From: Spirosoma spitsbergense DSM 19989
Lineage (GTDB): Bacteria; Bacteroidota; Bacteroidia; Cytophagales; Spirosomataceae
Direction: 5' to 3'
Assembly (NCBI RefSeq): GCF_000374085.1
Contig: NZ_KB893455.1
Location: 1-64,000 of the forward strand
DNA length: 64,000 bases
Positions 1 through 64,000 of this stretch are shown in pieces; position 1 is the first letter of the stretch, and the number at the start of each line of letters is the position of its first letter. The notes beneath the pieces are model-generated. The model searched no databases. It had not been told where the DNA came from and worked only from the letters and a program-made list of their open reading frames with translations. A program made the position numbers and the translations under genes.

Positions 1-263
1 GCCGTTGGAAGGTCGAGGAATTTCACAAATCCATCAAGTCGAACACGGGCTACGGGGCATCCCCGGCGCACACGGTTCGTAGTCAAAGCAACCATTTGTT
101 TTTGGTGATGCTGGCCTTTGTTAAGTGGGAAGCCTTACGGCTGTCCACATCAAAAAATCATTTTGCTTTAAAGAAATTGCTGACGCTAAATGCAACTAAG
201 TTGGCTTTGCAGGAACTCAACAGCCTCAAAAGTCAATCTACTCTATTGGCCAAGGCTGCGTAA
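1..263 (+). CDS. C-terminal part of an IS4-type DDE transposase, cut by the window edge
   Basis: The open frame begins at base 3, has no start inside the window and ends with TAA at 261-263, giving 86 residues. The first residues read RWKVEEFHKSIK. This fits the R-(3)-E-(6)-K part of the Y-(2)-R-(3)-E-(6)-K signature around the catalytic glutamate of IS4-family transposases. The rest is the usual basic, helical C-terminus ending LAKAA. The enzyme would cut and join DNA for transposition of its own element. The right end of the element must lie close to 263-320, but no terminal inverted repeat can be confirmed because the left end is outside the window. Whether the gene is intact is unknown. 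Confidence 0.75.
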   Translation, partial: RWKVEEFHKSIKSNTGYGASPAHTVRSQSNHLFLVMLAFVKWEALRLSTSKNHFALKKLLTLNATKLALQELNSLKSQSTLLAKAA

Positions 264-317
264 CATCAGTATGTAATTGTAAATGCTATTGATCTTGCAC
301 CTACGCAGACATCAGTA
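263..317. repeat. Short direct repeat ACATCAGTA after the transposase
   Basis: The 9-mer ACATCAGTA occurs at 263-271, right at the transposase stop, and again at 309-317, just before the end of the Fic gene. It could belong to the end of the insertion sequence or be chance. With 46 bp spacing it is not a typical target duplication. Confidence 0.3.
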
Positions 318-320
318 CCA

Positions 321-1100
321 CTAGTTTGAAAACATCGAATTAGCCAGCATTAAACTAAAAGGCAACGCTTTTTTATAATCCAGTTCATCGTATTCCAACC
401 CCAACAGCCTGATATTTCGGTAATACAACTGGTGTTGCTGATAGTACATCTTCTCACTCTGTATGAACCAGGCGTTAGTGCCCAGTTTTTCGGCTAGAAA
501 CCACTTTTCAATCAATCGGGCACTTCGACCATTTCCGTCATTCCAGGGGTGAATTTTCACGAAGACTAAATGGATCAGAGCTGCGTGAAAGAAAACTTCT
601 TCAAACGACATTTTTTTAGCCAGCAATAGCTTCAGGTCCTTAAAAAACTCTCCCATTTCACCAGGTACCCGTTCGGGCAAAGCAGCGACGTACTCAATGC
701 GTCCGTCATCAGTAGCTACATACATGTGTTGGGTACGGTACCGGCCCATCCAGGCAGTAGCCAACAGGTGCCGACTCAATAGTTTGTGGACTTCCTTAAC
801 GTTTTCTTCGTTCAGTTTATTTGCCTGAGCAAAAAGGTAAGCATCATAGAGGTCATCAATCTTTTTGGTATAGTCGGGCTGAAAAGTAATGCCATCCCTT
901 TTGTGCTTAATGTAACTATCTAACTCAATCGCTTCGCCTTCAATTTTGCTGCTGAACACGGAAGCTACCGATGTGTAAAAACTGAAATTGGGGGTAGACA
1001 ATTCAGCATCCTGCAACACATTGAATGCCTGTTGCAATCCCCCCGGTACGTTCGAAAGGTATTGCGGCAGCAATTCAGCAGGTATCAGTTGTAAACGCAT
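321..1100 (-). CDS. Fic family protein (probable AMP-transferase, class II autoinhibited)
   Basis: Fic enzymes usually transfer AMP from ATP to a hydroxyl side chain of a target protein. The 259-residue protein carries the catalytic core HPWNDGNGR at 184-192, with His184 as base and the Asp-Gly-Asn-Gly-Arg phosphate loop, followed by Ala-Arg. Residues 50-55 read SSKIEG, matching the (S/T)xxxE(G/N) inhibitory motif. That motif lies N-terminal to the Fic core, as in class II Fic proteins, and Glu54 would block productive ATP binding. The start at ATG 1100 is the only good one. No antitoxin gene is adjacent; the next gene on this strand, upstream at 1253-2242, is a GIY-YIG protein. The position beside a transposase end suggests an accessory gene. 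The target is unknown. Confidence 0.88.
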   Translation of the reverse strand: MRLQLIPAELLPQYLSNVPGGLQQAFNVLQDAELSTPNFSFYTSVASVFSSKIEGEAIELDSYIKHKRDGITFQPDYTKKIDDLYDAYLFAQANKLNEENVKEVHKLLSRHLLATAWMGRYRTQHMYVATDDGRIEYVAALPERVPGEMGEFFKDLKLLLAKKMSFEEVFFHAALIHLVFVKIHPWNDGNGRSARLIEKWFLAEKLGTNAWFIQSEKMYYQQHQLYYRNIRLLGLEYDELDYKKALPFSLMLANSMFSN

Positions 1101-1252
1101 GGCTTATTGATTAATAACGTCTGCGAGGTTTCAGACTATTTTTTTACATCATTGATTGAGTCTCACCATAAACGATGTCAATTGTCACTCCTGCTACAAG
1201 GCTACGTTCAGTCGCTTCAAAATTTCACAAACACCACAGTTGCTTGATATCA

Positions 1253-2242
1253 TTAGTCATCTTGCGTCAGAACGTTATTCGCCAGGTCAAAGCAATGAAA
1301 CGGCGAATAAATGGTTCCACCCTTACGCATTAGTCGTAAGTTGAGTTTTCTGATTGAGTTTATAATTTCAGGCTCGGTCGATAGGATTCTTTCGAGTTCG
1401 TCCAAATCTGAAAAATGGAAGCGAATTTGGTCTACTCCTGCAGCTCTGTATCCAGTCCTTTCTGCTTCTAAGGTTTTAAATTTAGCACGAAGCCTGTCAA
1501 ATTCATCACAGCTGTCAAAGAAAAAGTTGGTTAAGACGATGAAAGCGAACGACTCTTTTGTCTTGCGTTCATAGCCTAAAACAAACACTTCCATTGCGTT
1601 CACATTCATGCAGAAATACCTTGGATACGTGCCGCTGTTTGTTGAAGGCATACAGCTTAATGACCAAAAAGACAGTTCTGTTTTCTTAAATGCAGGTAGA
1701 CAATTTCTGATATATAGATTCAAAATCCGTCTGATTTGTGCGTAATTACTGACTTGCTTCAGTCTATCGAAGTTTTGTCTGTATTTGATTTTATGTTTTA
1801 TCTCAACAGATGAATATAGGTCATAACCGTAGTTTGAAATCTGTATATCATTTTCAAGCCAATCTTTTTGCTCTTTCGGCGGGATAACTAAATCAAGGTC
1901 AGTCTCCCCAATAATATTCGACACATATGTTTTGTTAGTCAGCAATACACCGTTTAACTCTGCTTCTTCAATTAGTCTTTGCTCAACTTCATTCAGTTGG
2001 CCTTTTACTACTGACTGAAACCAAAAGCGTACAATGTTGTCATAGTTCTTTCTGTGTTGAGCGAATCGCTTCGCTACATCTATAGCTTGCCCGATATAGA
2101 AAGTTTCGTCGGAGAAGTTAAGTAGGTAAATTCCGCAACGACTTTTCGATTTAGGAAACAGGTCTGCAATGGAAAGTCGTCCTTGCACATCGAAGGAGTC
2201 ATCGAACTGAAATCCTAAATGATTGATTATTTCGGCGGTCAT
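1253..2242 (-). CDS. GIY-YIG nuclease-domain protein
   Basis: The open frame reaches a TTG at 2296, but ATG 2242 is the better start (329 residues). From that start, residues 37-39 are GIY and 49-51 are YIG, followed by the expected Arg (about 59) and His (about 63) in a run ending RFAQH. A Glu-rich helix (NEVEQRLIEEAELNG) supplies the probable metal-binding Glu. This is a complete GIY-YIG endonuclease core near the N-terminus. The remaining 220 residues match nothing I recognise; they include basic and aromatic stretches and may bind DNA or a partner. The gene is more AT-rich than its surroundings, which together with the nearby transposase hints at transfer. Substrate and role cannot be read from the sequence. 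Confidence 0.75.
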   Translation of the reverse strand: MTAEIINHLGFQFDDSFDVQGRLSIADLFPKSKSRCGIYLLNFSDETFYIGQAIDVAKRFAQHRKNYDNIVRFWFQSVVKGQLNEVEQRLIEEAELNGVLLTNKTYVSNIIGETDLDLVIPPKEQKDWLENDIQISNYGYDLYSSVEIKHKIKYRQNFDRLKQVSNYAQIRRILNLYIRNCLPAFKKTELSFWSLSCMPSTNSGTYPRYFCMNVNAMEVFVLGYERKTKESFAFIVLTNFFFDSCDEFDRLRAKFKTLEAERTGYRAAGVDQIRFHFSDLDELERILSTEPEIINSIRKLNLRLMRKGGTIYSPFHCFDLANNVLTQDD

Positions 2243-2339
2243 CTCACAATTGCGGTAACTATTAAGTGTACGAGCATTCCCACCTATAACGCTCAACTTT
2301 ACATTCTTTAATAGGTGAGCGTTGGAAATTAATTTGCAC

Positions 2340-2978
2340 CTACTTGCGCCCGAAATCCGCCGGATTTTCGCCCCAGACGGTGGTTTCCCATTTTAAAATA
2401 GGGTTGGCGAATTTGTGGGTCTGAAGCCAGGTTTCGGCCCGGTCGAGGAGGTCGAAGAGTTCGGTGTTGCGGGGCGTTTCTTCAAGTTTGGTATTCGCTT
2501 TTTTCTTCTTCACCCAGCCAATAGCCGTCCGGGAATCGGAATACACGGGAATGTTGCTGCCCTTCTGATGCAACAGGGCCAGGGCGTGAACGATGGCCAG
2601 AAACTCGCCAATGTTGTTGGTACCATCGCAATAAGGTCCTTTCAGAAATAGCCGCTGCCGCGTACCAAGATAAATACCCTGATACTCCATATCGCCCGAA
2701 GCGGTGTTCCAGGCGGCATCCACCACGAGGCTATCCTGTATGGGCAACCCGACCAGCCCGTCGAGTTTCCCCTGTTTGGCCGTGGGTTTCGCCCCTTGAC
2801 CAACGTGCTGGTGTGGCTTGTCTTTGAAGGCTTTCAGGGCCTCCGGCTTGCTGTCAAACGATTTGAACAACGGTTTGGCAAACCCATCGGTCTGCGCTTT
2901 GGCATCGTCCCAGGAGTCATACACACCCGGTTTCCGGCCTTGCCAGACGACGTAAAATTTTGGTTTCTTTTTACCCAT
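2340..2978 (-). CDS. rnhA: Ribonuclease H1-type protein with N-terminal viroplasmin domain
   Basis: RNase HI cuts the RNA strand of RNA-DNA hybrids. The N-terminal 45 residues (KFYVVWQGRKPGVYDSW, then a second half ending FKSFDSKPEALKAF) form the small hybrid-binding domain of eukaryotic RNase H1 and caulimovirus viroplasmin. A linker rich in Lys, Gly and Gln leads to the RNase H fold from about residue 80. The four acidic catalytic residues are present: Asp87, Glu125, Asp148 and Asp208. ATG 2978 gives 212 residues; a GTG two codons upstream (2984) is possible. The insert KKKKANTK after the third Asp resembles the basic protrusion of this family. Confidence 0.88.
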   Translation of the reverse strand: MGKKKPKFYVVWQGRKPGVYDSWDDAKAQTDGFAKPLFKSFDSKPEALKAFKDKPHQHVGQGAKPTAKQGKLDGLVGLPIQDSLVVDAAWNTASGDMEYQGIYLGTRQRLFLKGPYCDGTNNIGEFLAIVHALALLHQKGSNIPVYSDSRTAIGWVKKKKANTKLEETPRNTELFDLLDRAETWLQTHKFANPILKWETTVWGENPADFGRK

Positions 2979-3238
2979 CTTCACGGAAAGTTACCCCGCA
3001 AAGCTATGAAATACGTTGCCGTTCTGCTACTCGTTCTGTTGGTCCGGGCGGGCATTGTAGCTAATCCAAACTCGTTGCGCCCTAAAAATCTGGCGTTCGG
3101 GGGGGGCGGTGCCTGGGGTAGCGCGTCGGTTTCCGAACTGCCGGCCGGCTCAATCTGAACAGATTGCCCGTCAGTTCTTAAAAAACGGGATGCTGTGTAG
3201 CTTACAGTACAGCCACAACTGGCATCAGCAGTCAAAAA

Positions 3239-4444
3239 TCACTCCGCACCGGCCAGAAACTCCCCCGGCGACTGCCCCGTGAACTTCCGAAAAGCCCGGT
3301 TAAACGTCGCTTTCGAGTTGAACCCACAATCCAGGGCAAGGCCCAGAAAACTCAGGTGGGCATTGGCCGGGTTGCGCACCTGCCGCTTAAATTCATCCAC
3401 CCGGTATTGATTGACGAAATCATTGAAGTTTTTGCCCGCCCCCGTATTGATTACCTGCGACAGCACCACCGGGTTGGTGTGTAACCGCCGGGCCAGATTA
3501 GCCAGCGAAAGTTCGGGTTCGAGGTAGGGTTTGTCGGTTGTCATGTATACCAGCAACCGGTCACGAAGCGGTCGTAACTCGTCCGGTATGCCCAACGGCT
3601 CCTTCACGGGTGGCCGGACAGCTACGCTGGCATTAACTTCCAATTCCGGCTCCGCTACGACGGGCACTAACGGGAAATCCGCTACGGGTAGCGGTGGAAC
3701 GGACATCGAAAACGTCAGTTGACGACCCGACTGAACCTGCGCATAGCCTTGAATACTAACGTAGTAAATCAACACGACCGTAACCAGATTCCCCCACCAG
3801 TCCTGCCAGAAATCCAGATTTAGCCATATGTCAATAACCGTCATGAACAGATTAGCTGCTATTGTGATAGTCAGGGCAATCAGAAAATTACGAAACCAGC
3901 GAAAACTGATGGTTTCTGTATCAGAGAACTGCGTTTTGGTCCATACCCGATACGCCCGGTAAAGTTGAAACGACCAGTATAGGTACAAAAACTGCTGCCC
4001 CTCAGCCCCCACGTATTCAAGCCAGTCGATGCCCCGGTTATGTACGGCTTTCTCCCACTGATGTACAAAGGCTGGCCCCTGCGCAAATACCAGCACATGA
4101 TAGAGTGTATCGACCACAAACGGGAGAAAGTGCCAGGCATCACGGAGCCGAAACCGGAAACCAGCATCACACTGCGCCCGCAGATAAAAATAAACCAGGG
4201 GTGGCAACAGGAAGGTCAGCGTACGCGGAAAAAACTCCAGCCGTTGCCAAAAAATCTCGATGCCGCCAAAGCCCAGCATGTATATCCAAATTTCGAATGC
4301 CAGAGCCACCAGCACCCAGCCCAGCAATTGGTCAGACAGCCGTTCCTCCCGACTGCCACGCACCCAAAGCAGAATGGCATAAACCCAGGCCTGCACAAAT
4401 CCGAACAGTAAAGGCGTTGAATAGGCCGAAAAATAGAAAGTCAT
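3239..4444 (-). CDS. AraC-family regulator with an N-terminal membrane domain
   Basis: The first 220 residues contain about six or seven hydrophobic segments separated by short loops (for example LLGWVLVALAFEIWIYMLGF), so the N-terminus sits in the inner membrane. After a Pro/Val-rich linker (about 245-290) comes a C-terminal AraC DNA-binding domain of about 100 residues. It has the two helix-turn-helix units: LSLANLARRLHTNPVVLSQV, then the typical FNSKATFNRAFRKFTGQSP segment. This architecture is common in Bacteroidota, where such proteins probably sense a signal at the membrane and act on nearby genes. It is followed on the same strand by nothing, and preceded by a secreted protein (36 bp away) and a TonB-dependent receptor, its likely targets. 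ATG 4444 is used. Confidence 0.87.
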   Translation of the reverse strand: MTFYFSAYSTPLLFGFVQAWVYAILLWVRGSREERLSDQLLGWVLVALAFEIWIYMLGFGGIEIFWQRLEFFPRTLTFLLPPLVYFYLRAQCDAGFRFRLRDAWHFLPFVVDTLYHVLVFAQGPAFVHQWEKAVHNRGIDWLEYVGAEGQQFLYLYWSFQLYRAYRVWTKTQFSDTETISFRWFRNFLIALTITIAANLFMTVIDIWLNLDFWQDWWGNLVTVVLIYYVSIQGYAQVQSGRQLTFSMSVPPLPVADFPLVPVVAEPELEVNASVAVRPPVKEPLGIPDELRPLRDRLLVYMTTDKPYLEPELSLANLARRLHTNPVVLSQVINTGAGKNFNDFVNQYRVDEFKRQVRNPANAHLSFLGLALDCGFNSKATFNRAFRKFTGQSPGEFLAGAE

Positions 4445-4480
4445 TGTAGCAGAAAGACAGGGATAGTCAAAACACAGAAG

Positions 4481-5131
4481 TTATTTTATATCAAACACCT
4501 GACCGTTATCCCCAGCCTTCATAGTCAAAAATGGCTTATCGCTATCTATTCGTTTGCCGCTCATAACTACGTCGACCTGTTTATCATCAGCAATGTACAA
4601 CTTCGTGCCAACCGAAAACCGTACTGACCGGGTGCCTTTGGGGTTCATCACAAATATATTGGTACTGTTGCCAATTTCGCCCGGTTCGTAGCTGATAAGA
4701 GCCACTTTTCTGGGCAACCAACTGGTGTTGTGCAGCCGAACGGCAACAGTCCGTTTGGCTACCGGCGCAACAGTAGTAGGCGCGGATGCAGGCGCGTCTG
4801 TTTCTTTCAAACCAGTATCGGTTCCCAGCGTTTTACCTTCATCAGCAGCCGTTACGGTCAAAATAAGTCCCGAAGTAGTTTCCCCATCCCGACTGAAATA
4901 TAGCCGGGAGCCGACGGGCCAATGGCATGGTACCGTTTCGCGTCGACCCATCGTGAAGTCGTAGGCAATACCCGGCCCTTCTACCCGGAACATCCGGTGG
5001 TAACCAAGCGTATTTTTAAGCATAAACGTAATGCGGCTAACCGGTTCGGCAGGCGTGATTTTCTGGGCAGAACCAGCACTGATACATAAGCTGGCAAGAA
5101 GCAGGACAAGCAGGAATCGGTTGGGGTTCAT
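4481..5131 (-). CDS. Secreted protein of unknown function
   Basis: ATG 5131 is chosen over an ATG 11 codons upstream because it starts a clean signal peptide: MNPNRFLLVLLLASLCISAG, then SAQ as the cleavage site. The mature part (about 195 residues) has two similar halves, each with an 'RLHNT/MLKNT ... P/VGSRLYFSRD or VGTKLYIADD' pattern. This suggests two small beta domains, possibly a tandem repeat. A Thr/Ala/Pro-rich linker (about 117-135) joins them. I do not recognise the family. The gene lies between the TonB-dependent receptor and the membrane AraC regulator on the same strand, so all three may belong to one unit. Confidence 0.7.
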   Translation of the reverse strand: MNPNRFLLVLLLASLCISAGSAQKITPAEPVSRITFMLKNTLGYHRMFRVEGPGIAYDFTMGRRETVPCHWPVGSRLYFSRDGETTSGLILTVTAADEGKTLGTDTGLKETDAPASAPTTVAPVAKRTVAVRLHNTSWLPRKVALISYEPGEIGNSTNIFVMNPKGTRSVRFSVGTKLYIADDKQVDVVMSGKRIDSDKPFLTMKAGDNGQVFDIK

Positions 5132-5258
5132 GGTAGTTGTATTTTTTGTTATTAGCTGATGCAAACATCGCGCATATGACAGGCTGGTTTCGACTCAAAA
5201 AGAATAGACAGGACTCAAATCACGCTTTACGGTTCGTTTTTCATTCAATCACGCTCGT

Positions 5259-7463
5259 TTACAAATTTCCTTTGGTTTTGATGCGGCTGGCATCGGTACC
5301 GGTTTCGCGGTCACGGACAGCTTTTACGTTTTGGTTGCCAAACCGATAACTGAACCGAACACTAACCCGGCGACTCTCCCACTTGCGGTAGATATCGAAC
5401 TGCTGGTTTCCGGCGTTTCCGGCTTGCTGCCAGCGCATGGTGTTCAGCACATCGTCGACGGTGAAGGTGATTTTACCACGGTCCTGCCACACCTTTTTCT
5501 GCACACTCAGGTTCAGCGCCCCCAGTCCGCCAATGCGGTAAATGGTCTGGGTGGTAGGCGCGTTCCAGAAACCCGACACCTGCACCAGCCATAGCGGAGA
5601 AAGCCTGAAGGAGTGCTGCATATAGCCTTCGAAAGCAAACGCCCGCTGGTCGAACGGCTCGATGGGGGGAAAACGGCCCACGAACCAGTTCCAGGTAGCA
5701 CCGGCATACGCGTAGCTACTCCACCAACTGGTAAACTGATACGGCGTACTGATTGACAGGTTCAGCGCATCGACCCGACCCACATTCGCTACCGTCTGGT
5801 AAGCAGCCAATCCATCCTGCCGGATGATGTCCGTAGCGTAATCGTTGGTGCGACTGAGGGCCAGTTTCAGGGTAGTGGCATATTTATAGGTATAACTCAA
5901 TTCGGCATTTTGGGTGTAGGTGGGCCGTAAAAATGGGTTGCCCCGCTGACTTGTATAAGGGTCAATCTGATAAACGAACGGGTTCAAATCCTGGTAGTTG
6001 GGCCGTCCAATCCGGCGACCGTAGTTCAGGCCCAGCTGACTTTTGGACGTCACCTGATACTGCAAAAAGGCCGTTGGAAACAGGTTCAGATACATACTGT
6101 CGGGCTTCTTGATGCGGTTGTTCAGCAAATCCGTCGACTGTCCCTGAACAGCCGAATACTCAGCCCGGAGACCACCCTGCACCGACCACTTACCCACCGA
6201 CCGATTCAGGGAAACATAGGCCGCGCTGACCCGTTCCCGATAAATAAAGCGGTTGGTCCGGTTCAGGTCCGGCTGTTCGGGCACGCCCGAGAACGCCAGC
6301 AGGTTATTGTTGGTCTGCACATCGGTATGTTTCAGGCCGGTTTCGAGTTTGACCGAAGCGTCGGAACGGGTGTGCGCTTTCCACTCCTTCACAACATCGC
6401 TTTTGAGGGTTAGAATAGTGATGTCCGTCGTTGCGTCGAAGCGGGTCCGGCGGGTGAAAAGCGGTTGTTCTGCCCTCCCAATGTAATCGCTCGTGATGGT
6501 GTTTGGTGACGTGTTGCCAAAGCCCGTAAAGTCGGCATTGACGTTTAATTCCAGTCCCGTCGTATCAGCGTAGCGGTAATTGAGGGCTGCGTTGATGCGG
6601 TTGTTTCGCGATGGATTATCGACCCGATTGAGAATAACTGTATCGGCAACAGTCTGGGGTGGACTGGTCAGAATATCGGTGGTCGTAACCGTACCAAAGC
6701 GATTCTGCCCGGTATTTCCCGACACAAGCAGGCCGACTGTGTGTCGTGTTCCCAACAGATAATCGACTCCTGCCTTGTACACCACTGCCCGGGTTCCGTC
6801 GGAGTCGTAGCCGCGCTGCAAAAACCGCCCGGCGTTTGTACTGCGGTCGTACCGTACATTGGTAAGCTGGAAATTATCACTCAGGGCTACGCTACCGAAC
6901 AGATTCAGCCGTTTGGCCCGGTAGTTCAGGTCAGCGGCCATGTTCGCGCGGTGGTGGTCACTCTGCCCATACCCGCCCGACGCATTACCCGTGAGGCCAA
7001 GGGTTTTGTCGCGCCGGAATTTGATATTGATAATCCCGGCTCCGCCCTGGGCATCGTACCGGGCCGATGGGTTGGTTATCAGTTCCACTTTATCAATCGT
7101 GCTGGCGGGGGTGGCCCGGAGCAGATTGGCCAAGTCGGCCGCCGAGAGGTTCGTTGGTTTTCCGTTGATGAGAACCATTGCTCCCTGTTTTCCTGCCATA
7201 CGGATGTTATCGTTCGGGTCGATAGCTACGCCGGGCGCCTGTTGAAGCAGTTCGTAGGCCGTTTTCCCCTGTGCCGTAGCATCATCGGCTACGTTCAGTA
7301 CGGTCTTATCGACCTCGGTACGAATCAGTAGTTTCGGGGCGCGAACCGTCACGGTTTGAAGCTGCCGGTCGGGCAGTGTATCGGCGGGGGGAGTCTGCCG
7401 GCCAAGGATCGGCGCGGGAGCCATGACCAGCAGCAACCCCGCAAATGTGAAAAGATGGGACAT
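5259..7463 (-). CDS. TonB-dependent receptor, outer-membrane beta-barrel family
   Basis: This 734-residue protein starts with a signal peptide ending at about residue 22 (GRQ). A TonB-box-like stretch (QTVTVRAPK) and a plug domain follow: AYELLQQAPGVAIDPNDNIR, MVLINGKPT, then the VELITNPSARYDAQGGAGIINI segment that closes every plug of this family. The remaining 550 residues are alternating beta strands of a barrel, with conserved LNPF and GNPFLRP motifs. It lacks the N-terminal carboxypeptidase-regulatory-like domain seen in SusC proteins and has no SusD partner, so it is an independent receptor. The ligand is unknown. Regulation by the adjacent membrane AraC protein is plausible but inferred. 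Confidence 0.9.
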   Translation of the reverse strand: MSHLFTFAGLLLVMAPAPILGRQTPPADTLPDRQLQTVTVRAPKLLIRTEVDKTVLNVADDATAQGKTAYELLQQAPGVAIDPNDNIRMAGKQGAMVLINGKPTNLSAADLANLLRATPASTIDKVELITNPSARYDAQGGAGIINIKFRRDKTLGLTGNASGGYGQSDHHRANMAADLNYRAKRLNLFGSVALSDNFQLTNVRYDRSTNAGRFLQRGYDSDGTRAVVYKAGVDYLLGTRHTVGLLVSGNTGQNRFGTVTTTDILTSPPQTVADTVILNRVDNPSRNNRINAALNYRYADTTGLELNVNADFTGFGNTSPNTITSDYIGRAEQPLFTRRTRFDATTDITILTLKSDVVKEWKAHTRSDASVKLETGLKHTDVQTNNNLLAFSGVPEQPDLNRTNRFIYRERVSAAYVSLNRSVGKWSVQGGLRAEYSAVQGQSTDLLNNRIKKPDSMYLNLFPTAFLQYQVTSKSQLGLNYGRRIGRPNYQDLNPFVYQIDPYTSQRGNPFLRPTYTQNAELSYTYKYATTLKLALSRTNDYATDIIRQDGLAAYQTVANVGRVDALNLSISTPYQFTSWWSSYAYAGATWNWFVGRFPPIEPFDQRAFAFEGYMQHSFRLSPLWLVQVSGFWNAPTTQTIYRIGGLGALNLSVQKKVWQDRGKITFTVDDVLNTMRWQQAGNAGNQQFDIYRKWESRRVSVRFSYRFGNQNVKAVRDRETGTDASRIKTKGNL

Positions 7464-7531
7464 ACCTTCGGGTGGTTAAAATCTGTCCCAAAGGTGGTGT
7501 CATCAATATCACTCAATCGACCTAAAATAAA

Positions 7532-7560
7532 TTGAGACGGCTCAACGTATGATTTGAGCC
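7532..7560. promoter_or_regulatory. Cluster of TTGAG/CTCAA half-sites upstream of the TonB receptor
   Basis: Three copies of one pentamer in alternating orientation (TTGAG 7532-7536, CTCAA 7541-7545, TTGAG 7554-7558) lie 70-95 bp upstream of the receptor start. The last two extend to a 7 bp inverted repeat, GGCTCAA/TTGAGCC, with an 8-nt spacer. This looks like an operator, or a weak hairpin behind a gene on the opposite strand. There is no such gene, which favours an operator. Confidence 0.3.
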
Positions 7561-7626
7561 GGTTTACCAGGTGCTGGCGGCATTTCGGTGGCTGTGTCCG
7601 ACGTAACGGGCATGGCTCACCCCGGA

Positions 7627-8040
7627 TTACCGGGCCAGAATTCGTTCCGCTACGCCCAGCAAAAAAACTAGGGTCCAGCCGATGGTTCGTAGCCAGTTGA
7701 AGCTTACCAGTCTATGGAGCGTTTCGGGCGTGGCATCACCAGTGGCAATGGCATTGTGAATCGGTACGGCCTGAAAAGCCGTTGCAGCCCACATCAATCC
7801 GACCAGCACGGCCGATACCACCGTGAGCCACGAAACCCGATTCAGTACCGACCACCCGACCAGTATCACCTGTCCCAGCATCAGCGGCCCGACAATAACC
7901 GTTACCAGGTTTGAATATTTCGGATGCCAGATGGCGAGTTCGGCGGGGCTATAATACTGAAAACCAGGGTAAATAATTAATTGCACAAGCCAGATCAGCA
8001 CGACTAAGCCAAAATCAACGGCGATGCGGGCCGTACTCAC
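7627..8040 (-). CDS. Small integral membrane protein coupled to pepT
   Basis: The frame is open further upstream inside pepT, but the natural start is GTG at 8040. It overlaps the pepT stop as GTGA and leaves a 137-residue protein. It has four hydrophobic segments (about 10-27, 45-65, 70-92 and 115-132), so it is an inner-membrane protein of four helices with short loops. The middle contains a conserved-looking AVPIHNAIA and a C-terminal NWLRTIGWT. I do not recognise a named family, although it resembles small uncharacterised Bacteroidota membrane proteins. Overlapping stop and start codons imply translation coupled to peptidase T. Confidence 0.75.
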   Translation of the reverse strand: MSTARIAVDFGLVVLIWLVQLIIYPGFQYYSPAELAIWHPKYSNLVTVIVGPLMLGQVILVGWSVLNRVSWLTVVSAVLVGLMWAATAFQAVPIHNAIATGDATPETLHRLVSFNWLRTIGWTLVFLLGVAERILAR

Positions 8041-9284
8041 GCCCGCTCTTCCCAGACCTGCGCCACGTTCACGATTACATCGACAGCGCGGTGCATATCC
8101 TGCACCGATACCCACTCCAGCCGGGAGTGAAACGCGTGTTCGCCCGCAAAGATATTGGGACAGGGCAGCCCCATGAACGACAACCGGGACCCGTCGGTAC
8201 CACCCCGGATACTCCGTCGATTGGCAGATAGCCCCGCCCGGTGAATGGCTTCGAGGGCATTATCGACAACGGCCGGATGCTGGTCCAGTACATCTTTCAT
8301 GTTGCGATACTGCTCTTTCACGACCAACTCCGCCGAAGAGCCGGGGTAGTTGACCAACACATCGTTCAGTTGATTTTGCAGATAGGTTTCTTTCTCCTGC
8401 AGGCCCACTTCCGTAAAGTCGCGGATAATGAACTCCAGCAATGCCTGGTCCTGATTGCCTTCCATCCGGGTTGGGTGAACGAAACCTTCCTTTGCTTCCG
8501 TTGTTTCGGGCGAGAGGGATGTTTTTGGCAACGTCGCCAGCAGGTCGGCGGCAATTTTCAGGGCATTTTCGAGTTTACCCTTGGCAAAACCGGGATGCGT
8601 ACTCACGCCCTGAATGGTGATTTTAACGGCGTCGGCCGAGAACGTTTCATCTTCCAGCGTACCCAGCGACTCACCGTCGATAGTATAGCCAAAATCGGCA
8701 CCGAGTTTCTGAATATCCACCTTTTCAGTACCGCGTCCTATTTCTTCATCGGGAGTAAACAGCAATCGAATTCGGCCGTGTTTCAGTTCAGGATGCGTCA
8801 GTAAGTAGTTAGCCGCGTCCATAATTTCGGCCAGACCCGCTTTGTTGTCGGCCCCCAGTAGCGTAGTACCACTGGCCGTGATAATGTCGTTGCCCAGCTG
8901 GTTTTGCAAATCAGGGTGGTCGGCTACGCGGATAACCTGGGTTGCGTCATCCGGCAACGTGATGTCCGAACCACTCCAGTTTTGATGGATGATGGGTTTC
9001 ACACCCGCCCCCGTCACGTCGGGCGAGGTATCGACGTGCGAACAGAAGCAGATAGTGGGTACGTCCGTCTTATCGGTGTTGGCCAGAATAGTCGCGTACA
9101 CGTAGCCCCACTCGTCGAGTTCGGCATCGGCAAGACCCATATCGAGCAATTCCTGCAACAACACCCGGCTGAGGTCTTTCTGCTTTTCGGTACTTGGGTT
9201 CGTTTTCGACTGCGGGTCGGATTGGGTATCAATCTGCACGTAGCGCAGGAAGCGGTCAACGGCGGTATATGTATAGTTATTCAT
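8037..9284 (-). CDS. pepT: Peptidase T (tripeptide aminopeptidase)
   Basis: PepT is a cytoplasmic zinc M20 peptidase that removes the N-terminal residue from tripeptides. The 415-residue length is normal. Visible motifs are CSHVDTSPD (first zinc His and catalytic Asp), LGADNKAGLAEIM (bridging Asp), FTPDEEIGRG (catalytic Glu and zinc Glu), the DGESLG turn, and near the end IRGGTDGSRLSFMGLPCPN and FAGEHAFHSRLEWV with the last zinc His. All are intact. ATG 9284 is the start. The region upstream is a repeat-rich intergenic stretch; downstream a small membrane gene overlaps its stop. Confidence 0.95.
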   Translation of the reverse strand: MNNYTYTAVDRFLRYVQIDTQSDPQSKTNPSTEKQKDLSRVLLQELLDMGLADAELDEWGYVYATILANTDKTDVPTICFCSHVDTSPDVTGAGVKPIIHQNWSGSDITLPDDATQVIRVADHPDLQNQLGNDIITASGTTLLGADNKAGLAEIMDAANYLLTHPELKHGRIRLLFTPDEEIGRGTEKVDIQKLGADFGYTIDGESLGTLEDETFSADAVKITIQGVSTHPGFAKGKLENALKIAADLLATLPKTSLSPETTEAKEGFVHPTRMEGNQDQALLEFIIRDFTEVGLQEKETYLQNQLNDVLVNYPGSSAELVVKEQYRNMKDVLDQHPAVVDNALEAIHRAGLSANRRSIRGGTDGSRLSFMGLPCPNIFAGEHAFHSRLEWVSVQDMHRAVDVIVNVAQVWEERA

Positions 9285-9296
9285 GGTTAGTTGGTA

Positions 9297-9472
9297 GTCA
9301 TTAGGTAGTTATAGGTGGTCATTCGTTGTCATTGGATAGTCATAGGTGGTCTTTGGATTGTCATTAATGATTGTTGGGCGACCAGAAATGGGCAACCATA
9401 GTAGAAAGCGGGAAATGACCATTAATGCCAACAGAATGATCACTTAGTGCTAATGAATGACCGATCAATGAC
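9297..9472. repeat. Degenerate inverted repeat of GTCATT words between pepT and the next gene
   Basis: The left half holds GTCATT four times (9297, 9318, 9328, 9360), set among further TAGT/TAGG-type copies. The right half holds the reverse complement AATGAC three times (9414, 9456, 9467). The whole gap thus reads as an imperfect palindrome of one short word. The last copy runs over the stop codon of the MazG-like gene (TAG at 9474-9472). See the finding on intergenic palindromes. Confidence 0.6.
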
Positions 9473-9939
9473 TATGAATGTACTATTCCTTCCAGATCGG
9501 CCGGGGAGTAGTTCACACTTTTGAGCGTCTTGTGGTCGGCATCGCGGTACACCAGAAATTTACCGTCCGACTCAATGAAGTGGCAGGGAACGCCTTTGGC
9601 CCGGTATTCGGCCACGGTAGCTTCGGCTTCGGCTACCGTTCCGCAGGCTTTGCTCATGTTGGAGCGCTGCACTTCATCGAACAATGCCTTGAACGCATCG
9701 CCCAGACCAAACTCCAGCACCGCCCCAGACAGTACATACTGCAAATCGCAGAGCGCGTCGGCCACGGCGACAATATCACCGTCGGCGATGGCTTCGCGGA
9801 GTTCGTCCAGTTCCTCGGTCAGCAACGATACGCGCAGGTTGCAGCGGGCTTCGGACGGAATTTGTGGGGTTTCTAAAACAGGGGCGTGAAAGGTGCGGTG
9901 AAATTCCGCCACCTGGTTAAGCGAATCGGGACTTTGCAT
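9472..9939 (-). CDS. MazG/PRA-PH-like nucleoside triphosphate pyrophosphohydrolase
   Basis: Members of the all-alpha NTP pyrophosphatase superfamily split (d)NTPs or phosphoribosyl-ATP, releasing pyrophosphate. The 155-residue protein has the signature EELDE at 42-46 on one helix and DALCDLQYVL at 61-70 on the next, the acidic residues that bind magnesium. The C-terminal third (KFLVYRDADHKTLKSVNYSPADLEGI) is typical of the stand-alone Bacteroidota version. ATG 9939 is preferred to the longer frame, because the 28 extra residues would be encoded by a repeat element. The C-terminal residues and stop codon come from the GTCATT repeat. Exact substrate is unknown; house-cleaning of modified nucleotides is a guess. 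Confidence 0.8.
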   Translation of the reverse strand: MQSPDSLNQVAEFHRTFHAPVLETPQIPSEARCNLRVSLLTEELDELREAIADGDIVAVADALCDLQYVLSGAVLEFGLGDAFKALFDEVQRSNMSKACGTVAEAEATVAEYRAKGVPCHFIESDGKFLVYRDADHKTLKSVNYSPADLEGIVHS

Positions 9940-9945
9940 AGTATC

Positions 9946-10040
9946 AAAGAGTGAAAGAGTGAGAGAGTGAATGAGCGAAAGGACGTTTTGAATACTTGTT
10001 TGCTTAGTCAGTCTTTCGCTCATTCACTCTTTCACTCTTT
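9946..10040. repeat. Long intergenic palindrome of GAGTGAAA-type words
   Basis: The right arm 10013-10040 (28 nt) is the exact reverse complement of the left arm 9946-9981, apart from one 8-nt extra copy of the internal word GAGAGTGA in the left arm. The loop is 31 nt (9982-10012). The arms consist of repeats of GAGTGAA/GAGCGAA. The right arm overlaps two bases of the stop codon of the gene at 10039-10599. No T-run follows, so it is not a standard terminator. Confidence 0.85.
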
Positions 10041-10599
10041 AATTCTCCTCCTCGTTGGTGAACGAATAGAGGGTAGTATCGAGGGATAAGGTATTGCTGG
10101 TGAAATGTTTGATGAAATCTTCAATGACTTCGTCGGTTACTTCGTCCACGTTCAGGCAAACATCCAGGGCAATGCCGTAATCGGACTCCATATCCACGTC
10201 AACATGTTCCTGCACTTTTACCGTTTCGGTCTCCTCGATCTCGTCGATAATCTCGGTCAGGGCCGTTTCTGCTTCTTCTTCCAGTTCCGGCGTAATTTTA
10301 TAGTTGGGCTTACGGTCTTCGGGTGGTACGTATTCGGGGTAGGTTTTACGTACCTGTTCAAGGGCCATCTCATACACTAAACTGCTGTGGTGCAGTCGAA
10401 GTGTATATACCAGCGCATCGAAGATGACCTCATCGCCCTGATACTTACCAGGAAACTGAATATGAGCACATTCGCCCTCTTCCAGCACGTCCAAATCATC
10501 GTCCTCTACAAAAACGAACGATTTGCCCTCCTGCTGACATTCGTCTTTGAGGGCACTTATTTCTTCGGGGTCGTAACCCTCATTTTTATAGTTAGCCAT
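10039..10599 (-). CDS. Acidic conserved protein of unknown function
   Basis: This 186-residue protein has no signal peptide or membrane segment and is very acidic (runs such as EDDDLDVLEEGE and ETALTEIIDEIEETETV), with an estimated strongly negative charge. It contains predicted short strands around CAHIQFPGKYQGDEVIFDALVYTLRL, then an acidic helix, then a domain reading SDYGIALDVCLNVDEVTDEVIEDFIKHF. I do not recognise the family; similar acidic proteins are found as unnamed genes in Cytophagales. It lies upstream of the MazG-like gene on the same strand, separated by a palindrome. Start ATG 10599. Confidence 0.65.
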   Translation of the reverse strand: MANYKNEGYDPEEISALKDECQQEGKSFVFVEDDDLDVLEEGECAHIQFPGKYQGDEVIFDALVYTLRLHHSSLVYEMALEQVRKTYPEYVPPEDRKPNYKITPELEEEAETALTEIIDEIEETETVKVQEHVDVDMESDYGIALDVCLNVDEVTDEVIEDFIKHFTSNTLSLDTTLYSFTNEEEN

Positions 10600-10951
10600 A
10601 AGGCAAAGCTAGTGAAGATTTTTAGAATGGGGATAGAACAGACCCGACCAATCGGGGCAATCGGCCTAAACAGACCGAATTGGCCTGCGGTATTTACTGT
10701 ATGGCCGTTTATTTCACCAGACAACCACCAACGCCTGAGCATCACGATAACAACGTCCGTGTAGTGCCTGCCCGGACAACCTGTATCAGCAGCCTGAAAG
10801 ATGACCTTTTATAAAAACAGGCTTGTATTCATCCTCCCTACCCTGACGCATTCCGTTATTTCGTCCAACTTTTCCGTAAGAATGACTATGTATCGACCGA
10901 ATACAAACTGATATTTTTGCAACTCTATAACCGAATAGTTAAAAATTCGAC
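10600..10951. other. 352-bp divergent intergenic region
   Basis: This region separates the acidic-protein gene (minus) from the MFS operon (plus). Apart from the -7 element at 10912-10919 and a weak inverted repeat near 10651-10690 (CCAATCGG...CCGAATTGG, imperfect), I see no gene, RNA or mobile element. Confidence 0.6.
10912..10919 (+). promoter_or_regulatory. Bacteroidota-type -7 element before the sugar porter operon
   Basis: TATTTTTG matches the TAnnTTTG -7 consensus of Bacteroidota primary-sigma promoters and lies 32 bp before the ATG at 10952. This predicts a leader of about 28 nt. No clear TTG -33 element is found at the right distance. Confidence 0.45.
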
Positions 10952-12292
10952 ATGAACAACGCGCACGTCAGTACTACTTATTCCCTCGGCATCTCCTTCA
11001 TTTCGGCGTTGGGCGGTTACCTCTTCGGATTCGACTTTGCCGTCATTGCCGGAGCGCTGCCGTTGCTGCGGGATGTGTTCGGGCTGACGGCCTGGTGGGA
11101 GGGTTTTCTGACGGGGACGCTGGCGTTGGGGTGCATGGCGGGATGCGTTATAGCAGGCCGACTCGCTGACCGCTACGGACGACGCCCCGCCCTGATGGTA
11201 GCGGCTGGCATTTTTGCTGTTTCGTCCATCGGAATGGCCCTGTCCGGTTCGCTGACACTGTTTATGGTGGCCCGGTTTGTGGCGGGCATTGGCGTAGGTA
11301 TGGCCTCCATGCTGAGTCCGATGTACATTGCCGAGGTATCGCCCGCCGAAATCCGGGGGCGCAACGTGGCTATCAACCAGTTAACCATCGTCATTGGCAT
11401 CCTGATTACCAACTTAGTCAACTACGGCCTGGCCGACAACGGTCCCAATGCCTGGCGGCTGATGTTCGGACTGGGCGCCATACCGTCGGTTTTGTTTCTG
11501 GTCGGCGTTGTCTGGTTGCCCGAAAGCCCCCGCTGGCTGATTCAGCACGGGATGACTGAGCGGGGAACGGCCATTCTGCAACGTATTGGTGGTAGCATGT
11601 TTGCCGAAAAGACGGTAGCCGATGTTCATATGTCAGCGGAAAATAAAACGAAGGTAGCCCTGTCGGAGTTGCTGGCACCGGGCATCCGGACGGCGGTTTT
11701 CGTCGGTATCGGGCTGGCGGTGTTTCAGCAGTTGTGCGGCATCAACGTTGTGTTTAATTACACCTCTACCATTTTCGAGACCGTGGGGGCAAACTTAGAC
11801 CGGCAACTGTTCGAGACGGTAGCCATTGGCGTCGTCAACTTAGTCTTCACGGTCGTGGCCATGTGGCAGGTCGATAAGCTGGGCCGCAAGCCGCTGATGC
11901 TGTTTGGGTCGATTGGTCTGAGCGTTCTGTACGTCATCATTGCGACGCTGTTACAAACCGGAGCGTCGGCAGGATTATTATCCATCTTTGTGCTGCTGGC
12001 CATCGCCACCTACGCCACCTCGCTGGCTCCCGTAACCTGGGTACTTATTTCCGAAATTTTTCCGAACCGGGTGCGCGGATTGGCGTCTTCGGTAGCGATT
12101 CTGGCTTTGTGGGGGTCGTATTTCATCCTCGTTTTCACCTTCCCCATCCTCGCCGAAACATTGGGTACGTATGGCCCTTTCTGGCTCTACGCCGGTATAT
12201 GCCTGATTGGGTTTGTGTTCGTGCTGCGCAACGTGCGCGAAACGAAGGGCAAGACGCTGGAAGAAATGGAAGAAGTTTTTATGCCCCACTGA
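10952..12292 (+). CDS. MFS sugar porter (XylE/GLUT-like symporter)
   Basis: This is a 446-residue, 12-helix inner-membrane transporter of the major facilitator superfamily, sugar porter family, which usually imports a mono- or disaccharide with a proton. Signatures seen in order: GRLADRYGRRP in the loop between helices 2 and 3; PESPRWL at the end of the first half; QQLCGINVV in helix 7; DKLGRKP; PVTWVLISEIFPNRVRG before the last helices; and PETKGKT-like RETKGKTLEEME at the end. It heads a four-gene operon with a GH2 enzyme (32 bp gap), an esterase and a DUF5107 protein, so its substrate is probably the sugar released by that enzyme. Confidence 0.93.
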   Translation: MNNAHVSTTYSLGISFISALGGYLFGFDFAVIAGALPLLRDVFGLTAWWEGFLTGTLALGCMAGCVIAGRLADRYGRRPALMVAAGIFAVSSIGMALSGSLTLFMVARFVAGIGVGMASMLSPMYIAEVSPAEIRGRNVAINQLTIVIGILITNLVNYGLADNGPNAWRLMFGLGAIPSVLFLVGVVWLPESPRWLIQHGMTERGTAILQRIGGSMFAEKTVADVHMSAENKTKVALSELLAPGIRTAVFVGIGLAVFQQLCGINVVFNYTSTIFETVGANLDRQLFETVAIGVVNLVFTVVAMWQVDKLGRKPLMLFGSIGLSVLYVIIATLLQTGASAGLLSIFVLLAIATYATSLAPVTWVLISEIFPNRVRGLASSVAILALWGSYFILVFTFPILAETLGTYGPFWLYAGICLIGFVFVLRNVRETKGKTLEEMEEVFMPH

Positions 12293-12324
12293 GTATCACC
12301 TGACACTGTCTTTTCTAATTATCT

Positions 12325-15096
12325 ATGCGCCTGATTATCCGTTTTCTCTTCGCCCTTACGCTGCTGCCGCTATCCCTTTCTGCCCAGGACGAGCTGTCGC
12401 TGGCAGGGGAATGGGACGTGGCTTTTGATACGAACCTGGATGGGGGCGCGCATCGGTGGCTGAAAAATAAATACCCCCACACGATGCCCCTTCCCGGCAC
12501 AACGGATGAAGCCGGGCTGGGCGATTCCCTCACGCTGAAACCGTCGCTCGACCGCGAGGCACTGTACCAGCTGGCCCGGAAGCACCGCTACATCGGTACG
12601 GCCTGGTACCGGCGCACGGTCAATATTCCGGCGAACTGGAAGGGAAAACAAATCGAACTGATGCTGGAACGGGTGCTCTGGCAGAGCCGCGTGTACGTGG
12701 ATGGGAACGAATCGAATCCGCAACAGCAGGAAAGCCTGACCACACCCCACCGCTACGACCTGACAAACCTGCTGACACCGGGAATGCATACCATTCAGCT
12801 GCGCATCAACAACAACCGGCAGTACGAAATCAGCCATAATACGCTGGCCCACGCCTACACCGATGGTACCCAAACGATCTGGAACGGCGTTATCGGTAAG
12901 CTTGCCCTCATTGCCAACGACCCAGTCTATATCACCCATCTGCGCACCGAAACGACGAACGCCAACACGGTTAATGTACAGGTCGGGATGCAAAACAAAA
13001 CCGGCCGTGCCGCGTCTGGAACGTTGAAACTGATGGTCCGCCTGAACGGAAAAGACCTGCCCATTACCAGGCAAACCGTACGCGTGGATACGGGTCAGCA
13101 GCAGGTAAACATGACGTATGATTTAGGTCAGAACAAACAGCTTTGGGATGAGTTTTCGCCTTCTCTCTATCAGTTGACTGCCAAATTTGTGGCAGATGAT
13201 GCCCAAAGCAACAGTCAGTACCAAACCACGTTTGGTGTTCGGCAACTGACCAATCAGAACAGTTTGCTCCATATCAACGGGCGAAGGTTGTTTCTGCGCG
13301 GCACACTCGAATGCGCCATTTTTCCGCTCACGGGCCATCCACCAACCAACCGCGCGGGTTGGGAGAAAGTGTTTGGCACGGCCCGGCAGTACGGCCTGAA
13401 TCATATCCGGTTCCACTCCTGGTGTCCGCCCGAAGCTGCTTTTGCCGTGGCCGATTCACTGGGTTTCTATTTGCAGATTGAACTGCCGCTGTGGAGTTTG
13501 CAGGTGGGCGAAGACCCCAAAGCCGACCAGTTTCTGCGCGACGAAGCGGCCCGCATGAGCCTGGAATACGGCAATCACCCGTCGTTCTGTTTGTGGTCGA
13601 TGGGGAATGAGCTGGAAGGGCGTATCCCCTTCCTGACCGGCCTGATGACCCACCTTCAGAAGACTGACAAACGCCATCTGTACACCACGACCTCCTACTC
13701 GTTTCAACCCCCGTACGGGAGTTGGCCCGAACCCGCCGACGATTATTTCATCACCCAACGGACTAAACTGGGCTGGGTGCGCGGGCAGGGCGTTTTCAAC
13801 CAGCAGCCCCCGGCGTTTACCGACGATTACTCGGCTTCGCTGGTGGGAATGCCCGTTCCCCTCGTGACGCATGAAGTGGGGCAGTACGCGGTATTTCCGA
13901 ACATGGCCGAAATAAAAAAGTACACGGGCGTACTGGAACCCATCAGCCTGATATCCATTCGGAATGACCTGCAAAAGAAGGGGCTACTCCCATTGGCCGA
14001 CGACTACCTGAAAGCAAGCGGCAAACTGGCAGCTATTCTTTATAAAGAGGAACTGGAACGAATTCTGCGGACCAAAGGAGCAAGCGGAATTCAGTTGCTC
14101 GACCTGCACGATTTTCCGGGTCAGGGAACGGCGGATATTGGGTTGCTCGACGCCTTTTGGGACAGTAAAGGCATTCTGACCGCCGGGGAGTTCCGGCAGT
14201 TTTGCTCGCCCGTAGTACCGCTGCTACGCTTCCCGAAAGCGACCTATACCAACGCGGAGCCTTTCACGGCCACCGCCGAACTCGCCAACTTCGGAGCTAT
14301 TCCGCTGACGAATGTAACGCCCGAATGGTCGTTGACGGACGAGACGGGCAAGAAGCTGGCCGGAGGAAAACTGCCCAAAACAACGATACCCGTGGGCAAC
14401 GGTAACCCGCTCGGCAATATCGACGCAAAACTATCGGGTATCAAAACGGCCAGACAACTCACGCTGACCCTGTCGGTGCCCGGTACGCCCTACCACAACA
14501 CCTGGCACGTTTGGGTGTATCCGGCCACCGTGCCCGATATGGCGACGGATGTAGTCTTCACGCAATCGACCGACGAGGCCATGCAGGCATTGGCGCAGGG
14601 AAAAAAGGTACTGCTCAATCCCGACTATAAACAGATGACGGGTATGGAGGGGAAGTTCGTTCCTGTGTTCTGGAGTCCGGTACATTTCCCGGCACAGGCC
14701 ATTACGATGGGCCTGCTCTGCGACCCGAAGCACCCGGCCCTGCGCGGGTTTCCCACCGATTTTCACACCGACTGGCAATGGTGGGACTTGTGTACCAAAT
14801 CGACCACGATGATTTTGCCTGACAACAAACTAACCCCCATTGTGCGGCAGATTGACAACTTCGCCAACAACCGCTATCTGGCAAGCATTGTGGAAGCAAA
14901 AGTGGGCGACGGGCGGCTGATGCTTTGTAGTTTCGACATCAGCAGCGACTTAAGTAACCGTCCGGTGTCCCGCCAGTTGAAGTATAGTTTACTGAACTAC
15001 ATGAATACGAAGGCATTTAACCCAACGGTCGCGCTGTCTGTTGACGAGGTCAAAGCACTCACGGCGAAAAAGTCCGAACAGGCCCTTAAAAAGTAG
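12325..15096 (+). CDS. Exported glycoside hydrolase family 2 enzyme
   Basis: GH2 enzymes are retaining exo-glycosidases (beta-galactosidase, -mannosidase, -glucuronidase and others). The 923-residue protein has a signal peptide (cleavage after LSAQ, about residue 21), then a jelly-roll sugar-binding domain (WYRRTVNIPANWKGKQIEL), an Ig-like domain (about 210-315) and a TIM barrel from about 320. The barrel shows NHIRFHSWCPPEAAFAVAD and MGNELEG with acid/base Glu429; HEVGQ with Glu517 is the likely nucleophile. The C-terminal 300 residues are beta-rich and not part of the minimal enzyme. The substrate cannot be told from sequence. It is followed 7 bp later by an esterase, suggesting a decorated glycan as substrate. 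Confidence 0.88.
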   Translation: MRLIIRFLFALTLLPLSLSAQDELSLAGEWDVAFDTNLDGGAHRWLKNKYPHTMPLPGTTDEAGLGDSLTLKPSLDREALYQLARKHRYIGTAWYRRTVNIPANWKGKQIELMLERVLWQSRVYVDGNESNPQQQESLTTPHRYDLTNLLTPGMHTIQLRINNNRQYEISHNTLAHAYTDGTQTIWNGVIGKLALIANDPVYITHLRTETTNANTVNVQVGMQNKTGRAASGTLKLMVRLNGKDLPITRQTVRVDTGQQQVNMTYDLGQNKQLWDEFSPSLYQLTAKFVADDAQSNSQYQTTFGVRQLTNQNSLLHINGRRLFLRGTLECAIFPLTGHPPTNRAGWEKVFGTARQYGLNHIRFHSWCPPEAAFAVADSLGFYLQIELPLWSLQVGEDPKADQFLRDEAARMSLEYGNHPSFCLWSMGNELEGRIPFLTGLMTHLQKTDKRHLYTTTSYSFQPPYGSWPEPADDYFITQRTKLGWVRGQGVFNQQPPAFTDDYSASLVGMPVPLVTHEVGQYAVFPNMAEIKKYTGVLEPISLISIRNDLQKKGLLPLADDYLKASGKLAAILYKEELERILRTKGASGIQLLDLHDFPGQGTADIGLLDAFWDSKGILTAGEFRQFCSPVVPLLRFPKATYTNAEPFTATAELANFGAIPLTNVTPEWSLTDETGKKLAGGKLPKTTIPVGNGNPLGNIDAKLSGIKTARQLTLTLSVPGTPYHNTWHVWVYPATVPDMATDVVFTQSTDEAMQALAQGKKVLLNPDYKQMTGMEGKFVPVFWSPVHFPAQAITMGLLCDPKHPALRGFPTDFHTDWQWWDLCTKSTTMILPDNKLTPIVRQIDNFANNRYLASIVEAKVGDGRLMLCSFDISSDLSNRPVSRQLKYSLLNYMNTKAFNPTVALSVDEVKALTAKKSEQALKK

Positions 15097-15103
15097 ATTA
15101 CTC

Positions 15104-15823
15104 ATGAAACGACCCACCCAGTTCGCGGCCGTATTCGCCCTTTTTACTTTGCTGACGGCTTCCCGCCCGGCTCCATTCGATGTGGCTGACCCGGCCACTT
15201 TTTTGACGGACATCAAGACGGAACTGACAAAAGAATGGCCAAAAAACCGGTCGATTACGCTGCTGTTTCACGGGCACAGCGTTCCGGCGGGGTATTTCAA
15301 AACGCCGGTGGTCAACACGCTCGGTGCGTATCCGAATCAGTTGCTGAAACGCCTGAAAGAACGGTATCCCTACGCGGTCATTAACATACTGGTAACAGCC
15401 ATCGGGGGCGAAAACTCCGAACAGGGAGCTGCCCGCTTTCAGACCGATGTACTGCCCCACAAACCCGACGTACTGTTCATCGACTACGCCCTCAACGACC
15501 GGCGAATCGGCCTGGAGAAAGCCAGAAAGTCGTGGCAGACGATGATTGAACAGGCGCAGCGGGCGGGTATTAAAGTCATTCTGCTCACGCCCACGCCCGA
15601 TTTGAACGTAGACATGAACAATCTAGACAATAAACTAAATCAGCACGCCAACCAGATTCGGCAACTAGCGTCTATCTACCAGACGGGCCTGGCTGACAGC
15701 TATCAGGTCTTCGATGCCAAACGGCAACAGGGCGATACCCTAAGCCGGTACATGGCGCAGGGCAACCACCCCAACGAGGCCGGGCATTCGCTGATTGTGG
15801 ACGAATTGATCAAGTGGTTTTAG
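15104..15823 (+). CDS. Secreted SGNH/GDSL-type esterase
   Basis: ATG 15104 is used (239 residues): it starts a signal peptide (MKRPTQFAAVFALFTLLTA) and sits 7 bp after the GH2 stop. A longer frame starting inside GH2 is unlikely. SGNH hydrolases remove acetyl or other acyl groups, often from glycans. Block I is GHS at 57-59 instead of the usual GDS, with Ser59 as the nucleophile. Block III is DYALNDRR, and block V is NHPNEAGH with the catalytic His222 region. Block II Gly is probably in IGGENSEQG. The GHSV variant is a known sub-type among glycan esterases. The location predicts removal of acetyl groups to help the GH2 enzyme. Confidence 0.82.
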   Translation: MKRPTQFAAVFALFTLLTASRPAPFDVADPATFLTDIKTELTKEWPKNRSITLLFHGHSVPAGYFKTPVVNTLGAYPNQLLKRLKERYPYAVINILVTAIGGENSEQGAARFQTDVLPHKPDVLFIDYALNDRRIGLEKARKSWQTMIEQAQRAGIKVILLTPTPDLNVDMNNLDNKLNQHANQIRQLASIYQTGLADSYQVFDAKRQQGDTLSRYMAQGNHPNEAGHSLIVDELIKWF

Positions 15824-15872
15824 GGAATCATTTTATCTGATACATACCATCACCTTTTTTTATCAGTACGCT

Positions 15873-18800
15873 ATGTTACAAGAAGTTCGTGTCTGGGAAG
15901 AACCCGTAATTATCCCCACCTACGGCGTAGGAAAGCCCGAAAAGAACCCGATGTTTCTCGAAAAACGGGTGTATCAGGGGAGCAGTGGCGTGGTGTATCC
16001 CAACGCAGTTATTGAGAAAATAAACGACCATAAGGAAGATAAGACCTACCAGGCGGTTTATCTGGAAAACGAGTACCTCAAAATCATGATTCTGCCCCAG
16101 TTGGGCGGGCGGGTTCAGATGGCGTTCGACAAGGTTAAAAATCGTCATTTCGTCTATTATAATCAGGTCATCAAACCCGCCCTCGTGGGACTGACCGGCC
16201 CCTGGATTTCGGGTGGTATCGAGTTCAACTGGCCGCAGCACCACCGTCCCAGCACCTTTGAGGCCGTCGATTTTACGACGGAAGCACACGCCGATGGGTC
16301 CAAAACGGTGTGGGTAAGCGAAGTGGAGCGGATGTTTGGAACAAAAGGCATGGCCGGCTTCCGGCTTCACCCCGGCAAAGCGTACCTCGAAATTCAGGGG
16401 GTCCTCTACAACCGGACCGACGTGCCGCAGACGTTTCTGTGGTGGAGCAACCCGGCCCTGAAGGTGAACGACCACTACCAGTCGGTATTTCCGCCCGACG
16501 TTCACGCCGTTTTCGACCACGGTCGCCGGGATGTTTCGTCGTTTCCCATTGCCAAAGGCACGTACTACAAAGTGGATTATTCGCCGGGGACCGATATTTC
16601 GCGCTACAAAAATATCCCCGTACCCACGTCATACATGGCGGTCGAGTCGAAATACGATTTCGTGGGTGGGTACGAGCACGACACGCGCGGGGGATTGCTG
16701 CACGTGGCAAGTCATCACGTATCGCCGGGCAAAAAACAGTGGACCTGGGGCAACGGCGAATTCGGCTTCGCCTGGGACCGTAACCTGACCGATGAAGACG
16801 GACCATACGTGGAGTTGATGACGGGGGTGTTTACCGACAATCAGCCCGATTTTTCGTGGATTATGCCCAATGAAGAACGCACATTCGTACAGTACTTCAT
16901 GCCCTACAGCGAGATTGGCATCGTCAAAAACGCTACGAAAGAAGCGGCTGTCAATCTGGAGTTTGCAGAAAAAGAAATTCAGATAAGCATCTATACAACA
17001 GCCGCTTATCCGGAAGCTATGGTTCGGTTAACAGATGCAGAGCAGGTCGTTTTTGAGCAGCGCGTTGACCTGTCGCCGGCAGCACCGTTTCTGCACAGCA
17101 TAGCGGCAACGGTCAGTAAACAAACCGCTATACGGGTCAGTGTGACCAGTGCCGACGGCCTTGAACTGGTGGCCTACCAGCCCGACGACAGTCCGGTTGA
17201 ACCGGCCATTCCGGAACCGGCCATCGCGGCCAAAGCCCCGGCCGAGGTCGAGAACAATGAGCAACTATTCCTGACCGGGCACCACATCGAGCAGTACCGC
17301 CACGCCACGTATTCGGCAACGGATTACTACGAAGAAGCCCTGCGCCGGGACCCGAAAGACAGCCGCTGCAACAACGCACTGGGGCTGTGGTACTACAAAC
17401 GCGGGCAATTTACCAAAGCCGAACCGTATTTCCGGGCGGCCATTCAGACGCTGACAGCCCGCAACCCGAACCCCTACGACAGCGAAGCGTACTACAATCT
17501 TGGCCTGTGCCTGACCAAACTGACCCGGTACGACGACGCCTTCGACGCGTTCTTCAAAGCCACCTGGAATGCCGCCTGGCAGGATACCAGCTTTCTGGAA
17601 CTGGCCCGCATCGCCACCCGCCGGAAAAACTATCAGCAGGCACTGGAGCTGGTCGAAAAGTCACTGGTACGTAATGGACACGGGCATTCGGCCCGGCACC
17701 TGAACGTGGCCCTGCTGCGCAAAACGGGCAAGATAGCCGAGGCCCAGCGGCTCATTGATGATACGCTGGCCATCGACAAATTTCATTTCGGCTGCCTGTT
17801 CGAGCGGGTGCTGCTGGAAGGCGCTGCTGGTCAATCGGTTGAACCACAATCCCGGCCGGCACTGAACGGCCTCATGCGGCAGTACGTCCACAACTACCTG
17901 GAATACGCCCTCGATTATGGCCGGGGCGGACTGTACGACGAAGCGGCTCAGTTGCTCATGGAACTGGTTAACTCCCAACCCGCTGTGTACCCGATTGTCT
18001 ATTATTGCCTGGCCTATTTCTACGACCAACTGGGGCAAACCGACCGGAGTGCGACCTACCTCAAAAAAGCGACGGAAGCCAGCCCGGACTTTGTGTTCCC
18101 CAACCGGCTCGACGAACTGATTATCCTGCAATGGGCCACTACGCAGACCGGATACAACCACGCCCGCACGCGCCATTACCTCGGTAACTTCTGGTACGGC
18201 AACCGGCAATACCCGGAGGCCATCGACGCCTGGGAGCAGTCGGCCAAACTGGACGACACCTTCCCCACGGTGTTCCGTAACCTGTCACTGGCGTATCAGA
18301 ACAAGGTACAGCGGCCGGATGATGCACTTCGGATGCTGGAACGCGCCTTCGCGCTCGACACCACCGATGCGCGGGTGCTGATGGAGCTGGACCAGCTGTA
18401 CAAAAAACGAAACCACGCCCCCGCTGACCGGCTGGCTTTACTGGAAAAACACGGTACTGCCACCGAACAGCGGGATGATCTGTACCTCGAACGCATCACG
18501 CTGCACAACCAGTTGGGCCACTACCAGACCGCCCGGCAATTACTGGCCGCCCGGCAGTTTCACCCGTGGGAAGGGGGCGAAGGCAAAGTTGTCGGTCAGT
18601 ATCTGATCAGCCACATCGAACTGGCCAAACAGGCGCTTCAAACTGAGAACCCGACGGAGGCACTCGACCTGCTGACCGCTGCCGAAACCTATCCCTTTAA
18701 CCTGGGCGAGGGCAAACTATACGGCGTGCAGGAGAATGACATTTTCTACCTGAAAGGGCTGGCCCACGAAGCGTTGGGCGATACGGCTGCGGCAATCGCG

Positions 18801-19226
18801 CAGTACGAACGGGCCACGTCGGGCCTGGACGCGCCCGTACAGGCCATTTTCTATAACGACCAGCAACCCGACAAGCTATTTTATCAGGGTTTGGCCTGGA
18901 AAAAACTACACGACGGCGAACGGGCCGAACGGCTATTTGCGAAGCTGATTCAATACGGGGAAACGCACCTGAACGACGAAATCAAACTCGACTATTTCGC
19001 CGTGTCGCTGCCCGATATGCTGGTCTTCGATACAGACCTCAACGAGCGCAACCGGATTCACTGTTACTACCTGATGGCTATCGGCAACCTAGGTTTGGGC
19101 AACGACCATACCCCTCAGGCCATCACCTATTTTGATAACGTGCTGACGCTGAATATCAACCATCAGGGAGCCATCATCCACCGCAACCTGGTCGATTTTC
19201 TACTCACGCAGGAAGTGTCGGGTTAG
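15873..19226 (+). CDS. DUF5107 domain protein with TPR repeats
   Basis: This 1117-residue protein has no signal peptide, so it should be cytoplasmic. Residues 1-330 form the DUF5107 domain, a beta-rich unit whose ENEYLKIMILPQLGGRV opening looks like the galactose-mutarotase/aldose-epimerase fold; that link is my inference. Conserved-looking motifs include GGIEFNWPQHH and HDTRGGLLHVASHH. A beta sandwich follows to about 450. From about 465 to the end are many tetratricopeptide helices (for example DSRCNNALGLWYYKRGQFTKAEPYFRAAI), a protein-binding solenoid. It ends the MFS-GH2-esterase operon. Its stop overlaps the stop of the convergent AraC gene. A role in sensing or handling the imported sugar is possible but unproven. 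Confidence 0.85.
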   Translation: MLQEVRVWEEPVIIPTYGVGKPEKNPMFLEKRVYQGSSGVVYPNAVIEKINDHKEDKTYQAVYLENEYLKIMILPQLGGRVQMAFDKVKNRHFVYYNQVIKPALVGLTGPWISGGIEFNWPQHHRPSTFEAVDFTTEAHADGSKTVWVSEVERMFGTKGMAGFRLHPGKAYLEIQGVLYNRTDVPQTFLWWSNPALKVNDHYQSVFPPDVHAVFDHGRRDVSSFPIAKGTYYKVDYSPGTDISRYKNIPVPTSYMAVESKYDFVGGYEHDTRGGLLHVASHHVSPGKKQWTWGNGEFGFAWDRNLTDEDGPYVELMTGVFTDNQPDFSWIMPNEERTFVQYFMPYSEIGIVKNATKEAAVNLEFAEKEIQISIYTTAAYPEAMVRLTDAEQVVFEQRVDLSPAAPFLHSIAATVSKQTAIRVSVTSADGLELVAYQPDDSPVEPAIPEPAIAAKAPAEVENNEQLFLTGHHIEQYRHATYSATDYYEEALRRDPKDSRCNNALGLWYYKRGQFTKAEPYFRAAIQTLTARNPNPYDSEAYYNLGLCLTKLTRYDDAFDAFFKATWNAAWQDTSFLELARIATRRKNYQQALELVEKSLVRNGHGHSARHLNVALLRKTGKIAEAQRLIDDTLAIDKFHFGCLFERVLLEGAAGQSVEPQSRPALNGLMRQYVHNYLEYALDYGRGGLYDEAAQLLMELVNSQPAVYPIVYYCLAYFYDQLGQTDRSATYLKKATEASPDFVFPNRLDELIILQWATTQTGYNHARTRHYLGNFWYGNRQYPEAIDAWEQSAKLDDTFPTVFRNLSLAYQNKVQRPDDALRMLERAFALDTTDARVLMELDQLYKKRNHAPADRLALLEKHGTATEQRDDLYLERITLHNQLGHYQTARQLLAARQFHPWEGGEGKVVGQYLISHIELAKQALQTENPTEALDLLTAAETYPFNLGEGKLYGVQENDIFYLKGLAHEALGDTAAAIAQYERATSGLDAPVQAIFYNDQQPDKLFYQGLAWKKLHDGERAERLFAKLIQYGETHLNDEIKLDYFAVSLPDMLVFDTDLNERNRIHCYYLMAIGNLGLGNDHTPQAITYFDNVLTLNINHQGAIIHRNLVDFLLTQEVSG

Positions 19227-20104
19227 ACCTTCCGCAGCTTCCGAAAATCGCGGGGGGGAACGCCCATGACATTGGCGAAGACCCGGCTGAAGTGATACGG
19301 GTCGCTGTAGCCAATCTGGTAAGCTACTTCTTTGATGCGTATCTGGGTGTTTTCGAGAAGCCGACAGGCTTCCTGAATTTTCAGGAACGTGAAAAAATTG
19401 ATGGGCGCACTCTGCACTTTCTCCCGAAAAACCGCCGAATAATGAGACGCTGACATACCCGCTATCTCCGCCAGTTCTTCCAGTTTGAGCGACTGACTGA
19501 GGTTTTGTTTCATATAGGTGATAGTCTGACTAATGGGGTCGTCCTCTACCGGGTTTATCGCATTCGGCGTGTACACGGCATTGTTGAACGTAGCCAGGAA
19601 GCGGGCCAGGCTGGTGTTGGCATAGACGATGCTGTCCATGTTGTACGACATCTCAACGTGCGACAGGATATCGTCGAACAGGGCAAAGCGCTCGGGCTGG
19701 GGTGATACGGTTAAGGGCGATGGGTCGCTATCCTGGTGTAGAAACGTCAGAAAATGATGGGCCTGCGCCCCCGTGAAGTGCAGCCAGTAGATGGTCCAGG
19801 GGTTGATATCATCCGTTCCGTATCGGTGCGCCACGTTGGCAGGTAATACAAATGCCTGATTGGGTCTGACCGTATATTTCCGATCATTCAGATGATACCA
19901 CCCTTCGCCCTTGACGCAGTAAATCAGTATATATTGCGGGCTGCCTTTGCGCCGTTCCCGGGCATGAAGGGTTGCATGAGGATAATAGCCAATATCGGTG
20001 ATATAAAGATTATCGCACAGGGGGTGCGTAGCAATCTGTCGCATTAGTTCCGTCGGCAGTACGCAACTGCGCTGCCCGGCAAAGCCCTCTTTCTTACTTA
20101 GCAT
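19223..20104 (-). CDS. AraC-family regulator with a cupin sugar-sensing domain
   Basis: The 293-residue protein has an N-terminal cupin-like AraC ligand-binding domain (HATLHARERRKGSPQYILIYCVKGEGWYHLNDRKYTVRPNQAFVLPANVAHRYG). Its C-terminal AraC DNA-binding domain (about 190-290) has two helix-turn-helix units: LKLEELAEIAGMSASHYSAVF, then the second ending IGYSDPYHFSRVFANVMGVPPRDFR. Cupin-AraC proteins of this type bind a sugar and activate neighbouring genes. It lies tail to tail with the DUF5107 operon and head to head with the first SusC gene, so it is the likely local regulator of both. Start ATG 20104. Confidence 0.92.
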   Translation of the reverse strand: MLSKKEGFAGQRSCVLPTELMRQIATHPLCDNLYITDIGYYPHATLHARERRKGSPQYILIYCVKGEGWYHLNDRKYTVRPNQAFVLPANVAHRYGTDDINPWTIYWLHFTGAQAHHFLTFLHQDSDPSPLTVSPQPERFALFDDILSHVEMSYNMDSIVYANTSLARFLATFNNAVYTPNAINPVEDDPISQTITYMKQNLSQSLKLEELAEIAGMSASHYSAVFREKVQSAPINFFTFLKIQEACRLLENTQIRIKEVAYQIGYSDPYHFSRVFANVMGVPPRDFRKLRKV

Positions 20105-20406
20105 GCCATAGCTTTATCTATGTATCCGGGTTGGTACTGTTTGTCACGATTGTCTAAAAAAAACGGAAATTATGGATTTCTACCCATACAAGGGCGTTTA
20201 ACTGCGTACGTCCAGCCTATTAATCATTTTTTAATAATATTATCCATTATTATCAAAATTCCCTCCATTGAATAAGTGAAGCAGGTCGTTCAACTTTGTA
20301 AAAAATAGTCTTCACCCTTTAAAACTTTGTATTTTATCAGTATTGAAAAGTTTCCTTATTTTCATTTTCTCTTAATCCTATCATATTAACTAACTCTCCA
20401 ACCGAT
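20105..20406. other. AT-rich divergent promoter region between the AraC and SusC genes
   Basis: This 302-bp gap is much more AT-rich than its surroundings (TTTTTTAATAATATTATCC and similar) and must hold the promoters of both genes. No exact TAnnTTTG box is present; AACTTTG occurs twice (near 20292 and 20324) in near-matches. Nothing coding is seen. Confidence 0.6.
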
Positions 20407-23400
20407 ATGCGAAACGCTTTACGATGCCTGCAACTTCTCTGTTTGCTGGCCATTTCAACCCTCACCGCCCTCGCCCAGACCCCTATTTCGGGACGGGTAA
20501 CCGGTGAGCAGAACGAAGGAATTCCCGGCGTAACGGTGTCTATAAAAGGCTCCACCCGCGGAACAACGACGGATGCCACAGGAACCTTTAAACTCAACGC
20601 ATCCAGTAACGAAACGCTGGTATTCAGCTATGTAGGCTACACCAGTCAGGAAGCACTGGTGGGTAATAAAACAGAGTTCTCCATCAAACTCGCCCCCGAC
20701 ACCCGGAGCCTGGAGGAGATTGTGGTGGTAGGGTACGGTACCGTTAAGAAGAGTGATTTGACCGGGTCTGTATCGACCATCAAAGCGGAAGCCATCAAAG
20801 AAATGCCGGTAGTTTCTGTCGATCAGGCCATTCAGGCGCGGGCTGCGGGCGTACAGGTAACGCAGAGTTCGGCCGCACCGGGCGGGGGAATATCCATCCG
20901 GGTGCGCGGGGCCAACTCCATCAACAGCGGCAGCGAGCCGCTTTACGTTATCGACGGATTTCCGCTCTATCCCGACAATGGCGCTATCGGCACCGGGGGC
21001 AACCGGCAGCCAACGAACGCAATGGCTACCATCAACCCCAATGAAATTGAAAGTATCGAAATTCTAAAAGATGCCTCGGCTACCTCTATTTACGGCTCGC
21101 GGGGCGCGAATGGCGTGGTACTCATTACCACCAAACGCGGTAAGGAAGGCCAGAGCCGGGTCGATTACGAAGGGTCCTATTCCACGCAAACCATCGCCCG
21201 CAATATCGACGTGCTGAACGGTGGCGACTACGCCCGTTACCTGAATATTCTGGAGAAAAGTCAGGGCGGCAACCCGCGCTTTACCGATACCCAAATCAAT
21301 CAGATTGGACAGGGGACCAACTGGATGGACGTTATTTCGGGCACGGGTAGCCTGTCTAACCACCAGCTTTCGTTTACGGGTGGCAATAAGTCCATGCGCT
21401 ACGCCGTGGTGGGTAACTACGTGGAGAACAAGGGCGTAATTACCAATACGTTCTTTAAACGGTACGGCTTCCGGCTCAACCTCGATAATGATTTCCTGAA
21501 TGGCCGGGCTACGCTGAGCAATAGCTGGTCGTATAACCGGACGGGCAACAGCAATGTACCCACCGACCGGGGCGGTCCGGGGGGTATCATCATCACAGCC
21601 CTCGGCCTCGACCCAACCGTGCCGGTCTACAACTCGAACGGAAATTACAATTACCCCAGCTACGACCAGCGATTCACGATCAACCCCTTAGCCGAAGCGC
21701 AGCAGGGCTACGACCGCGATAACCTCAACCGTCTGTTCGGTACCACCGCCGTCACGTTTAATATTATTGACGGGCTTAAATTCCGGACCAGCATCGGGGC
21801 CGATGTGCTGAGTGCCGAACGGACTACGTTCTACAACAGCTATACTTACCTCGGCCGGCAGTACGACCGGCAACTGGAGAAAGCAGACCGGAACGTAACC
21901 AGCCTGCTGAACGAGAACATTCTGAGCTACAACAAACAGCTCGCGCCAGGCCATACCATCGACGCAACGCTGGGCTACACCTACCAGAAAGAAAGCAACC
22001 TGTACAATTCGGTGGCTACGCGGGGGTTACCCTCCGACGATGCCCTGTCGGTGAACCTGCAAAACGGCAGCAAGCCGCAGATTCCATTTTCGGGTCGGCA
22101 GGACTGGACGCTACAATCCATGCTGGGCCGGGTAAACTACAACCTCAATGACCGGTATTTGCTCACGTTCACCTTCCGGCGCGATGGGTCGTCCAAATTC
22201 GGGCCAAACAATAAGTGGGCTACCTTCCCATCCGGGGCTATTGGCTGGCGCGTGGTCAACGAGAACTTCTTTCAGAGTTCAGGACTGGGCAAGGTGTTCA
22301 ACGATTTCAAGTTCCGGGCCAGCTACGGCCTGACGGGTAACTCGCAGATTCCGGTGTACCGGTCGGTGGGTGGTCTGGTACCGTACAACTACGTGCTTGG
22401 CGGCAACCTGGTAGCGGGCTACGGCCCCGACCGGATTGCGAATCCCGACCTTAAATGGGAAAGCACCGCCATGCTGGACCTAGGCCTTGACCTGGCCCTG
22501 CTGAACAACCGGCTCTCGATGACCTTCGATGTATTCAGCAACAAGACCAGCGATTTGCTGCTCGACGTGTCAATTCCGCAGAGTACCGGCTTCAGCACCA
22601 TCCTGCTCAATTCCGGTTCACTGACCAATAAAGGCGTTGAGTTTTCGACCAATTACAAAGTAATCAGCAACAAGGCACTGACCTGGGATGTGAGCGGTAA
22701 CATTTCGGTACTGCGGAATGAAATCACCAGCCTGGGACAGAGCACGCCCTTCTTCGCCAACAGCACGAGCGGTCACCTCGGCGTTTTCGGTAGCTGGGTA
22801 GAAGCGGGCAACCCCATCGGCGTCTGGAAAGGCTACAAGTACACGGGCCTGTTCCAGACCGACGAAGAAGCGAAAACCTTCGCGGCCCGTGCAGGCTACC
22901 CGAAGTATGAAGATGTGAACGGTGATGGTAAGTACACCTCCGACGATTACCAGATTATTGGCAACCCGAACCCGAAATTTACGTGGGGCCTGAATTCCAG
23001 CGTGAAGTTCAGTAACTTCGATTTCACGATTTTCTTCCGGGGCGTTCAGGGCAATCAGGTGCGTAACCTGCAGCAGTCCGAAATGGGCGATGGTGTTCAG
23101 AAAATCAACCAGATTGCCAACATCCTGACCGATTCATGGACGCCCACCAACACGGGCGCCAGCCGCCCCGTTATTGATGGTCGCCGGGACTTTATCTCCT
23201 TTCGCCGGTCGTCATTCTTCATTCAGGATGGTTCGTTTGTCCGGCTGCAAAACGTAGTGCTGGGCTATACCATACCCCTCAAGACGAAGTTCATTCGTAA
23301 CGCCCGCGTCTACGCCAGTGGTCAGAACCTGTTCCTGATCACGAAGTACAAAGGCTTCGACCCGGAGGTAAATAACCAGGGACAGAACAACCTGAACCGG

Positions 23401-23466
23401 GGCGACGACTACGATGCGTACCCCCGCGCCCGGATGCTGACATTCGGTGTAAATCTTGGCTTATAA
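20407..23466 (+). CDS. SusC/RagA-type TonB-linked outer-membrane transporter (first pair)
   Basis: SusC proteins import oligosaccharides or peptides through a 22-strand outer-membrane barrel with a SusD lid. This 1019-residue protein has a signal peptide ending ALAQ (about 24), a carboxypeptidase-regulatory-like domain (PISGRVTGEQNEGIPGVTVSIKG), the TonB box region LEEIVVVGYGTVKKSDLTGS, and a plug with SIRVRGANSINSGSEPLYVIDGFP and IEILKDASATSIYGSRGANGVVLITTK. The barrel ends with FGVNLGL. All the family hallmarks are present and no break is seen. SusD follows 30 bp downstream. It is read divergently from the cupin AraC regulator. Confidence 0.95.
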   Translation: MRNALRCLQLLCLLAISTLTALAQTPISGRVTGEQNEGIPGVTVSIKGSTRGTTTDATGTFKLNASSNETLVFSYVGYTSQEALVGNKTEFSIKLAPDTRSLEEIVVVGYGTVKKSDLTGSVSTIKAEAIKEMPVVSVDQAIQARAAGVQVTQSSAAPGGGISIRVRGANSINSGSEPLYVIDGFPLYPDNGAIGTGGNRQPTNAMATINPNEIESIEILKDASATSIYGSRGANGVVLITTKRGKEGQSRVDYEGSYSTQTIARNIDVLNGGDYARYLNILEKSQGGNPRFTDTQINQIGQGTNWMDVISGTGSLSNHQLSFTGGNKSMRYAVVGNYVENKGVITNTFFKRYGFRLNLDNDFLNGRATLSNSWSYNRTGNSNVPTDRGGPGGIIITALGLDPTVPVYNSNGNYNYPSYDQRFTINPLAEAQQGYDRDNLNRLFGTTAVTFNIIDGLKFRTSIGADVLSAERTTFYNSYTYLGRQYDRQLEKADRNVTSLLNENILSYNKQLAPGHTIDATLGYTYQKESNLYNSVATRGLPSDDALSVNLQNGSKPQIPFSGRQDWTLQSMLGRVNYNLNDRYLLTFTFRRDGSSKFGPNNKWATFPSGAIGWRVVNENFFQSSGLGKVFNDFKFRASYGLTGNSQIPVYRSVGGLVPYNYVLGGNLVAGYGPDRIANPDLKWESTAMLDLGLDLALLNNRLSMTFDVFSNKTSDLLLDVSIPQSTGFSTILLNSGSLTNKGVEFSTNYKVISNKALTWDVSGNISVLRNEITSLGQSTPFFANSTSGHLGVFGSWVEAGNPIGVWKGYKYTGLFQTDEEAKTFAARAGYPKYEDVNGDGKYTSDDYQIIGNPNPKFTWGLNSSVKFSNFDFTIFFRGVQGNQVRNLQQSEMGDGVQKINQIANILTDSWTPTNTGASRPVIDGRRDFISFRRSSFFIQDGSFVRLQNVVLGYTIPLKTKFIRNARVYASGQNLFLITKYKGFDPEVNNQGQNNLNRGDDYDAYPRARMLTFGVNLGL

Positions 23467-23496
23467 TCCTCAGAACTTCCTAAGACAACATATAGC

Positions 23497-25065
23497 ATGA
23501 AAATCAACCTATCTCCCCGAATCACGTACCCGCTGCTGGTGGCCCTGATGGCCGCCGGTGCCGGTTGTTCGGACCTCAAAGAAAATCCGGATTTCATCAA
23601 CCCTGACACGTTCTACAAATCGGCGACGGAACTCCAGTTGGGGGTCAACGGCGTATACGACGACCTAAACTCCGGCTTCTCCGGCTACTTCTACGACCGC
23701 TACGTGTTCGAGTGCCTCACGGGCGATCAGATTGGCTGGGAAAAAGGGCCGTTGCAGTACAACCTCGGCAACGTCAGTTCGGCAGATGAGTACATTGAAG
23801 CATACTGGTCTATCAGCTACCGGTCCATCAACCGGGCCAACGCCGTAATCGAAACCGCCGACGCCATGAAAGACGCCACGAACGATGCGCTGGTGAAGCG
23901 ACTGAAAGGGGAAGCGCAATTTCTGCGGGCGTTCTACTACTACGGCCTGCTGAGTTATTTCGATAGCCCGCCCCTCACCACCAAATCGACCAAAGGCATC
24001 AGCGAACTGCCATCCAACACGGGCGGTAAACGGGCGGTAATCGACCAGATTTATGCCGATGCCAAAGCCGCTGCCGATGTACTTCCTGCATCTTATACCG
24101 GTGCCGATGTGGGCCGGGCCACAAAATGGGCCGCCAAAACGATTCTGATGAAGGCCCAGTTATGGGACGAGAAATGGGCCGATGCCAAAACAACGGCCGA
24201 TGACATCATCACCAACAGTGGCGTTCAGTTGTTCGATAACTTTGCTTATAACTTCGACCTGGCGCACGAAAACCAGGGCGAGCGGTTGTTTGAAGCGCAA
24301 ATATCAGCATCCGCCAACGCTAACGAATACAATGTTCATTCGGCCCACTTTAACCCCGAAGACTACCCCAGCGATTTGGGCGGAGCGGGCTGGAGCTGGC
24401 TGAGTGCTACGCAGGAGTTCCGGGCGTCATACGATGCGAAGGACAAACGGATTGACGGTACCTTTATCGAGACCTACCCTACGGGCCGGTTCGGCAAAGT
24501 GGATGGTGCCTACCCAATGGTGAAATGGAGTCCAAAAGCGGATTTTAACCTGTCGCGTTTCGGCGGTATCGTCAAGTCGGATGCCAACCCCCGCGACCCG
24601 GCGCAAATGATTTTCGGTAAAGCCTGGTCAAATAAATTGGTGGAACTGGGCACTAACTGGACCAACACCGAGAAGAATACCATCTACCTGCGTTTGGCTG
24701 ATGTGCTGCTGGGCCATTCCGAAGCGTGCAATGAAAGCGGCCAGGGTGACAAGTTTATGGGTATCAACAAAGTACGTGCCCGCGCTGGCCTGACAGCCCT
24801 GAGCGGTTTGAGTCAATCGGCCCTGCGCGATGCCATTATTCAGGAGCGCGAACAGGAGTTCGTATTTGAGCAGGTAATGTACCCGGAGTTGCGCCGGAAG
24901 AGTAAATTCGGGGCAACGCCGGATTATCTGGGCAACCACATCAACCATTACATCACTAAATATAACGCGGGCCGGACGCTAAAGGCGCGGGACTATGTAC
25001 TGCCGCTGCCACTAAAGGAAATGCAGGGGAATACTAATGTTACCCAGAACAAAGAGTGGCAGTAA
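23497..25065 (+). CDS. SusD/RagB-type nutrient-binding lipoprotein (first pair)
   Basis: SusD proteins cover the SusC barrel on the cell surface and bind the substrate. The 522-residue protein starts with a lipoprotein signal ending in the lipobox AGAGC (Cys24 or close). The N-terminal helices carry the TPR-like part (LKGEAQFLRAFYYYGLLSYF). Near the end are the conserved INKVRARAGL, IIQEREQEFVFE and YVLPLPLKEM stretches typical of the family. Two hairpin terminators follow, so SusC and SusD form their own transcription unit. Confidence 0.94.
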   Translation: MKINLSPRITYPLLVALMAAGAGCSDLKENPDFINPDTFYKSATELQLGVNGVYDDLNSGFSGYFYDRYVFECLTGDQIGWEKGPLQYNLGNVSSADEYIEAYWSISYRSINRANAVIETADAMKDATNDALVKRLKGEAQFLRAFYYYGLLSYFDSPPLTTKSTKGISELPSNTGGKRAVIDQIYADAKAAADVLPASYTGADVGRATKWAAKTILMKAQLWDEKWADAKTTADDIITNSGVQLFDNFAYNFDLAHENQGERLFEAQISASANANEYNVHSAHFNPEDYPSDLGGAGWSWLSATQEFRASYDAKDKRIDGTFIETYPTGRFGKVDGAYPMVKWSPKADFNLSRFGGIVKSDANPRDPAQMIFGKAWSNKLVELGTNWTNTEKNTIYLRLADVLLGHSEACNESGQGDKFMGINKVRARAGLTALSGLSQSALRDAIIQEREQEFVFEQVMYPELRRKSKFGATPDYLGNHINHYITKYNAGRTLKARDYVLPLPLKEMQGNTNVTQNKEWQ

Positions 25066-25070
25066 GCAAA

Positions 25071-25115
25071 TTGAATCAAAAAAAGGGGCTTGAGAAAGCC
25101 CTTTTTTTGATTCAA
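25071..25115 (+). terminator. Strong hairpin terminator after the first SusD
   Basis: Arms 25071-25090 and 25097-25115 pair over 19 bp with one bulged G, around loop TGAGAA. The GC-rich core GGGGCT/AGCCC is followed by a run of T (25102-25108), and the outer arms continue the stem. Confidence 0.8.
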
Positions 25116-25154
25116 AACCCGGCTCCGTTGGCTAAAGCCGAACGGCAACCAATA

Positions 25155-25199
25155 AAAAGCCCCCAAGGACTGGATAAATTGAGCTCCACCGGGGCTTTT
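25155..25199 (+). terminator. Second terminator-like hairpin after SusD
   Basis: AAAAGCCCC at 25155-25163 pairs with GGGGCTTTT at 25191-25199, leaving a 27-nt loop. The stem ends in a T-run. It is a backup terminator, weaker because of the long loop. Confidence 0.5.
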
Positions 25200-25357
25200 A
25201 GTCCATTGCTGTTGGGCTTATTGAGTTGAACAAAGTAACCGCCGACCAACAATCGCCTTTTCGCCCCTGCTGATCTGGTCGCAATCCGGCGGTTATTTAC
25301 GTCAAATCAATTGGCCGACGGTGAGAAAGCATAAAAGGCAATACGACAATTCCTCCT

Positions 25358-28300
25358 ATGAAGTACGTAACAGCGGTATGGTTTATTTGTAGTCTGATGG
25401 CCTGTTCGCACACATCAGACACGCTGTTTACGACACTTTCCCCAGCTGAATCGGGCGTTGATTTTCAGAATACCATCGCCGAAAACGACACCGTCAACCT
25501 CGTCGATTACTACTACGTCTACAACGGTGGGGGTGTGGCCGTAGGTGACATTAATAATGACGATTTGCCCGATTTGTACTTCACCGGCAATCAGGTGGGC
25601 GACCGGTTGTATCTGAACATTACGAAGCCCGGTTCGGAGCATCCCCAATTTAAAGACATCACCCAAACGTCGGGCATCCGCAAAGCGGGCTGGTCGACAG
25701 GGGTAACGATGGCGGATGTCAACGCCGACGGGCTGCTGGACATTTACGTCTGCAAATCAGGCAATTACCCCGGAAATCGCCGAAAAAATCAACTGTACAT
25801 CAACAAAGGCAGTGCAGCAGGAGAGTCACCTCATTTTGCCGAACAGGCCGACCAGTACGGCCTTGCCGATACGACCTACACCAATCAGGCGGCTTTTCTG
25901 GACTATGACCACGATGGCGACCTCGACGTTTATCTACTCACGAGTACCAACCTGATTCGTAACCCCAATCAGGTAACGCCCGTCATTGCCGACGGCTCCG
26001 GACTAGCTAGCGACAAGCTATTTCGCAACGACTCCGATGCCAGCGGCCCGCACTTCACCGACGTAACGAAAGCCGCCGGGATTCTACACGATGGCATGGG
26101 GTTGGGCCTGACGGTAGCCGATTTCAATCAGGATGGCTGGGACGATATTTACGTGGCGAATGATTTTCTGGCGAATGATTTCCTGTACCTCAACAACCGC
26201 AGTACCCGCCCTGGCGAATCGGCGTTCAGCGAAGTCGGCAAGACCTATTTCAAGCACCACAGTCAGTTTTCCATGGGCTGCGATGCCGCCGACATCAACA
26301 ACGACGGACTGACGGACCTCGTGGTGGCCGATATGCTCCCGGCCGATAACGAGCAACGCAAGAAAATGGCGGGACCGGCTAACTATCAGCAGTTTGAATC
26401 CATTACCAGGCAAGGGTATCACCCGCAGTTTATGCGGAATATGCTCCAGGTAAACGGGGGCAAAGCACCCGACGGGCGCATGGTCTTTTCCGAAATCGGG
26501 CAGTTGGCGGGTGTGTCGGCTACCGACTGGAGCTGGTCGCCGTTGCTCGCCGACCTGGACAATGACGGGTGGCGCGATTTGTTCATCACCAACGGCTACC
26601 TCCGCGACATTACCGACCTGGACTTTGTATCGTTCAACAACAACGTGGCGCAGGAAGGAAGTCGCACCCCGGACGAGGTTAACCGGTATCTAAGGCAGGG
26701 AGCCACTAAAATGCCCAGTATCAACAAGCCAAACCGCTTCTTCCGCAATCGGCACGATTTGACCTTCGACGACGTTACGGCAAGCTGGTTCGGGACGGAG
26801 TCATCCCTCTCCAACGGGGCCTCCTATGCCGACCTCGACCGCGATGGTGACCTTGATCTGGTCGTCAACAATATCAACCAACCCGCCTTCATTCTCCAGA
26901 ATAACACCGCCAACACGCATTACGTCCAGCTAAAACTACGGGGACCGGCACAAAACCTCTTCGGGCTGGGAGCCGACGTAACGGTGTACAGCCGGGGGCT
27001 GACGCAAACGTACCATCAGGCCGTTACGCGGGGCTACCAGTCGTCGGGCGATTACATTATTCACGTCGGGCTGGGATCGGCCAGTCAACTTGACTCGGTG
27101 CGGGTGGTTTGGCCCGATGGTAAAGCGCAGACGCTAACCAACCCACCCATCAACCAACTTCTTACCCTGGAACATGGGCAGGCCCGCACGATACCGGCGC
27201 GGCCCCAGCCAGCACCATCCACCCTGCTCACGGACGTAACGGAAGCTTCCGGCCTGAATTTTACGCATCAGGAAGAGCCGTATTTAGACTATAACCAGGA
27301 GCCCCTGCTGCCCCATAAACTCTCCCAACAGGGGCCGAAACTAACCGCCGGTGATGTTAATGGCGACGGACTCGAAGACCTGTTTGTGGGTGGCTCGTTC
27401 CGGCATTATGGCAAACTGCTGCTCCAGACGTCGGCGGGGCGGTTTATCGAGAAAGCCTACACCGATGAGTCGCAGCCGAAAGATGAAGAAGACGTGGGCG
27501 CGTTGCTGTTCGATGCAGATGGCGATGGCGATAAGGACCTCTACATCGTGAGTGGCTCCAACGAGTATTACGACGGCTCGGTCTATTACCAGGACCGGCT
27601 CTACCTCAACAACGGCAGCGGCACCTTCACCAACGCCACGGACCACCTGCCCCCCATCCGGCACAGTGGCTCATGCATCGTAGCGGCTGATATTGACCAC
27701 GATGGCGACCTCGATTTATTCCGGGGGGGGCGGCTGCGGGCGTTGCAGTACCCGCTGTCCGGCGAAAGCAGTTTGCTCATCAACGAAGGCGGGCGGTTTC
27801 GGGAAGCTACCGATGCGCTGGCGCCCGGCCTGAAGTCGGCCGGTATGGTGACGGATGCTATCTGGGCCGACATTGACCGGGATTCGTGGCCGGACCTGAT
27901 TGTGGTGGGTGAGATGATGCCGATAACCATTTTCAGGAACAACAAAGGACATCTGGAGCATCTGGAAAGCCAGTCGCTGGCGGGATCGGACGGGTTCTGG
28001 AACTGCATCCGGGCGGGTGACTTCGACAACGACGGCGACCCTGATTTCGTGCTGGGAAACCTCGGCCTGAACAGTCGCTACCGGGTTTCGCCCACACAGC
28101 CCATGCGCGTCTACGCCGGAGATTTCGACGGTAACGGGCGGCTGGATGCCATCTCGACCTATTACTTGCAGGACCAGGAATACCCTATCGCATCCCGCGA
28201 TGAGTTGGGACGGCAGTGGCCGGGCATCAAAAAGCAGTTCACGAGCTACGCGCTCTACGCCAAAGCCAGGCTCACGGACTTACTGTCGCCGGAGCAGCAA

Positions 28301-28720
28301 AAAGCCAGTACCAGGCTGCGGGCCTGCGTGCAGCAAAGTATCCTGCTCGAAAACACGGGAAACGGCACGTTCCGGCTGAAGCCTTTACCGATGCTGGCAC
28401 AGTGGGCACCCATTCAGGATTTTCTGGTCGATGATATTGACCGGGACGGTAATCTGGATGTGCTGGCCGTTGGCAACGCCTACGATACTGAGTCGATAGC
28501 CGGGCAGTACGACGCCATGACGGGGCTACTGCTACGGGGCGACGGACGCGGAAAATTCCAGCCATTGCTTTTCTCCAAAAGTGGTTTTCTGGCCGATGGT
28601 GATTGTAAAAGTATTGTCCGATTGACCAGTAAAGCCCAGCCGATCTATGTGGTATCAGCGAATAAAGCACCCTTACGGGTGTTCCAGTCTCAAAATCAAA
28701 AATCAACAGCATTGCCCTAG
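25358..28720 (+). CDS. CRTAC1-like VCBS/FG-GAP double-propeller lipoprotein
   Basis: The 1120-residue protein begins with a lipoprotein signal (VWFICSLMAC). It carries 14 calcium-binding FG-GAP loops of the type DxDxDGxxD: DINNDDLPD, DVNADGLLD, DYDHDGDLD, DFNQDGWDD, DINNDGLTD, DLDNDGWRD and DLDRDGDLD in the first half; DVNGDGLED, DADGDGDKD, DIDHDGDLD, DIDRDSWPD, DFDNDGDPD, DFDGNGRLD and DIDRDGNLD in the second. Between the two sets, at about residues 518-608, lies an ASPIC/UnbV domain (HYVQLKLRG ... VRVVWPDGKAQ). This reads as two seven-bladed propellers around UnbV. Such proteins are surface or periplasmic and often sit in SusCD loci. The function is unknown; binding of glycan or protein is likely. 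It has terminators on both sides. Confidence 0.88.
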   Translation: MKYVTAVWFICSLMACSHTSDTLFTTLSPAESGVDFQNTIAENDTVNLVDYYYVYNGGGVAVGDINNDDLPDLYFTGNQVGDRLYLNITKPGSEHPQFKDITQTSGIRKAGWSTGVTMADVNADGLLDIYVCKSGNYPGNRRKNQLYINKGSAAGESPHFAEQADQYGLADTTYTNQAAFLDYDHDGDLDVYLLTSTNLIRNPNQVTPVIADGSGLASDKLFRNDSDASGPHFTDVTKAAGILHDGMGLGLTVADFNQDGWDDIYVANDFLANDFLYLNNRSTRPGESAFSEVGKTYFKHHSQFSMGCDAADINNDGLTDLVVADMLPADNEQRKKMAGPANYQQFESITRQGYHPQFMRNMLQVNGGKAPDGRMVFSEIGQLAGVSATDWSWSPLLADLDNDGWRDLFITNGYLRDITDLDFVSFNNNVAQEGSRTPDEVNRYLRQGATKMPSINKPNRFFRNRHDLTFDDVTASWFGTESSLSNGASYADLDRDGDLDLVVNNINQPAFILQNNTANTHYVQLKLRGPAQNLFGLGADVTVYSRGLTQTYHQAVTRGYQSSGDYIIHVGLGSASQLDSVRVVWPDGKAQTLTNPPINQLLTLEHGQARTIPARPQPAPSTLLTDVTEASGLNFTHQEEPYLDYNQEPLLPHKLSQQGPKLTAGDVNGDGLEDLFVGGSFRHYGKLLLQTSAGRFIEKAYTDESQPKDEEDVGALLFDADGDGDKDLYIVSGSNEYYDGSVYYQDRLYLNNGSGTFTNATDHLPPIRHSGSCIVAADIDHDGDLDLFRGGRLRALQYPLSGESSLLINEGGRFREATDALAPGLKSAGMVTDAIWADIDRDSWPDLIVVGEMMPITIFRNNKGHLEHLESQSLAGSDGFWNCIRAGDFDNDGDPDFVLGNLGLNSRYRVSPTQPMRVYAGDFDGNGRLDAISTYYLQDQEYPIASRDELGRQWPGIKKQFTSYALYAKARLTDLLSPEQQKASTRLRACVQQSILLENTGNGTFRLKPLPMLAQWAPIQDFLVDDIDRDGNLDVLAVGNAYDTESIAGQYDAMTGLLLRGDGRGKFQPLLFSKSGFLADGDCKSIVRLTSKAQPIYVVSANKAPLRVFQSQNQKSTALP

Positions 28721-28742
28721 TTTTTAATTGTAGGTTGGTTAC

Positions 28743-28778
28743 AAAAAGGCTGTCGGGTGGTTCCTGGCAGCTTTTTTT
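28743..28778 (+). terminator. Terminator after the CRTAC1-like gene
   Basis: GCTGTC pairs with GGCAGC (one G-T) inside flanking A and T runs, with an 11-nt loop, and ends in seven T. It lies 22 bp after the stop. Confidence 0.65.
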
Positions 28779-28957
28779 CTATGTTCATCCTGACCAAAGC
28801 GTATCCACACCACTCGACCAGTCACCCTTTTTCACCCGGCGTAATTAATGAAATAGACAGGCCGATGGCCAGAAAATAAGGTACTATAGCCCTCATAACC
28901 ATAATAATGTCCATTAAAAGCGAAATTTGCTCCATTCCGGTTAGGACTATAATGGCT

Positions 28958-28965
28958 TAAATTTG
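28958..28965 (+). promoter_or_regulatory. -7 element before the PSD1-DUF1501 unit
   Basis: TAAATTTG is an exact TAnnTTTG match 24 bp before the ATG at 28990. Coming after a terminator, it suggests that the cytochrome and DUF1501 genes start their own transcript. No TTG lies at a proper -33 distance. Confidence 0.4.
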
Positions 28966-28989
28966 TGCTGAGTCAATATCTCTCAGCGT

Positions 28990-31755
28990 ATGTACCTAAA
29001 ATCGTTCGTCTTTATTGGAATAGGAATTGGGGGGGCATTACTGCTATCCTCCTTCTTTGGCCTGTTTGGGGAGCGGGTCGATTTCAATACACAGGTTAAG
29101 CCACTCCTGAATAAAAACTGCATTGCCTGCCACGGCGGGGTCAAGAAAGCGGGGGGCTTTTCGGTGCTGTTCCGGCACGAAGCCGTTGCCCCCACCAAGT
29201 CGGGCAAACCCGCCATCATTCCCGGTGATGCCGATGCCAGCGAAATGATTCGCCGGCTCACGCTGGAGGACCACACCGAACGGATGCCGCTTGAAGCTGC
29301 CCCCCTCAAACCGGACGATATTGCCCTGCTTCGGAAATGGATCGACCAGGGGGCCGACTGGGGCGACCACTGGGCCTATACGCGCATCGAGAAACCCGAC
29401 GTACCCGCCATTGGCACGTTCTGGAGCCGGTTAGGCCTACGTAACAACGCCGAACTGGACTGGGCTAAGAATGATATCGACCATTTTACGCTTCAGAAAA
29501 TGAAGGAGCAATCTCTGCTGCCTTCCCCCCAAGCCGACCGGGCTACCCTGCTCCGGCGCGTCTCCCTCGACCTCACGGGCCTACCCCCAACGGAGCAGGA
29601 AGTAGCTGATTTCAGCAACGACAAATCATCCGGCGCGTACGAAAAAGTAGTGGACCGCCTGCTGGCCTCACCTGCCTACGGGGAACGCTGGACCGCCCTC
29701 TGGCTCGACCTGGCCCGGTACGCCGACTCGAAAGGCTACGAGAAAGATACCGAACGAAAAATATGGCGGTACCGCGACTGGGTCATCAACGCCTTCAATC
29801 AGGATAAGCCGTACGACCAGTTTGTGGTAGAGCAACTGGCAGGTGATTTACTCCCGAACCGGACGGATGCGCAGCTAATTGCTACCGGTTTTCACCGCAA
29901 TACCATGACTAATGATGAGGGTGGTACGCAGGATGAAGAGTTTCGCACGGCAGCCGTTATCGACCGGGTCAGCACGACCTGGGATGTATTTCAGGGCACC
30001 ACATTTGCCTGTGTGCAGTGTCACAGCCACCCGTATGATCCGTTCACGCATGAGGAGTACTACAAATATTTAGCTTTCTTCAACAACACGCGCGACGAAG
30101 ATGTGCAGTCGGACACTCCGACGCTCCGATTCTTTAAAGACCAGGATTCTGTTCGGGTGGCGGAGTTAAAAACATGGCTTATCGCCCAAAAGACGCAACC
30201 GGAACAGGTACAGGACTGGGTCAACTTCGTCCGGCTTACCGAGCCTAAAATTAACTCGCACGATTTCGATCAGTACGTGAATGCATCACTACTGGATGCC
30301 AAGAACTTTGGGGTGCAGGACGGTGGCTCGGCCCGGATAAAAACCGTTAACCTGACCGGCATCAACCGGCTCGTCATAGCTATTGGCACAAAGGCGGAGA
30401 AAGCTGTACTGACGGTTCATCAGGATAGCCCGACCGGCCCTTCCCTGCTGACGATACCCGTAATCAATACGGGAGGGAAAGATACGGTGATGGTGTATGC
30501 CCTGCCCCAGGTTACCGGCAAACATGCTCTCTACCTGACGCTGGCCAGCCCGAAGCAACTGAAAGAGTGGGTGGTTATAAAATGGGTGTCGTTTCGCCCC
30601 GCCCTGCCGGGCACATCGGCTACGACGCTGAGCGATATGGACGCGAAACTCCAGGCCATTTTAAACGCCAAACCGGAATCGACTCCCGTACTGGTAGAAG
30701 CTACCGGCGATATGGCCCGAAAGACGCATATTTTCGAGCGGGGTAACTGGCTGGTGAAAGGCAGGCAGGTGCAGCCGGACGTACCGAAATCATTGCCGCC
30801 CCTGCCTACCGATTCGACCGGAAAGCCGGTACCCCGCAACCGCCTGGGTCTTGCCAAATGGATGGTGCAACGCGACCATCCTTTAACGGCGCGGGTGGCG
30901 GTCAACCGATTCTGGGAACAGCTTTTCGGTACGGGGCTGGTGGAAACGGTGGAAGATATGGGCACGCAGGGTATTCAACCCACCCACCGTGAATTGCTGG
31001 ACTACCTGGCGGCTGAGTTCATGGACACCGACCACTGGTCGATGAAACGCCTGCTGAAACGCATCGTAACCTCTGCCACGTATCGTCAGCAATCGGTAGC
31101 TTCCCCCGAATTGATCGCCGAAGACCCGTTCAACACCTGGCTGGCGCGGGGGCCCCGCGTTCGGCTAACGGCTGAGCAGGTACGCGATCAGGCTCTCGCG
31201 GTGAGTGGCCTGCTGAGTCACAAACGACTTGGCCCCAGCGTAAAGCCCATACAGCCGGAGGGCATCTGGCAATCGCCCTACAACGGCGAAAGCTGGCAAC
31301 TGAGCGAGGGAGAAGACCAGTATCGCCGGGCCATTTACACCTACTGGAAGCGCACGGCCCCCTACCCGTCCATGACCACCTTCGACAGCCCCAGCCGGGA
31401 GTTCTGTCAGGTCCGGCGCATCCGGACCAACACGCCGTTGCAGGCGCTGGTTACGCTGAACGACCCGGTATTTATCGAATCGGCTCAATCACTGGCAACA
31501 CTGATGCAGCAGCGCGGCAAAACCCCGGAACAGCAAATAAAAGCTGGCTTTCGTCAGGTTACCCAGCGGGATGCGTCTCCGCAGAAAATGGCGGTGCTGC
31601 TAAAATTATACCAGCAGTCGGCAACGTATTATGAACAGCATCCGGCCGATACCCAAACGTTTCTGGGTGGTGCCAATGCCACGCCACAGGTAGCCGCGCT
31701 GACCGTTACGGCCAATACACTGCTCAACCTGGACGAGACTATTACGAAAGAATAA
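28990..31755 (+). CDS. PSD1/DUF1553-DUF1549 cytochrome-c-domain protein (Planctomycete type)
   Basis: The 921-residue protein has an N-terminal membrane anchor or signal (residues 5-26). A PSCyt1 cytochrome domain follows, with haem motif CIACH at 44-48 and a later Met-rich ERMPLE region for the axial ligand. The DUF1549 domain (about 155-370) includes LRRVSLDLTGLPPT and a second CxxCH, CVQCH, at 341-345. A beta domain is in the middle (about 400-540), and the DUF1553/PSD1 domain is at the end (HPLTARVAVNRFWEQLFGTGLVET). This architecture is hugely expanded in Planctomycetes and Verrucomicrobia, nearly always beside DUF1501, as here (1 bp gap). It should work in the periplasm as a c-type cytochrome; its substrate is unknown. 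Confidence 0.92.
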   Translation: MYLKSFVFIGIGIGGALLLSSFFGLFGERVDFNTQVKPLLNKNCIACHGGVKKAGGFSVLFRHEAVAPTKSGKPAIIPGDADASEMIRRLTLEDHTERMPLEAAPLKPDDIALLRKWIDQGADWGDHWAYTRIEKPDVPAIGTFWSRLGLRNNAELDWAKNDIDHFTLQKMKEQSLLPSPQADRATLLRRVSLDLTGLPPTEQEVADFSNDKSSGAYEKVVDRLLASPAYGERWTALWLDLARYADSKGYEKDTERKIWRYRDWVINAFNQDKPYDQFVVEQLAGDLLPNRTDAQLIATGFHRNTMTNDEGGTQDEEFRTAAVIDRVSTTWDVFQGTTFACVQCHSHPYDPFTHEEYYKYLAFFNNTRDEDVQSDTPTLRFFKDQDSVRVAELKTWLIAQKTQPEQVQDWVNFVRLTEPKINSHDFDQYVNASLLDAKNFGVQDGGSARIKTVNLTGINRLVIAIGTKAEKAVLTVHQDSPTGPSLLTIPVINTGGKDTVMVYALPQVTGKHALYLTLASPKQLKEWVVIKWVSFRPALPGTSATTLSDMDAKLQAILNAKPESTPVLVEATGDMARKTHIFERGNWLVKGRQVQPDVPKSLPPLPTDSTGKPVPRNRLGLAKWMVQRDHPLTARVAVNRFWEQLFGTGLVETVEDMGTQGIQPTHRELLDYLAAEFMDTDHWSMKRLLKRIVTSATYRQQSVASPELIAEDPFNTWLARGPRVRLTAEQVRDQALAVSGLLSHKRLGPSVKPIQPEGIWQSPYNGESWQLSEGEDQYRRAIYTYWKRTAPYPSMTTFDSPSREFCQVRRIRTNTPLQALVTLNDPVFIESAQSLATLMQQRGKTPEQQIKAGFRQVTQRDASPQKMAVLLKLYQQSATYYEQHPADTQTFLGGANATPQVAALTVTANTLLNLDETITKE

Positions 31756-31756
31756 G

Positions 31757-33265
31757 ATGAAAAAACTCCTTGACGAACTTCAGCAGGCAGCCCTCCAGCG
31801 CGAAACGCGTCGGCATTTCCTGCATACCTGCTCCACCGGACTCGGTGCTATGGCACTGGGGTCTTTTCTGGAGAGTTGCGGCTTTGCCGGTGGTGCCTCG
31901 GACAAAAAAGCCGTTCAGGCACCTGTAACGGGCAGTTCTGACGAATCGCCGATGGCTGTGCAACCGGCGCAATTTTCGGGTAAAGCCAAGCGGGTGATTT
32001 ATATTCACATGGCGGGTTCGCCCTCCCAGCTCGAACTGTTCGACTACAAGCCCGAACTGGTCAAGTACAACGGCAAAGACTGTCCGCAGGAACTGCTGAC
32101 GGGCAAGAAATTCGCGTTTATCCGGGGCGTTCCCAAAATGCTGGGACCGCAGGGCAAGTTTGCCCAACACGGCCAGTCGGGGGCGTGGGTGTCCGATTAT
32201 TTACCCCATTTGCAGGGGGTAGTCGATGATATCACGTTCCTGAAAGCCATGCACACCGATCAGTTCAACCACGCCCCGGCGCAGTTGCTGATGCACACGG
32301 GTTCGGCCCGGCTGGGCAGGCCCAGTATTGGCTCGTGGGTGACGTATGGACTTGGTTCCGAGAATGATAACCTGCCGGGCTACATTGTGCTGGCATCGGG
32401 TGGTAAGCAGCCGGATGCCGGTAAATCCGTTTGGGGTAGCGGCTTCCTGCCGTCTGTGTACCAAGGCGTGCAATGCCGTACCGATGGCGACCCAGTGCTG
32501 TACGCGTCCGACCCGGCGGGCATGCCCCGCAGTTTGCGCGGCAAGACGATTGAGGCCATATCCGCCATCAATCAGCAGCAGTACAACGACGTGAAAGACC
32601 CGGAAATCCTGACCCGGATTGCCCAGTACGAACTGGCTTACCGCATGCAGATGTCGGTGCCGGATTCGATGGACATCAAGAGCGAACCCCAGTACATCCT
32701 CGACATGTACGGCGTTGACCCGAACCAGGGGTCGTTCGCCCGGAATTGCCTGCTGGCCCGGCGGCTGGTAGAGCGCGGTGTTCGCTTCGTGCAACTCTTC
32801 GACTGGGGTTGGGATACGCACGGCACCAGTGCCGATGGGTCTATCGACGTGGGGCTGCACGATAAGTGCCGCCAGTCGGACCAGGCCGTAGCGGCTCTGC
32901 TCAGAGATCTGAAACAGCGCGGGTTGCTGGACGATACGCTGGTGGTATGGGGGGGAGAGTTTGGCCGGACCCCTATGCAGGAAAACCGCGATGGGCAGAC
33001 GCTGCCGTTCATGGGTCGTGACCATCACCTGGATGCGTTCACGGTCTGGATGGCCGGCGGGGGCGTTAAAAAGGGCTTCTCTTTCGGCGAAACCGATGAT
33101 ATTGGCTACTACGGCGTAAAAGACCAGGTCCATGTGCACGACCTTCAGGCTACCATCCTGCACCTGCTGGGCTTTGACCACGAGAAGTTAACCTACCAGT
33201 TTCAGGGTCGCCCGTTCCGATTGACCGACGTAGCCGGAAAAGTAGTGAAGCCAATTCTGGCGTGA
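31757..33265 (+). CDS. DUF1501 protein, probably Tat-exported
   Basis: The 502-residue protein carries a twin-arginine-like signal (RRHFLHT at 18-24, then GLGAMALGSFL). Family motifs follow: HMAGSPSQLELFDYKP, HTGSARLGRPSIGSWVTYGLG, FDWGWDTHG, LVVWGGEFGRTP and GRDHHLDAFTVWMAGGG. DUF1501 is thought to share the alkaline-phosphatase/sulfatase fold; the pattern DTLVVWGGEFGRTP corresponds to the NTLVILSSDNG of sulfatases. Its reaction is not known. The start is one base after the PSD1 stop, so the two proteins are made together and probably act together in the periplasm. The genes after it encode three true sulfatases. Confidence 0.92.
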   Translation: MKKLLDELQQAALQRETRRHFLHTCSTGLGAMALGSFLESCGFAGGASDKKAVQAPVTGSSDESPMAVQPAQFSGKAKRVIYIHMAGSPSQLELFDYKPELVKYNGKDCPQELLTGKKFAFIRGVPKMLGPQGKFAQHGQSGAWVSDYLPHLQGVVDDITFLKAMHTDQFNHAPAQLLMHTGSARLGRPSIGSWVTYGLGSENDNLPGYIVLASGGKQPDAGKSVWGSGFLPSVYQGVQCRTDGDPVLYASDPAGMPRSLRGKTIEAISAINQQQYNDVKDPEILTRIAQYELAYRMQMSVPDSMDIKSEPQYILDMYGVDPNQGSFARNCLLARRLVERGVRFVQLFDWGWDTHGTSADGSIDVGLHDKCRQSDQAVAALLRDLKQRGLLDDTLVVWGGEFGRTPMQENRDGQTLPFMGRDHHLDAFTVWMAGGGVKKGFSFGETDDIGYYGVKDQVHVHDLQATILHLLGFDHEKLTYQFQGRPFRLTDVAGKVVKPILA

Positions 33266-33561
33266 TAAGATAGGATCCGGCATTCGTAACGGGCTACACG
33301 TTGATTGCCTGAATCGGCCTGTGTAGAGACGATTGGTGACCTGTCTATCTGAAATACGGCCTTACCGAACGGATTCAAATCGTTTCTAAAGAATGGTGAG
33401 CCGGGAAAATCAACAGTAAATCTGACGGCTAATTCACTCTTTTGGGTAAGTGTGCGCATGACTCAACCGGATGCCGGCAATCACGTCAATCGCTGAACCC
33501 GATTAATGAACCAGTTAAACCAGTGCTACTGAAGTCGTATAGCATACGGCCCATTTCCCCC
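33266..33561. other. 296-bp gap between DUF1501 and the first sulfatase
   Basis: No gene, hairpin terminator or clear promoter is seen. The open frame that continues from 33442 into the sulfatase is not taken as coding, because the lipoprotein signal starts at 33562. Confidence 0.5.
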
Positions 33562-35118
33562 ATGAAACAACTACTCTTTTTTGTCGTTATCGCGCTCCTG
33601 GGTTGCCAGACGGACCATAATAAAGCCACTGCGCAGTCAAAGAAAATACCTGCTACAACCCCCAACATCCTGATTATCTACGCCGATGACCTGGGCTACG
33701 GCGACGTAAGCGCGTATGATCAGGGCACCCTAAAAACGCCTAACATCGACCAGCTTGCCACATCAGGCATTCGGTTTACCAACGGGTATGCCACGTCGGC
33801 AACCTGCACTCCCAGCCGATTTGCCCTGCTGACGGGTACGTACCCCTGGCGCAACGAAAACGCCAAAATCCTCCCGGGTGACGCTCCCCTGCTCATCGAT
33901 ACAGCCGCTGTCACCGTGGCCAGTATGCTGAAAAAGCAGGGATACGCTACCGGCGTAGTGGGCAAATGGCACCTCGGCCTGGGCAATGGTAATGTGGACT
34001 GGAACAAAGCGATTGCCAAAACACCCAACGACCTGGGTTTCGACGAATCCTACATCATGGCTGCCACCGGCGACCGGGTACCGACGGTGTACGTTGAGAA
34101 TCGGAAGGTGGCGGGCTTACAGGCCAGTGACCCCCTGTACGTCAGCTACGAAAAGAACTTCCCCGGCCAGCCCACCGCCCTGACCAATCCCGAGCTGATG
34201 ACCAAAATGAAGTGGCATCATGGCCATAATCAGAGCGTTGTGAACGGCATCCCACGTATTGGCTTCATGAAAGGGGGTAAAACCGCTGTTTGGACCGATG
34301 AAACCATGGCCGACGTGTTCCTGAGTAAAGCGGAAGCGTTTATTGACCGGCATAAGAAAAACCCTTTTTTCCTTTACTACGCCCTGCATGAGCCGCACGT
34401 ACCCCGCGTACCGGGCGAAAAGTTTGCCGGAAAATCGGGACTGGGGCCACGCGGTGATGCCATTCTGGAAGCCGACTGGTGCGTGGGAGAAATCATGAAA
34501 AAACTCAAAACTGATGGGTTGCTCGATAATACACTGGTTATTCTTTCGAGTGATAACGGCCCCGTGCTGAACGATGGTTATTACGACGAAGCGGTGGAGA
34601 AAAACGGCAAACACACACCCTGGGGAAAGTTTCGGGGTGGTAAGTACAGCTTGTTCGATGCCGGAACCCACGTACCGTTTATTGTTTCGTGGCCGAGCCG
34701 CATCAAAAAAGGGGTATCGGATGCGGTAGTCTGTCAGGTGGATCTACTGGCATCACTGGCCGCATTAGTGGGTAGTACCGACAAAACGACAGACAGTGAG
34801 AACGTACTCGATGCGTTACTGGGAAAAGCTAAAACCGGCCGGCCGAATCTGGTGCTGGAAGCCTCCGGGCGACTGGCCTTCCGGGCGGGGGAGTGGGCGT
34901 TTATCCCGGCCTATCCGGGCAGACCGCTCAATAAGGAGGTCAACATAGAAACTGGCCTGAGTCAGACTCCCCAACTCTACAATCTCCAGACCGACCCCGG
35001 TCAGCGTACGAATCTGGCTACGACCAACCCGGATAAATTAGCCGACATGGAAAAACAAATGAAACAGATTGTGGGTGCTGCCTATCAGGCTAAAACGGAT
35101 GAGTTAAAACTACATTGA
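33562..35118 (+). CDS. Sulfatase 1, Cys-type, lipoprotein
   Basis: Formylglycine sulfatases remove sulfate esters. ATG 33562 is chosen: it gives MKQLLFFVVIALLGC, a lipoprotein signal with Cys15, and 518 residues. The metal site starts with Asp42-Asp43 (IYADDLGYGD). The active-site Cys82 lies in CTPSR, followed by LLTGTYPWR, and would be converted to formylglycine. Further family motifs are VGKWHLG, LHEPHVPR with metal-binding His, and LSSDNGP. It probably belongs to the S1 arylsulfatase family; sub-family and substrate cannot be told. No maturation enzyme is in the window. It is the first of three sulfatases in a row. Confidence 0.93.
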   Translation: MKQLLFFVVIALLGCQTDHNKATAQSKKIPATTPNILIIYADDLGYGDVSAYDQGTLKTPNIDQLATSGIRFTNGYATSATCTPSRFALLTGTYPWRNENAKILPGDAPLLIDTAAVTVASMLKKQGYATGVVGKWHLGLGNGNVDWNKAIAKTPNDLGFDESYIMAATGDRVPTVYVENRKVAGLQASDPLYVSYEKNFPGQPTALTNPELMTKMKWHHGHNQSVVNGIPRIGFMKGGKTAVWTDETMADVFLSKAEAFIDRHKKNPFFLYYALHEPHVPRVPGEKFAGKSGLGPRGDAILEADWCVGEIMKKLKTDGLLDNTLVILSSDNGPVLNDGYYDEAVEKNGKHTPWGKFRGGKYSLFDAGTHVPFIVSWPSRIKKGVSDAVVCQVDLLASLAALVGSTDKTTDSENVLDALLGKAKTGRPNLVLEASGRLAFRAGEWAFIPAYPGRPLNKEVNIETGLSQTPQLYNLQTDPGQRTNLATTNPDKLADMEKQMKQIVGAAYQAKTDELKLH

Positions 35119-35244
35119 CCCATAGTGGCTGCTTCGGAATTACGCACGATTCACCAGAGCCTCACGATGAACTCGTTAAACTGAAGGAAAATAATGAGAC
35201 GCTCACCGTCAACGAAGTATCGCAGGAAGACAGCAGCAATAACA

Positions 35245-35333
35245 GACGCTACGCTATTGTGTCCCTACGGGACGAGCCAAATGGGTAAACGTATTCTTCT
35301 ACCGACGCTACGCTGTTTTGTCCCTGTGGGACG
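35245..35333. repeat. Pair of REP-like palindromic repeats overlapping the sulfatase 2 start
   Basis: Two 30-bp copies at 35245-35274 and 35304-35333 match at 26 of 30 positions and are 59 bp apart. Each starts GACGCTACGCT and ends in a perfect small palindrome, GTCCCTACGGGAC (35261-35273) and GTCCCTGTGGGAC (35320-35332). This is the layout of REP elements spread by RAYT transposases. The second copy lies inside the signal-peptide codons of the next gene. Confidence 0.75.
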
Positions 35334-37272
35334 CTGGTTACGGAGGTATGTACCTGTGCTCTTTTGCTTTCTGGTCGCACTCGCTGCTTCAGGACAAAGC
35401 AAGCCCAACATCCTGTGGCTGACGTTTGAAGATACCTCGCCTGAGTTTATCGGCTGCTACGGCAATAAAGCAGCCAAAACGCCCGTCATGGATATACTAG
35501 CCGCCGAAGGCACCCGTTTCACGTCGGCCTATTCGACGGGCAGCGTGTGTTCGCCCAGCCGGAACGCGTTGATTCTGGGCTGCAAAACCTACACCCTCGG
35601 CACGGGCAATCACCGGAGCAACTACCCCATTCCCGATACCATGACGGGCTTCCCGAAGTACCTGCGCGATGCGGGGTATTACACGACCAACAACGCTAAA
35701 ACCGACTATAACACATCGGCAGCCAGTCGCATTATTCAGGAATCATGGGACGAGAGTTCAGGGCAGGCCGGGTGGTGGAAACGCAAAGATGGGCAACCGT
35801 TTTTTGCGGTTTTCAACTCCATGTCGAGTCACCAGTCACGGACGATGACCGAGCCGTTTGCCCAGTACAAAAAACAGATTATCGACCAGTTGGCGGAGAG
35901 TCAGCAAACCAAAGACGCGGATATTGTAATGCCGCCGTTCTACCGCGATTCGCCGGCCATGCGCAGACAGACGGCCCGGATTTATAACGCCATCACCAAA
36001 ACCGATACCGAGTTTGGTGAATTGCTGGCACGGCTGGAGAAAGAAGGTCTGCGGGAGAACACCATCATTTTCGTGTTTGCCGACCACGGCGAAGGCATGC
36101 CCGATGCCAAAACCAATGGTAAGGGATTAGGCCACCGGGTGCCGTTCATCGTCTGGTTTCCCGAAAAGTACAAACACCTCTCCCCCTGGAAGCAAGGCCC
36201 GGCCAGGAGTGGCGGTGCCGTAACCAACGAAAAGATTGATTTCGTGGACCTGGCGCCAACCGTATTGTCATTGGCAGGTGTGGAAATTCCGTCGTACATG
36301 CAGGGGCGTAGTCTGATGGGGAAGTTTGGAACGCCGGAACGCCGGACCGCGGAACCACCGTATTTGTTCCTCTCCTCCGACCGCTCCGACGAAAGTTACG
36401 ACCTGACCCGGACGGTTATCAAAGGTCACTACGCCTACACCCGGATATTCATGCCTTATATACCCGAATTGCGATACCTTCAGTATATGGACATAGGGGA
36501 GATTACGCAACACATTCGGAGCGATTTTAAAGACAAAAAGCTAAACAATGTACAGCAGCAAATGGTCCTCCCCCGGCCCGCCGAGTTGCTGTACGACTTG
36601 GAGAAAGATCCCTGGGAAATTGATAACCTGGCTCAGAAAAAGGGTTACGAGCCATTGCTAAACGAGTTTAGAACGCAGCTTCGCAGCAACGTACTTAGTC
36701 AGCGCGATGTGCTTTTCCTGCCCGAATACGAGATTGCCAATCTGTCTAAAACCACCAACGCCTACACATTCCGGCAACAGGACGCAAACTACCCGATCCG
36801 GGACATCTACGAAGTCGCCAGCTTATCGGGTTTCCACGATGCGGCCACGCTCACGAAACAGATCGGCTCACTGAAGAGCGGGAATTCAATGGTGCGTTAT
36901 TGGGCGTTGATGGGCCTTCGTTCGCAACCTAAACCGGATTTAATGCCGTATCAGGCCCAGCTGACGGCGGCTCTGGCCGATAGCTATCCCCTTAATCAGG
37001 TTATCGCTGCGTCAATCCTGAACGGAAATTTTGACGACAACGCGGCTAAAGCAGTTCTGCGGAAACACCTCGATTCAGCCGATGATAACGTGGCCAATGT
37101 GGTGATGCAGCAACTCATGTACCAGCCCAACGCCAGCGACTGGGTTGCGGACGTTGAGCAGTTTTATACCCTCAAAAAAACGCTGAAAGCAAAGCCGTAC
37201 CACGCCTTACTGTCGGCCAGTGTCTTTTTGTACGCCCACGGGGGACGCCTGTTACGAAACGAAACCGAATGA
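35281..37272 (+). CDS. Sulfatase 2, Cys-type, with HEAT-like C-terminal extension
   Basis: The start is uncertain. ATG 35281 (663 residues) is preferred over ATG 35194, which adds 29 residues and would be coded by the first REP-like copy. From 35281 a signal peptide is seen (hydrophobic VLFCFLVALAASGQS), but its N-region TLRCFVPVGR is encoded by the second REP-like copy. The sulfatase domain shows NILWLTFEDTSPEF (metal site), CSPSR with Cys90, and FADHGE. From about residue 500 there is a helical region with repeated 'VRYWALMGL ... LNQVIAASIL ... VANVVMQQL' pairs that look like HEAT repeats. The protein resembles the heparan-N-sulfatase-like branch; substrate unknown. Confidence 0.85.
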   Translation: MGKRILLPTLRCFVPVGRWLRRYVPVLFCFLVALAASGQSKPNILWLTFEDTSPEFIGCYGNKAAKTPVMDILAAEGTRFTSAYSTGSVCSPSRNALILGCKTYTLGTGNHRSNYPIPDTMTGFPKYLRDAGYYTTNNAKTDYNTSAASRIIQESWDESSGQAGWWKRKDGQPFFAVFNSMSSHQSRTMTEPFAQYKKQIIDQLAESQQTKDADIVMPPFYRDSPAMRRQTARIYNAITKTDTEFGELLARLEKEGLRENTIIFVFADHGEGMPDAKTNGKGLGHRVPFIVWFPEKYKHLSPWKQGPARSGGAVTNEKIDFVDLAPTVLSLAGVEIPSYMQGRSLMGKFGTPERRTAEPPYLFLSSDRSDESYDLTRTVIKGHYAYTRIFMPYIPELRYLQYMDIGEITQHIRSDFKDKKLNNVQQQMVLPRPAELLYDLEKDPWEIDNLAQKKGYEPLLNEFRTQLRSNVLSQRDVLFLPEYEIANLSKTTNAYTFRQQDANYPIRDIYEVASLSGFHDAATLTKQIGSLKSGNSMVRYWALMGLRSQPKPDLMPYQAQLTAALADSYPLNQVIAASILNGNFDDNAAKAVLRKHLDSADDNVANVVMQQLMYQPNASDWVADVEQFYTLKKTLKAKPYHALLSASVFLYAHGGRLLRNETE

Positions 37273-37398
37273 CGGATACGGACTGCGTTCAAAGTAATCG
37301 GCAAATCCGTTAAATGGCCGCTTGACGTACTGAGTAGAAACTGTTGACTGACTTCTGTAATCCATCGGGAAGTACCCCGCTAATTGATTGAATAAACT

Positions 37399-38979
37399 AT
37401 GTTTAAACAGCACACGTTGGCACAAATCAGCCATCGCATCCATCTGGCAGCTATCATCGGATTTCTGTTCACGTTAGTGCTGACCGCTGGGTTCGTTGGT
37501 TCGGTTGAGCGTTCCAAACCCGCGAACCCGAACGCGACGGAACGCAGCCCGGCGGGCCGGGCTGCCGGACCACCCAACATCCTGTTCATTCTGGTTGACG
37601 ACCTGGGCTGGCGGGATATCGGGGCTTTTGGCAGTTCGTTCTACGAAACCCCGAACATCGACGCCCTGACCCAAAAGGGCGTTAAGTTTACCAACGCCTA
37701 CGCAGCCTGCCCCGTCTGCTCGCCAACCAGGGCCAGCATCATGACCGGCAAGTACCCCGCCCGGATGCATACGACCGACTGGTTTGGTGCCCCGCAGCCC
37801 GAAACGGTCGGTAAACACTGGACAAAGAACAAACCACTGCTGCCTGCTCCTTACGAAGAGAACCTGCCACTGAGCGAAATTACCCTGGCCGAAGCGTTAA
37901 AGAGCCACGGGTACAGCACCTTTTTCGCGGGGAAGTGGCACCTGGGCGAAACGGCCGACTTCTGGCCCGAAAAACAAGGTTTTGATATCAATAAAGGGGG
38001 CTACGAAGCCGGTTCACCGCGCGGAAAAGGCTATTTCGTTCCCTACGCCAATCCCCGCCTGACCGATGGCCCGCCGGGCGAAAACCTCACCAACCGCCTG
38101 GCCGACGAGACCGTAGCGTTTATCAACGAACACAAGTCCGGTCCGGGCCGCGTTCGGCCTTTTCTGGCCTACCTTTCTTTTTACGCAGTACATAATCCGC
38201 TGGGTGCTCCGCAGGAGCTGGTCGATAAGTACACCGAAAAAAGGAAGAGGCTGGGTCTGGACGATCAGTGGGGTCAAGAAGGAAAGAGCAAAGTCCGGCT
38301 TAATCAGTCGCTGCCCGTGTACGCGGCTCTGGTCGAGACGATGGACCGGGCGGTGGGCAAGGTAATAGCTTCGTTAGCGAAAAACGGGGTAGACAGGAAC
38401 ACCATCGTTATTTTCATGTCCGACAACGGGGGCTTGTCAACGGCCGAGGGGCATCCCACCTCGAACCTGCCCCTGCGGGGCGGTAAGGGCTGGCTCTACG
38501 AAGGGGGCATCCGGGAGCCGATGGTTATTTACTGGCCGGGCCACGCTTGGCCCGGCGTTACGAAAGCGGGCCGCACCAGTGACCAGGTGGTAACGAGCAC
38601 CGATTTTTATCCGACCATCCTGGAGATGACGGGGCTGCCTTTGTTACCCGCCCAGCATAGAGATGGCATAAGTATGGTACCCGTCCTGCGCGGCAAAAAA
38701 ATGCCGCGCGGGCCCGTTTACTGGCATTACCCACACTACGGCAATCAGGGCGGCTCACCCGGTTCGGCGGTGCGGGATGGCGACTGGAAGCTGATCGAAT
38801 GGTTTGAGGACGGGCGTGGTCTGGAACTCTACAACCTCTCCTCCGACATCGGCGAACAAAAAAATCTGGCCGCAAGTAATCCGGCTAAAGTGCGCGAACT
38901 GCACGATAAACTGGTATCCTGGCGGAAGGCAGTCGATGCCCGCCTACCCACAAAGAATCCGGCTGCGGTGGAACCGTAA
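37399..38979 (+). CDS. Sulfatase 3, Cys-type (arylsulfatase A-like)
   Basis: The 526-residue protein starts at ATG 37399 with a signal or anchor (HLAAIIGFLFTLVLTAGFVG). A 25-residue Pro/Ala/Arg-rich linker follows (ERSKPANPNATERSPAGR); its DNA is GC-rich and includes a GCGTTCC/GGAACGC inverted repeat. The catalytic domain shows ILVDDLGWRDIG, Cys107 in CSPTR, FAGKWHLGE, and FMSDNGG near the end of the metal site. Closing motifs are HYPHYGNQGGSPGSAVRDGDWKL and the C-terminal ELYNLSSDIGEQKNLA. It is the best match of the three to ordinary S1 arylsulfatases (S1_16-like by feel, not shown). It ends the sulfatase run. Confidence 0.93.
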   Translation: MFKQHTLAQISHRIHLAAIIGFLFTLVLTAGFVGSVERSKPANPNATERSPAGRAAGPPNILFILVDDLGWRDIGAFGSSFYETPNIDALTQKGVKFTNAYAACPVCSPTRASIMTGKYPARMHTTDWFGAPQPETVGKHWTKNKPLLPAPYEENLPLSEITLAEALKSHGYSTFFAGKWHLGETADFWPEKQGFDINKGGYEAGSPRGKGYFVPYANPRLTDGPPGENLTNRLADETVAFINEHKSGPGRVRPFLAYLSFYAVHNPLGAPQELVDKYTEKRKRLGLDDQWGQEGKSKVRLNQSLPVYAALVETMDRAVGKVIASLAKNGVDRNTIVIFMSDNGGLSTAEGHPTSNLPLRGGKGWLYEGGIREPMVIYWPGHAWPGVTKAGRTSDQVVTSTDFYPTILEMTGLPLLPAQHRDGISMVPVLRGKKMPRGPVYWHYPHYGNQGGSPGSAVRDGDWKLIEWFEDGRGLELYNLSSDIGEQKNLAASNPAKVRELHDKLVSWRKAVDARLPTKNPAAVEP

Positions 38980-39068
38980 GGACGGATTCTACGGATGTAG
39001 CACAACTCGCAAAAATGGTTGAGCTGTTTAGCACGCTTTTCCGACTGAAAAAACTAAGCTATTGAGCC

Positions 39069-39578
39069 TTACCGCATACAGGTGACAGACATCGGAGCCA
39101 GCAGCCACTCGGTGGGACTAACTGGAATCTGCTGGCTTTTATGATCCCTGAACAGTTCGTTCCAGAAGGCCGATGACTGGTCGTATATGGCGTTAGGAGC
39201 ACAATTTCCAACACAAGTGAATGCCAGGAGAACGGGGATGGTGAACCAGTGTCCGCCCGTCTTTTCACAATCCCTGCACTGCCAGTACACCTGGCTTTCC
39301 CGGATGCTTTTTTCGCCCAGCGCCCGCAGTTCCGGGTGAATATCTCCGTAGAAAGCAACGCTGTCGATAACAGCTTTTTGCCTGACACGAAACCGGTACC
39401 AGCCCATTTCGTAGCACCGCACATCCCTTATCCGGCTTCTCAAAGCAAAATCACTTAAATAGTTGCTTGCCGTCTCCAGTTTACCGTTTCGGGGGTTTTT
39501 ATAATCGAAGAAAATAGTAGTCTGCCCGTACACCTTCCCCGAAATGAGAAGCAGGGCACATAGCACTACTTTGACAAT
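39069..39578 (-). CDS. Small secreted cysteine-containing protein of unknown function
   Basis: No in-frame ATG begins this gene. The open frame runs from a stop at 39590. A GTG at 39566 would give 165 residues but cut the signal peptide short. An ATT at 39578 would give MVKVVLCALLLISGKVYGQ, a convincing signal peptide. I use 39578 with low certainty. The mature protein has several Cys (QCRDCEK, FTCVGNCAPN) that could form disulfides or bind metal, and a WYRFRVRQKAV strand region. The family is not recognised. It stands alone between sulfatase 3 and the second SusC, on the opposite strand. Confidence 0.5.
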   Translation of the reverse strand: MVKVVLCALLLISGKVYGQTTIFFDYKNPRNGKLETASNYLSDFALRSRIRDVRCYEMGWYRFRVRQKAVIDSVAFYGDIHPELRALGEKSIRESQVYWQCRDCEKTGGHWFTIPVLLAFTCVGNCAPNAIYDQSSAFWNELFRDHKSQQIPVSPTEWLLAPMSVTCMR

Positions 39579-39861
39579 CCCTGTGGCTCACTTAGCTGCA
39601 TTTATAGAATCCATTAACCTGTCGTTTGTACTAGCTGCAAAAGCAGTTGACAGCCCTCCGTATACGTTGTTATTGCCTGCAACTTAGCGAACTGTATTAT
39701 TGGCATAATCCTATTTTTTCGGACAGCAAACTATGGTGGCTGGTGTTTCTCTGTGGACATGAAAAATTCTTCATTCTATTTAGCCTATCTTTTTGTTTCT
39801 TTGCCGGAATTAATTCGATTTTAATTCACATTCATCACTCACTTACAACCCTTTTCTGCTT
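39579..39861. other. Promoter region of the second SusC/SusD unit
   Basis: The 283 bp before the second SusC are AT-rich towards the start. TTTCTTTG (about 39797) is one mismatch from TAnnTTTG; no other signal or gene is seen. Confidence 0.4.
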
Positions 39862-42800
39862 ATGGGAGCACGTATACGCAGTGCATTTCTTGTACTCCTC
39901 ACCCTGGCACTATTACCCGACTTGTACGCCCAGGGGCAAGTCATCACGGGCACAGTTACATCGGCCAAAGATGGCAGTGTTTTACCGGGTGCCAACGTCC
40001 AGGTCAAAGGCACCAGCCGGGGCACAACCACCGATGGTTCGGGCAACTACAAACTAACCGTTGGGCCTAACGCTACACTCGTCTTTAGCCTGATTGGTAT
40101 GGTCAGCCAAACGGTTGAGGCTGGTTCGAGAAGTCAGATTAACGTTAGTCTGGCAGAATCAGCTTCCGAACTAAACGAGGTCATCGTAACGGCGCTCGGT
40201 ATTCGTCAGGAGAAACGGGCATTGGGCTACACCGTAAGCGAAGTAAAAGGGCAGGATATTGTCAATGCCCAGCGCGACAACTTCCTGGTGGGTTTACAGG
40301 GGCGCGTGGCGGGTCTGACCATGACCACCACCTCGGGAACACCCGGCTCGTCGGCGTCGATTCAGTTGCGGGGTGCCAGCTCCATTGGGGGCAATAACCA
40401 GCCTTTGTTTGTGGTGGACGGTCTGCCCATCGACAACCGTACCTTCAATCAGGGCGCCCTGGTATCCAACCGCCCCAACCGCGACAACGATTACCTGAAC
40501 CGGGCCGCCGACATTAACCCGAATGATATCGAGAGCATTACGGTACTGAAAGGGCCGGAAGCCGCAGCCCTCTACGGCATCGATGCCTCCTCGGGTGCCA
40601 TTGTTATCACCACCAAACGGGGTGCCAAAGGGGCCGCCCGCGTCACGTACGACAACCGCTTTCAGAGCACGGAAGTATACCGGTTTCCCGAAGCCCAAAC
40701 CACCTACGGACGCGGTACCCTGGGGTATCCCAATGCCAATGCCACCACGTATTTTGGCCCCAAATACCCGTCTGATGCCCCTATTTACGACAACGTGCGC
40801 AGCTTTTTCCAGAAAGGCTTCACGCAGGTACACAACATCGGTTTCGAGGGGGGCAGCGACGTGGCCACCTACCGGCTTTCGACTAACTACACCAACCAAA
40901 CGGGCGTTGTGCCTACCACGGGCTACAAACGCCTGTCTGTCCGCCTGACCGGTACGGCCCGCATCAACCCGAAACTGGACGTGATGACCTCGTTCAACTA
41001 CGTCAATTCGCAGGTAACGAAGGCCATTCGGGGCAATAGTGGATTCCTGATTGGGCTGCTTGCCTGGCCCGCCAACGATGATATTACCAGTTACCTGAAT
41101 CCGGACGGTACCCGCCGGATTTTACTGGGCAGCATCAACCAGGGAGAGCCTGATAACCCGTTTTTCTCCGTCAACAGAAATAAAAGTGGCGACGTGACGA
41201 ACCGGACCATCGCCAACTTCCAGTTGAATTATAACCCAACGCCCTGGCTGAATCTGGTTGGTCGTTTTGGTGCCGATTTGTATTCTACACAGAGCAATCT
41301 GTTCCTGAATCCGGAATCGTGGCAGGGAACGGACGTAACCCTGGGTGGTTTTTCAACGAGAGGATCGGTGGAGAATGCCCTGGAAAACAGCCAGTTGCTC
41401 AACGGAAACTTCCTGGCTACGGTGAAGAAAAACTTTGGCAAACTGAGCACCTCGCTGTTGATGGGTACTACCATCGACGACCGAAACTATAAGGTAACGA
41501 CGGCCTACGGCGAACGGCTGTACCTGCCCGATTTCAACTCGACCAACAACACGGACCCGACCACGCAGCGCAACAAATACACTCAAACGCAGCAGCGGCT
41601 ACAGAGTGTACTGGGTAGCCTGACGCTGAACTACGATGAGTTGCTGATTCTGACCCTGACCGGCCGGAATGACTGGTCGAGTACCCTGCCGGCTGCCAAC
41701 CGGAGCTTCTTCTACCCGGCGGCTTCGCTGGCGTTCAACTTCTCCGACTTGCCCGCGTTCAAAAATCGGGGCAACACGTTCTACTACGGTAAACTACGGG
41801 CCAGCTACGGCCAGACCGGCCGGGATGCGCCCCCGTATAAAGTGGCCGCCACGCTGGTTCCCCAGACGACTACCGGTGGCGGTTTCGCGTATGACTTCTA
41901 CGGGAGCAATTCAGACCTGAAACCAGAGCGCGGAGAGAGTTACGAGCTGGGTACCGAACTGATGTTTTACGGCGGACGCCTGGGTCTCGACTTTGCCTAT
42001 TATAACAAGACACTGTCGCAGCAGATTGTTACGCAGCGACTCAGCTACGGAACGGGCTACATCTTCGGGCTGCTCAACGGCGGCACGTTCAACAACCGGG
42101 GGGTCGAGATTCAGTTGAAAGGTACGCCCGTCAAAAAGGCTGATTTTGGCTGGGATGTTATCCTGAACTTCTCAAAACTGGCTACGGACGTTAAGAATCT
42201 GCCCGCCGACGTACCGGAATATTACAATTCAGATACCTGGCTGTATAACAACGCCCGCTCCAGTGCGTTCGTGAACAACCTGCCGTCTTATTTCCCCAGC
42301 GACAACCCGGCCTACCGCAGCTATAACTTCGATTATTATCAGCGCGGTAGTGGCTCGGCTACGGCCATTGGGGGGTACAGTTACGCCCGGAATAAAGCCG
42401 GTGATATCCTGGTTAACCCAACGAACGGACTGCCCATTACAAACAATACCTTCCTGCCCATTGGCGACCGGAATCCGGACTTCACCATTGGCCTGACGAA
42501 CTCGTTCCGATATAAATCCCTGAGTCTATCGTTCCTGCTCGACATCCGCAAAGGGGGCGACGTGTTCAACGGCACGGCCATGTACCTCTGGCGCACCGGC
42601 CTGAGCAAGCGCACCCTCGACCGCGATGTACCCGTTACGTTCAAGGGCGTTTTGCGCGATGGCAAAGAAGATACCGGCACCCCAACGCCGAACACCATTC
42701 AGGTGGTACCCGCGCTGCGCTCAACGGATTATTACAATTCCATTCCGGAGTCGGAGTTTGTGGAGCGGGACATCAACTGGCTACGATTGCGCGACGTGAC

Positions 42801-43029
42801 CATTAGCTACGTGATTCCAACGGCCCTGCTGACCCGGACGAAGGTGTTCAAGCAGGCCAGTGTCTTTTTGAACGGCACCGACCTGTTTCTGTGGACCAAT
42901 TACACCGGGGCCGACCCGAACGTAAACGGCACTACGGCAACATCGGGTGGTGTTGGCGCGGGCGGCATCGACTTCGGCACGCTATCCGTCCCCCGCGGCC
43001 TATCCGCCGGTATACGTCTTGGATTCTAA
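39862..43029 (+). CDS. SusC/RagA-type TonB-linked outer-membrane transporter (second pair)
   Basis: The 1055-residue protein begins with a signal peptide (SAFLVLLTLALLPDLYAQ). A carboxypeptidase-regulatory-like domain (VITGTVTSAKDGSVLPGANVQVKG) follows, then the TonB box area ELNEVIVTALGIRQEKRALGYTVSEVKG. The plug reads SASIQLRGASSIGGNNQPLFVVDGLP and ITVLKGPEAAALYGIDASSGAIVITTK, and a beta barrel completes it. The GIRQEKRALGY variant marks the branch that pairs with SusD-like_2 proteins, as is the case here. It is not a copy of the first SusC: plug and barrel differ at most positions, so a different ligand is likely. Confidence 0.95.
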   Translation: MGARIRSAFLVLLTLALLPDLYAQGQVITGTVTSAKDGSVLPGANVQVKGTSRGTTTDGSGNYKLTVGPNATLVFSLIGMVSQTVEAGSRSQINVSLAESASELNEVIVTALGIRQEKRALGYTVSEVKGQDIVNAQRDNFLVGLQGRVAGLTMTTTSGTPGSSASIQLRGASSIGGNNQPLFVVDGLPIDNRTFNQGALVSNRPNRDNDYLNRAADINPNDIESITVLKGPEAAALYGIDASSGAIVITTKRGAKGAARVTYDNRFQSTEVYRFPEAQTTYGRGTLGYPNANATTYFGPKYPSDAPIYDNVRSFFQKGFTQVHNIGFEGGSDVATYRLSTNYTNQTGVVPTTGYKRLSVRLTGTARINPKLDVMTSFNYVNSQVTKAIRGNSGFLIGLLAWPANDDITSYLNPDGTRRILLGSINQGEPDNPFFSVNRNKSGDVTNRTIANFQLNYNPTPWLNLVGRFGADLYSTQSNLFLNPESWQGTDVTLGGFSTRGSVENALENSQLLNGNFLATVKKNFGKLSTSLLMGTTIDDRNYKVTTAYGERLYLPDFNSTNNTDPTTQRNKYTQTQQRLQSVLGSLTLNYDELLILTLTGRNDWSSTLPAANRSFFYPAASLAFNFSDLPAFKNRGNTFYYGKLRASYGQTGRDAPPYKVAATLVPQTTTGGGFAYDFYGSNSDLKPERGESYELGTELMFYGGRLGLDFAYYNKTLSQQIVTQRLSYGTGYIFGLLNGGTFNNRGVEIQLKGTPVKKADFGWDVILNFSKLATDVKNLPADVPEYYNSDTWLYNNARSSAFVNNLPSYFPSDNPAYRSYNFDYYQRGSGSATAIGGYSYARNKAGDILVNPTNGLPITNNTFLPIGDRNPDFTIGLTNSFRYKSLSLSFLLDIRKGGDVFNGTAMYLWRTGLSKRTLDRDVPVTFKGVLRDGKEDTGTPTPNTIQVVPALRSTDYYNSIPESEFVERDINWLRLRDVTISYVIPTALLTRTKVFKQASVFLNGTDLFLWTNYTGADPNVNGTTATSGGVGAGGIDFGTLSVPRGLSAGIRLGF

Positions 43030-43060
43030 TCGGACCTCTTACATCTTATCACATACATCA

Positions 43061-44581
43061 ATGAAACGTTTTACACTCGTCGCCCTGCTAATCAGTCTGA
43101 TGACGCTGAGCAGCTGCGATAACTACCTCAATATAAACCGGGATCCCTCGAACCCACAGGTGGCGGAAGGGTATGTACTGTTGCCCCCCATGTTTGCCCA
43201 GATGGCCTTTGGCGAGCAGTTCGATTCCCGCTTTATCGGCAAATACGTTCAGAACTGGGGCGATGCCTCGGTCAATAACAACTGGGACCGCATGGGCTAC
43301 GATGCCGGTTCCGACAATGCCGGGTTAATCTGGCGGGTACACTACTGGAACCTCGGCGAAAACATCCGGCTTGTGCTCGACGATGCAGCTGCCAAGCAGA
43401 AGTGGGATTATAGTGGCGTAGCCAAAGCGATATTCGCCTGGAGCTGGCAAACGACTACCGACTACCACGGCGAAATAATCCTAAAAGAAGCCTTCGAGCC
43501 AAACCGCTATGTGTTCGATTATGATACGCAGGAAGAAGTGTACGCCTACGTCCAGAAACTGACGAACGATGCCATCACGGACCTGAACCGCACCGATGGT
43601 AACGTATCGCAGGCATCGCTGGCGCGGGGTGACCTGGTTTACGGGGGCGACCGCAGCAAATGGATTAAGTTCGCCTACGGTGTGCTGGCCCGGAATGCCA
43701 ACCACATCAGCAACAAGGCGAGCTACAAACCCGATGTGGTGATTGATTACTGCAACAAATCGCTGGCGAGTAATGCCGACAATTTCAACGTGCCTTTCAC
43801 GGCTGGTGGCAACTCGGCCCTGATGAATTTCTTCGGCACTACCCGGAGCAACATCGGTACCTATCGCCAAACAGATTTTCTGGTCAGTTTGCTGGATGGC
43901 CGGGTCTTTAACGGGGTAACCGACCCCCGTTTACCGATTCTGGCTACGGCTTCGCCCGACGGCGTTTATCGCGGTGTTACGCCTACGCAGGGCGATCCGA
44001 ACAACGTGAACGGAAACACGAAACGGGTTCCTACATTCTGGGGTGAATTACCGAACCTGGTATCCAGCACCTCACCGGGTAAGTACATTTACAAAGATGG
44101 CGCCCCTTTCGCCATCCTGACCTACGCTGAAATTCAGTTCATCAAAGCCGAAGCGGCCTTCATTAAAGGCGACAAAGCAACGGCTCTGAGTGCGTATCAG
44201 GCGGGTATCGGAGCGGCCCTCGATTACGCGGGCATAGCATCGGCCGACAAAGCAAAGTATCTGGCCAGTGCGGCCGTAGCGCAGTCGGGCGGCACGCTGA
44301 AAATCAGCGACATTATGATGCAGAAATACCTCGCGCTGGCGGGTCACGGTATCATTGAAAGCTGGGTGGATTTGCGCCGGTACCACTACGACCCTACGGT
44401 GTACGTTGGTTTCACGCCCCCACCCACCAACAACCTCTTCCCCGACAACAACGGAAAACTGGCCTATCGGGTACGTCCGCGCTATAACTCCGAATACGTC
44501 TGGAACCGGGCATCACTGGATAAATACGGCGGCAACGCGTTGGATTATCACACGATGGAGCCCTGGTTCAGTCAGAAGTAA
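43061..44581 (+). CDS. SusD-like nutrient-binding lipoprotein (second pair)
   Basis: ATG 43061 is chosen; the open frame extends upstream into SusC only by chance. The 506-residue protein begins MKRFTLVALLISLMTLSSC, a lipoprotein signal with Cys19. It reads DNYLNINRDPSNPQ next, the typical start of the SusD-like_2 (SusD/RagB outer-membrane lipoprotein) group. Later motifs: YTQE-like YDTQEEVYAYVQKLTNDAITDL, FAILTYAEIQFIKAEAAF (TPR-like helix) and IMMQKYLALAGHGIIESWVDLRRYHYDP. It sits 31 bp after SusC and 51 bp before a DUF4397 lipoprotein. Confidence 0.93.
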   Translation: MKRFTLVALLISLMTLSSCDNYLNINRDPSNPQVAEGYVLLPPMFAQMAFGEQFDSRFIGKYVQNWGDASVNNNWDRMGYDAGSDNAGLIWRVHYWNLGENIRLVLDDAAAKQKWDYSGVAKAIFAWSWQTTTDYHGEIILKEAFEPNRYVFDYDTQEEVYAYVQKLTNDAITDLNRTDGNVSQASLARGDLVYGGDRSKWIKFAYGVLARNANHISNKASYKPDVVIDYCNKSLASNADNFNVPFTAGGNSALMNFFGTTRSNIGTYRQTDFLVSLLDGRVFNGVTDPRLPILATASPDGVYRGVTPTQGDPNNVNGNTKRVPTFWGELPNLVSSTSPGKYIYKDGAPFAILTYAEIQFIKAEAAFIKGDKATALSAYQAGIGAALDYAGIASADKAKYLASAAVAQSGGTLKISDIMMQKYLALAGHGIIESWVDLRRYHYDPTVYVGFTPPPTNNLFPDNNGKLAYRVRPRYNSEYVWNRASLDKYGGNALDYHTMEPWFSQK

Positions 44582-44632
44582 GCGAACGAAAGCCCTTCAT
44601 GGGGCCTGTCAACCTATCAACTCATTCATCCA

Positions 44633-45394
44633 ATGAATTATAAACCAACAGCATTCCTGCTCCTCATCAGTACTCTTTTCCTGTGGTCATGCGGGGATAC
44701 GGCCGACTTCCGGAACTCGGTGGTGCCCGCTACGGGAGCGCGGGTCAAGTTTTACCACGCAGCCCCCGACGCAGCCGGTATTGACATCTACGTGAACGAC
44801 CAGAAGTTTTCGGGAGTCAACACCGTTCCACCAGCGGTACCCGCCCTACTGACGTACTTCAACTCGTTCCCGAATCAGGACTACGCCCTTGTAACACCGG
44901 GTACGGCTAAGGTGAAAGTAGTAACACCGGCCAGCACTACAGTAACCACCGATGCCACCCTGGCGACTGCCGATTTGACTACGCAGGCCGATACGTACTA
45001 TTCGGTGTTCCTGTATGGCACGGCACCAACGTACAACACCCTGACACTGACCGATAACCTGACCGTTCAGGACCCGGCACAGGCATATGTACGCCTGGTA
45101 AACCTCGTATCGGGCGCAGATGCCGCTGCTACCTACGATTTGGTCGTTAATGGTACGGTGGTTGCATCAGGCATTGCTCCATTGAAAGGAGCAGCTACGT
45201 TCTTTCCCATACCCGCCATTGCCTACGCGACGACGGCGGTACCAGTTCAGATTAGACCTACTGGTGCATCAACCGTCCTTGCATCAACTACGCTGCAACC
45301 GTATGCCAGTCGGTTCTATACGTTAGTGGCACGGGGTATAGTGGGCGGTACCACTACCAAAGCGGTTATTCTGTCGGTTTCCACCAATAGGTAA
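44633..45394 (+). CDS. DUF4397 lipoprotein
   Basis: The 253-residue protein has a lipoprotein signal (FLLLISTLFLWSC, Cys20) and one or two DUF4397 beta domains. The hallmark GARVKFYHAAPDAAGIDIYVND appears near residue 35, with a second similar unit VRLVNLVSGADAAATYDLVVNG near 155. DUF4397 proteins are predicted surface or periplasmic beta-sandwich proteins with unknown function. Last gene of the SusCD unit, closed by a perfect terminator; it may act as an additional surface glycan-binding protein. Confidence 0.85.
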   Translation: MNYKPTAFLLLISTLFLWSCGDTADFRNSVVPATGARVKFYHAAPDAAGIDIYVNDQKFSGVNTVPPAVPALLTYFNSFPNQDYALVTPGTAKVKVVTPASTTVTTDATLATADLTTQADTYYSVFLYGTAPTYNTLTLTDNLTVQDPAQAYVRLVNLVSGADAAATYDLVVNGTVVASGIAPLKGAATFFPIPAIAYATTAVPVQIRPTGASTVLASTTLQPYASRFYTLVARGIVGGTTTKAVILSVSTNR

Positions 45395-45414
45395 AGACAG
45401 CAACTACCGAATAA

Positions 45415-45453
45415 AAAACGGGGTGCCACTTTCTGAAAGTGGCACCCCGTTTT
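45415..45453. terminator. Bidirectional terminator between convergent genes
   Basis: A 19-bp perfect inverted repeat (45415-45433 and 45435-45453), core CGGGGTGCCACTTTC, flanked by A-run and T-run. It ends both the DUF4397 gene (plus) and the thioredoxin-like gene (minus). Confidence 0.9.
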
Positions 45454-45469
45454 ATGTGTGTATGTTTTT

Positions 45470-46555
45470 CTACTTAGCCCGGCGATTAGCCGCAGCCAGT
45501 TCGGCACGGAGTTCGGCCTGCTCCTTGGCACTTGGATTGGCGGCAAGCCCCTGATTAATCCATTTCGTAACCGTTGGTACGTCCTTACTGTCAGGGCTGA
45601 ACCGGTTGAACAAGCGGGCAATGTAAATGTATTCCGGCACCGTCAGCTTGTTGGAGTTAACCTGATTATCCATCCGCTCGACCGCTTTAGCCGTTTGACC
45701 CGCTTTGAAATACGCATTTACTTCGGGCAGCAGGGTACGATTAGCCGCCACTTTGGGGTCAATACCAATCTTTACCAGCCCCTGCCGGATCTGCATAATT
45801 TTATCAATCGGATACTTAGCCCCCCGCCCGCTGAACAGCGACGACATCAGGATATTTTCGGCCACATCCTGAGCCTCTTTAGCCCCGTATGCTTTACGGT
45901 AGGTATCCATGTGCCCCATCATGTACTGAAACATCGGGTTTTCGTAATCCAGTACCAGTTTTTGCAGAGCCAGCCAGTTAGTCTGATTGGCGTAGGAAGC
46001 GGTTGGTTGTTGTTTGGCGTACTCGTTCATGGCCGCTATGTTCGCCAGGGTATCTTTGGTTACCCGACTATACATAGCGTAATCGATCAGAAAATTAGCG
46101 GAGCGTTCACCCTGCTGATACCGCGACTTCATGGTTTGGCTGCGAGCCTTCGGGTTCAGCGCGTTTGTCCCATGCCGGATAACCTCATCGGTGGAGTTGT
46201 TACTCATGGCAAAATGGATCAGGTTCTGCTGTGGGTCGAAATACAGGAACAGCGGCAACGAAGGCACGAACAATCGGCGACTGTCCAGAAAAGCACGGGT
46301 GGAGGGCTGGTTGATATCCAGCTTGGTGCTGATAAACTTACTGTTATAAAAAGCGCCAACCCGACTATCGGCAAGGGTCGGTATAAAACTCTGGCACGTG
46401 TGGCAGGTAGGCGAATAAATTTCAACAAATACGGGCTTTCCGGTCCTGCGCGCATCCTGAAACACGTTTGCAATGGGTGATGCACTAAACTGAATGCCTT
46501 TTTGCCCAAAGGCAATGTTGGCCACGAAGAGTAGCAGTAGCAGACTTTTTTTCAT
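45470..46555 (-). CDS. Secreted thioredoxin-fold protein
   Basis: The 361-residue protein has a signal peptide (LLLLLFVANIAFGQ). A thioredoxin domain follows with GKPVFVEIYSPTCHTCQSF, in which Cys51 and Cys54 form the redox CxxC, and the cis-Pro loop FVPSLPLFLYFDPQ. The C-terminal 220 residues are helical, probably tetratricopeptide-like (QTAKAVERMDNQVNS, KEQAELRAELAAANRR). It should act in the periplasm as a disulfide reductase or isomerase; the partner is unknown. It could serve cytochrome c maturation, which needs reduced CxxCH sites, but no evidence links it to the PSD1 gene. Confidence 0.83.
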   Translation of the reverse strand: MKKSLLLLLFVANIAFGQKGIQFSASPIANVFQDARRTGKPVFVEIYSPTCHTCQSFIPTLADSRVGAFYNSKFISTKLDINQPSTRAFLDSRRLFVPSLPLFLYFDPQQNLIHFAMSNNSTDEVIRHGTNALNPKARSQTMKSRYQQGERSANFLIDYAMYSRVTKDTLANIAAMNEYAKQQPTASYANQTNWLALQKLVLDYENPMFQYMMGHMDTYRKAYGAKEAQDVAENILMSSLFSGRGAKYPIDKIMQIRQGLVKIGIDPKVAANRTLLPEVNAYFKAGQTAKAVERMDNQVNSNKLTVPEYIYIARLFNRFSPDSKDVPTVTKWINQGLAANPSAKEQAELRAELAAANRRAK

Positions 46556-46653
46556 GAAGAATGGAGAATCGTTCGTAAACAGGTACTAACAAATTAACGA
46601 CCAATGTGCGAGGGTCGTACTTGAGAAGCGGGATAAGTGAAAGAAGTTGAATT

Positions 46654-46716
46654 CCAGAACGTCGTAACTGGCTGACGACAGCCGGAATGTTGCGTCAGCC
46701 AGTTACGACGTTCTGG
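46654..46716. repeat. Perfect 24-bp intergenic palindrome behind gldC
   Basis: Arms 46654-46677 and 46693-46716 are exact reverse complements (starting CCAGAACGTCGTAACTGG), with a 15-nt loop. No T-run follows on the gene strand, so it is not a standard terminator. It ends 15 bp from the gldC stop. Confidence 0.9.
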
Positions 46717-46731
46717 GCATCCTTCTACCGT

Positions 46732-47073
46732 TTACTTCTGCTGTTTTATTTCTTCTTCCAGCCGTTTGCTCAGTACCTGGCAGGTCTTTTCGATATCATC
46801 GGCCATGCGCTGATCGCCGGTGGCACTCACGGCCGTATCGGCAATGCCGCTCATGATCTCAATCAGGAAGCGTTTCATATCGACTACTTCCATCTCCTTG
46901 GTCCACAGGTCAATTTTGAGGGTGCTGTTGTGGTAATGATCCCATATAGAAATGGCGAAGGCGCGGGTATCGCTGAGTCCCTCGTTGGGGTTGTCGGTGG
47001 CTTCCCAGTAGATTTTTTCGGGAACGTTCTGATTATCTAACTCAACCGAAAAGTGAATGTCTGACTTTTTCAT
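46732..47073 (-). CDS. gldC: Gliding motility protein GldC
   Basis: The 113-residue cytoplasmic protein matches GldC throughout: KKSDIHFSVELDNQNVPEKIYWEATD at the start, then LSDTRAFAISIWD and KIDLWTKEMEVVDMKRFL. GldC is present in gliding and non-gliding Bacteroidota. In Flavobacterium its loss weakens spreading, and it is thought to support other Gld proteins; its biochemistry is not known. It stands alone here, apart from other gld genes. Start ATG 47073. Confidence 0.92.
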   Translation of the reverse strand: MKKSDIHFSVELDNQNVPEKIYWEATDNPNEGLSDTRAFAISIWDHYHNSTLKIDLWTKEMEVVDMKRFLIEIMSGIADTAVSATGDQRMADDIEKTCQVLSKRLEEEIKQQK

Positions 47074-47188
47074 GGGGCAAAAGTACGGAACGGGGCGCGG
47101 AAATAGCAGCGATGGGTGTAGAACAAGTTTGTATCAGCCACCGGTTTTAACTGTTGGTTGATACAGATACCGAATGCTACACAACGTG

Positions 47189-47716
47189 TTACAATAACGC
47201 CTGCGCCACGGCCTCCCACGATTTTACGCGCCGGAACTCCCGGTCGTCCCGGTTGTGCAGGGCATCGAAGAGTAATCCTTCCCCCTGAAACGTGCGGAGA
47301 TTCCGGGGCAGATCGTCGATCAGAAAATCCGTATTGAGCACGCTCTTGTCACCCATAAAAATGTAATTCCGCCACGAGATGGCCGGAAAAAACTCCTGGA
47401 GCCAGTCCCATTTTTCGCGCAGTGAGTTGGGAAATTCCTGCGCGGCCGATGCAATGTAAACGTCATACGTCTGCATCAGGTCGGCAATTACGTCCTGCGC
47501 TCCTTCCATAACGGGAATATCCCGGAAGAAACCCGGCTCATACACCCGTTGGGAGATGGCCTGATACTCATCCTCGTCAAACAATTCGTGGAACGATTTT
47601 TCCCTGAGTTCTTCCAGCGAGTAGCGGGGCATCTCGCCTTCCAGATAAAGCCGGATAAATTTACTGTGGGTATCGGCCATGACATCGTCCATGTCGATAG
47701 CAATGCGTTGTTTCAT
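47189..47716 (-). CDS. 5'(3')-deoxyribonucleotidase-like HAD phosphatase
   Basis: The family (cytosolic 5' nucleotidase type C) removes phosphate from dNMPs. The 175-residue protein opens with IAIDMDDVMAD, the HAD motif I with nucleophile Asp8 and Asp10. VYIASAAQEFPNS supplies motif II, DKSVLNTDFLIDDLPRNL motif III/IV (Asp-Asp for magnesium), and the C-terminal VKSWEAVAQAL is typical. ATG 47716 is preferred to 47740, because the eight extra residues would be coded by the neighbouring palindrome. It is downstream of the E2 gene on the same strand. Confidence 0.85.
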   Translation of the reverse strand: MKQRIAIDMDDVMADTHSKFIRLYLEGEMPRYSLEELREKSFHELFDEDEYQAISQRVYEPGFFRDIPVMEGAQDVIADLMQTYDVYIASAAQEFPNSLREKWDWLQEFFPAISWRNYIFMGDKSVLNTDFLIDDLPRNLRTFQGEGLLFDALHNRDDREFRRVKSWEAVAQALL

Positions 47717-47727
47717 AGGTTGTCGAA

Positions 47728-47813
47728 ACCAGGATTTCAACCAGATTAAAATGATTTTCAGGATTATCAGCCATACATCATTCTAATCCTTTCAATCCGG
47801 TTAAAATCCTGGT
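47728..47813 (-). repeat. Intergenic palindrome between the E2 and nucleotidase genes
   Basis: Arms of 29 nt, 47728-47756 and 47785-47813, match in 25 of 29 positions as reverse complements. The arms contain word repeats of CCAGATT/CAGGATT. Three of the four mismatches are G-U pairs in the RNA of the minus strand, the direction of both genes, so the hairpin is better as RNA in the sense direction. One end touches the E2 stop codon (47813-47815); the other is 12 bp from the nucleotidase start. Confidence 0.85.
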
Positions 47814-49306
47814 CAGATTTTCTGGTTTGTATCAAATTGCTCTAAATAATCGGCTACGCGCCGGACAAACTGACCGCCCAGAGAGCCATCCACCACGCGG
47901 TGATCGTAGGAGTGCGAGAGGAACATGAGTTGGCGGATACCGATAAAATCGCCTTCGCTGGTTTCAACGACAGCCGGTTTTTTAACGATAGCGCCGAAAG
48001 CCATGATGGCTACCTGTGGCTGCATAATAATGGGTGTACCCATCAGGTTGCCAAACGTGCCAATGTTGGAAATGGTGTAAGTTCCCCCCGCCAAGTCGTC
48101 GGCCACGAGCTTGTTTTCCCGCGCCCGTTTGGTCAGGTCATTAACTTTTTTAGTTAATCCCACCAGGTTGTACTGATCGGCATTATGAATAACCGGCACA
48201 ATCAGGTTACCCGTGGGCAGGGCCACCGCCATACCGATGTTGATGGCTTTTTTGACAATAATCGTGTCTTTATCGACCGATATATTGATCATCGGAAAAT
48301 CCTTTATGGCTTTCACAATGGCCTCAACAAGTACCGGCGTGTAGGTAAGGTTCTCGCCGGTTTGCTGTTTAAACTGCTCTTTTACCCAGGCACGCCACTG
48401 CACAATATTCGTCATATCGGCTTCAACAAACGAGCTGACGTGGGGCGCAGTCTGCTTCGACTCCACCATCCGATGCGCAATCATTTTCCGCATCCGGTCC
48501 ATCTGAACAATATCGTCCTGACCGTTTAGCGAACTGCCTTTGGCCGGTGCAGCGGGAGCCGGTCCAGATGATGGCTGACCTGGGGCATTGGTTACCGGAG
48601 ATGGTTGCTGCCGGGGCGATGAAGCAAAATCGGTCGGAAGCCGCCCCTCGGCCCGGTCGATCACATACGCCAGAATATCCTTTTTCGTCACCCGATTTTC
48701 GGCCCCGGAGCCGGGAATGCGGTCGAGTTCATCGCGCGATACGCCTTCCTCCCGGGCAATGGTCAACACCAGCGGGGAGTAAAACCGGTCGGTGAACACC
48801 TCCGTATTGGCACCCGCCAGTGTAGTAGCCGACGTAGCGACTGCTTTCTCTGCCGGTGCCGGACGGCTGCTCATGGCCGATATACTGGCTTCAATTTCCT
48901 GCGCTGCGGTAGCTACTTCCGGCTCATGAACGGCTTTTTGTTCGGCTTCCTGCGGTACGTTGGCTACATCGCCAACGCCAACGGGTGTTTGATCCGGGTT
49001 TTCCGGCTGGGTTTCATCATCGTCGTCGGGAGACTCTTCCTTACCTGATCCATTCTCAACGGGTTCCTGCACGTCAATACGCGCTATAGGCGCGCCAACC
49101 GCCACCACATCCCCTTCCTGAACCAATACTTCTTTCAGGATGCCGTTGTGCAGCGAGGGTACGTCGGTATCTACTTTGTCCGTAGCTACTTCCAGCACCG
49201 ATTCATCCGTTTCAATACGGTCGCCGGGCTTTTTAAGCCAGGTAATGACCGTACATTCCATTATACTCTCGCCCATTTTGGGCATAATCATATCGATGAG
49301 TGCCAT
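47813..49306 (-). CDS. Dihydrolipoyl acyltransferase (E2) of a 2-oxo acid dehydrogenase complex
   Basis: E2 passes acyl groups from E1 via lipoyl-lysine to CoA. ATG 49306 gives 497 residues starting MALIDMIMPKMGESIMECTV. The lipoyl domain (1-80) has Lys44 in EVATDKVDTD. A long acidic, Ala/Pro-rich linker is at 80-190. The peripheral subunit-binding domain is at about 175-215 (SPLVLTIAREEGVSRDELDRIPGSG). A Gln/Pro-rich linker leads to the catalytic domain (265-497) with SYDHRVVDG (His and Asp) and FGNLMGTPIIMQPQVAIMAFGAI. It most resembles the branched-chain (BkdB-like) type. No E1 or E3 gene is next to it. Confidence 0.92.
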   Translation of the reverse strand: MALIDMIMPKMGESIMECTVITWLKKPGDRIETDESVLEVATDKVDTDVPSLHNGILKEVLVQEGDVVAVGAPIARIDVQEPVENGSGKEESPDDDDETQPENPDQTPVGVGDVANVPQEAEQKAVHEPEVATAAQEIEASISAMSSRPAPAEKAVATSATTLAGANTEVFTDRFYSPLVLTIAREEGVSRDELDRIPGSGAENRVTKKDILAYVIDRAEGRLPTDFASSPRQQPSPVTNAPGQPSSGPAPAAPAKGSSLNGQDDIVQMDRMRKMIAHRMVESKQTAPHVSSFVEADMTNIVQWRAWVKEQFKQQTGENLTYTPVLVEAIVKAIKDFPMINISVDKDTIIVKKAINIGMAVALPTGNLIVPVIHNADQYNLVGLTKKVNDLTKRARENKLVADDLAGGTYTISNIGTFGNLMGTPIIMQPQVAIMAFGAIVKKPAVVETSEGDFIGIRQLMFLSHSYDHRVVDGSLGGQFVRRVADYLEQFDTNQKI

Positions 49307-49341
49307 GTTTATTTTGAGAAGTGAGAAGTGAGAAGTGAGAA

Positions 49342-49390
49342 GTGAGGAGCCATCCGGTTCGTTTTTTGCTTTTGCCGGATGGCTCCTCAC
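49342..49390. repeat. Intergenic palindrome with GAGAAGT tandem copies at the cinA stop
   Basis: Arms 49342-49357 and 49375-49390 are a perfect 16-bp inverted repeat (GTGAGGAGCCATCCGG). Next to it, about 49316-49345 contains the 7-mer GAGAAGT four times in tandem. The right arm includes the cinA stop codon (49387-49389) and gives the protein its final GSEE. Confidence 0.9.
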
Positions 49391-50694
49391 TCCTCGCTCC
49401 CAACTCCTGCATACTGAACTAAAATCTCTTCCCGCAGCATGTTCAGCAGGTAATTGGTCGTTAGTTGTATGTTCTGATCGCGGTACTGACCTAGTTTCAG
49501 GAGCCGCGTGATAGTACGCTGATGGGTGGCGCAGGCAATCCAGATGGTGCCAACGGGCTTGTCGGGTGTGCCGCCGTCCGGCCCGGCAATACCACTAGTG
49601 GCAATGCCCACGTCAGTACCAAGTGCCGTGCGAACGCCTTCAGCCATTTCCCGGATGGTTTCTTCGCTCACCGCCCCAAATTGTTGCAGTGTTTCGGGCT
49701 TTACCCCCAACACGTTCTCTTTCACGGAATTGCTGTAGCTGACTACACTACCCCAGAAATAAGCCGATGCACCGGGCACCTTCGTAATCTGGGCCGACAC
49801 ATAGCCCCCGGTGCAACTTTCGGCTACACCCAAAGTCAATGGTTTGCCATCAACCCCTTTCTCCTTTAATAACTTTCCAATGACCGTTTCGAGTTCGTCA
49901 CTGTCAAAACCATACACACTTTTTTTAATCAATGGCATCACCTTTTCCACCTGTTCGGCCAGTTCATGGTCAAGTAGGGCGTTATCGTCGCCGGTAGCGG
50001 TCAGGCGGAGCTTTACCCCCCCAAAGCTGGGCAGGTAAGCCAGTTTGATGTGGGCCGGCAGCCCATCCTCCCAGGCTTCGATTCGCTCGGCCAGAAACGA
50101 CTCGCCAATGCCGACGGTCCGAATCATCTTATGCTTGATGATGGGCGTTTCGAAGTGCTGAGTCAGGAGGGGCAGAATCCGGTTGGTCATGAGGTGCTTC
50201 ATCTCGAACGGTACACCGGGGAGGGAAACGTACACCCGTTTCGATTCATCGGACTTCGCGAACTCAAACCACATGCCGGGTGCGGTTCCCCAGTCGTTTT
50301 GCATGTACAACGCGTTGGCGGGCAGGTCGGCCTGGGCACGGTTGAGGTCGGTCATGGCCCGGCCCCGCTTCTCAAAAAAGCCGGTTACCAGGGCCAAAGC
50401 CGTTTCGTTACGCAGCATCCCAACCCCAAAATAAGTGCAGAGGGTTTTCTTGGTGATATCGTCTTTGGTAGGGCCAAGGCCCCCCGTTAGGATGATGATA
50501 TCGGCCCGTTCGTGGGCTTCGTGCAGGCTTTGGAGAATGGCGTCGGCCTGGTCACCAACGGAGGTTTTCCGCACTACCCGGATGCCAATATTGGTAAGTT
50601 CGGTGCCCAGCCAGGCGGTGTTGGTATCGGTAATCTGTCCGAAGAGTATTTCATCACCGATGGTAATTACTTCGGCGCGTATGGTATTGGTCAT
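49387..50694 (-). CDS. cinA: CinA family nicotinamide-nucleotide amidohydrolase
   Basis: The 435-residue protein has the N-terminal molybdopterin-binding-like domain (IGDEILFGQITDTNTAWLGTEL, ILTGGLGPTKDDITK). Its C-terminal CinA/PncC domain (about 265-425) has the deamidase Ser in AESCTGGYVSAQITKVPGAS and later SGIAGPDGGTPDKPVGTIWIA. Full-length CinA hydrolyses NMN or ADP-ribose in the pyridine nucleotide cycle; the name from competence is historical. The last residues GSEE and the stop codon come from a repeat. Start ATG 50694. Confidence 0.95.
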   Translation of the reverse strand: MTNTIRAEVITIGDEILFGQITDTNTAWLGTELTNIGIRVVRKTSVGDQADAILQSLHEAHERADIIILTGGLGPTKDDITKKTLCTYFGVGMLRNETALALVTGFFEKRGRAMTDLNRAQADLPANALYMQNDWGTAPGMWFEFAKSDESKRVYVSLPGVPFEMKHLMTNRILPLLTQHFETPIIKHKMIRTVGIGESFLAERIEAWEDGLPAHIKLAYLPSFGGVKLRLTATGDDNALLDHELAEQVEKVMPLIKKSVYGFDSDELETVIGKLLKEKGVDGKPLTLGVAESCTGGYVSAQITKVPGASAYFWGSVVSYSNSVKENVLGVKPETLQQFGAVSEETIREMAEGVRTALGTDVGIATSGIAGPDGGTPDKPVGTIWIACATHQRTITRLLKLGQYRDQNIQLTTNYLLNMLREEILVQYAGVGSEE

Positions 50695-50830
50695 GGAGAA
50701 ATGAATGATGGATAATGATTAATGTACGATGGTGTTACAGATGCTTTTGCCCGGACCCAAAAGAGATTATCCATTGACAATCAATTTTTTATGAATTATT
50801 TTACATTCTCCATTTTACATTTTTCATTCT
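50693..50830. repeat. Nested inverted words between cinA and the DUF4197 gene
   Basis: ATGGAGAA (50693-50700) pairs with TTCTCCAT (50806-50813), and inside it ATGGATAAT (50708-50716) pairs with ATTATCCAT (50766-50774). The region is rich in AATG/CATT words, and CATTTTACATT (50811-50821) recurs in the palindrome on the other side of the DUF4197 gene. It spans the divergent promoters of two genes and is weaker than the other palindromes. Confidence 0.5.
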
Positions 50831-50899
50831 AACCTGTCAAAAGTACGAAAAAACGATTTAGAGCCATTGGGAGTTACTCAATGACAATCTGATAAATGC

Positions 50900-51670
50900 A
50901 TGATGATGAAAAATGTTCTTATAGCCGGATTGCTGGCACTTACAGTTACACAGGTTGGTTTTGCCCAACAGGATACAACCCAGCCCAAATCGTCGGGAGG
51001 AGGGCTTTTCGGCCGGATTCTGAACGCCGTCACGCAGCAAACTACGGGTACGGCCGGGAGTTTGAGCAGCAGTGAGATTGCTACGGGGCTGAAAGAAGCC
51101 CTTGCCATTGGGGTCAGGCATGGGTCGACTCAGGCATCGGCCCTGAACGGGTATTTCAAGAATCCATTGCTGAAAATTGCGTTCCCGCCCGAAGCCCAGA
51201 AAGTAGCGTCTACACTGCGCGAGATTGGCCTGGGTAAGCAGGTCGATCAGTTCGAATTATCGCTGAACCGGGCCGCTGAAGATGCCGCTAAAAAAGCCGC
51301 TCCGGTGTTTGTGAAGGCCATCACCTCCATGAGCATTCAGGATGCGGTGGGTATTCTGGGTGGTCAGGACGATGCTGCTACGCAGTATTTACGCCGTACA
51401 TCGGGTCAGCAACTGGTGGCGGAGTTTACGCCCATTATCGACAGCACGCTGAATAAAAACAACGCCACGAAATACTACAGCAGCCTGGTGAACACCTACA
51501 ATAAAATCCCGTTCATTGCGCAGAAAGTGGACCCGAATCTGACGTCCTACGCTACGAATAAAGCGGTAGACGGGTTGTTTATTCTGGTAGCACAGGAGGA
51601 AAAGAAAATTCGTGAAAACCCGGCCGCCCGGGTCACCGATATTCTGAAGAAGGTATTCAGCAAGCAGTAA
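50900..51670 (+). CDS. DUF4197 protein, secreted
   Basis: The start is one of three consecutive ATG codons (50900, 50903, 50906). The 256-residue protein has a signal peptide (NVLIAGLLALTVTQVGFAQ) and, after a Ser/Gly-rich stretch, a DUF4197 domain. Motifs include SSSEIATGLKEALAIGVRHGSTQASALNGYFKNP, IPFPPE-like IAFPPEAQKV, AAPVFVKAITSMSIQDAVGILGG and ATQYLRR. These proteins are helical and periplasmic or lipid-anchored; their function is unknown. The gene is flanked on both sides by palindromic sequence sharing the word AATGTAAAATG. Confidence 0.9.
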   Translation: MMMKNVLIAGLLALTVTQVGFAQQDTTQPKSSGGGLFGRILNAVTQQTTGTAGSLSSSEIATGLKEALAIGVRHGSTQASALNGYFKNPLLKIAFPPEAQKVASTLREIGLGKQVDQFELSLNRAAEDAAKKAAPVFVKAITSMSIQDAVGILGGQDDAATQYLRRTSGQQLVAEFTPIIDSTLNKNNATKYYSSLVNTYNKIPFIAQKVDPNLTSYATNKAVDGLFILVAQEEKKIRENPAARVTDILKKVFSKQ

Positions 51671-51675
51671 AGAGG

Positions 51676-51720
51676 AATGTAGAATGTAAAATGAACAAAA
51701 TCCATTTTACATTCTACATT
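51676..51720. repeat. Perfect 18-bp palindrome between convergent genes
   Basis: Arms 51676-51693 and 51703-51720 are exact reverse complements (AATGTAGAATGTAAAATG), around a 9-nt loop. The word AATGTA is repeated inside each arm. The right arm overlaps two bases of the haemoglobin stop codon (51719-51721). It could also act as a bidirectional terminator. Confidence 0.9.
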
Positions 51721-52111
51721 ATCCATAGTTGAGGTAGTCCAGCTTTTGACTCCAGACCAGCGCAATCTGCGTAGCCCGCTGCCGAACCTGCTCCGCCGTT
51801 TCTCCGGTGAACCGTTCGCTCAGGGTTTCGGAAAATAACGCTAACCAGCGCTGAAAATGATCGCTGGTTAGCGTATGTTTTTGATTGACAAGCAAGTGTG
51901 GTTGAAAGGGATGCCCGTCGTAGGCATTATTACCCAGAATAATAGATTCCCAGAAAGCGTACATTTTAGGCAGGTGGTGAGACCAGTCTACCTGCGCAAC
52001 CTCCGTGAAGATGGGGCCAACCAGCGTATCGGCCTGCACTTTTTCGTAGAATGAATCCACCATGTATTTAATCGCTTCCGGCGAATCCAGCGTTCTCCTT
52101 ACCATATTCAT
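51719..52111 (-). CDS. Group III truncated haemoglobin
   Basis: The 130-residue haem protein belongs to the 2-on-2 globins and could bind oxygen, nitric oxide or sulfide. FYEKVQADTLVGPIF near residue 21 gives the B10 Tyr22. The HHLPKMYAFWESIILG helix is typical of group III, with no CD-loop Gly pair. DHFQRWLALF holds the proximal His85. The run ends in ATQIALVWSQKLDYL. Start ATG 52111 (a second ATG at 52105). The adjacent gene on the same strand is ArsC-like; both may be part of a stress response, though this is only by position. Confidence 0.9.
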   Translation of the reverse strand: MNMVRRTLDSPEAIKYMVDSFYEKVQADTLVGPIFTEVAQVDWSHHLPKMYAFWESIILGNNAYDGHPFQPHLLVNQKHTLTSDHFQRWLALFSETLSERFTGETAEQVRQRATQIALVWSQKLDYLNYG

Positions 52112-52134
52112 GTGTTTACAGAGACAACCCCGAC

Positions 52135-52482
52135 CTAGCCGGAAAATGTTTCATTGTACACATCGGCCTTGAAACCCAACGCCACAATGCGGCCCGCTGC
52201 TTCGACCAGCGGACGACGAATAACGGACGGCTTCTGTATCATCAGGGTAATGGCTTCTTCGGCATTGGTGGGCTTTTGGGTATCGGGGAGTTGTTTCCAG
52301 GTCATACCCGCGCGGTTGACCAGTTCTTCCCAGGTCTTTTGTGTGAGCCAGTGCTCAATCGTTTGCCGGTCTATTCCCTGCTTTTTGTAATCATGAAACG
52401 TGTAGTCGATACCGTGCCCGGCCAGCCAGGTCCGGGCTTTTTTGACGGTGTCGCAGTTGGGAATGGCGTATAGCGTGTACAT
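52135..52482 (-). CDS. ArsC/Spx-like (YffB-type) thioredoxin-fold protein
   Basis: The 115-residue protein has the start YAIPNCDTVKKARTWL with Cys10, the single reactive cysteine of YffB-like proteins (no CxxC). ArsC-type hallmarks follow: HDYKKQGID, TQKTWEELVNRAGMTWK, then IRRPLVEAAGRIVALGF with the conserved Arg and Pro. Proteins of this group may act as glutathione-dependent thiol reductases or, as Spx, bind RNA polymerase. The missing arsenate-reductase features make a true arsenate reductase unlikely. Gap of 23 bp to the haemoglobin gene. Confidence 0.88.
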   Translation of the reverse strand: MYTLYAIPNCDTVKKARTWLAGHGIDYTFHDYKKQGIDRQTIEHWLTQKTWEELVNRAGMTWKQLPDTQKPTNAEEAITLMIQKPSVIRRPLVEAAGRIVALGFKADVYNETFSG

Positions 52483-52660
52483 GATGCTAAAATTCTTTTC
52501 TGGGGCAAAAGTAACCGGTCCTTCGCATTTCTATTGTTGTGTACCCATCCGTTGAAGACACCATTTACACTAGTTCGGTGAAAATGGGAGTATGGAAAAG
52601 GCATGGTAGTTTTGGTACTTCGACTTCCTGAACCAACCATGCCCTGAGTGAAGCCTTTGC

Positions 52661-52965
52661 ATCGCTGGCTATAATAGTAGCCACTATACCCATACAGCCT
52701 TTCATCGGGATGTAGCGCTGACACCGGGTCCTCAGGAACGCCGGGATAAAGACATTGATTTAGTCGATCACTACGCGTAAGGATTGCATTAGCCTTCTGA
52801 TGAACTGCTGACTATCAGTAATTATTCAGCTATTGATGCCTATTTTGGTAAGAAAAGTTTTGTTGACCGCATCACCACCCCAGCCTGCATCTGGAGATTA
52901 TTTGTCTGTTGCGTCAGGAAGCTAATCTACAAGTTACCAATTTGTACTACCTTGAGCAAAAATAA
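52661..52965 (+). pseudogene. Decayed DDE transposase remnant
   Basis: The frame beginning near 52661 reads AFHRDVALTP then DIDLVDHYA, meets stops at 52778 and 52790, continues as SAIDAYFGKKSFVDRIT, and then shifts frame at about 52880 to read LHLEIICLLRQEANLQV before a stop at 52965. The pattern IDLVDHYA ... DAYFGKKSFVD ... LHxIxxLRxxANL matches the catalytic Asp and following helices of IS4/IS1634-like transposases. Two stops and one frameshift make it inactive. Upstream, 52483-52660 contains no gene. Confidence 0.65.
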
Positions 52966-52983
52966 CCTGATAATCAACTAAAT

Positions 52984-53340
52984 ATGGAACCAAAATTAGT
53001 TTCCGGGACTGGGGTAGAGACAAAATCAATTATGGAAGCAATCACGGAACACGGTTGGGCTATTAAAGGGTGGAAAATCCATTTCTTATTTTCAGAAAAA
53101 CAACTTCATCAAGTCAAAAAACTATCTGTAATTGACAGATGGTATGAAGATCCGATTGTAATAGATACTTGCTATGACAGACTTAGGACTTGCTTCAAAA
53201 GTATCCGTAAGTTTCACGCCACGTTTGGCATATTACCTCAAGTTGGAGACAGGTTATTCGATGAAGACTCGGGCCTAATTGTTCAGGAACGATCCATCGA
53301 CGGGGATCTAATGATTATTAGTTTTATACTCAGTATTTAA
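52984..53340 (+). CDS. Orphan 118-residue protein of unknown function
   Basis: This ORF lies between two dead transposases and is much more AT-rich than the neighbouring genes. The sequence contains KGWKIHFLFSEKQLHQVKKLSVIDRWYEDP, and the C-terminal part FGILPQVGDRLFDEDSGLIVQERSIDGDLMIISFIL with alternating strands. No signal peptide or membrane segment is seen. I do not recognise the family. It could be a cargo gene of the former element. ATG 52984 is used. Confidence 0.5.
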   Translation: MEPKLVSGTGVETKSIMEAITEHGWAIKGWKIHFLFSEKQLHQVKKLSVIDRWYEDPIVIDTCYDRLRTCFKSIRKFHATFGILPQVGDRLFDEDSGLIVQERSIDGDLMIISFILSI

Positions 53341-53394
53341 CTGAAAAGACGTTTCCAAAGGCTTCTCTTTCCTTGTTCAGCTATTCGATCCGGC

Positions 53395-53603
53395 CCAAAG
53401 TCTTATTTTTGGCCGACTTTCAGAACCGGCGCTGGTGTATCACCAGGATTTCCAAACTCGGGCTATGGCTAAACAAGCTGTGTTTGACTATGTTGAGATT
53501 TGCCGGGCCAACGGTGCAGTACAATTGCCAGCGAACGCATTCCACGTTAGATTATCTTTCCCCTTTTGACTATTACAATGGGCAATTCCAACCTGTTGCT
53601 TGA
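53395..53603 (+). pseudogene. Decayed IS3-family transposase (OrfB C-terminus)
   Basis: From 53432 the frame reads LVYHQDFQTRAMAKQAVFDYVE, the typical sequence near the C-terminus of IS3-family OrfB. After a frameshift near 53500 the frame ending at 53603 reads QRTHSTLDYLSPFDYYNGQ, the family's final motif. The N-terminal two thirds are missing. The segment is a remnant with at least one frameshift. Confidence 0.75.
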
Positions 53604-53664
53604 CTATTTGGCCAGTCTTTTGTTGCAAGTCCAATTTACAGACAATGATTTTCACTAGACACAA

Positions 53665-53697
53665 AAAAGCCGTTTTCCGGGCGAAAAAACGGCTTTT
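53665..53697 (-). terminator. Terminator of the small lipoprotein gene
   Basis: AAAAGCCGTTTT (53665-53676) and AAAACGGCTTTT (53686-53697) form a 12-bp perfect stem with a 9-nt loop and flanking A/T runs. It ends the gene at 53711-53902, and works in both directions. Confidence 0.85.
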
Positions 53698-53710
53698 GAG
53701 CATAAGAACG

Positions 53711-53902
53711 TTACGAACTGCGGCCACCGCCGAACAACTTCGAAATAATCCAGATGATAATACCAATAACGACAATAACACCGATGATACCGGTGTAGGC
53801 ACCAGCTTTGAAAATACTGCCGATGGCTTCACAACTGGTTAGAAATAGGGTTAAAAATAGGGCCACAACGGCCATTGGAAAGAAACGGGACAGGGTTTTC
53901 AT
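53711..53902 (-). CDS. Small membrane lipoprotein
   Basis: The 63-residue peptide has a lipoprotein signal (VVALFLTLFLTSC, Cys24), then a second hydrophobic helix (AYTGIIGVIVVIGIIIWIISKLFG) and a Gly/Arg/Ser tail, FGGGRSS. Proteins of this form are often found as single genes in Bacteroidota. Function is unknown. The gene has its own terminator, which supports it being real. Confidence 0.72.
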   Translation of the reverse strand: MKTLSRFFPMAVVALFLTLFLTSCEAIGSIFKAGAYTGIIGVIVVIGIIIWIISKLFGGGRSS

Positions 53903-53998
53903 ACTCCTTGACTAGGTTTTGTGTAGTTGAGATCCGGTCGACCTTCGGCGGATTTCACAATAAACCAGCACACAAACAGTTTGTTTGTCGAATACCCC

Positions 53999-56248
53999 TT
54001 AAAGATTCCACCAGTACGTCCACTTCAACACCAGTGCCCGGTTTTTGACCGAGAAGAAACCTGGCACATCCTGCCCAATCTGCGCTGAGTTGGGCAGGTA
54101 ATTATCCGTATAGACCAGAAAAAAATCAGATGCGGGCTTGTAGCGCCACTGCACACGCGCATTCACGTTCATGTTTTTTTGCTGCTCGTTGTACTGCACA
54201 AACGTAGTGAGGTAGAGGGTATTGGTTACTGTTAGATCGAACCGGGGCCCAACCAGCCAGAACGTAGTATGGCCCCAGGGCTGGGGTAGCCGAATATCGT
54301 TATAACTGGCACTAGCCGCCAGACTCACGTAGGGCTGAAACCGGTAGCCCAGGTCGGCCGTGAGATTCAGGCGGGTGCCGTTGGCATAGTACCCGCCGTA
54401 GCGCGATGAAAATCCATAGGTAAACAAACTCTGCGGTTTGGAGTCAAATTCCGTTCCCCAGGCTGTCCAGTTATTTTCCACACCCGTGGCCAGCGTTTCC
54501 CGACCGGTGTTCGTTGGATCGAAAGGTTGCAGGAGCCGTACATAATCCGTAGCTACCCAGGCCTGAAGGACGCTCTTACTTCGGAAGGTAACGGTGTAAT
54601 TCAGCAGACTTTCGTTATCACTCTGCCGCCCGGCCGGGTCGAAAAAGTAGGTTGAATTAAGCGTTGGCCCGTGACTCAGGATTCCGCTGCCCGTTGGTAA
54701 AAACGTGTAGCCCAGAGTGCCCAGCACCCGCTCGTAGCCCCGGCGCGGTACGTAACCCGCTTCGGCGGTATAATTTTCCCCTACGGATTCTATCTGCCCG
54801 CTGATGAGCCATTTCCGGCTGAAATATTGCAGGTTGGCGGCATACACCGCACTGGCCCCGCTGCCTGTGGCAGAGCTGGCTTCCTGCCCCGGATTGAGCG
54901 GTTGCGTGGGACTGAACGACTGGACATACATGGCTTTACCCGTCCATAAATTATTGGCCGAAGCCAGGTTATATTCAACACCGAGGTTCCGGTTATAGTG
55001 AGAGTAAAGCGTTTTGTTACTAACCGATTCGTAGCCCATTGACTCTTTATTGACAAACATGATCCCAATATTGGACCGGGCAAACACGCGCCGTTGCAGG
55101 GCCATAACGGCAAAATTCTGAGCGGGTAATCCTGTTTCGCTAACGCCCCCGGTCTGCATATCCATGATGCCAATACGCCAGTCTTTATTGAGTTTACCAC
55201 TCAGCCGGGCGCCAAACCGAATGGGTACACCGCCCAACCCAATCCTGCGACTGAAAAACGGCCGAATGGTGGCATACCCGAAGTTGGTAAACTGATCGCC
55301 GTTTTCCAGAAAAAACTGGCGTTTTTCGGGGAAGAAGAGTTCGTATCGATCCAGGTTGGTTACCTGCTGGTCAACATCCACCTGCGAGAAATCAGGATTG
55401 ACCGTCAGGTCCAGATTTAGGGATGACGTAACGGCTACTTTAGCATCCAGGCCCGCATTAAATCTCCCTTTTGTATCAATATTGTTCTGGTAATCGCGGG
55501 TCAGGCCGCTCAGGGCGTAAGGAATCAACGAAATATTGGGTCCCGGCTGCGGTGGGGGCTGGTCCCAGATCAACACCCCGGTCAGGGCCAGTGAGGCCGT
55601 TGGAAATTGCCGCTGAATGGGTGTCCACGACGACTTTTCGGTTGTTTTGAGGTCCAGTCGGCTGAAATTGATTCCCCAGCGCGATATTCCCTTCTTGTAC
55701 CGGATCGTTTTGAAGGGAATAGCCATTTCCAGCACGTAGCGATCGCTGTAGTTCTTCACGACCGATGTCCATTTGTTATCCCAGCTAAGGTTAGCTTTTC
55801 CGCCTTCATACAGTAACCCATCCCACTGCGCGCCGGCGGCATTGGTCCCAAAGGTGAACCCGTTGGTCTGGTCATCGAAGGTGTCCATAAAGAAGATGAA
55901 GTTGTCATTCTTGCTGAAACTCCAGTCGCGCCGGAGCGACTCGACAATGTATGGCCCGGGCACATCGCCCAGAAAACAGACGGCACTCAGGTACACGTTA
56001 TGCTCATCGTAGGTCATCCGCACATCGGTTCGCACCTTAGCGCGGCTGGTATCCATGGGCAATACCATCCAGAAATCAGAGGCTACTTCGGCGGCTTGCC
56101 AGGCGGGTTCGTCAACGGAACCATCAAGGACAACCGGGGAGGTAGCACGGCTGATGTGGAGTTGATAAGATTCATTTTTTTTCTGCGCCAGCAGGCTACT
56201 ATGGCTCAGCAATAGATAAGCAAATAAGAACGAAACGGGGAGTTTCAC
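53999..56248 (-). CDS. DUF5916 outer-membrane protein with N-terminal CBM9-like domain
   Basis: The start is a GTG at 56248, followed by a good signal peptide (MKLPVSFLFAYLLLSHSSLLAQ); no in-frame ATG is better. The 749-residue protein has a CBM9-like sugar-binding domain (residues 30-220: VVLDGSVDEPAWQAAEVASDF, FTFGTNAAGAQWDGLLYEGG). The DUF5916 barrel region follows (DLTVNPDFSQVDVDQQVTNLDRYELFFPEKRQFFLENG), ending LKWTYWWNL, a beta-strand outer-membrane signal. These proteins are predicted outer-membrane barrels whose CBM9-like part may bind a glycan. It is alone here. Confidence 0.87.
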   Translation of the reverse strand: MKLPVSFLFAYLLLSHSSLLAQKKNESYQLHISRATSPVVLDGSVDEPAWQAAEVASDFWMVLPMDTSRAKVRTDVRMTYDEHNVYLSAVCFLGDVPGPYIVESLRRDWSFSKNDNFIFFMDTFDDQTNGFTFGTNAAGAQWDGLLYEGGKANLSWDNKWTSVVKNYSDRYVLEMAIPFKTIRYKKGISRWGINFSRLDLKTTEKSSWTPIQRQFPTASLALTGVLIWDQPPPQPGPNISLIPYALSGLTRDYQNNIDTKGRFNAGLDAKVAVTSSLNLDLTVNPDFSQVDVDQQVTNLDRYELFFPEKRQFFLENGDQFTNFGYATIRPFFSRRIGLGGVPIRFGARLSGKLNKDWRIGIMDMQTGGVSETGLPAQNFAVMALQRRVFARSNIGIMFVNKESMGYESVSNKTLYSHYNRNLGVEYNLASANNLWTGKAMYVQSFSPTQPLNPGQEASSATGSGASAVYAANLQYFSRKWLISGQIESVGENYTAEAGYVPRRGYERVLGTLGYTFLPTGSGILSHGPTLNSTYFFDPAGRQSDNESLLNYTVTFRSKSVLQAWVATDYVRLLQPFDPTNTGRETLATGVENNWTAWGTEFDSKPQSLFTYGFSSRYGGYYANGTRLNLTADLGYRFQPYVSLAASASYNDIRLPQPWGHTTFWLVGPRFDLTVTNTLYLTTFVQYNEQQKNMNVNARVQWRYKPASDFFLVYTDNYLPNSAQIGQDVPGFFSVKNRALVLKWTYWWNL

Positions 56249-56582
56249 CAGGCGAAGTCTTTTTAAACGTACAATTAGTAAAGTAAAGATAATGCCGATT
56301 TACCCCATTGTAGTAGAAAGATGCCACAGTTAGTCGGCTAAAGAACCCTTATGCCTTCGGGAAAGACGGATAGCTGGCACCTGAACCAACACTTCTGGCT
56401 TCTGCAGACGTCCTGCTATTGCAATCGAACAGGGATTGATCCTGCGCCTGTTCTTACCGAATAATAAACCTTTTGGGGCATTGGGGCTATCCCGGACCAG
56501 TACTACGTACGATTGAGCGTACGGTAGAGCAGTTTTCAGAAATTCAGGCTAGTATCGCTGCTAGATACAACTCATCTTACCC
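56249..56582. other. 334-bp divergent gap
   Basis: The region separates the DUF5916 gene and the GH13 gene. I see no gene, terminator or clear promoter box; AT-rich stretches near 56270-56300 may hold the minus-strand promoter. Confidence 0.4.
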
Positions 56583-58463
56583 ATGCCTACTTCCGTTAGC
56601 AGTTCAGCCGTACGAACCGTTCTGGCCAATGCGTCTATCCCACAACGCCGAGACGTATCCATTGGCAATCAATCGATTACCATAAACACGCCCTTTCCCT
56701 CACCGCCCGACTGGCGCGATGTCTGGATTTACTTCCTGCTCATCGACCGGTTCAATAATCCGCTGGCCCCACCCCACCGCCTGCCTTTTGATAGTGAACA
56801 GGGCACTTTTCAGGGAGGCACGTTCAATGGTGTTCGCGAACAACTGGACTACCTTCAGCAACTGGGCGTAGGGGCTATCTGGCTATCGCCGGTGATAAAA
56901 AACTGCCAGTACGAGGATACGACCTATCATGGCTACGGCTTTCAGGACTTTTTGCAGATTGACCCCCGGTTTGCTTCCGATCCGGTCGCGGCCCGGCAGA
57001 ATCCCCAACTGGTAGAAGACGAACTACGCGCCCTGGTCGATGCGGCCCACGCTCACAACATATACGTGATTTTCGATATTGTTCTGAACCACGCCGGTAA
57101 CGTTTTTGGCTATGACCTGCCGGGAAATCATAACTCCGCCGAAGCGCCGGGGCGGAATGACGTTTACCCGATCCGCTGGCACGATGCTCAGGGGCAACCG
57201 GATTTTGCGAATTTTACCGGCGTTGGCGTTGTTGCCGATGATGCAGCCATCTGGCCGGTCGAGCTACAGCGTAATGAACTGTTTCGGCGGAAGGGCCGGG
57301 GCGCGGAAGACGGGGGTGATTTTAGCTCACTCAAAGAACTGGTGACGGATTTCAGCGAGTCAACGCCCTTTAACCGGGCCTTTCCCGTGCGTACTACCCT
57401 GATTCTTGCCTACCAGTACCTGATTGCGAAGTACGACATCGACGGTTTTCGAATTGATACGCTGAAGTTTATCGAGGCTGAGTTTGCCCGCATTTTTGCC
57501 AATGCCATGCGGGAATTTTCGTTGAGCATTGGTAAGAGAAACTTCTTTACGTATGGTGAAGTCTTCGACGAGGAAGAAAAGATCAATCAGTTTATCGGCC
57601 GCGCCACGAACCTGACCGACGAACCGATTGGGGTGGATGCGGCCCTTGACTTCCCGCTCTATTTCCGGCTCCCGGCCGTAGCGAAGGGACTGGCCGCTCC
57701 ATCCGTGCTAAAAGATATGTTTCTGCATCGCAAGGTGGTGGAAAGCAACATCCTGAGTACGCACGGCGATGCCACTAACTTTTTCGTGACCTTTCTGGAT
57801 AATCACGATATGCGGCAACGCTTTTATTACCGTAATCCTGCTGATCCTGCCCGGTTCGACCGGCAATTAACCCTGGGAATCGCCTGCCTGTTTGGGTTAC
57901 AGGGTATTCCGTGTCTGTACTACGGAACGGAGCAGGGCCTGCATGGCAATGGTAGTAGTGATGCCGCCGTACGGGAAGCGCTCTGGGGCAACGGGGCAAA
58001 TGCCTTTGATCCCACGCATCCCTTTTTCGTAGCCATCCGGCAGCTGAGTCGGGTACGGGCCGAACAACCGGCCCTGCGGTATGGCCGACAGTATTTTCGT
58101 CCTCTTTCGGGCGATGGAGTGAATTTTGGCATTTCGCCGTTCAGTCCGGGCGTCATTGCCTTTTCGCGAATTCTACATGACCAGGAAGTATTGATTGTGG
58201 CCAATACGCAAACTACGGGAAGCTTTGACGGGGATGTTATTGTGGATGCCATACTAAACGCGGACCAAACAGCGTACAGCCTTTTATACAGTAATCACCC
58301 CCAGTCCAAGGCACCGGGGGTTGTCTCGACCAAAAACGCGGGTACGGTTCAAATCCACGACGAGCAGAACCGCGTTACCCAGGGGCCAGTCCGTGTGCTG
58401 CGGGTACAACTGCACCCCATGGAAGTGCAGCTTCTGCGGGCCACTCCCCTACCTATTCACTGA
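56583..58463 (+). CDS. GH13 alpha-amylase family enzyme, probably cytoplasmic
   Basis: GH13 enzymes act on alpha-glucans. The 626-residue protein has no signal peptide; DVWIYFLLIDRFNNP starts the barrel. Barrel motifs are IFDIVLNHAGN (region I), DGFRIDTLK with nucleophile Asp292 (region II), YGEVFD with acid/base Glu326 (region III) and FLDNHD with Asp409 (region IV). The C-terminal domain (about 510-620) is a beta sandwich. It is most like cytoplasmic alpha-amylase or maltodextrin-active enzymes; exact activity is unclear. The gene has no neighbours of the same pathway. Confidence 0.9.
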   Translation: MPTSVSSSAVRTVLANASIPQRRDVSIGNQSITINTPFPSPPDWRDVWIYFLLIDRFNNPLAPPHRLPFDSEQGTFQGGTFNGVREQLDYLQQLGVGAIWLSPVIKNCQYEDTTYHGYGFQDFLQIDPRFASDPVAARQNPQLVEDELRALVDAAHAHNIYVIFDIVLNHAGNVFGYDLPGNHNSAEAPGRNDVYPIRWHDAQGQPDFANFTGVGVVADDAAIWPVELQRNELFRRKGRGAEDGGDFSSLKELVTDFSESTPFNRAFPVRTTLILAYQYLIAKYDIDGFRIDTLKFIEAEFARIFANAMREFSLSIGKRNFFTYGEVFDEEEKINQFIGRATNLTDEPIGVDAALDFPLYFRLPAVAKGLAAPSVLKDMFLHRKVVESNILSTHGDATNFFVTFLDNHDMRQRFYYRNPADPARFDRQLTLGIACLFGLQGIPCLYYGTEQGLHGNGSSDAAVREALWGNGANAFDPTHPFFVAIRQLSRVRAEQPALRYGRQYFRPLSGDGVNFGISPFSPGVIAFSRILHDQEVLIVANTQTTGSFDGDVIVDAILNADQTAYSLLYSNHPQSKAPGVVSTKNAGTVQIHDEQNRVTQGPVRVLRVQLHPMEVQLLRATPLPIH

Positions 58464-58557
58464 TAAGCATACGGTTATCCTCTGCTCGTAGTGTAGCGTA
58501 CCGGGTTACTTACCGTTCGGAGATACAGCAACACTTTTGGGGCTTTATATACGGAGT

Positions 58558-58791
58558 TTAAACCGCCAGATAAGGCAGGTAGGGCTCTAATTTCGCCGTG
58601 TCCCGGAAGGCAGTCACCTGATGCAGCTTGCTGTTGTAGGCATCGTAGCGCAGTTCGACGTAGAAATCGCGGAGGTTGTAGAGCAGGAAGATATTTTCCT
58701 CTTCGTACCGATTGGCGAGAATGTCACCCGTAAAGTACAGAGTGTCGAGTTGTTGGTTGGCGGGGAGTTTGGAAAAATCAGCGGGTTGCAT
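58558..58791 (-). CDS. Small conserved protein
   Basis: ATG 58791 gives 77 residues: MQPADFSKLPANQQLDTLYF, then NRYEEENIFLLYNLRDFYVELRYDAYNSKLHQVTAF. It is soluble, with alternating strands and an acidic-aromatic character. An upstream ATG at 58842 would add 17 residues of poor quality. The family is unknown to me. Confidence 0.6.
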   Translation of the reverse strand: MQPADFSKLPANQQLDTLYFTGDILANRYEEENIFLLYNLRDFYVELRYDAYNSKLHQVTAFRDTAKLEPYLPYLAV

Positions 58792-58926
58792 GGGCAGCGG
58801 GGGTTGACAGGCGAAATAAGCAAAAGCGAAGCAGTTCACCAAATGAACCGCCCCGCTCTATATACTATACCAAAAACAGCCCTATCGTATAGGTAAAACA
58901 GTCCAGTGCGCCTTACGGAAAATATC

Positions 58927-59568
58927 CTATTTCTGCCCTATGATAATCATGCTTTTCCAGAGGTACTTTATTCGACCAACGCCCTTAAAATCAATAATTT
59001 CATAATTGGTATTAACAAAAAGCTGACCAAGTGAGGCCCGGCACCAGAACTTGATGTGACCGCCGTGCCAAAGGGGCATATGGTGACCGTCCCATTTACC
59101 CAAAATAGCCAGCAACAGGTTTTTCCCGTAGCCATGGTAGGGCGTGGAAACCAATAGAAGCCCTTTTTTATCAAGTACAGCGGCTGCATATTCCATCAGC
59201 AGGTGGGGGGCGAAGAGGTGTTCAATCACTTCGGTCGAAATAACCATGTCAAAGAGCCATTCTTCTTTTGTGAGGGTAGCGGGGTCATGTTGAACACCGT
59301 ACGGGTAAAAGTTGATGCCAGGAAAATTTTGCCGGGCGATCGCAACTCCACCCTGGTCAAAGTCCATACCAACTACAGAATAACCGACTTGCCTGAGCTG
59401 TTCACACAAGATTCCGTTGCCACAGCCTATATCAAGAATTCGTTTGGGCTTAAATGGCGCTATCATGGAAAGCACTCTGGGATTCAAATAACTACTGGAG
59501 CCAGGATCTTCAGTACTCCAGCCGTAATCCGTAACATCGGACTCAGAACGGAAATTGGTTGCGTTCAT
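58927..59568 (-). CDS. SAM-dependent methyltransferase
   Basis: ATG 59568 gives 213 residues; ATG 59694 adds 42 residues that look non-coding (Lys/Ser-rich). The class I methyltransferase core is present: ILDIGCGNG at 44-52 (SAM binding), GMDFDQGGVAIARQNF with the acidic residue after strand 2, and FDMVISTEVIEHLFAPHLL, then LLVSTPYHGYGKNLLLA, typical of ubiquinone- or lipid-type methyltransferases. Later residues (GHHMPLWHGGHIKFW) may contact the substrate. Target unknown. Confidence 0.85.
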   Translation of the reverse strand: MNATNFRSESDVTDYGWSTEDPGSSSYLNPRVLSMIAPFKPKRILDIGCGNGILCEQLRQVGYSVVGMDFDQGGVAIARQNFPGINFYPYGVQHDPATLTKEEWLFDMVISTEVIEHLFAPHLLMEYAAAVLDKKGLLLVSTPYHGYGKNLLLAILGKWDGHHMPLWHGGHIKFWCRASLGQLFVNTNYEIIDFKGVGRIKYLWKSMIIIGQK

Positions 59569-59764
59569 GGGCTTACAAGAGGGTATGGTGGTGACACGGA
59601 AAAGAGAACAACGTTTGGATATCGTTTTCTCAGACGGTATGTGAATATAAGCTTTTTTTTTGCCAGTGATGTTTATTTCATTACCAACGGTCACCTAACC
59701 AACCCTATTTTTAGCGATAGGTAAATACGACCGGAAAAATACACCTTCTAGTAAGAAAAGGAGG

Positions 59765-60877
59765 TCAGCCAATCTTCACTTCCCGGCCCGATTTAGCGGC
59801 CGCATAGATGGCTTCCACAATTTTGATGTCGCGCAGTCCCTCTTCACCGGGTACCAGCATCGGCTTTTTGTTCATGATGGCTAAAGCGTCATCGTCCATC
59901 TGCATAACCTGCTCCATGGGCACTTCGTACGGGTGATTGATGATGCCACCGTTGCTCCACACCCCTTTTACCCCGTTGTAGGCCGAATAAGGCTCCATAA
60001 AAAGGGTGCCCTTACTGCCGGTTACGTGCAGGTAGTTCATGTTCATACCATAGCTGCTCTGGATGGAGGCCCGCGCTCCGCTCGGGAAAATGAACTGAGC
60101 CATGGAGGTTTCGTCCAGCCCGTTTTTATACACGTCGGGTCGGGTGGTATACTGCTGGGCGGTTACGGCAATGGGTTCCTCGCCCGTAGCCAGCCGTGCA
60201 CCCTGTATGGCGTACACGCCCATGTCGTACATGACGCCCCCGCCCATCTCTTTCTTCTGTTTCCAGTGGTCAGTACGGGCGTCGTAGTAAGCGGCTGCGC
60301 AATTGACCATCAGCACCTTACCGATTTTTCCGTCGCGTAGCCCCTTCACATACTCCTGCGTGTTGGGTTCATGGTGAAGCCGGTAGCCAATGGCCAGCGA
60401 CACCTTATTTTTGGCGCAGGTATCAATCATGTTCTGGCATTCCTTGGCCGTTACGGCCATCGGCTTTTCGCACCAGACGTGCTTACCCGCTTTGGCTGCC
60501 CGCACCACGTACTCCTCATGCATGGATGGGGGCAGCACCACATACACGACGTCGATATCCGGATTATTGGCAATCTGGTCGAACGTCTGGTAATTGTAAA
60601 TATTCTTATCGGGAATGTTGTACTGCTTCTTCCATGTCGAAGCCTTTTCGGGCGTGCCCGTCACGATACCGGCGAGGTAGCAGTTCGTTGTTTTTTGCAG
60701 GGCCGGAGCCAGCAGGTCGGTGCTGTAATAGCCTAGGCCAACGAGGGCCACCCCCAGTTTATCTTTGGCCGGGCCGCGGTCGGCCGGGCGAGTAGCTGAC
60801 CAGAGCACACTGGATGACAGGGTTGACGCTATACCGGTGAGGGCTGTTGTTTGCAGAAATGTTCTACGGGAAGTCAT
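59765..60877 (-). CDS. Gfo/Idh/MocA family oxidoreductase, Tat-exported
   Basis: ATG 60877 gives a 370-residue protein with a twin-arginine signal (MTSRRTFLQTTALTGIASTL) and is preferred to ATG 60916. The N-terminal Rossmann domain has GVALVGLGYYSTDLL for NAD(P); VYVVLPPSMHEEYVVRAAKAGKHVWCEKPMAV gives the catalytic Lys of EKP. The C-terminal domain has DMGVYAIQGARLATGEEP. Known relatives oxidise glucose or inositol-type substrates. The Tat-exported version is common in Bacteroidota that degrade glycans and often carries its cofactor out bound. It is divergent from aguB. Confidence 0.9.
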   Translation of the reverse strand: MTSRRTFLQTTALTGIASTLSSSVLWSATRPADRGPAKDKLGVALVGLGYYSTDLLAPALQKTTNCYLAGIVTGTPEKASTWKKQYNIPDKNIYNYQTFDQIANNPDIDVVYVVLPPSMHEEYVVRAAKAGKHVWCEKPMAVTAKECQNMIDTCAKNKVSLAIGYRLHHEPNTQEYVKGLRDGKIGKVLMVNCAAAYYDARTDHWKQKKEMGGGVMYDMGVYAIQGARLATGEEPIAVTAQQYTTRPDVYKNGLDETSMAQFIFPSGARASIQSSYGMNMNYLHVTGSKGTLFMEPYSAYNGVKGVWSNGGIINHPYEVPMEQVMQMDDDALAIMNKKPMLVPGEEGLRDIKIVEAIYAAAKSGREVKIG

Positions 60878-61044
60878 TGAGTTCTGTTTGAGCGTTAACA
60901 GTTGGCGGTTTGGCATCTGTTAACGGCCAAACTTCGCACTATCGACCTCAAACTACGGACTTATACGGATAAAATCAAAAACCGCTGCCGAACCCGCTCG
61001 CTACCCTTTTTGTTGATGATACGGTCTGTTCACGCAGAACCATC

Positions 61045-61052
61045 TATTTTTG
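61045..61052 (+). promoter_or_regulatory. -7 element four bases before aguB
   Basis: TATTTTTG is an exact match to TAnnTTTG and ends 4 bp before the aguB ATG at 61057. Transcription would begin at or next to the A of the ATG, giving a leaderless mRNA. No TTG is seen at 17-23 bp upstream. Confidence 0.45.
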
Positions 61053-61056
61053 CCCT

Positions 61057-61932
61057 ATGTCTAAAAAAGTCAATATCGGTTTAGTACAGATGAGTTGCCA
61101 GGCGGATGTGGAAGCCAATATCCAGAAAGCCATCGACGGTATTCGCGAAGCCGCGCAGAAAGGTGCTCAGATTGTTTGTTTGCAGGAACTATTCACCTCG
61201 CTCTATTTCTGCGACGTAGAGGATCACCACAATTTCAGTCTGGCCGAGGCTATTCCCGGCCCTACCACCAATCGCCTGGGCGAACTGGCGGGGGAGTTGG
61301 GCATTGTTATTGTGGCCTCCCTGTTTGAGAAGCGGGCGCAGGGACTTTACCACAACACAACGGCGGTACTGGATGCCGACGGTACGTACCTGGGTAAGTA
61401 CCGGAAGATGCATATACCCGACGATCCGGGCTATTACGAGAAATTTTACTTTACCCCCGGCGATCTGGGCTATAAGGTATTCGATACGAAGTTTGCCCGG
61501 ATTGGGGTACTCATTTGCTGGGACCAGTGGTATCCCGAAGCAGCCCGGATTACAGCGCTGATGGGGGCCGAAATCCTGGTTTACCCGACGGCTATTGGCT
61601 GGGATACCAAAGAACCCGATCCCACCCAGAATACGGAGCAGTACAACGCTTGGCAAACCATGCAGCGGAGCCACGCCATTGCCAACGGTGTTCACGTGGT
61701 GGCGGTGAACCGCGTAGGCCGCGAGGCCGATCAGCAATTCTGGGGCGGCTCGTTCGTTTCTAATCCATTCGGGTCGCTGTTGTATGTGGCTCCGCACGAC
61801 GAAGAACTAGTTCACGTGCAAACGGTCGATCTGGCCCTGTCCGAGAAGTACCGCACCACCTGGCCCTACTTCCGCGACCGGCGCATCGACTCCTACCAAC
61901 CCATCACCAAACGGTATATCGATCAGGAATGA
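61057..61932 (+). CDS. aguB: N-carbamoylputrescine amidase
   Basis: AguB hydrolyses N-carbamoylputrescine to putrescine, CO2 and ammonia in the agmatine route of polyamine synthesis. The 291-residue protein is the nitrilase-fold type, with catalytic Glu44 (CLQELF), Lys117 (YRKMHIPDD) and Cys154 (LICWDQWYPEAARI). Family motifs GYYEKFYFTPGD and YPTAIGWDTKEPD follow. The agmatine deiminase gene (aguA), usually adjacent, is not seen here. It may be leaderless. Confidence in the exact substrate is lower than in the family. Confidence 0.88.
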   Translation: MSKKVNIGLVQMSCQADVEANIQKAIDGIREAAQKGAQIVCLQELFTSLYFCDVEDHHNFSLAEAIPGPTTNRLGELAGELGIVIVASLFEKRAQGLYHNTTAVLDADGTYLGKYRKMHIPDDPGYYEKFYFTPGDLGYKVFDTKFARIGVLICWDQWYPEAARITALMGAEILVYPTAIGWDTKEPDPTQNTEQYNAWQTMQRSHAIANGVHVVAVNRVGREADQQFWGGSFVSNPFGSLLYVAPHDEELVHVQTVDLALSEKYRTTWPYFRDRRIDSYQPITKRYIDQE

Positions 61933-61936
61933 TGTT

Positions 61937-61990
61937 GGTTTATGGTATTCGGTTTACGGTGGCGCCACCATAAACCGAATACCATAAACC
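61937..61990. repeat. 54-bp loop-free palindrome after aguB
   Basis: Arms 61937-61963 and 61964-61990 match at 26 of 27 positions as reverse complements and touch without a loop. The arm contains GGTTTATGGT and GGTTTACGGT words. The right side continues with another related word near 61997-62005. It lies 4 bp after the aguB stop; no T-run, so not a standard terminator. Confidence 0.92.
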
Positions 61991-62036
61991 TCAGACCGTA
62001 AACCATACACCCACTACCTTGACCCGCTCACTGGTT

Positions 62037-63665
62037 ATGAAGCTACTTGCATTAACATTAGCGCTGGGTATTGCCGGTGCTGGTTACTGGTTCGTATACC
62101 CGTCAGTGCCCGGATACACAGCCGTATCCGAACCTGTTTCGGTAACACTGGAAAAACCAGTGCCTCCGCTAACAACACTCAACCCCACGCCCCGTTCCCA
62201 GTTCACCCCCACAACCCGCAAAGGGTACTATAGCCTCGATATTGTCAGCGATTTCACGCTGCCAGCTACCAAAACGATCACGTTTTGCGGAGCCGGTCGA
62301 AACCTGCACGTACAACAGGACCGGGACAAGATTTTCCGGCGGGGCTTCTCGGCCGTCGATCAAAGCCGGATGGTGCCAAACGTGGAAATATGGCAGGATG
62401 GGGCTCCGCCGAGGGGCTGGCAAAGCGTACTGAAACAAAGTCAGCGGTCGTGGATCGTGTACCAGAATCACTTCCGGGATGCCTTTGGCCTGGCTTGGGC
62501 GCAAAACAGCGAAAAAGCATCCGAAACCCTGTACCGTTCGGTACCCAACCCCAGAGATGCGTCGGCGCGGGTGAATCGGCAGACACTGTTTCAGGCTTCA
62601 TCTGAATTAAGGGGAGGCTGTATGAGCTTTGGCGATTGCCCACAGGAATGGAAAAACACCTTTGGTTACATCTTTCTGGACATTGAAAACGACTTCACCA
62701 GCGTCAACAACCGGCAGGAACAGACCAATTTGTACACTTTCATGATCAAAACGATCAAAGAGAACGTTAGTCCGCAAACGATGGTTGGCTCCATTGCGCC
62801 GGTACTGCACAACAGCGTTGGCTACTCCCGGGCCTCCGACTACGCGGCTGCCCCCGAGTGGCTCTGGACGATGCCCGCCCGCCAAACAGCCACCAGTCGG
62901 CAGCGGGGTATGCCCGACGACATTGTGGGTAAATCGTTCGGCGATTACGCTGATTTTCAGATGCCCGGCACGTACTATGTCTACCCTGATTTCGATTATG
63001 GAAACACGCCCCACAATGGTGATAATGACCGGCACTGGCTGGCCGCACTGCTGGGGGAACAGGAAGTGAACATGAAATTATCGCCCAAAAAGCGGATTGC
63101 CTGGCAGTGGCTGTTCAACACGCAGAGCGAACTACCCAACAGCGGCAAAGCCGAACACCCCGCCCCACCCGCCATAGCCGAAGGAATGGGCATTTTTTAC
63201 TGGTTTACGGGGGCTTATGGCGTATTATTCTGGGATGACCATAACGCCCTGACGCCCGATCAGCCCTCCCCTGCCGACCCCGGTCAGAAAGGACTTGGCA
63301 ATGACCGCAACTACGCCTGCTACGAACATTATGTGCATGGCCTCTGGCGGCTGTTCAAACACCACGGCGATCTGTTCAACGGTCGGGAAACGTACCTCAA
63401 CGAAGCCACGGACTGTTCGTACGATGGCGGCAAAACCTGGTACACCTACAATGCCAATCAGCTAAAAACGCACAATGTCCCCTTCGTACGGGCTATCGTA
63501 AATGGTGATCAGATTCTGATAGCCGCCACTAAACCCTACGGACGGTCGAACCAGACGAACCAGGTCATGGTGCGTTACGTACAGAATGGTTACAATTTCT
63601 ACACCACCCTGAGCCTGCGTGGCGACGAAATTTATTTAGGCCGGGCTACCATGCCCCGGCAATAA
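62037..63665 (+). CDS. Exported protein of unknown function, upstream of a ROK kinase
   Basis: ATG 62037 gives 542 residues; a TTG at 62019 is less likely. The N-terminus is a signal or membrane anchor (MKLLALTLALGIAGAGYWFV). The rest is soluble, with stretches such as GYIFLDIENDFTSVNNRQEQTNLYTFMIKTI, ending in Ser- and Gly-rich parts; NACYEHYVHGLWRLFKHH-like helices (actual NYACYEHYVHGLWRLF) are near 440. Some motifs recall TIM-barrel glycosidases, but I cannot assign a family. It is 8 bp before a ROK kinase, so it may deliver or process a sugar. Confidence 0.65.
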   Translation: MKLLALTLALGIAGAGYWFVYPSVPGYTAVSEPVSVTLEKPVPPLTTLNPTPRSQFTPTTRKGYYSLDIVSDFTLPATKTITFCGAGRNLHVQQDRDKIFRRGFSAVDQSRMVPNVEIWQDGAPPRGWQSVLKQSQRSWIVYQNHFRDAFGLAWAQNSEKASETLYRSVPNPRDASARVNRQTLFQASSELRGGCMSFGDCPQEWKNTFGYIFLDIENDFTSVNNRQEQTNLYTFMIKTIKENVSPQTMVGSIAPVLHNSVGYSRASDYAAAPEWLWTMPARQTATSRQRGMPDDIVGKSFGDYADFQMPGTYYVYPDFDYGNTPHNGDNDRHWLAALLGEQEVNMKLSPKKRIAWQWLFNTQSELPNSGKAEHPAPPAIAEGMGIFYWFTGAYGVLFWDDHNALTPDQPSPADPGQKGLGNDRNYACYEHYVHGLWRLFKHHGDLFNGRETYLNEATDCSYDGGKTWYTYNANQLKTHNVPFVRAIVNGDQILIAATKPYGRSNQTNQVMVRYVQNGYNFYTTLSLRGDEIYLGRATMPRQ

Positions 63666-63673
63666 TCAACCCT

Positions 63674-64000
63674 ATGAACCTCGGCATTGAAATTGGCGGC
63701 ACAAAACTGCAATTGGTAACGGACAATATGACCGGGCAGCTAACACAGCGGTTCCGGTATACCATTGATCCTGCACAAGGAGCCGCAGGAATTTTAGCAC
63801 AAATTGACGCTACTGTCCGGCAGCTTCCCGAGCAACCACAAGCCATTGGCGTTGGATTCGGGGGGCCGGTTGACTGGCAATCGGGCCGCATTGCCGCTTC
63901 CCATCAGGTTGGTGGCTGGTCTGGTTTCGACCTGATGGGCTGGCTCCGGGAACTGGCTCCGGGTGCACTCATTCGGGTAGAGAACGACGCGAACGTTGCC
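63674..64000 (+). CDS. ROK family sugar kinase, N-terminal part (cut by window edge)
   Basis: The 109 residues visible begin MNLGIEIGGTKLQLVTDNMTG, with the ATP-binding GIEIGGTK motif of ROK proteins. Residues from about 56 show AIGVGFGGPVDWQSGRIAAS, and the end reads LIRVENDANVA, with the NDAN motif that carries the catalytic Asp. ROK proteins are sugar kinases (glucose, fructose, N-acetylmannosamine) or transcription repressors; this one has no N-terminal helix-turn-helix, so it is a kinase. The stop lies beyond the window. Confidence 0.9.
   Translation, partial: MNLGIEIGGTKLQLVTDNMTGQLTQRFRYTIDPAQGAAGILAQIDATVRQLPEQPQAIGVGFGGPVDWQSGRIAASHQVGGWSGFDLMGWLRELAPGALIRVENDANVA

Follow-up and report, generated by a model that had tools for sequence, protein, structure and literature searches.

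A SusCD locus of Spirosoma spitsbergense with a PSCyt/DUF1501 gene pair under a putative common operator

Described systems and gene content of the locus

SusCD PULs of the Bacteroidota combine a SusC/SusD pair with a lipoprotein gene after SusD, a glycoside hydrolase, a regulator and a shared promoter element. The locus studied here is alike in these respects, its shared element being operator-like, but additionally has a PSCyt/DUF1501 unit that this element also precedes, an arrangement for which the available text of the searched literature gave no example. PSCyt/PSD proteins of Planctomycetes and Verrucomicrobia, for which He et al. (2017, PMC5615132) proposed a role mirroring that of glycoside hydrolases, resemble the present pair in domain combinations, carbohydrate-binding domains and adjacent unknown gene families; according to the accessible parts of that paper, they were without known function as of 2017. 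In contrast to what those parts describe, the present pair is linked to SusCD through a common element, has a GH2 gene in its locus, and is not accompanied by sulfatases as a rule. In Rhodopirellula baltica, two such domains are present 41 times each (PMC2754498, accessible text).

LacABC, a lactose 3-dehydrogenase described along with DUF1080 (Price et al. 2022, PMC9007349, in the portion available), oxidizes sugar in the periplasm, as proposed here, and has epimerase-like genes as partners, whereas its protein families differ by name from ours (set apart by names, not by sequences) and DUF1080 is depleted near the present pairs. Formylglycine sulfatases and the alkaline phosphatase superfamily appear to have their fold in common with DUF1501, which is without the formylglycine motif and has changed metal-site residues. 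The BT4151-type GH2 of a rhamnogalacturonan-I PUL (PMC8002723, accessible text) is the nearest curated model to the GH2 of our locus, which scores 845 bits against this NCBIfam model and thus below its cut-off of 1500; unlike that PUL, the locus has no other pectin enzyme family among its Pfam hits. The architecture and the sugar hypothesis have already been published for Verrucomicrobia, while the link to a SusCD regulon looks new. To our knowledge, and in the literature searched, no reaction has been assigned to PSCyt/PSD proteins since 2017.

The window, a stretch of 64,000 nucleotides from S. spitsbergense DSM 19989, contains the conserved locus at 10952-33265, with all genes on the plus strand except for the regulator. 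It begins with an MFS sugar porter (10952..12292; Pfam Sugar_tr, 375 bits; NCBIfam sugar porter family, 361 bits, above its cut-off), a GH2 glycoside hydrolase (12325..15096; Pfam GH2 domains, nearest curated model exo-beta-1,4-galactosidase BT4151), a GDSL-type esterase/lipase (15041..15823; Pfam Lipase_GDSL_2, 79 bits) and a DUF5107 plus TPR protein (15873..19226; Pfam), followed on the minus strand by an AraC-family regulator (19223..20104; Pfam HTH_18, AraC_binding). The TonB-dependent transporter SusC1 (20407..23466; Pfam Plug, CarbopepD_reg_2) and the lipoprotein SusD1 (23497..25065; Pfam SusD_RagB, 100 bits) are adjacent with a gap of 30 bp, and this adjacency together with a carbohydrate-active enzyme, the GH2, agrees with the gene content of a PUL. 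Next in line is an FG-GAP/ASPIC lipoprotein (25358..28720; Pfam, nine FG-GAP_3 stretches and UnbV_ASPIC at 536-603), probably a double propeller, in the position where a surface glycan-binding protein would be expected. The cytochrome PSCyt (28990..31755) and the DUF1501 protein (31757..33265; Pfam, 518 bits) complete the locus.

Further downstream, also on the plus strand, lie three sulfatase genes, each with a C-x-P-x-R motif and a Pfam Sulfatase domain: sulfatase 1, of the formylglycine type (33562..35118; 183 bits, CTPSR), sulfatase 2 (35194..37272; 143 bits, CSPSR) and sulfatase 3 (37399..38979; 202 bits, CSPTR). For sulfatase 1, the ATG at 33562 is a likelier start than the TTG at 33442, as judged by eye from a lipoprotein-like signal. 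A second SusC (SusC2), which starts 882 bp after sulfatase 3, a SusD-like_2 protein and a DUF4397 lipoprotein occupy 39862..45394 (Pfam).

Open reading frames and Pfam thus recover every gene named by the initial annotation (SusC/SusD, CRTAC1-like lipoprotein, cytochrome, DUF1501, three sulfatases, second SusC/SusD, DUF4397). Its grouping of these genes into one block of 25 kb is supported for the haem/DUF1501 pair with SusCD1 but not for the sulfatases and the second SusCD, and the GH2 and AraC genes outside that block belong to the locus. In other genomes the MFS, GH2, DUF5107 and AraC genes share the locus, while the sulfatases and the second SusCD are mostly absent there. SusD1 has matches in 43 genomes; after five at 42-46% identity were dropped, copies at at least 65% identity remained in 38 of 222 family genomes, including its own. 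The MFS gene adjoins SusC1 in three of them (G205, G172, and G058), AraC orthologues (547-577 bits) lie within about 10 kb of SusC1 in the same three, and a DUF5107 gene is found within the locus of these three and of L233, L234, and L235; a GDSL gene is present in G205, and none was seen in G172 or G058. The FG-GAP gene directly follows SusD1 on the 3' side in 19 of the 38 loci, counted among the best-placed 20 FG-GAP rows of a longer list. A GH2 gene lies within 20 kb of 17 of the 38 SusD1 orthologues. The earlier argument, that the lack of a classical glycoside hydrolase favors an oxidative or desulfating route, is not supported, given this GH2 outside the block but in the same locus in relatives.

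A shared operator-like element

Upstream of SusC1 we found an operator-like element of 27 bp (20243..20269, plus strand) with two TCCATT direct repeats in a 21-bp register. A second copy, an exact match to the pattern, is located 54 bp before PSCyt (28910..28936, plus strand), where a 21-bp spacer separates it from the -7 box TAAATTTG (28958..28965, plus strand; Bacteroidota consensus TAnnTTTG, quoted in PMC7366714). The pattern, which was composed after both sites had been seen, has two exact matches in the whole 7.5-Mb assembly, both at this locus, and no further copies there at up to 2 mismatches; with the pattern reversed as a control, 2 matches likewise appeared when up to 2 mismatches were allowed. 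A fairer figure comes from the best 27-bp identity between the upstream regions of SusC1 and PSCyt, which was matched by 2 of 1000 dinucleotide shuffles. The upstream regions of sulfatase 3 and SusC2, another pair within the window, reach 20/27 identity.

Counting the own genome, the element stands upstream of SusC1 in four genomes and upstream of PSCyt in six, and three genomes besides the own one have it at both sites. Before PSCyt it retains 22-25 of the 27 bases in L228, L230, L231, L240, and L241, and all ten sites reveal a 21-bp spacer to a -7 box scoring 5/6 or 6/6. At a threshold of at least 21/27, only three other positions were found in 8.48 million strand-positions scanned, one of which is a SusC1 site. 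No element was found before sulfatase 1, SusC2 or the MFS-GH2 unit. A scan for half-elements remained at chance level (24 matches, reached by 10 of 100 shuffles), and sigma-70 promoter and terminator scans of the region performed no better than shuffles. Between the FG-GAP gene and PSCyt lies a terminator-like hairpin (28743..28777, plus strand; 15 pairs, then a T run), although the total of such structures in the region is not above that of shuffles; by eye, a similar hairpin is present in G213 and none in the short gaps of L230 and L231.

Because the same 27-bp element precedes both SusC1 and PSCyt at the same distance to a -7 box, and is kept in other genomes, it seems that a single regulon, split into two units, comprises SusCD import and the haem/DUF1501 pair. 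The AraC regulator (19223-20104) is a candidate reader of the putative operator. One pair and one importer with a common element, beside one GH2 and one regulator, narrow the question to one inducing sugar, and such a shared-signal locus offers a testable handle on the function of a large unexplained protein family.

Distribution of the PSCyt/DUF1501 pair

The domains PSCyt1, PSCyt2, and PSD1 together with two CxxCH motifs place the PSCyt of the window within the Planctomycete-type definition. This label, given by the initial annotation, fits the domains but not an exclusive occurrence, as PSD1 was found in 71 of 81 sampled family genomes and in 38 of 296 sampled Bacteroidota.

For a survey of gene neighborhoods, 60 pair regions were drawn from the top-listed PSD1 matches at contig positions above 165 kb, such that a control 150 kb away exists. 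Two controls (L182 and L192) each held a pair, which leaves 58, and one region without a long PSCyt ORF in the gene calls was subtracted to give 59 loci. Families were assigned by the best score among custom-built profiles. PSCyt directly precedes DUF1501 in 54 of the 59 family loci, and a SusD gene lies directly upstream of 14 of the 59 pairs (tandem pairs counted as one), compared to 5 of 667 control genes. Over whole regions the difference is weak (19/60 versus 10/58, p = 0.088, significance being overstated by the p-values since several genomes are congeneric): the SusD signal resides in immediate adjacency, not in the region at large. SusC profile matches (28/60 pair regions, 14/60 controls) were set aside, since the profile also takes other TonB receptors.

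In 41 of the 60 pair regions there is no SusD gene within roughly 10 kb; the pair is thus a module that is portable rather than exclusive to SusCD. That such pairs stand as often away from SusCD and sulfatases as near them had been named as the outcome that would speak against the initial proposal, and the regions without SusD partly bear this out. That the pair of our locus goes with SusCD1 is upheld by the shared element, by an adjacency far above that of control genes, and by recurrence with several SusD families: 27 SusD-linked PSCyts occur at 19 loci, and their SusDs form seven clusters at 40% identity. PSCyt lies within 9 kb of 27 of the 38 SusD1 copies, including the own one, and 11 loci have none within this distance (46 of 61 PSCyt rows were used, the other 15 being on other contigs or more than 1 Mb from SusD1). 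A pair without GH2 occurs at 18 SusD1 loci, GH2 without a pair within 9 kb at nine, and both at eight, which we read as module exchange. The SusCD1-pair arrangement is also present in the culture-collection strain Dyadobacter sp. CECT 9623 (L039), and the nearest paralogue of the pair in the own genome (67% identity) does not adjoin SusCD. Neither AraC genes (6/60 versus 7/58) nor Gfo/Idh genes (8/60 versus 6/58) are enriched near pairs.

Protein features, proposed reaction and alternatives

PSCyt is composed of the haem domain PSCyt1, of PSCyt2/DUF1549, in which the second haem motif lies, of an insert and of PSD1/DUF1553 (Pfam). As initially annotated, the number of its CxxCH motifs is exactly two, at residues 44 and 341, and DUF1501 starts 1 bp after it; the motifs are conserved in 39/39 and 41/41 alignment rows with letters at those positions. 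The insert has a CBM6 fold (Foldseek 1gmm, E 9.3e-7, TMt 0.76), and among 9 further PSCyts scanned, 5 have Laminin_G_3 at that position. These inserts speak for a sugar as the target, as does a xylose-isomerase-like TIM gene, found at 39 of 80 named loci and in 6 of 60 family regions compared to 0 of 58 controls. For the helical PSCyt2/PSD1 part, no convincing match was found among the 50 Foldseek rows listed, and PDB sequence searches gave no confident relative of PSCyt or DUF1501. A DUF2231-PSCyt1 cytochrome is fused to PSCyt2-PSD1 in 2 of the 9 and is encoded in 37 of 60 pair regions versus 0 of 58 controls, its profile and that of PSCyt overlapping in the PSCyt1 domain.

We give about an even chance to the model that 10952-33265 is an AraC-linked oligosaccharide-utilization locus that couples import by SusCD with a periplasmic redox pair containing haem c. 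SusD1 and the FG-GAP lipoprotein would capture an oligosaccharide and SusC1 would import it; the oligosaccharide probably contains beta-galactose, as suggested by the GH2 match to BT4151, itself below cut-off. PSCyt would grip the oligosaccharide in the periplasm via its CBM6-fold domain and oxidize a hydroxyl or linkage near the second haem. DUF1501, Tat-exported, probably metal-dependent, and the usual partner of PSCyt, would serve as a lyase/hydrolase or as a cofactor-bearing subunit. The first haem would hand electrons on to the respiratory chain, with the DUF2231-PSCyt1 membrane cytochrome as intermediary in many relatives, while GH2 and esterase would finish the sugar and the MFS porter would carry it inward. 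Periplasmic haem-dependent oxidation of the imported oligosaccharide is the best model, the reaction being the part that we infer. Tentatively, PSCyt-DUF1501 might be a portable periplasmic oxidative "glycosidase equivalent", haem-c-containing and metal-assisted, which opens or marks glycosides by oxidation and replaces a glycoside hydrolase, or works beside it, on the same SusCD importer. If true, a family of which a planctomycete has dozens of members would gain its first function, and SusCD loci a new type of enzyme module.

The principal enzyme could be DUF1501 itself, hydrolyzing or transferring phosphate, sulfate or a related ester in a metal-dependent manner, with PSCyt as a redox sensor or electron-linked helper. 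The protein is Tat-type and lipoprotein-like (RR-x-F-L in 46/47 rows) and, as initially proposed, resembles the alkaline phosphatase/sulfatase superfamily in its fold: Foldseek matches it to LtaS and sulfamidase with E about 1e-7 (1.2e-7) but a low TMq of 0.29-0.38, and hhalign against sulfatases gives 93.9% over residues 350-474. Moreover, seven residues (D353, H355, E401, D422, H423, H424, and H475) are invariant in 47/47 rows, and DUF1501 also occurs without PSCyt, with three more distant copies in the own genome. We nevertheless regard this reading as unlikely: C-x-P-x-R is absent from the window protein and present anywhere in only 1/47 rows, hhalign places E-F where sulfatases have their D-N motif, and at nearly all loci the gene directly before DUF1501 encodes a larger partner that has haem motifs and a carbohydrate-binding fold.

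The initial annotation favored one 25-kb system for the uptake and desulfation of a sulfated glycan, the common substrate of the redox pair and the three sulfatases. All its genes are on one strand, sulfatase 1 comes after DUF1501 both in this genome and in G213, and in Verrucomicrobia PSCyt genes frequently have sulfatase genes next to them (PMC5615132, accessible parts). However, in the 22 of the 38 SusD1 genomes where sulfatase 1 (not sulfatases 2 and 3) was sought, a close copy beside the locus was confined to these two and absent from the equally close G205; sulfatases are not enriched near pairs (3/60 versus 2/58); the element is missing before sulfatase 1 and SusC2; and gaps of 296 and 882 bp border the sulfatase block. 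We consider this model quite unlikely, and reject the sulfated-glycan reading as a general rule. Sulfatase 1 is probably a neighbor and not part of the conserved system, and the three sulfatases look like a separate neighbor of the locus.

Equally improbable in our estimate is a LacABC-like 3-keto-glycoside route with the pair as dehydrogenase. Periplasmic sugar oxidation is a shared theme, LacABC plus DUF1080 occur in Caulobacter and other bacteria (PMC9007349, accessible text), and the route is suggested by the C2 locus of the own genome, which contains two SusCDs, two pairs, DUF1080, Gfo/Idh, and an isomerase-like gene. It is weakened because DUF1080 is depleted near pairs (0/60 versus 5/58) and in this genome stands near pairs only in the separate C2 locus; nor does any other sugar-dehydrogenase family appear among the Pfam hits of the genes at 10952-45394. 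A reading of the pair as a module for general periplasmic stress or electron transfer, with no part in glycan utilization and beside SusCD only by chance, agrees with the many regions without SusD and with a Rhodopirellula PSD1/PSC2 gene linked to an ECF sigma factor that responds to stress (PMC2754498, accessible text), but is very improbable in view of the shared element with its fixed promoter geometry, the SusD adjacency, and the carbohydrate-binding inserts of PSCyts.

Gene content of the locus in the window and in relatives

All genes named in the initial annotation are present at their positions, as judged by open reading frames and Pfam. The PSCyt protein (28990-31755) has 921 aa with the Pfam domains PSCyt1, PSCyt2 and PSD1, CxxCH motifs at residues 44 and 341, and a weak CBM_6 match (22.5 bits, below the 28.9 cut-off). 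The DUF1501 gene (31757-33265), with which it forms the pair, starts 1 bp past its stop codon, and all three sulfatases (33562-38979) contain C-x-P-x-R. Outside the annotated block, genes for an MFS sugar porter, a GH2 protein, a GDSL esterase and a DUF5107-TPR protein (10952-19226) lie on the same strand, and an AraC regulator gene (19223-20104) is divergent. A 548-aa ORF at 62019-63665 has no Pfam match at E 0.001.

Copies of SusD1 (23497-25065) with at least 65% identity occur in 38 of 222 genomes of the family, its own included. PSCyt lies within 9 kb of SusD1 in 27 of these 38 and GH2 within 20 kb in 17, while the FG-GAP lipoprotein gene (25358-28720 in the window) is found directly downstream in 19. 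FG-GAP gene, GH2 and pair are all present in eight loci, with PSCyt upstream in G155; nine others have FG-GAP and GH2 with no pair within 9 kb, PSCyt being located at 12.7 kb in one of them, G036. In 18 loci, all from genus g32, PSCyt directly follows SusD1, and the genomes are without a GH2 match. FG-GAP gene and pair share a 12.7-kb contig in G213, and neither pair nor GH2 was found in the loci of G121 and G118, the latter at a contig end. At the level of sequence, these comparisons show the membership of the locus in relatives and the portability of the pair. Pair and GH2 may exchange for each other, a pattern drawn from few genera.

AraC, MFS, GH2 and DUF5107 genes are located about 10 kb or less from SusC1 in G205, G172 and G058, in differing orders. 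In G157, the sole g32 locus examined upstream (L239), an ECF sigma and FecR pair, not the AraC set, precedes SusC1. Genus g32 resembles the Dyadobacter of locus L039. In G205, an FkbM-type methyltransferase gene (L228:6229-7044) lies on the opposite strand between FG-GAP and PSCyt, followed by the element described below and the pair. The genome search flagged one internal stop in the FG-GAP match of the G205, G170, G174, G121 and G155 locus copies; the FG-GAP ORF in L228 (G205) still has 1115 aa, and the flagged stop may represent an alignment running beyond its end.

An element at two promoters

The pattern TCCATT-N7-AAATT-N2-CTCCATT has two exact matches in the whole assembly, at 20243-20269 before SusC1 (20407-23466) and at 28910-28936 before PSCyt. 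No further matches appear at up to two mismatches, and the backwards-read pattern, used as a control, also gives two matches at that level. Since the pattern was defined after both sites were known, shuffling provides the fairer figure: the two upstream regions share at best 21/27 positions over 27 bp, a level attained in 2 of 1000 dinucleotide shuffles. This identity also ranks first among the 21 pairs formed by seven upstream regions of the window, followed by sulfatase 3/SusC2 (20/27), and the best sites before the sulfatase 1, SusC2, MFS and FG-GAP genes are no better than shuffles.

In relatives, the element precedes SusC1 in three loci (L236, L237 and L238, 20/27 each) and PSCyt in five (L228, L230, L231, L240 and L241, 22-25/27); in G205, G172 and G058 both genes are preceded by it. 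In 10 of 10 cases, the two in the window included, it is separated by 21 bp from a TAnnTTTG-like box, with a match of 6/6 at the PSCyt sites and of 5/6 at the SusC1 sites. TAnnTTTG is given in a passage of PMC7366714 as the Bacteroidota -7 consensus. In the ECF/FecR-type locus, the search detected no element upstream of SusC1 (L239) or PSCyt (L232). These data show one element at two predicted promoters, with the AraC protein as a candidate reader.

Between the FG-GAP gene and PSCyt there is a hairpin (28743-28777), with a similar one in G213 and none in the short FG-GAP/PSCyt gaps of G172 and G058. This pattern agrees only partly with two units in the window. In G221 (L241), the element between the FG-GAP and PSCyt genes follows a long perfect hairpin, the arms of which measure about 30 bp by eye.

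Association of the pair with SusCD and sulfatases

The initial annotation had proposed a single SusCD/redox/sulfatase system acting on a sulfated glycan. We compared 60 PSD1 regions of 20 kb with 60 control regions 150 kb off on the same contigs, whereof two containing a pair were left out (58 controls). With tandem pairs walked through as one and control genes restricted to those of 200 aa or more, SusD is directly upstream on the same strand of 14 of 59 pairs versus 5 of 667 control genes (p = 1e-12, inflated by congeneric genomes). The connection with SusCD lies in direct adjacency and is weak for SusD anywhere in the region (19/60 versus 10/58, p = 0.088). With an intervening FG-GAP gene allowed, 27 of 147 PSCyts, at 19 loci, have a link to SusD. 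As the SusDs of these loci form seven clusters at 40% identity, one of which accounts for 11 loci, and a FastTree tree requires no fewer than 11 changes in the link, the linkage seems to have arisen repeatedly, yet is not the rule.

Sulfatases show no enrichment around the pair (3/60 pair regions versus 2/58 controls). Of 22 genomes searched, only two, that of the window and G213, have a close copy of sulfatase 1 behind the locus, truncated in G213 by the contig end; in 16 the best relative lies on a different contig or 84 kb or more away, and none reaches the threshold in four. No sulfatase occurs in the 17 kb examined of G205, which is as close as G213. Consequently, the sulfatases and the second SusCD (within 39862-45394) look like a lineage-specific neighbour, and comparison of gene content shows sulfatases to be rare in the conserved system.

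The DUF2231-PSCyt1 membrane cytochrome is found in 37/60 pair regions versus 0/58 controls and a xylose-isomerase-like TIM protein in 6/60 versus 0/58, whereas DUF1080 is depleted (0/60 versus 5/58); Gfo/Idh (8/60 versus 6/58), AraC (6/60 versus 7/58) and FG-GAP (1/60 versus 1/58) complete the survey. The 80 loci from named genomes, many of them incomplete, comprise 55 with the DUF2231-cytochrome, 39 with TIM, 14 with SusD, six with rhaM and four with sulfatase. A recurrent cassette in named Bacteroidota consists of PSCyt, DUF1501, sometimes rhaM, the TIM protein, whose start looks Tat-like by eye, and the membrane cytochrome (e.g., L039:6685-14274, L057:7102-13950 and many of L028-L107).

Nine DUF1501 and six PSD1 matches are present in the genome from which the window comes (7.5 Mb, 237 contigs), and every PSD1 adjoins a DUF1501. 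Three of the six pairs are near SusCD, namely the window pair and a tandem on contig C2; SusCD was not found in the DNA examined near those on C183, the nearest paralogue (67% identity), C36 and C219 (a 29-kb contig). PSD1 is present in 71 of the 81 family genomes sampled and in 38 of the 296 Bacteroidota sampled (26 of 139 genera). Among the best 80 of 585 DUF1501 relatives in named genomes, 79 carry Bacteroidota titles, with Spirosoma, Larkinella, Dyadobacter and Lacibacter among them, and the remaining title is 'uncultured bacterium'. Thus, the pair is an ordinary inhabitant of this group. On C2, at about 176000-205000 (L015/L016), two SusCD pairs and two PSCyt-DUF1501 pairs, one PSCyt being fused to DUF2231, form one run with a DUF2231-PSCyt1 cytochrome, DUF1080, Gfo/Idh, DUF4432 and an isomerase-like gene, a candidate for a second, richer sugar-oxidation locus. 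Three more distant DUF1501 genes of this genome (L017:2739-5489, L020:6581-11585, L021:8033-11240) have no adjoining PSCyt; DUF1800 (Pfam) precedes that of L017, and the layout of L020 and L021 looks similar.

Structure models and proposed chemistry

He et al. (2017, PMC5615132) describe PSCyt genes with carbohydrate-binding domains that lie near sulfatases and adjoin unknown gene families. They already propose a PSCyt role mirroring glycoside hydrolases. Our literature search, with subscription papers and preprints outside its scope, returned no paper with both DUF1501 and DUF1553 and none combining DUF1501, SusD and sulfatase; a wider search by title or abstract start found no SusCD-linked PSCyt/DUF1501 case.

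The PSCyt model (41 sequences, pLDDT 81.7) includes a CBM6 fold (1gmm, E 9.3e-7, TMt 0.76), and the haem motifs are kept in 39/39 and 41/41 rows with letters there, which shows haem motifs together with a predicted carbohydrate-binding fold. The CBM6-fold part is the least conserved of those compared (mean 0.43 versus 0.69-0.73), and at that point nine other PSCyts have Laminin_G_3 (five), a weak CBM_6 (one) or neither (three). Such variable inserts of low conservation fit a reaction that stays the same while the sugar specificity varies. Two of the nine are DUF2231-PSCyt1 fused to PSCyt2-PSD1, a link between the membrane cytochrome and the pair. Met99, kept in 39/39 rows, could plausibly serve as an axial ligand to haem 1. 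The conserved loops 244-255, 305-327 and 788-823 have low model confidence, as would be expected if they wrap a cofactor.

We infer that an imported oligosaccharide would be oxidised in the periplasm, with electron flow from that oxidation. The substrate may be galactose-type, because GH2 is nearest to BT4151 (match below cut-off), whose role is described in PMC8002723.

In fold and profile comparison, the DUF1501 model (47 sequences, pLDDT 74.6) matches LtaS, sulfamidase and sulfatases, and the formylglycine motif is absent from the window DUF1501. A Tat-type RR-x-F-L and a Cys at position 41 each occur in 46 of 47 rows, and the invariant Asp, His and Glu residues of the alignment are candidates for a changed metal site.
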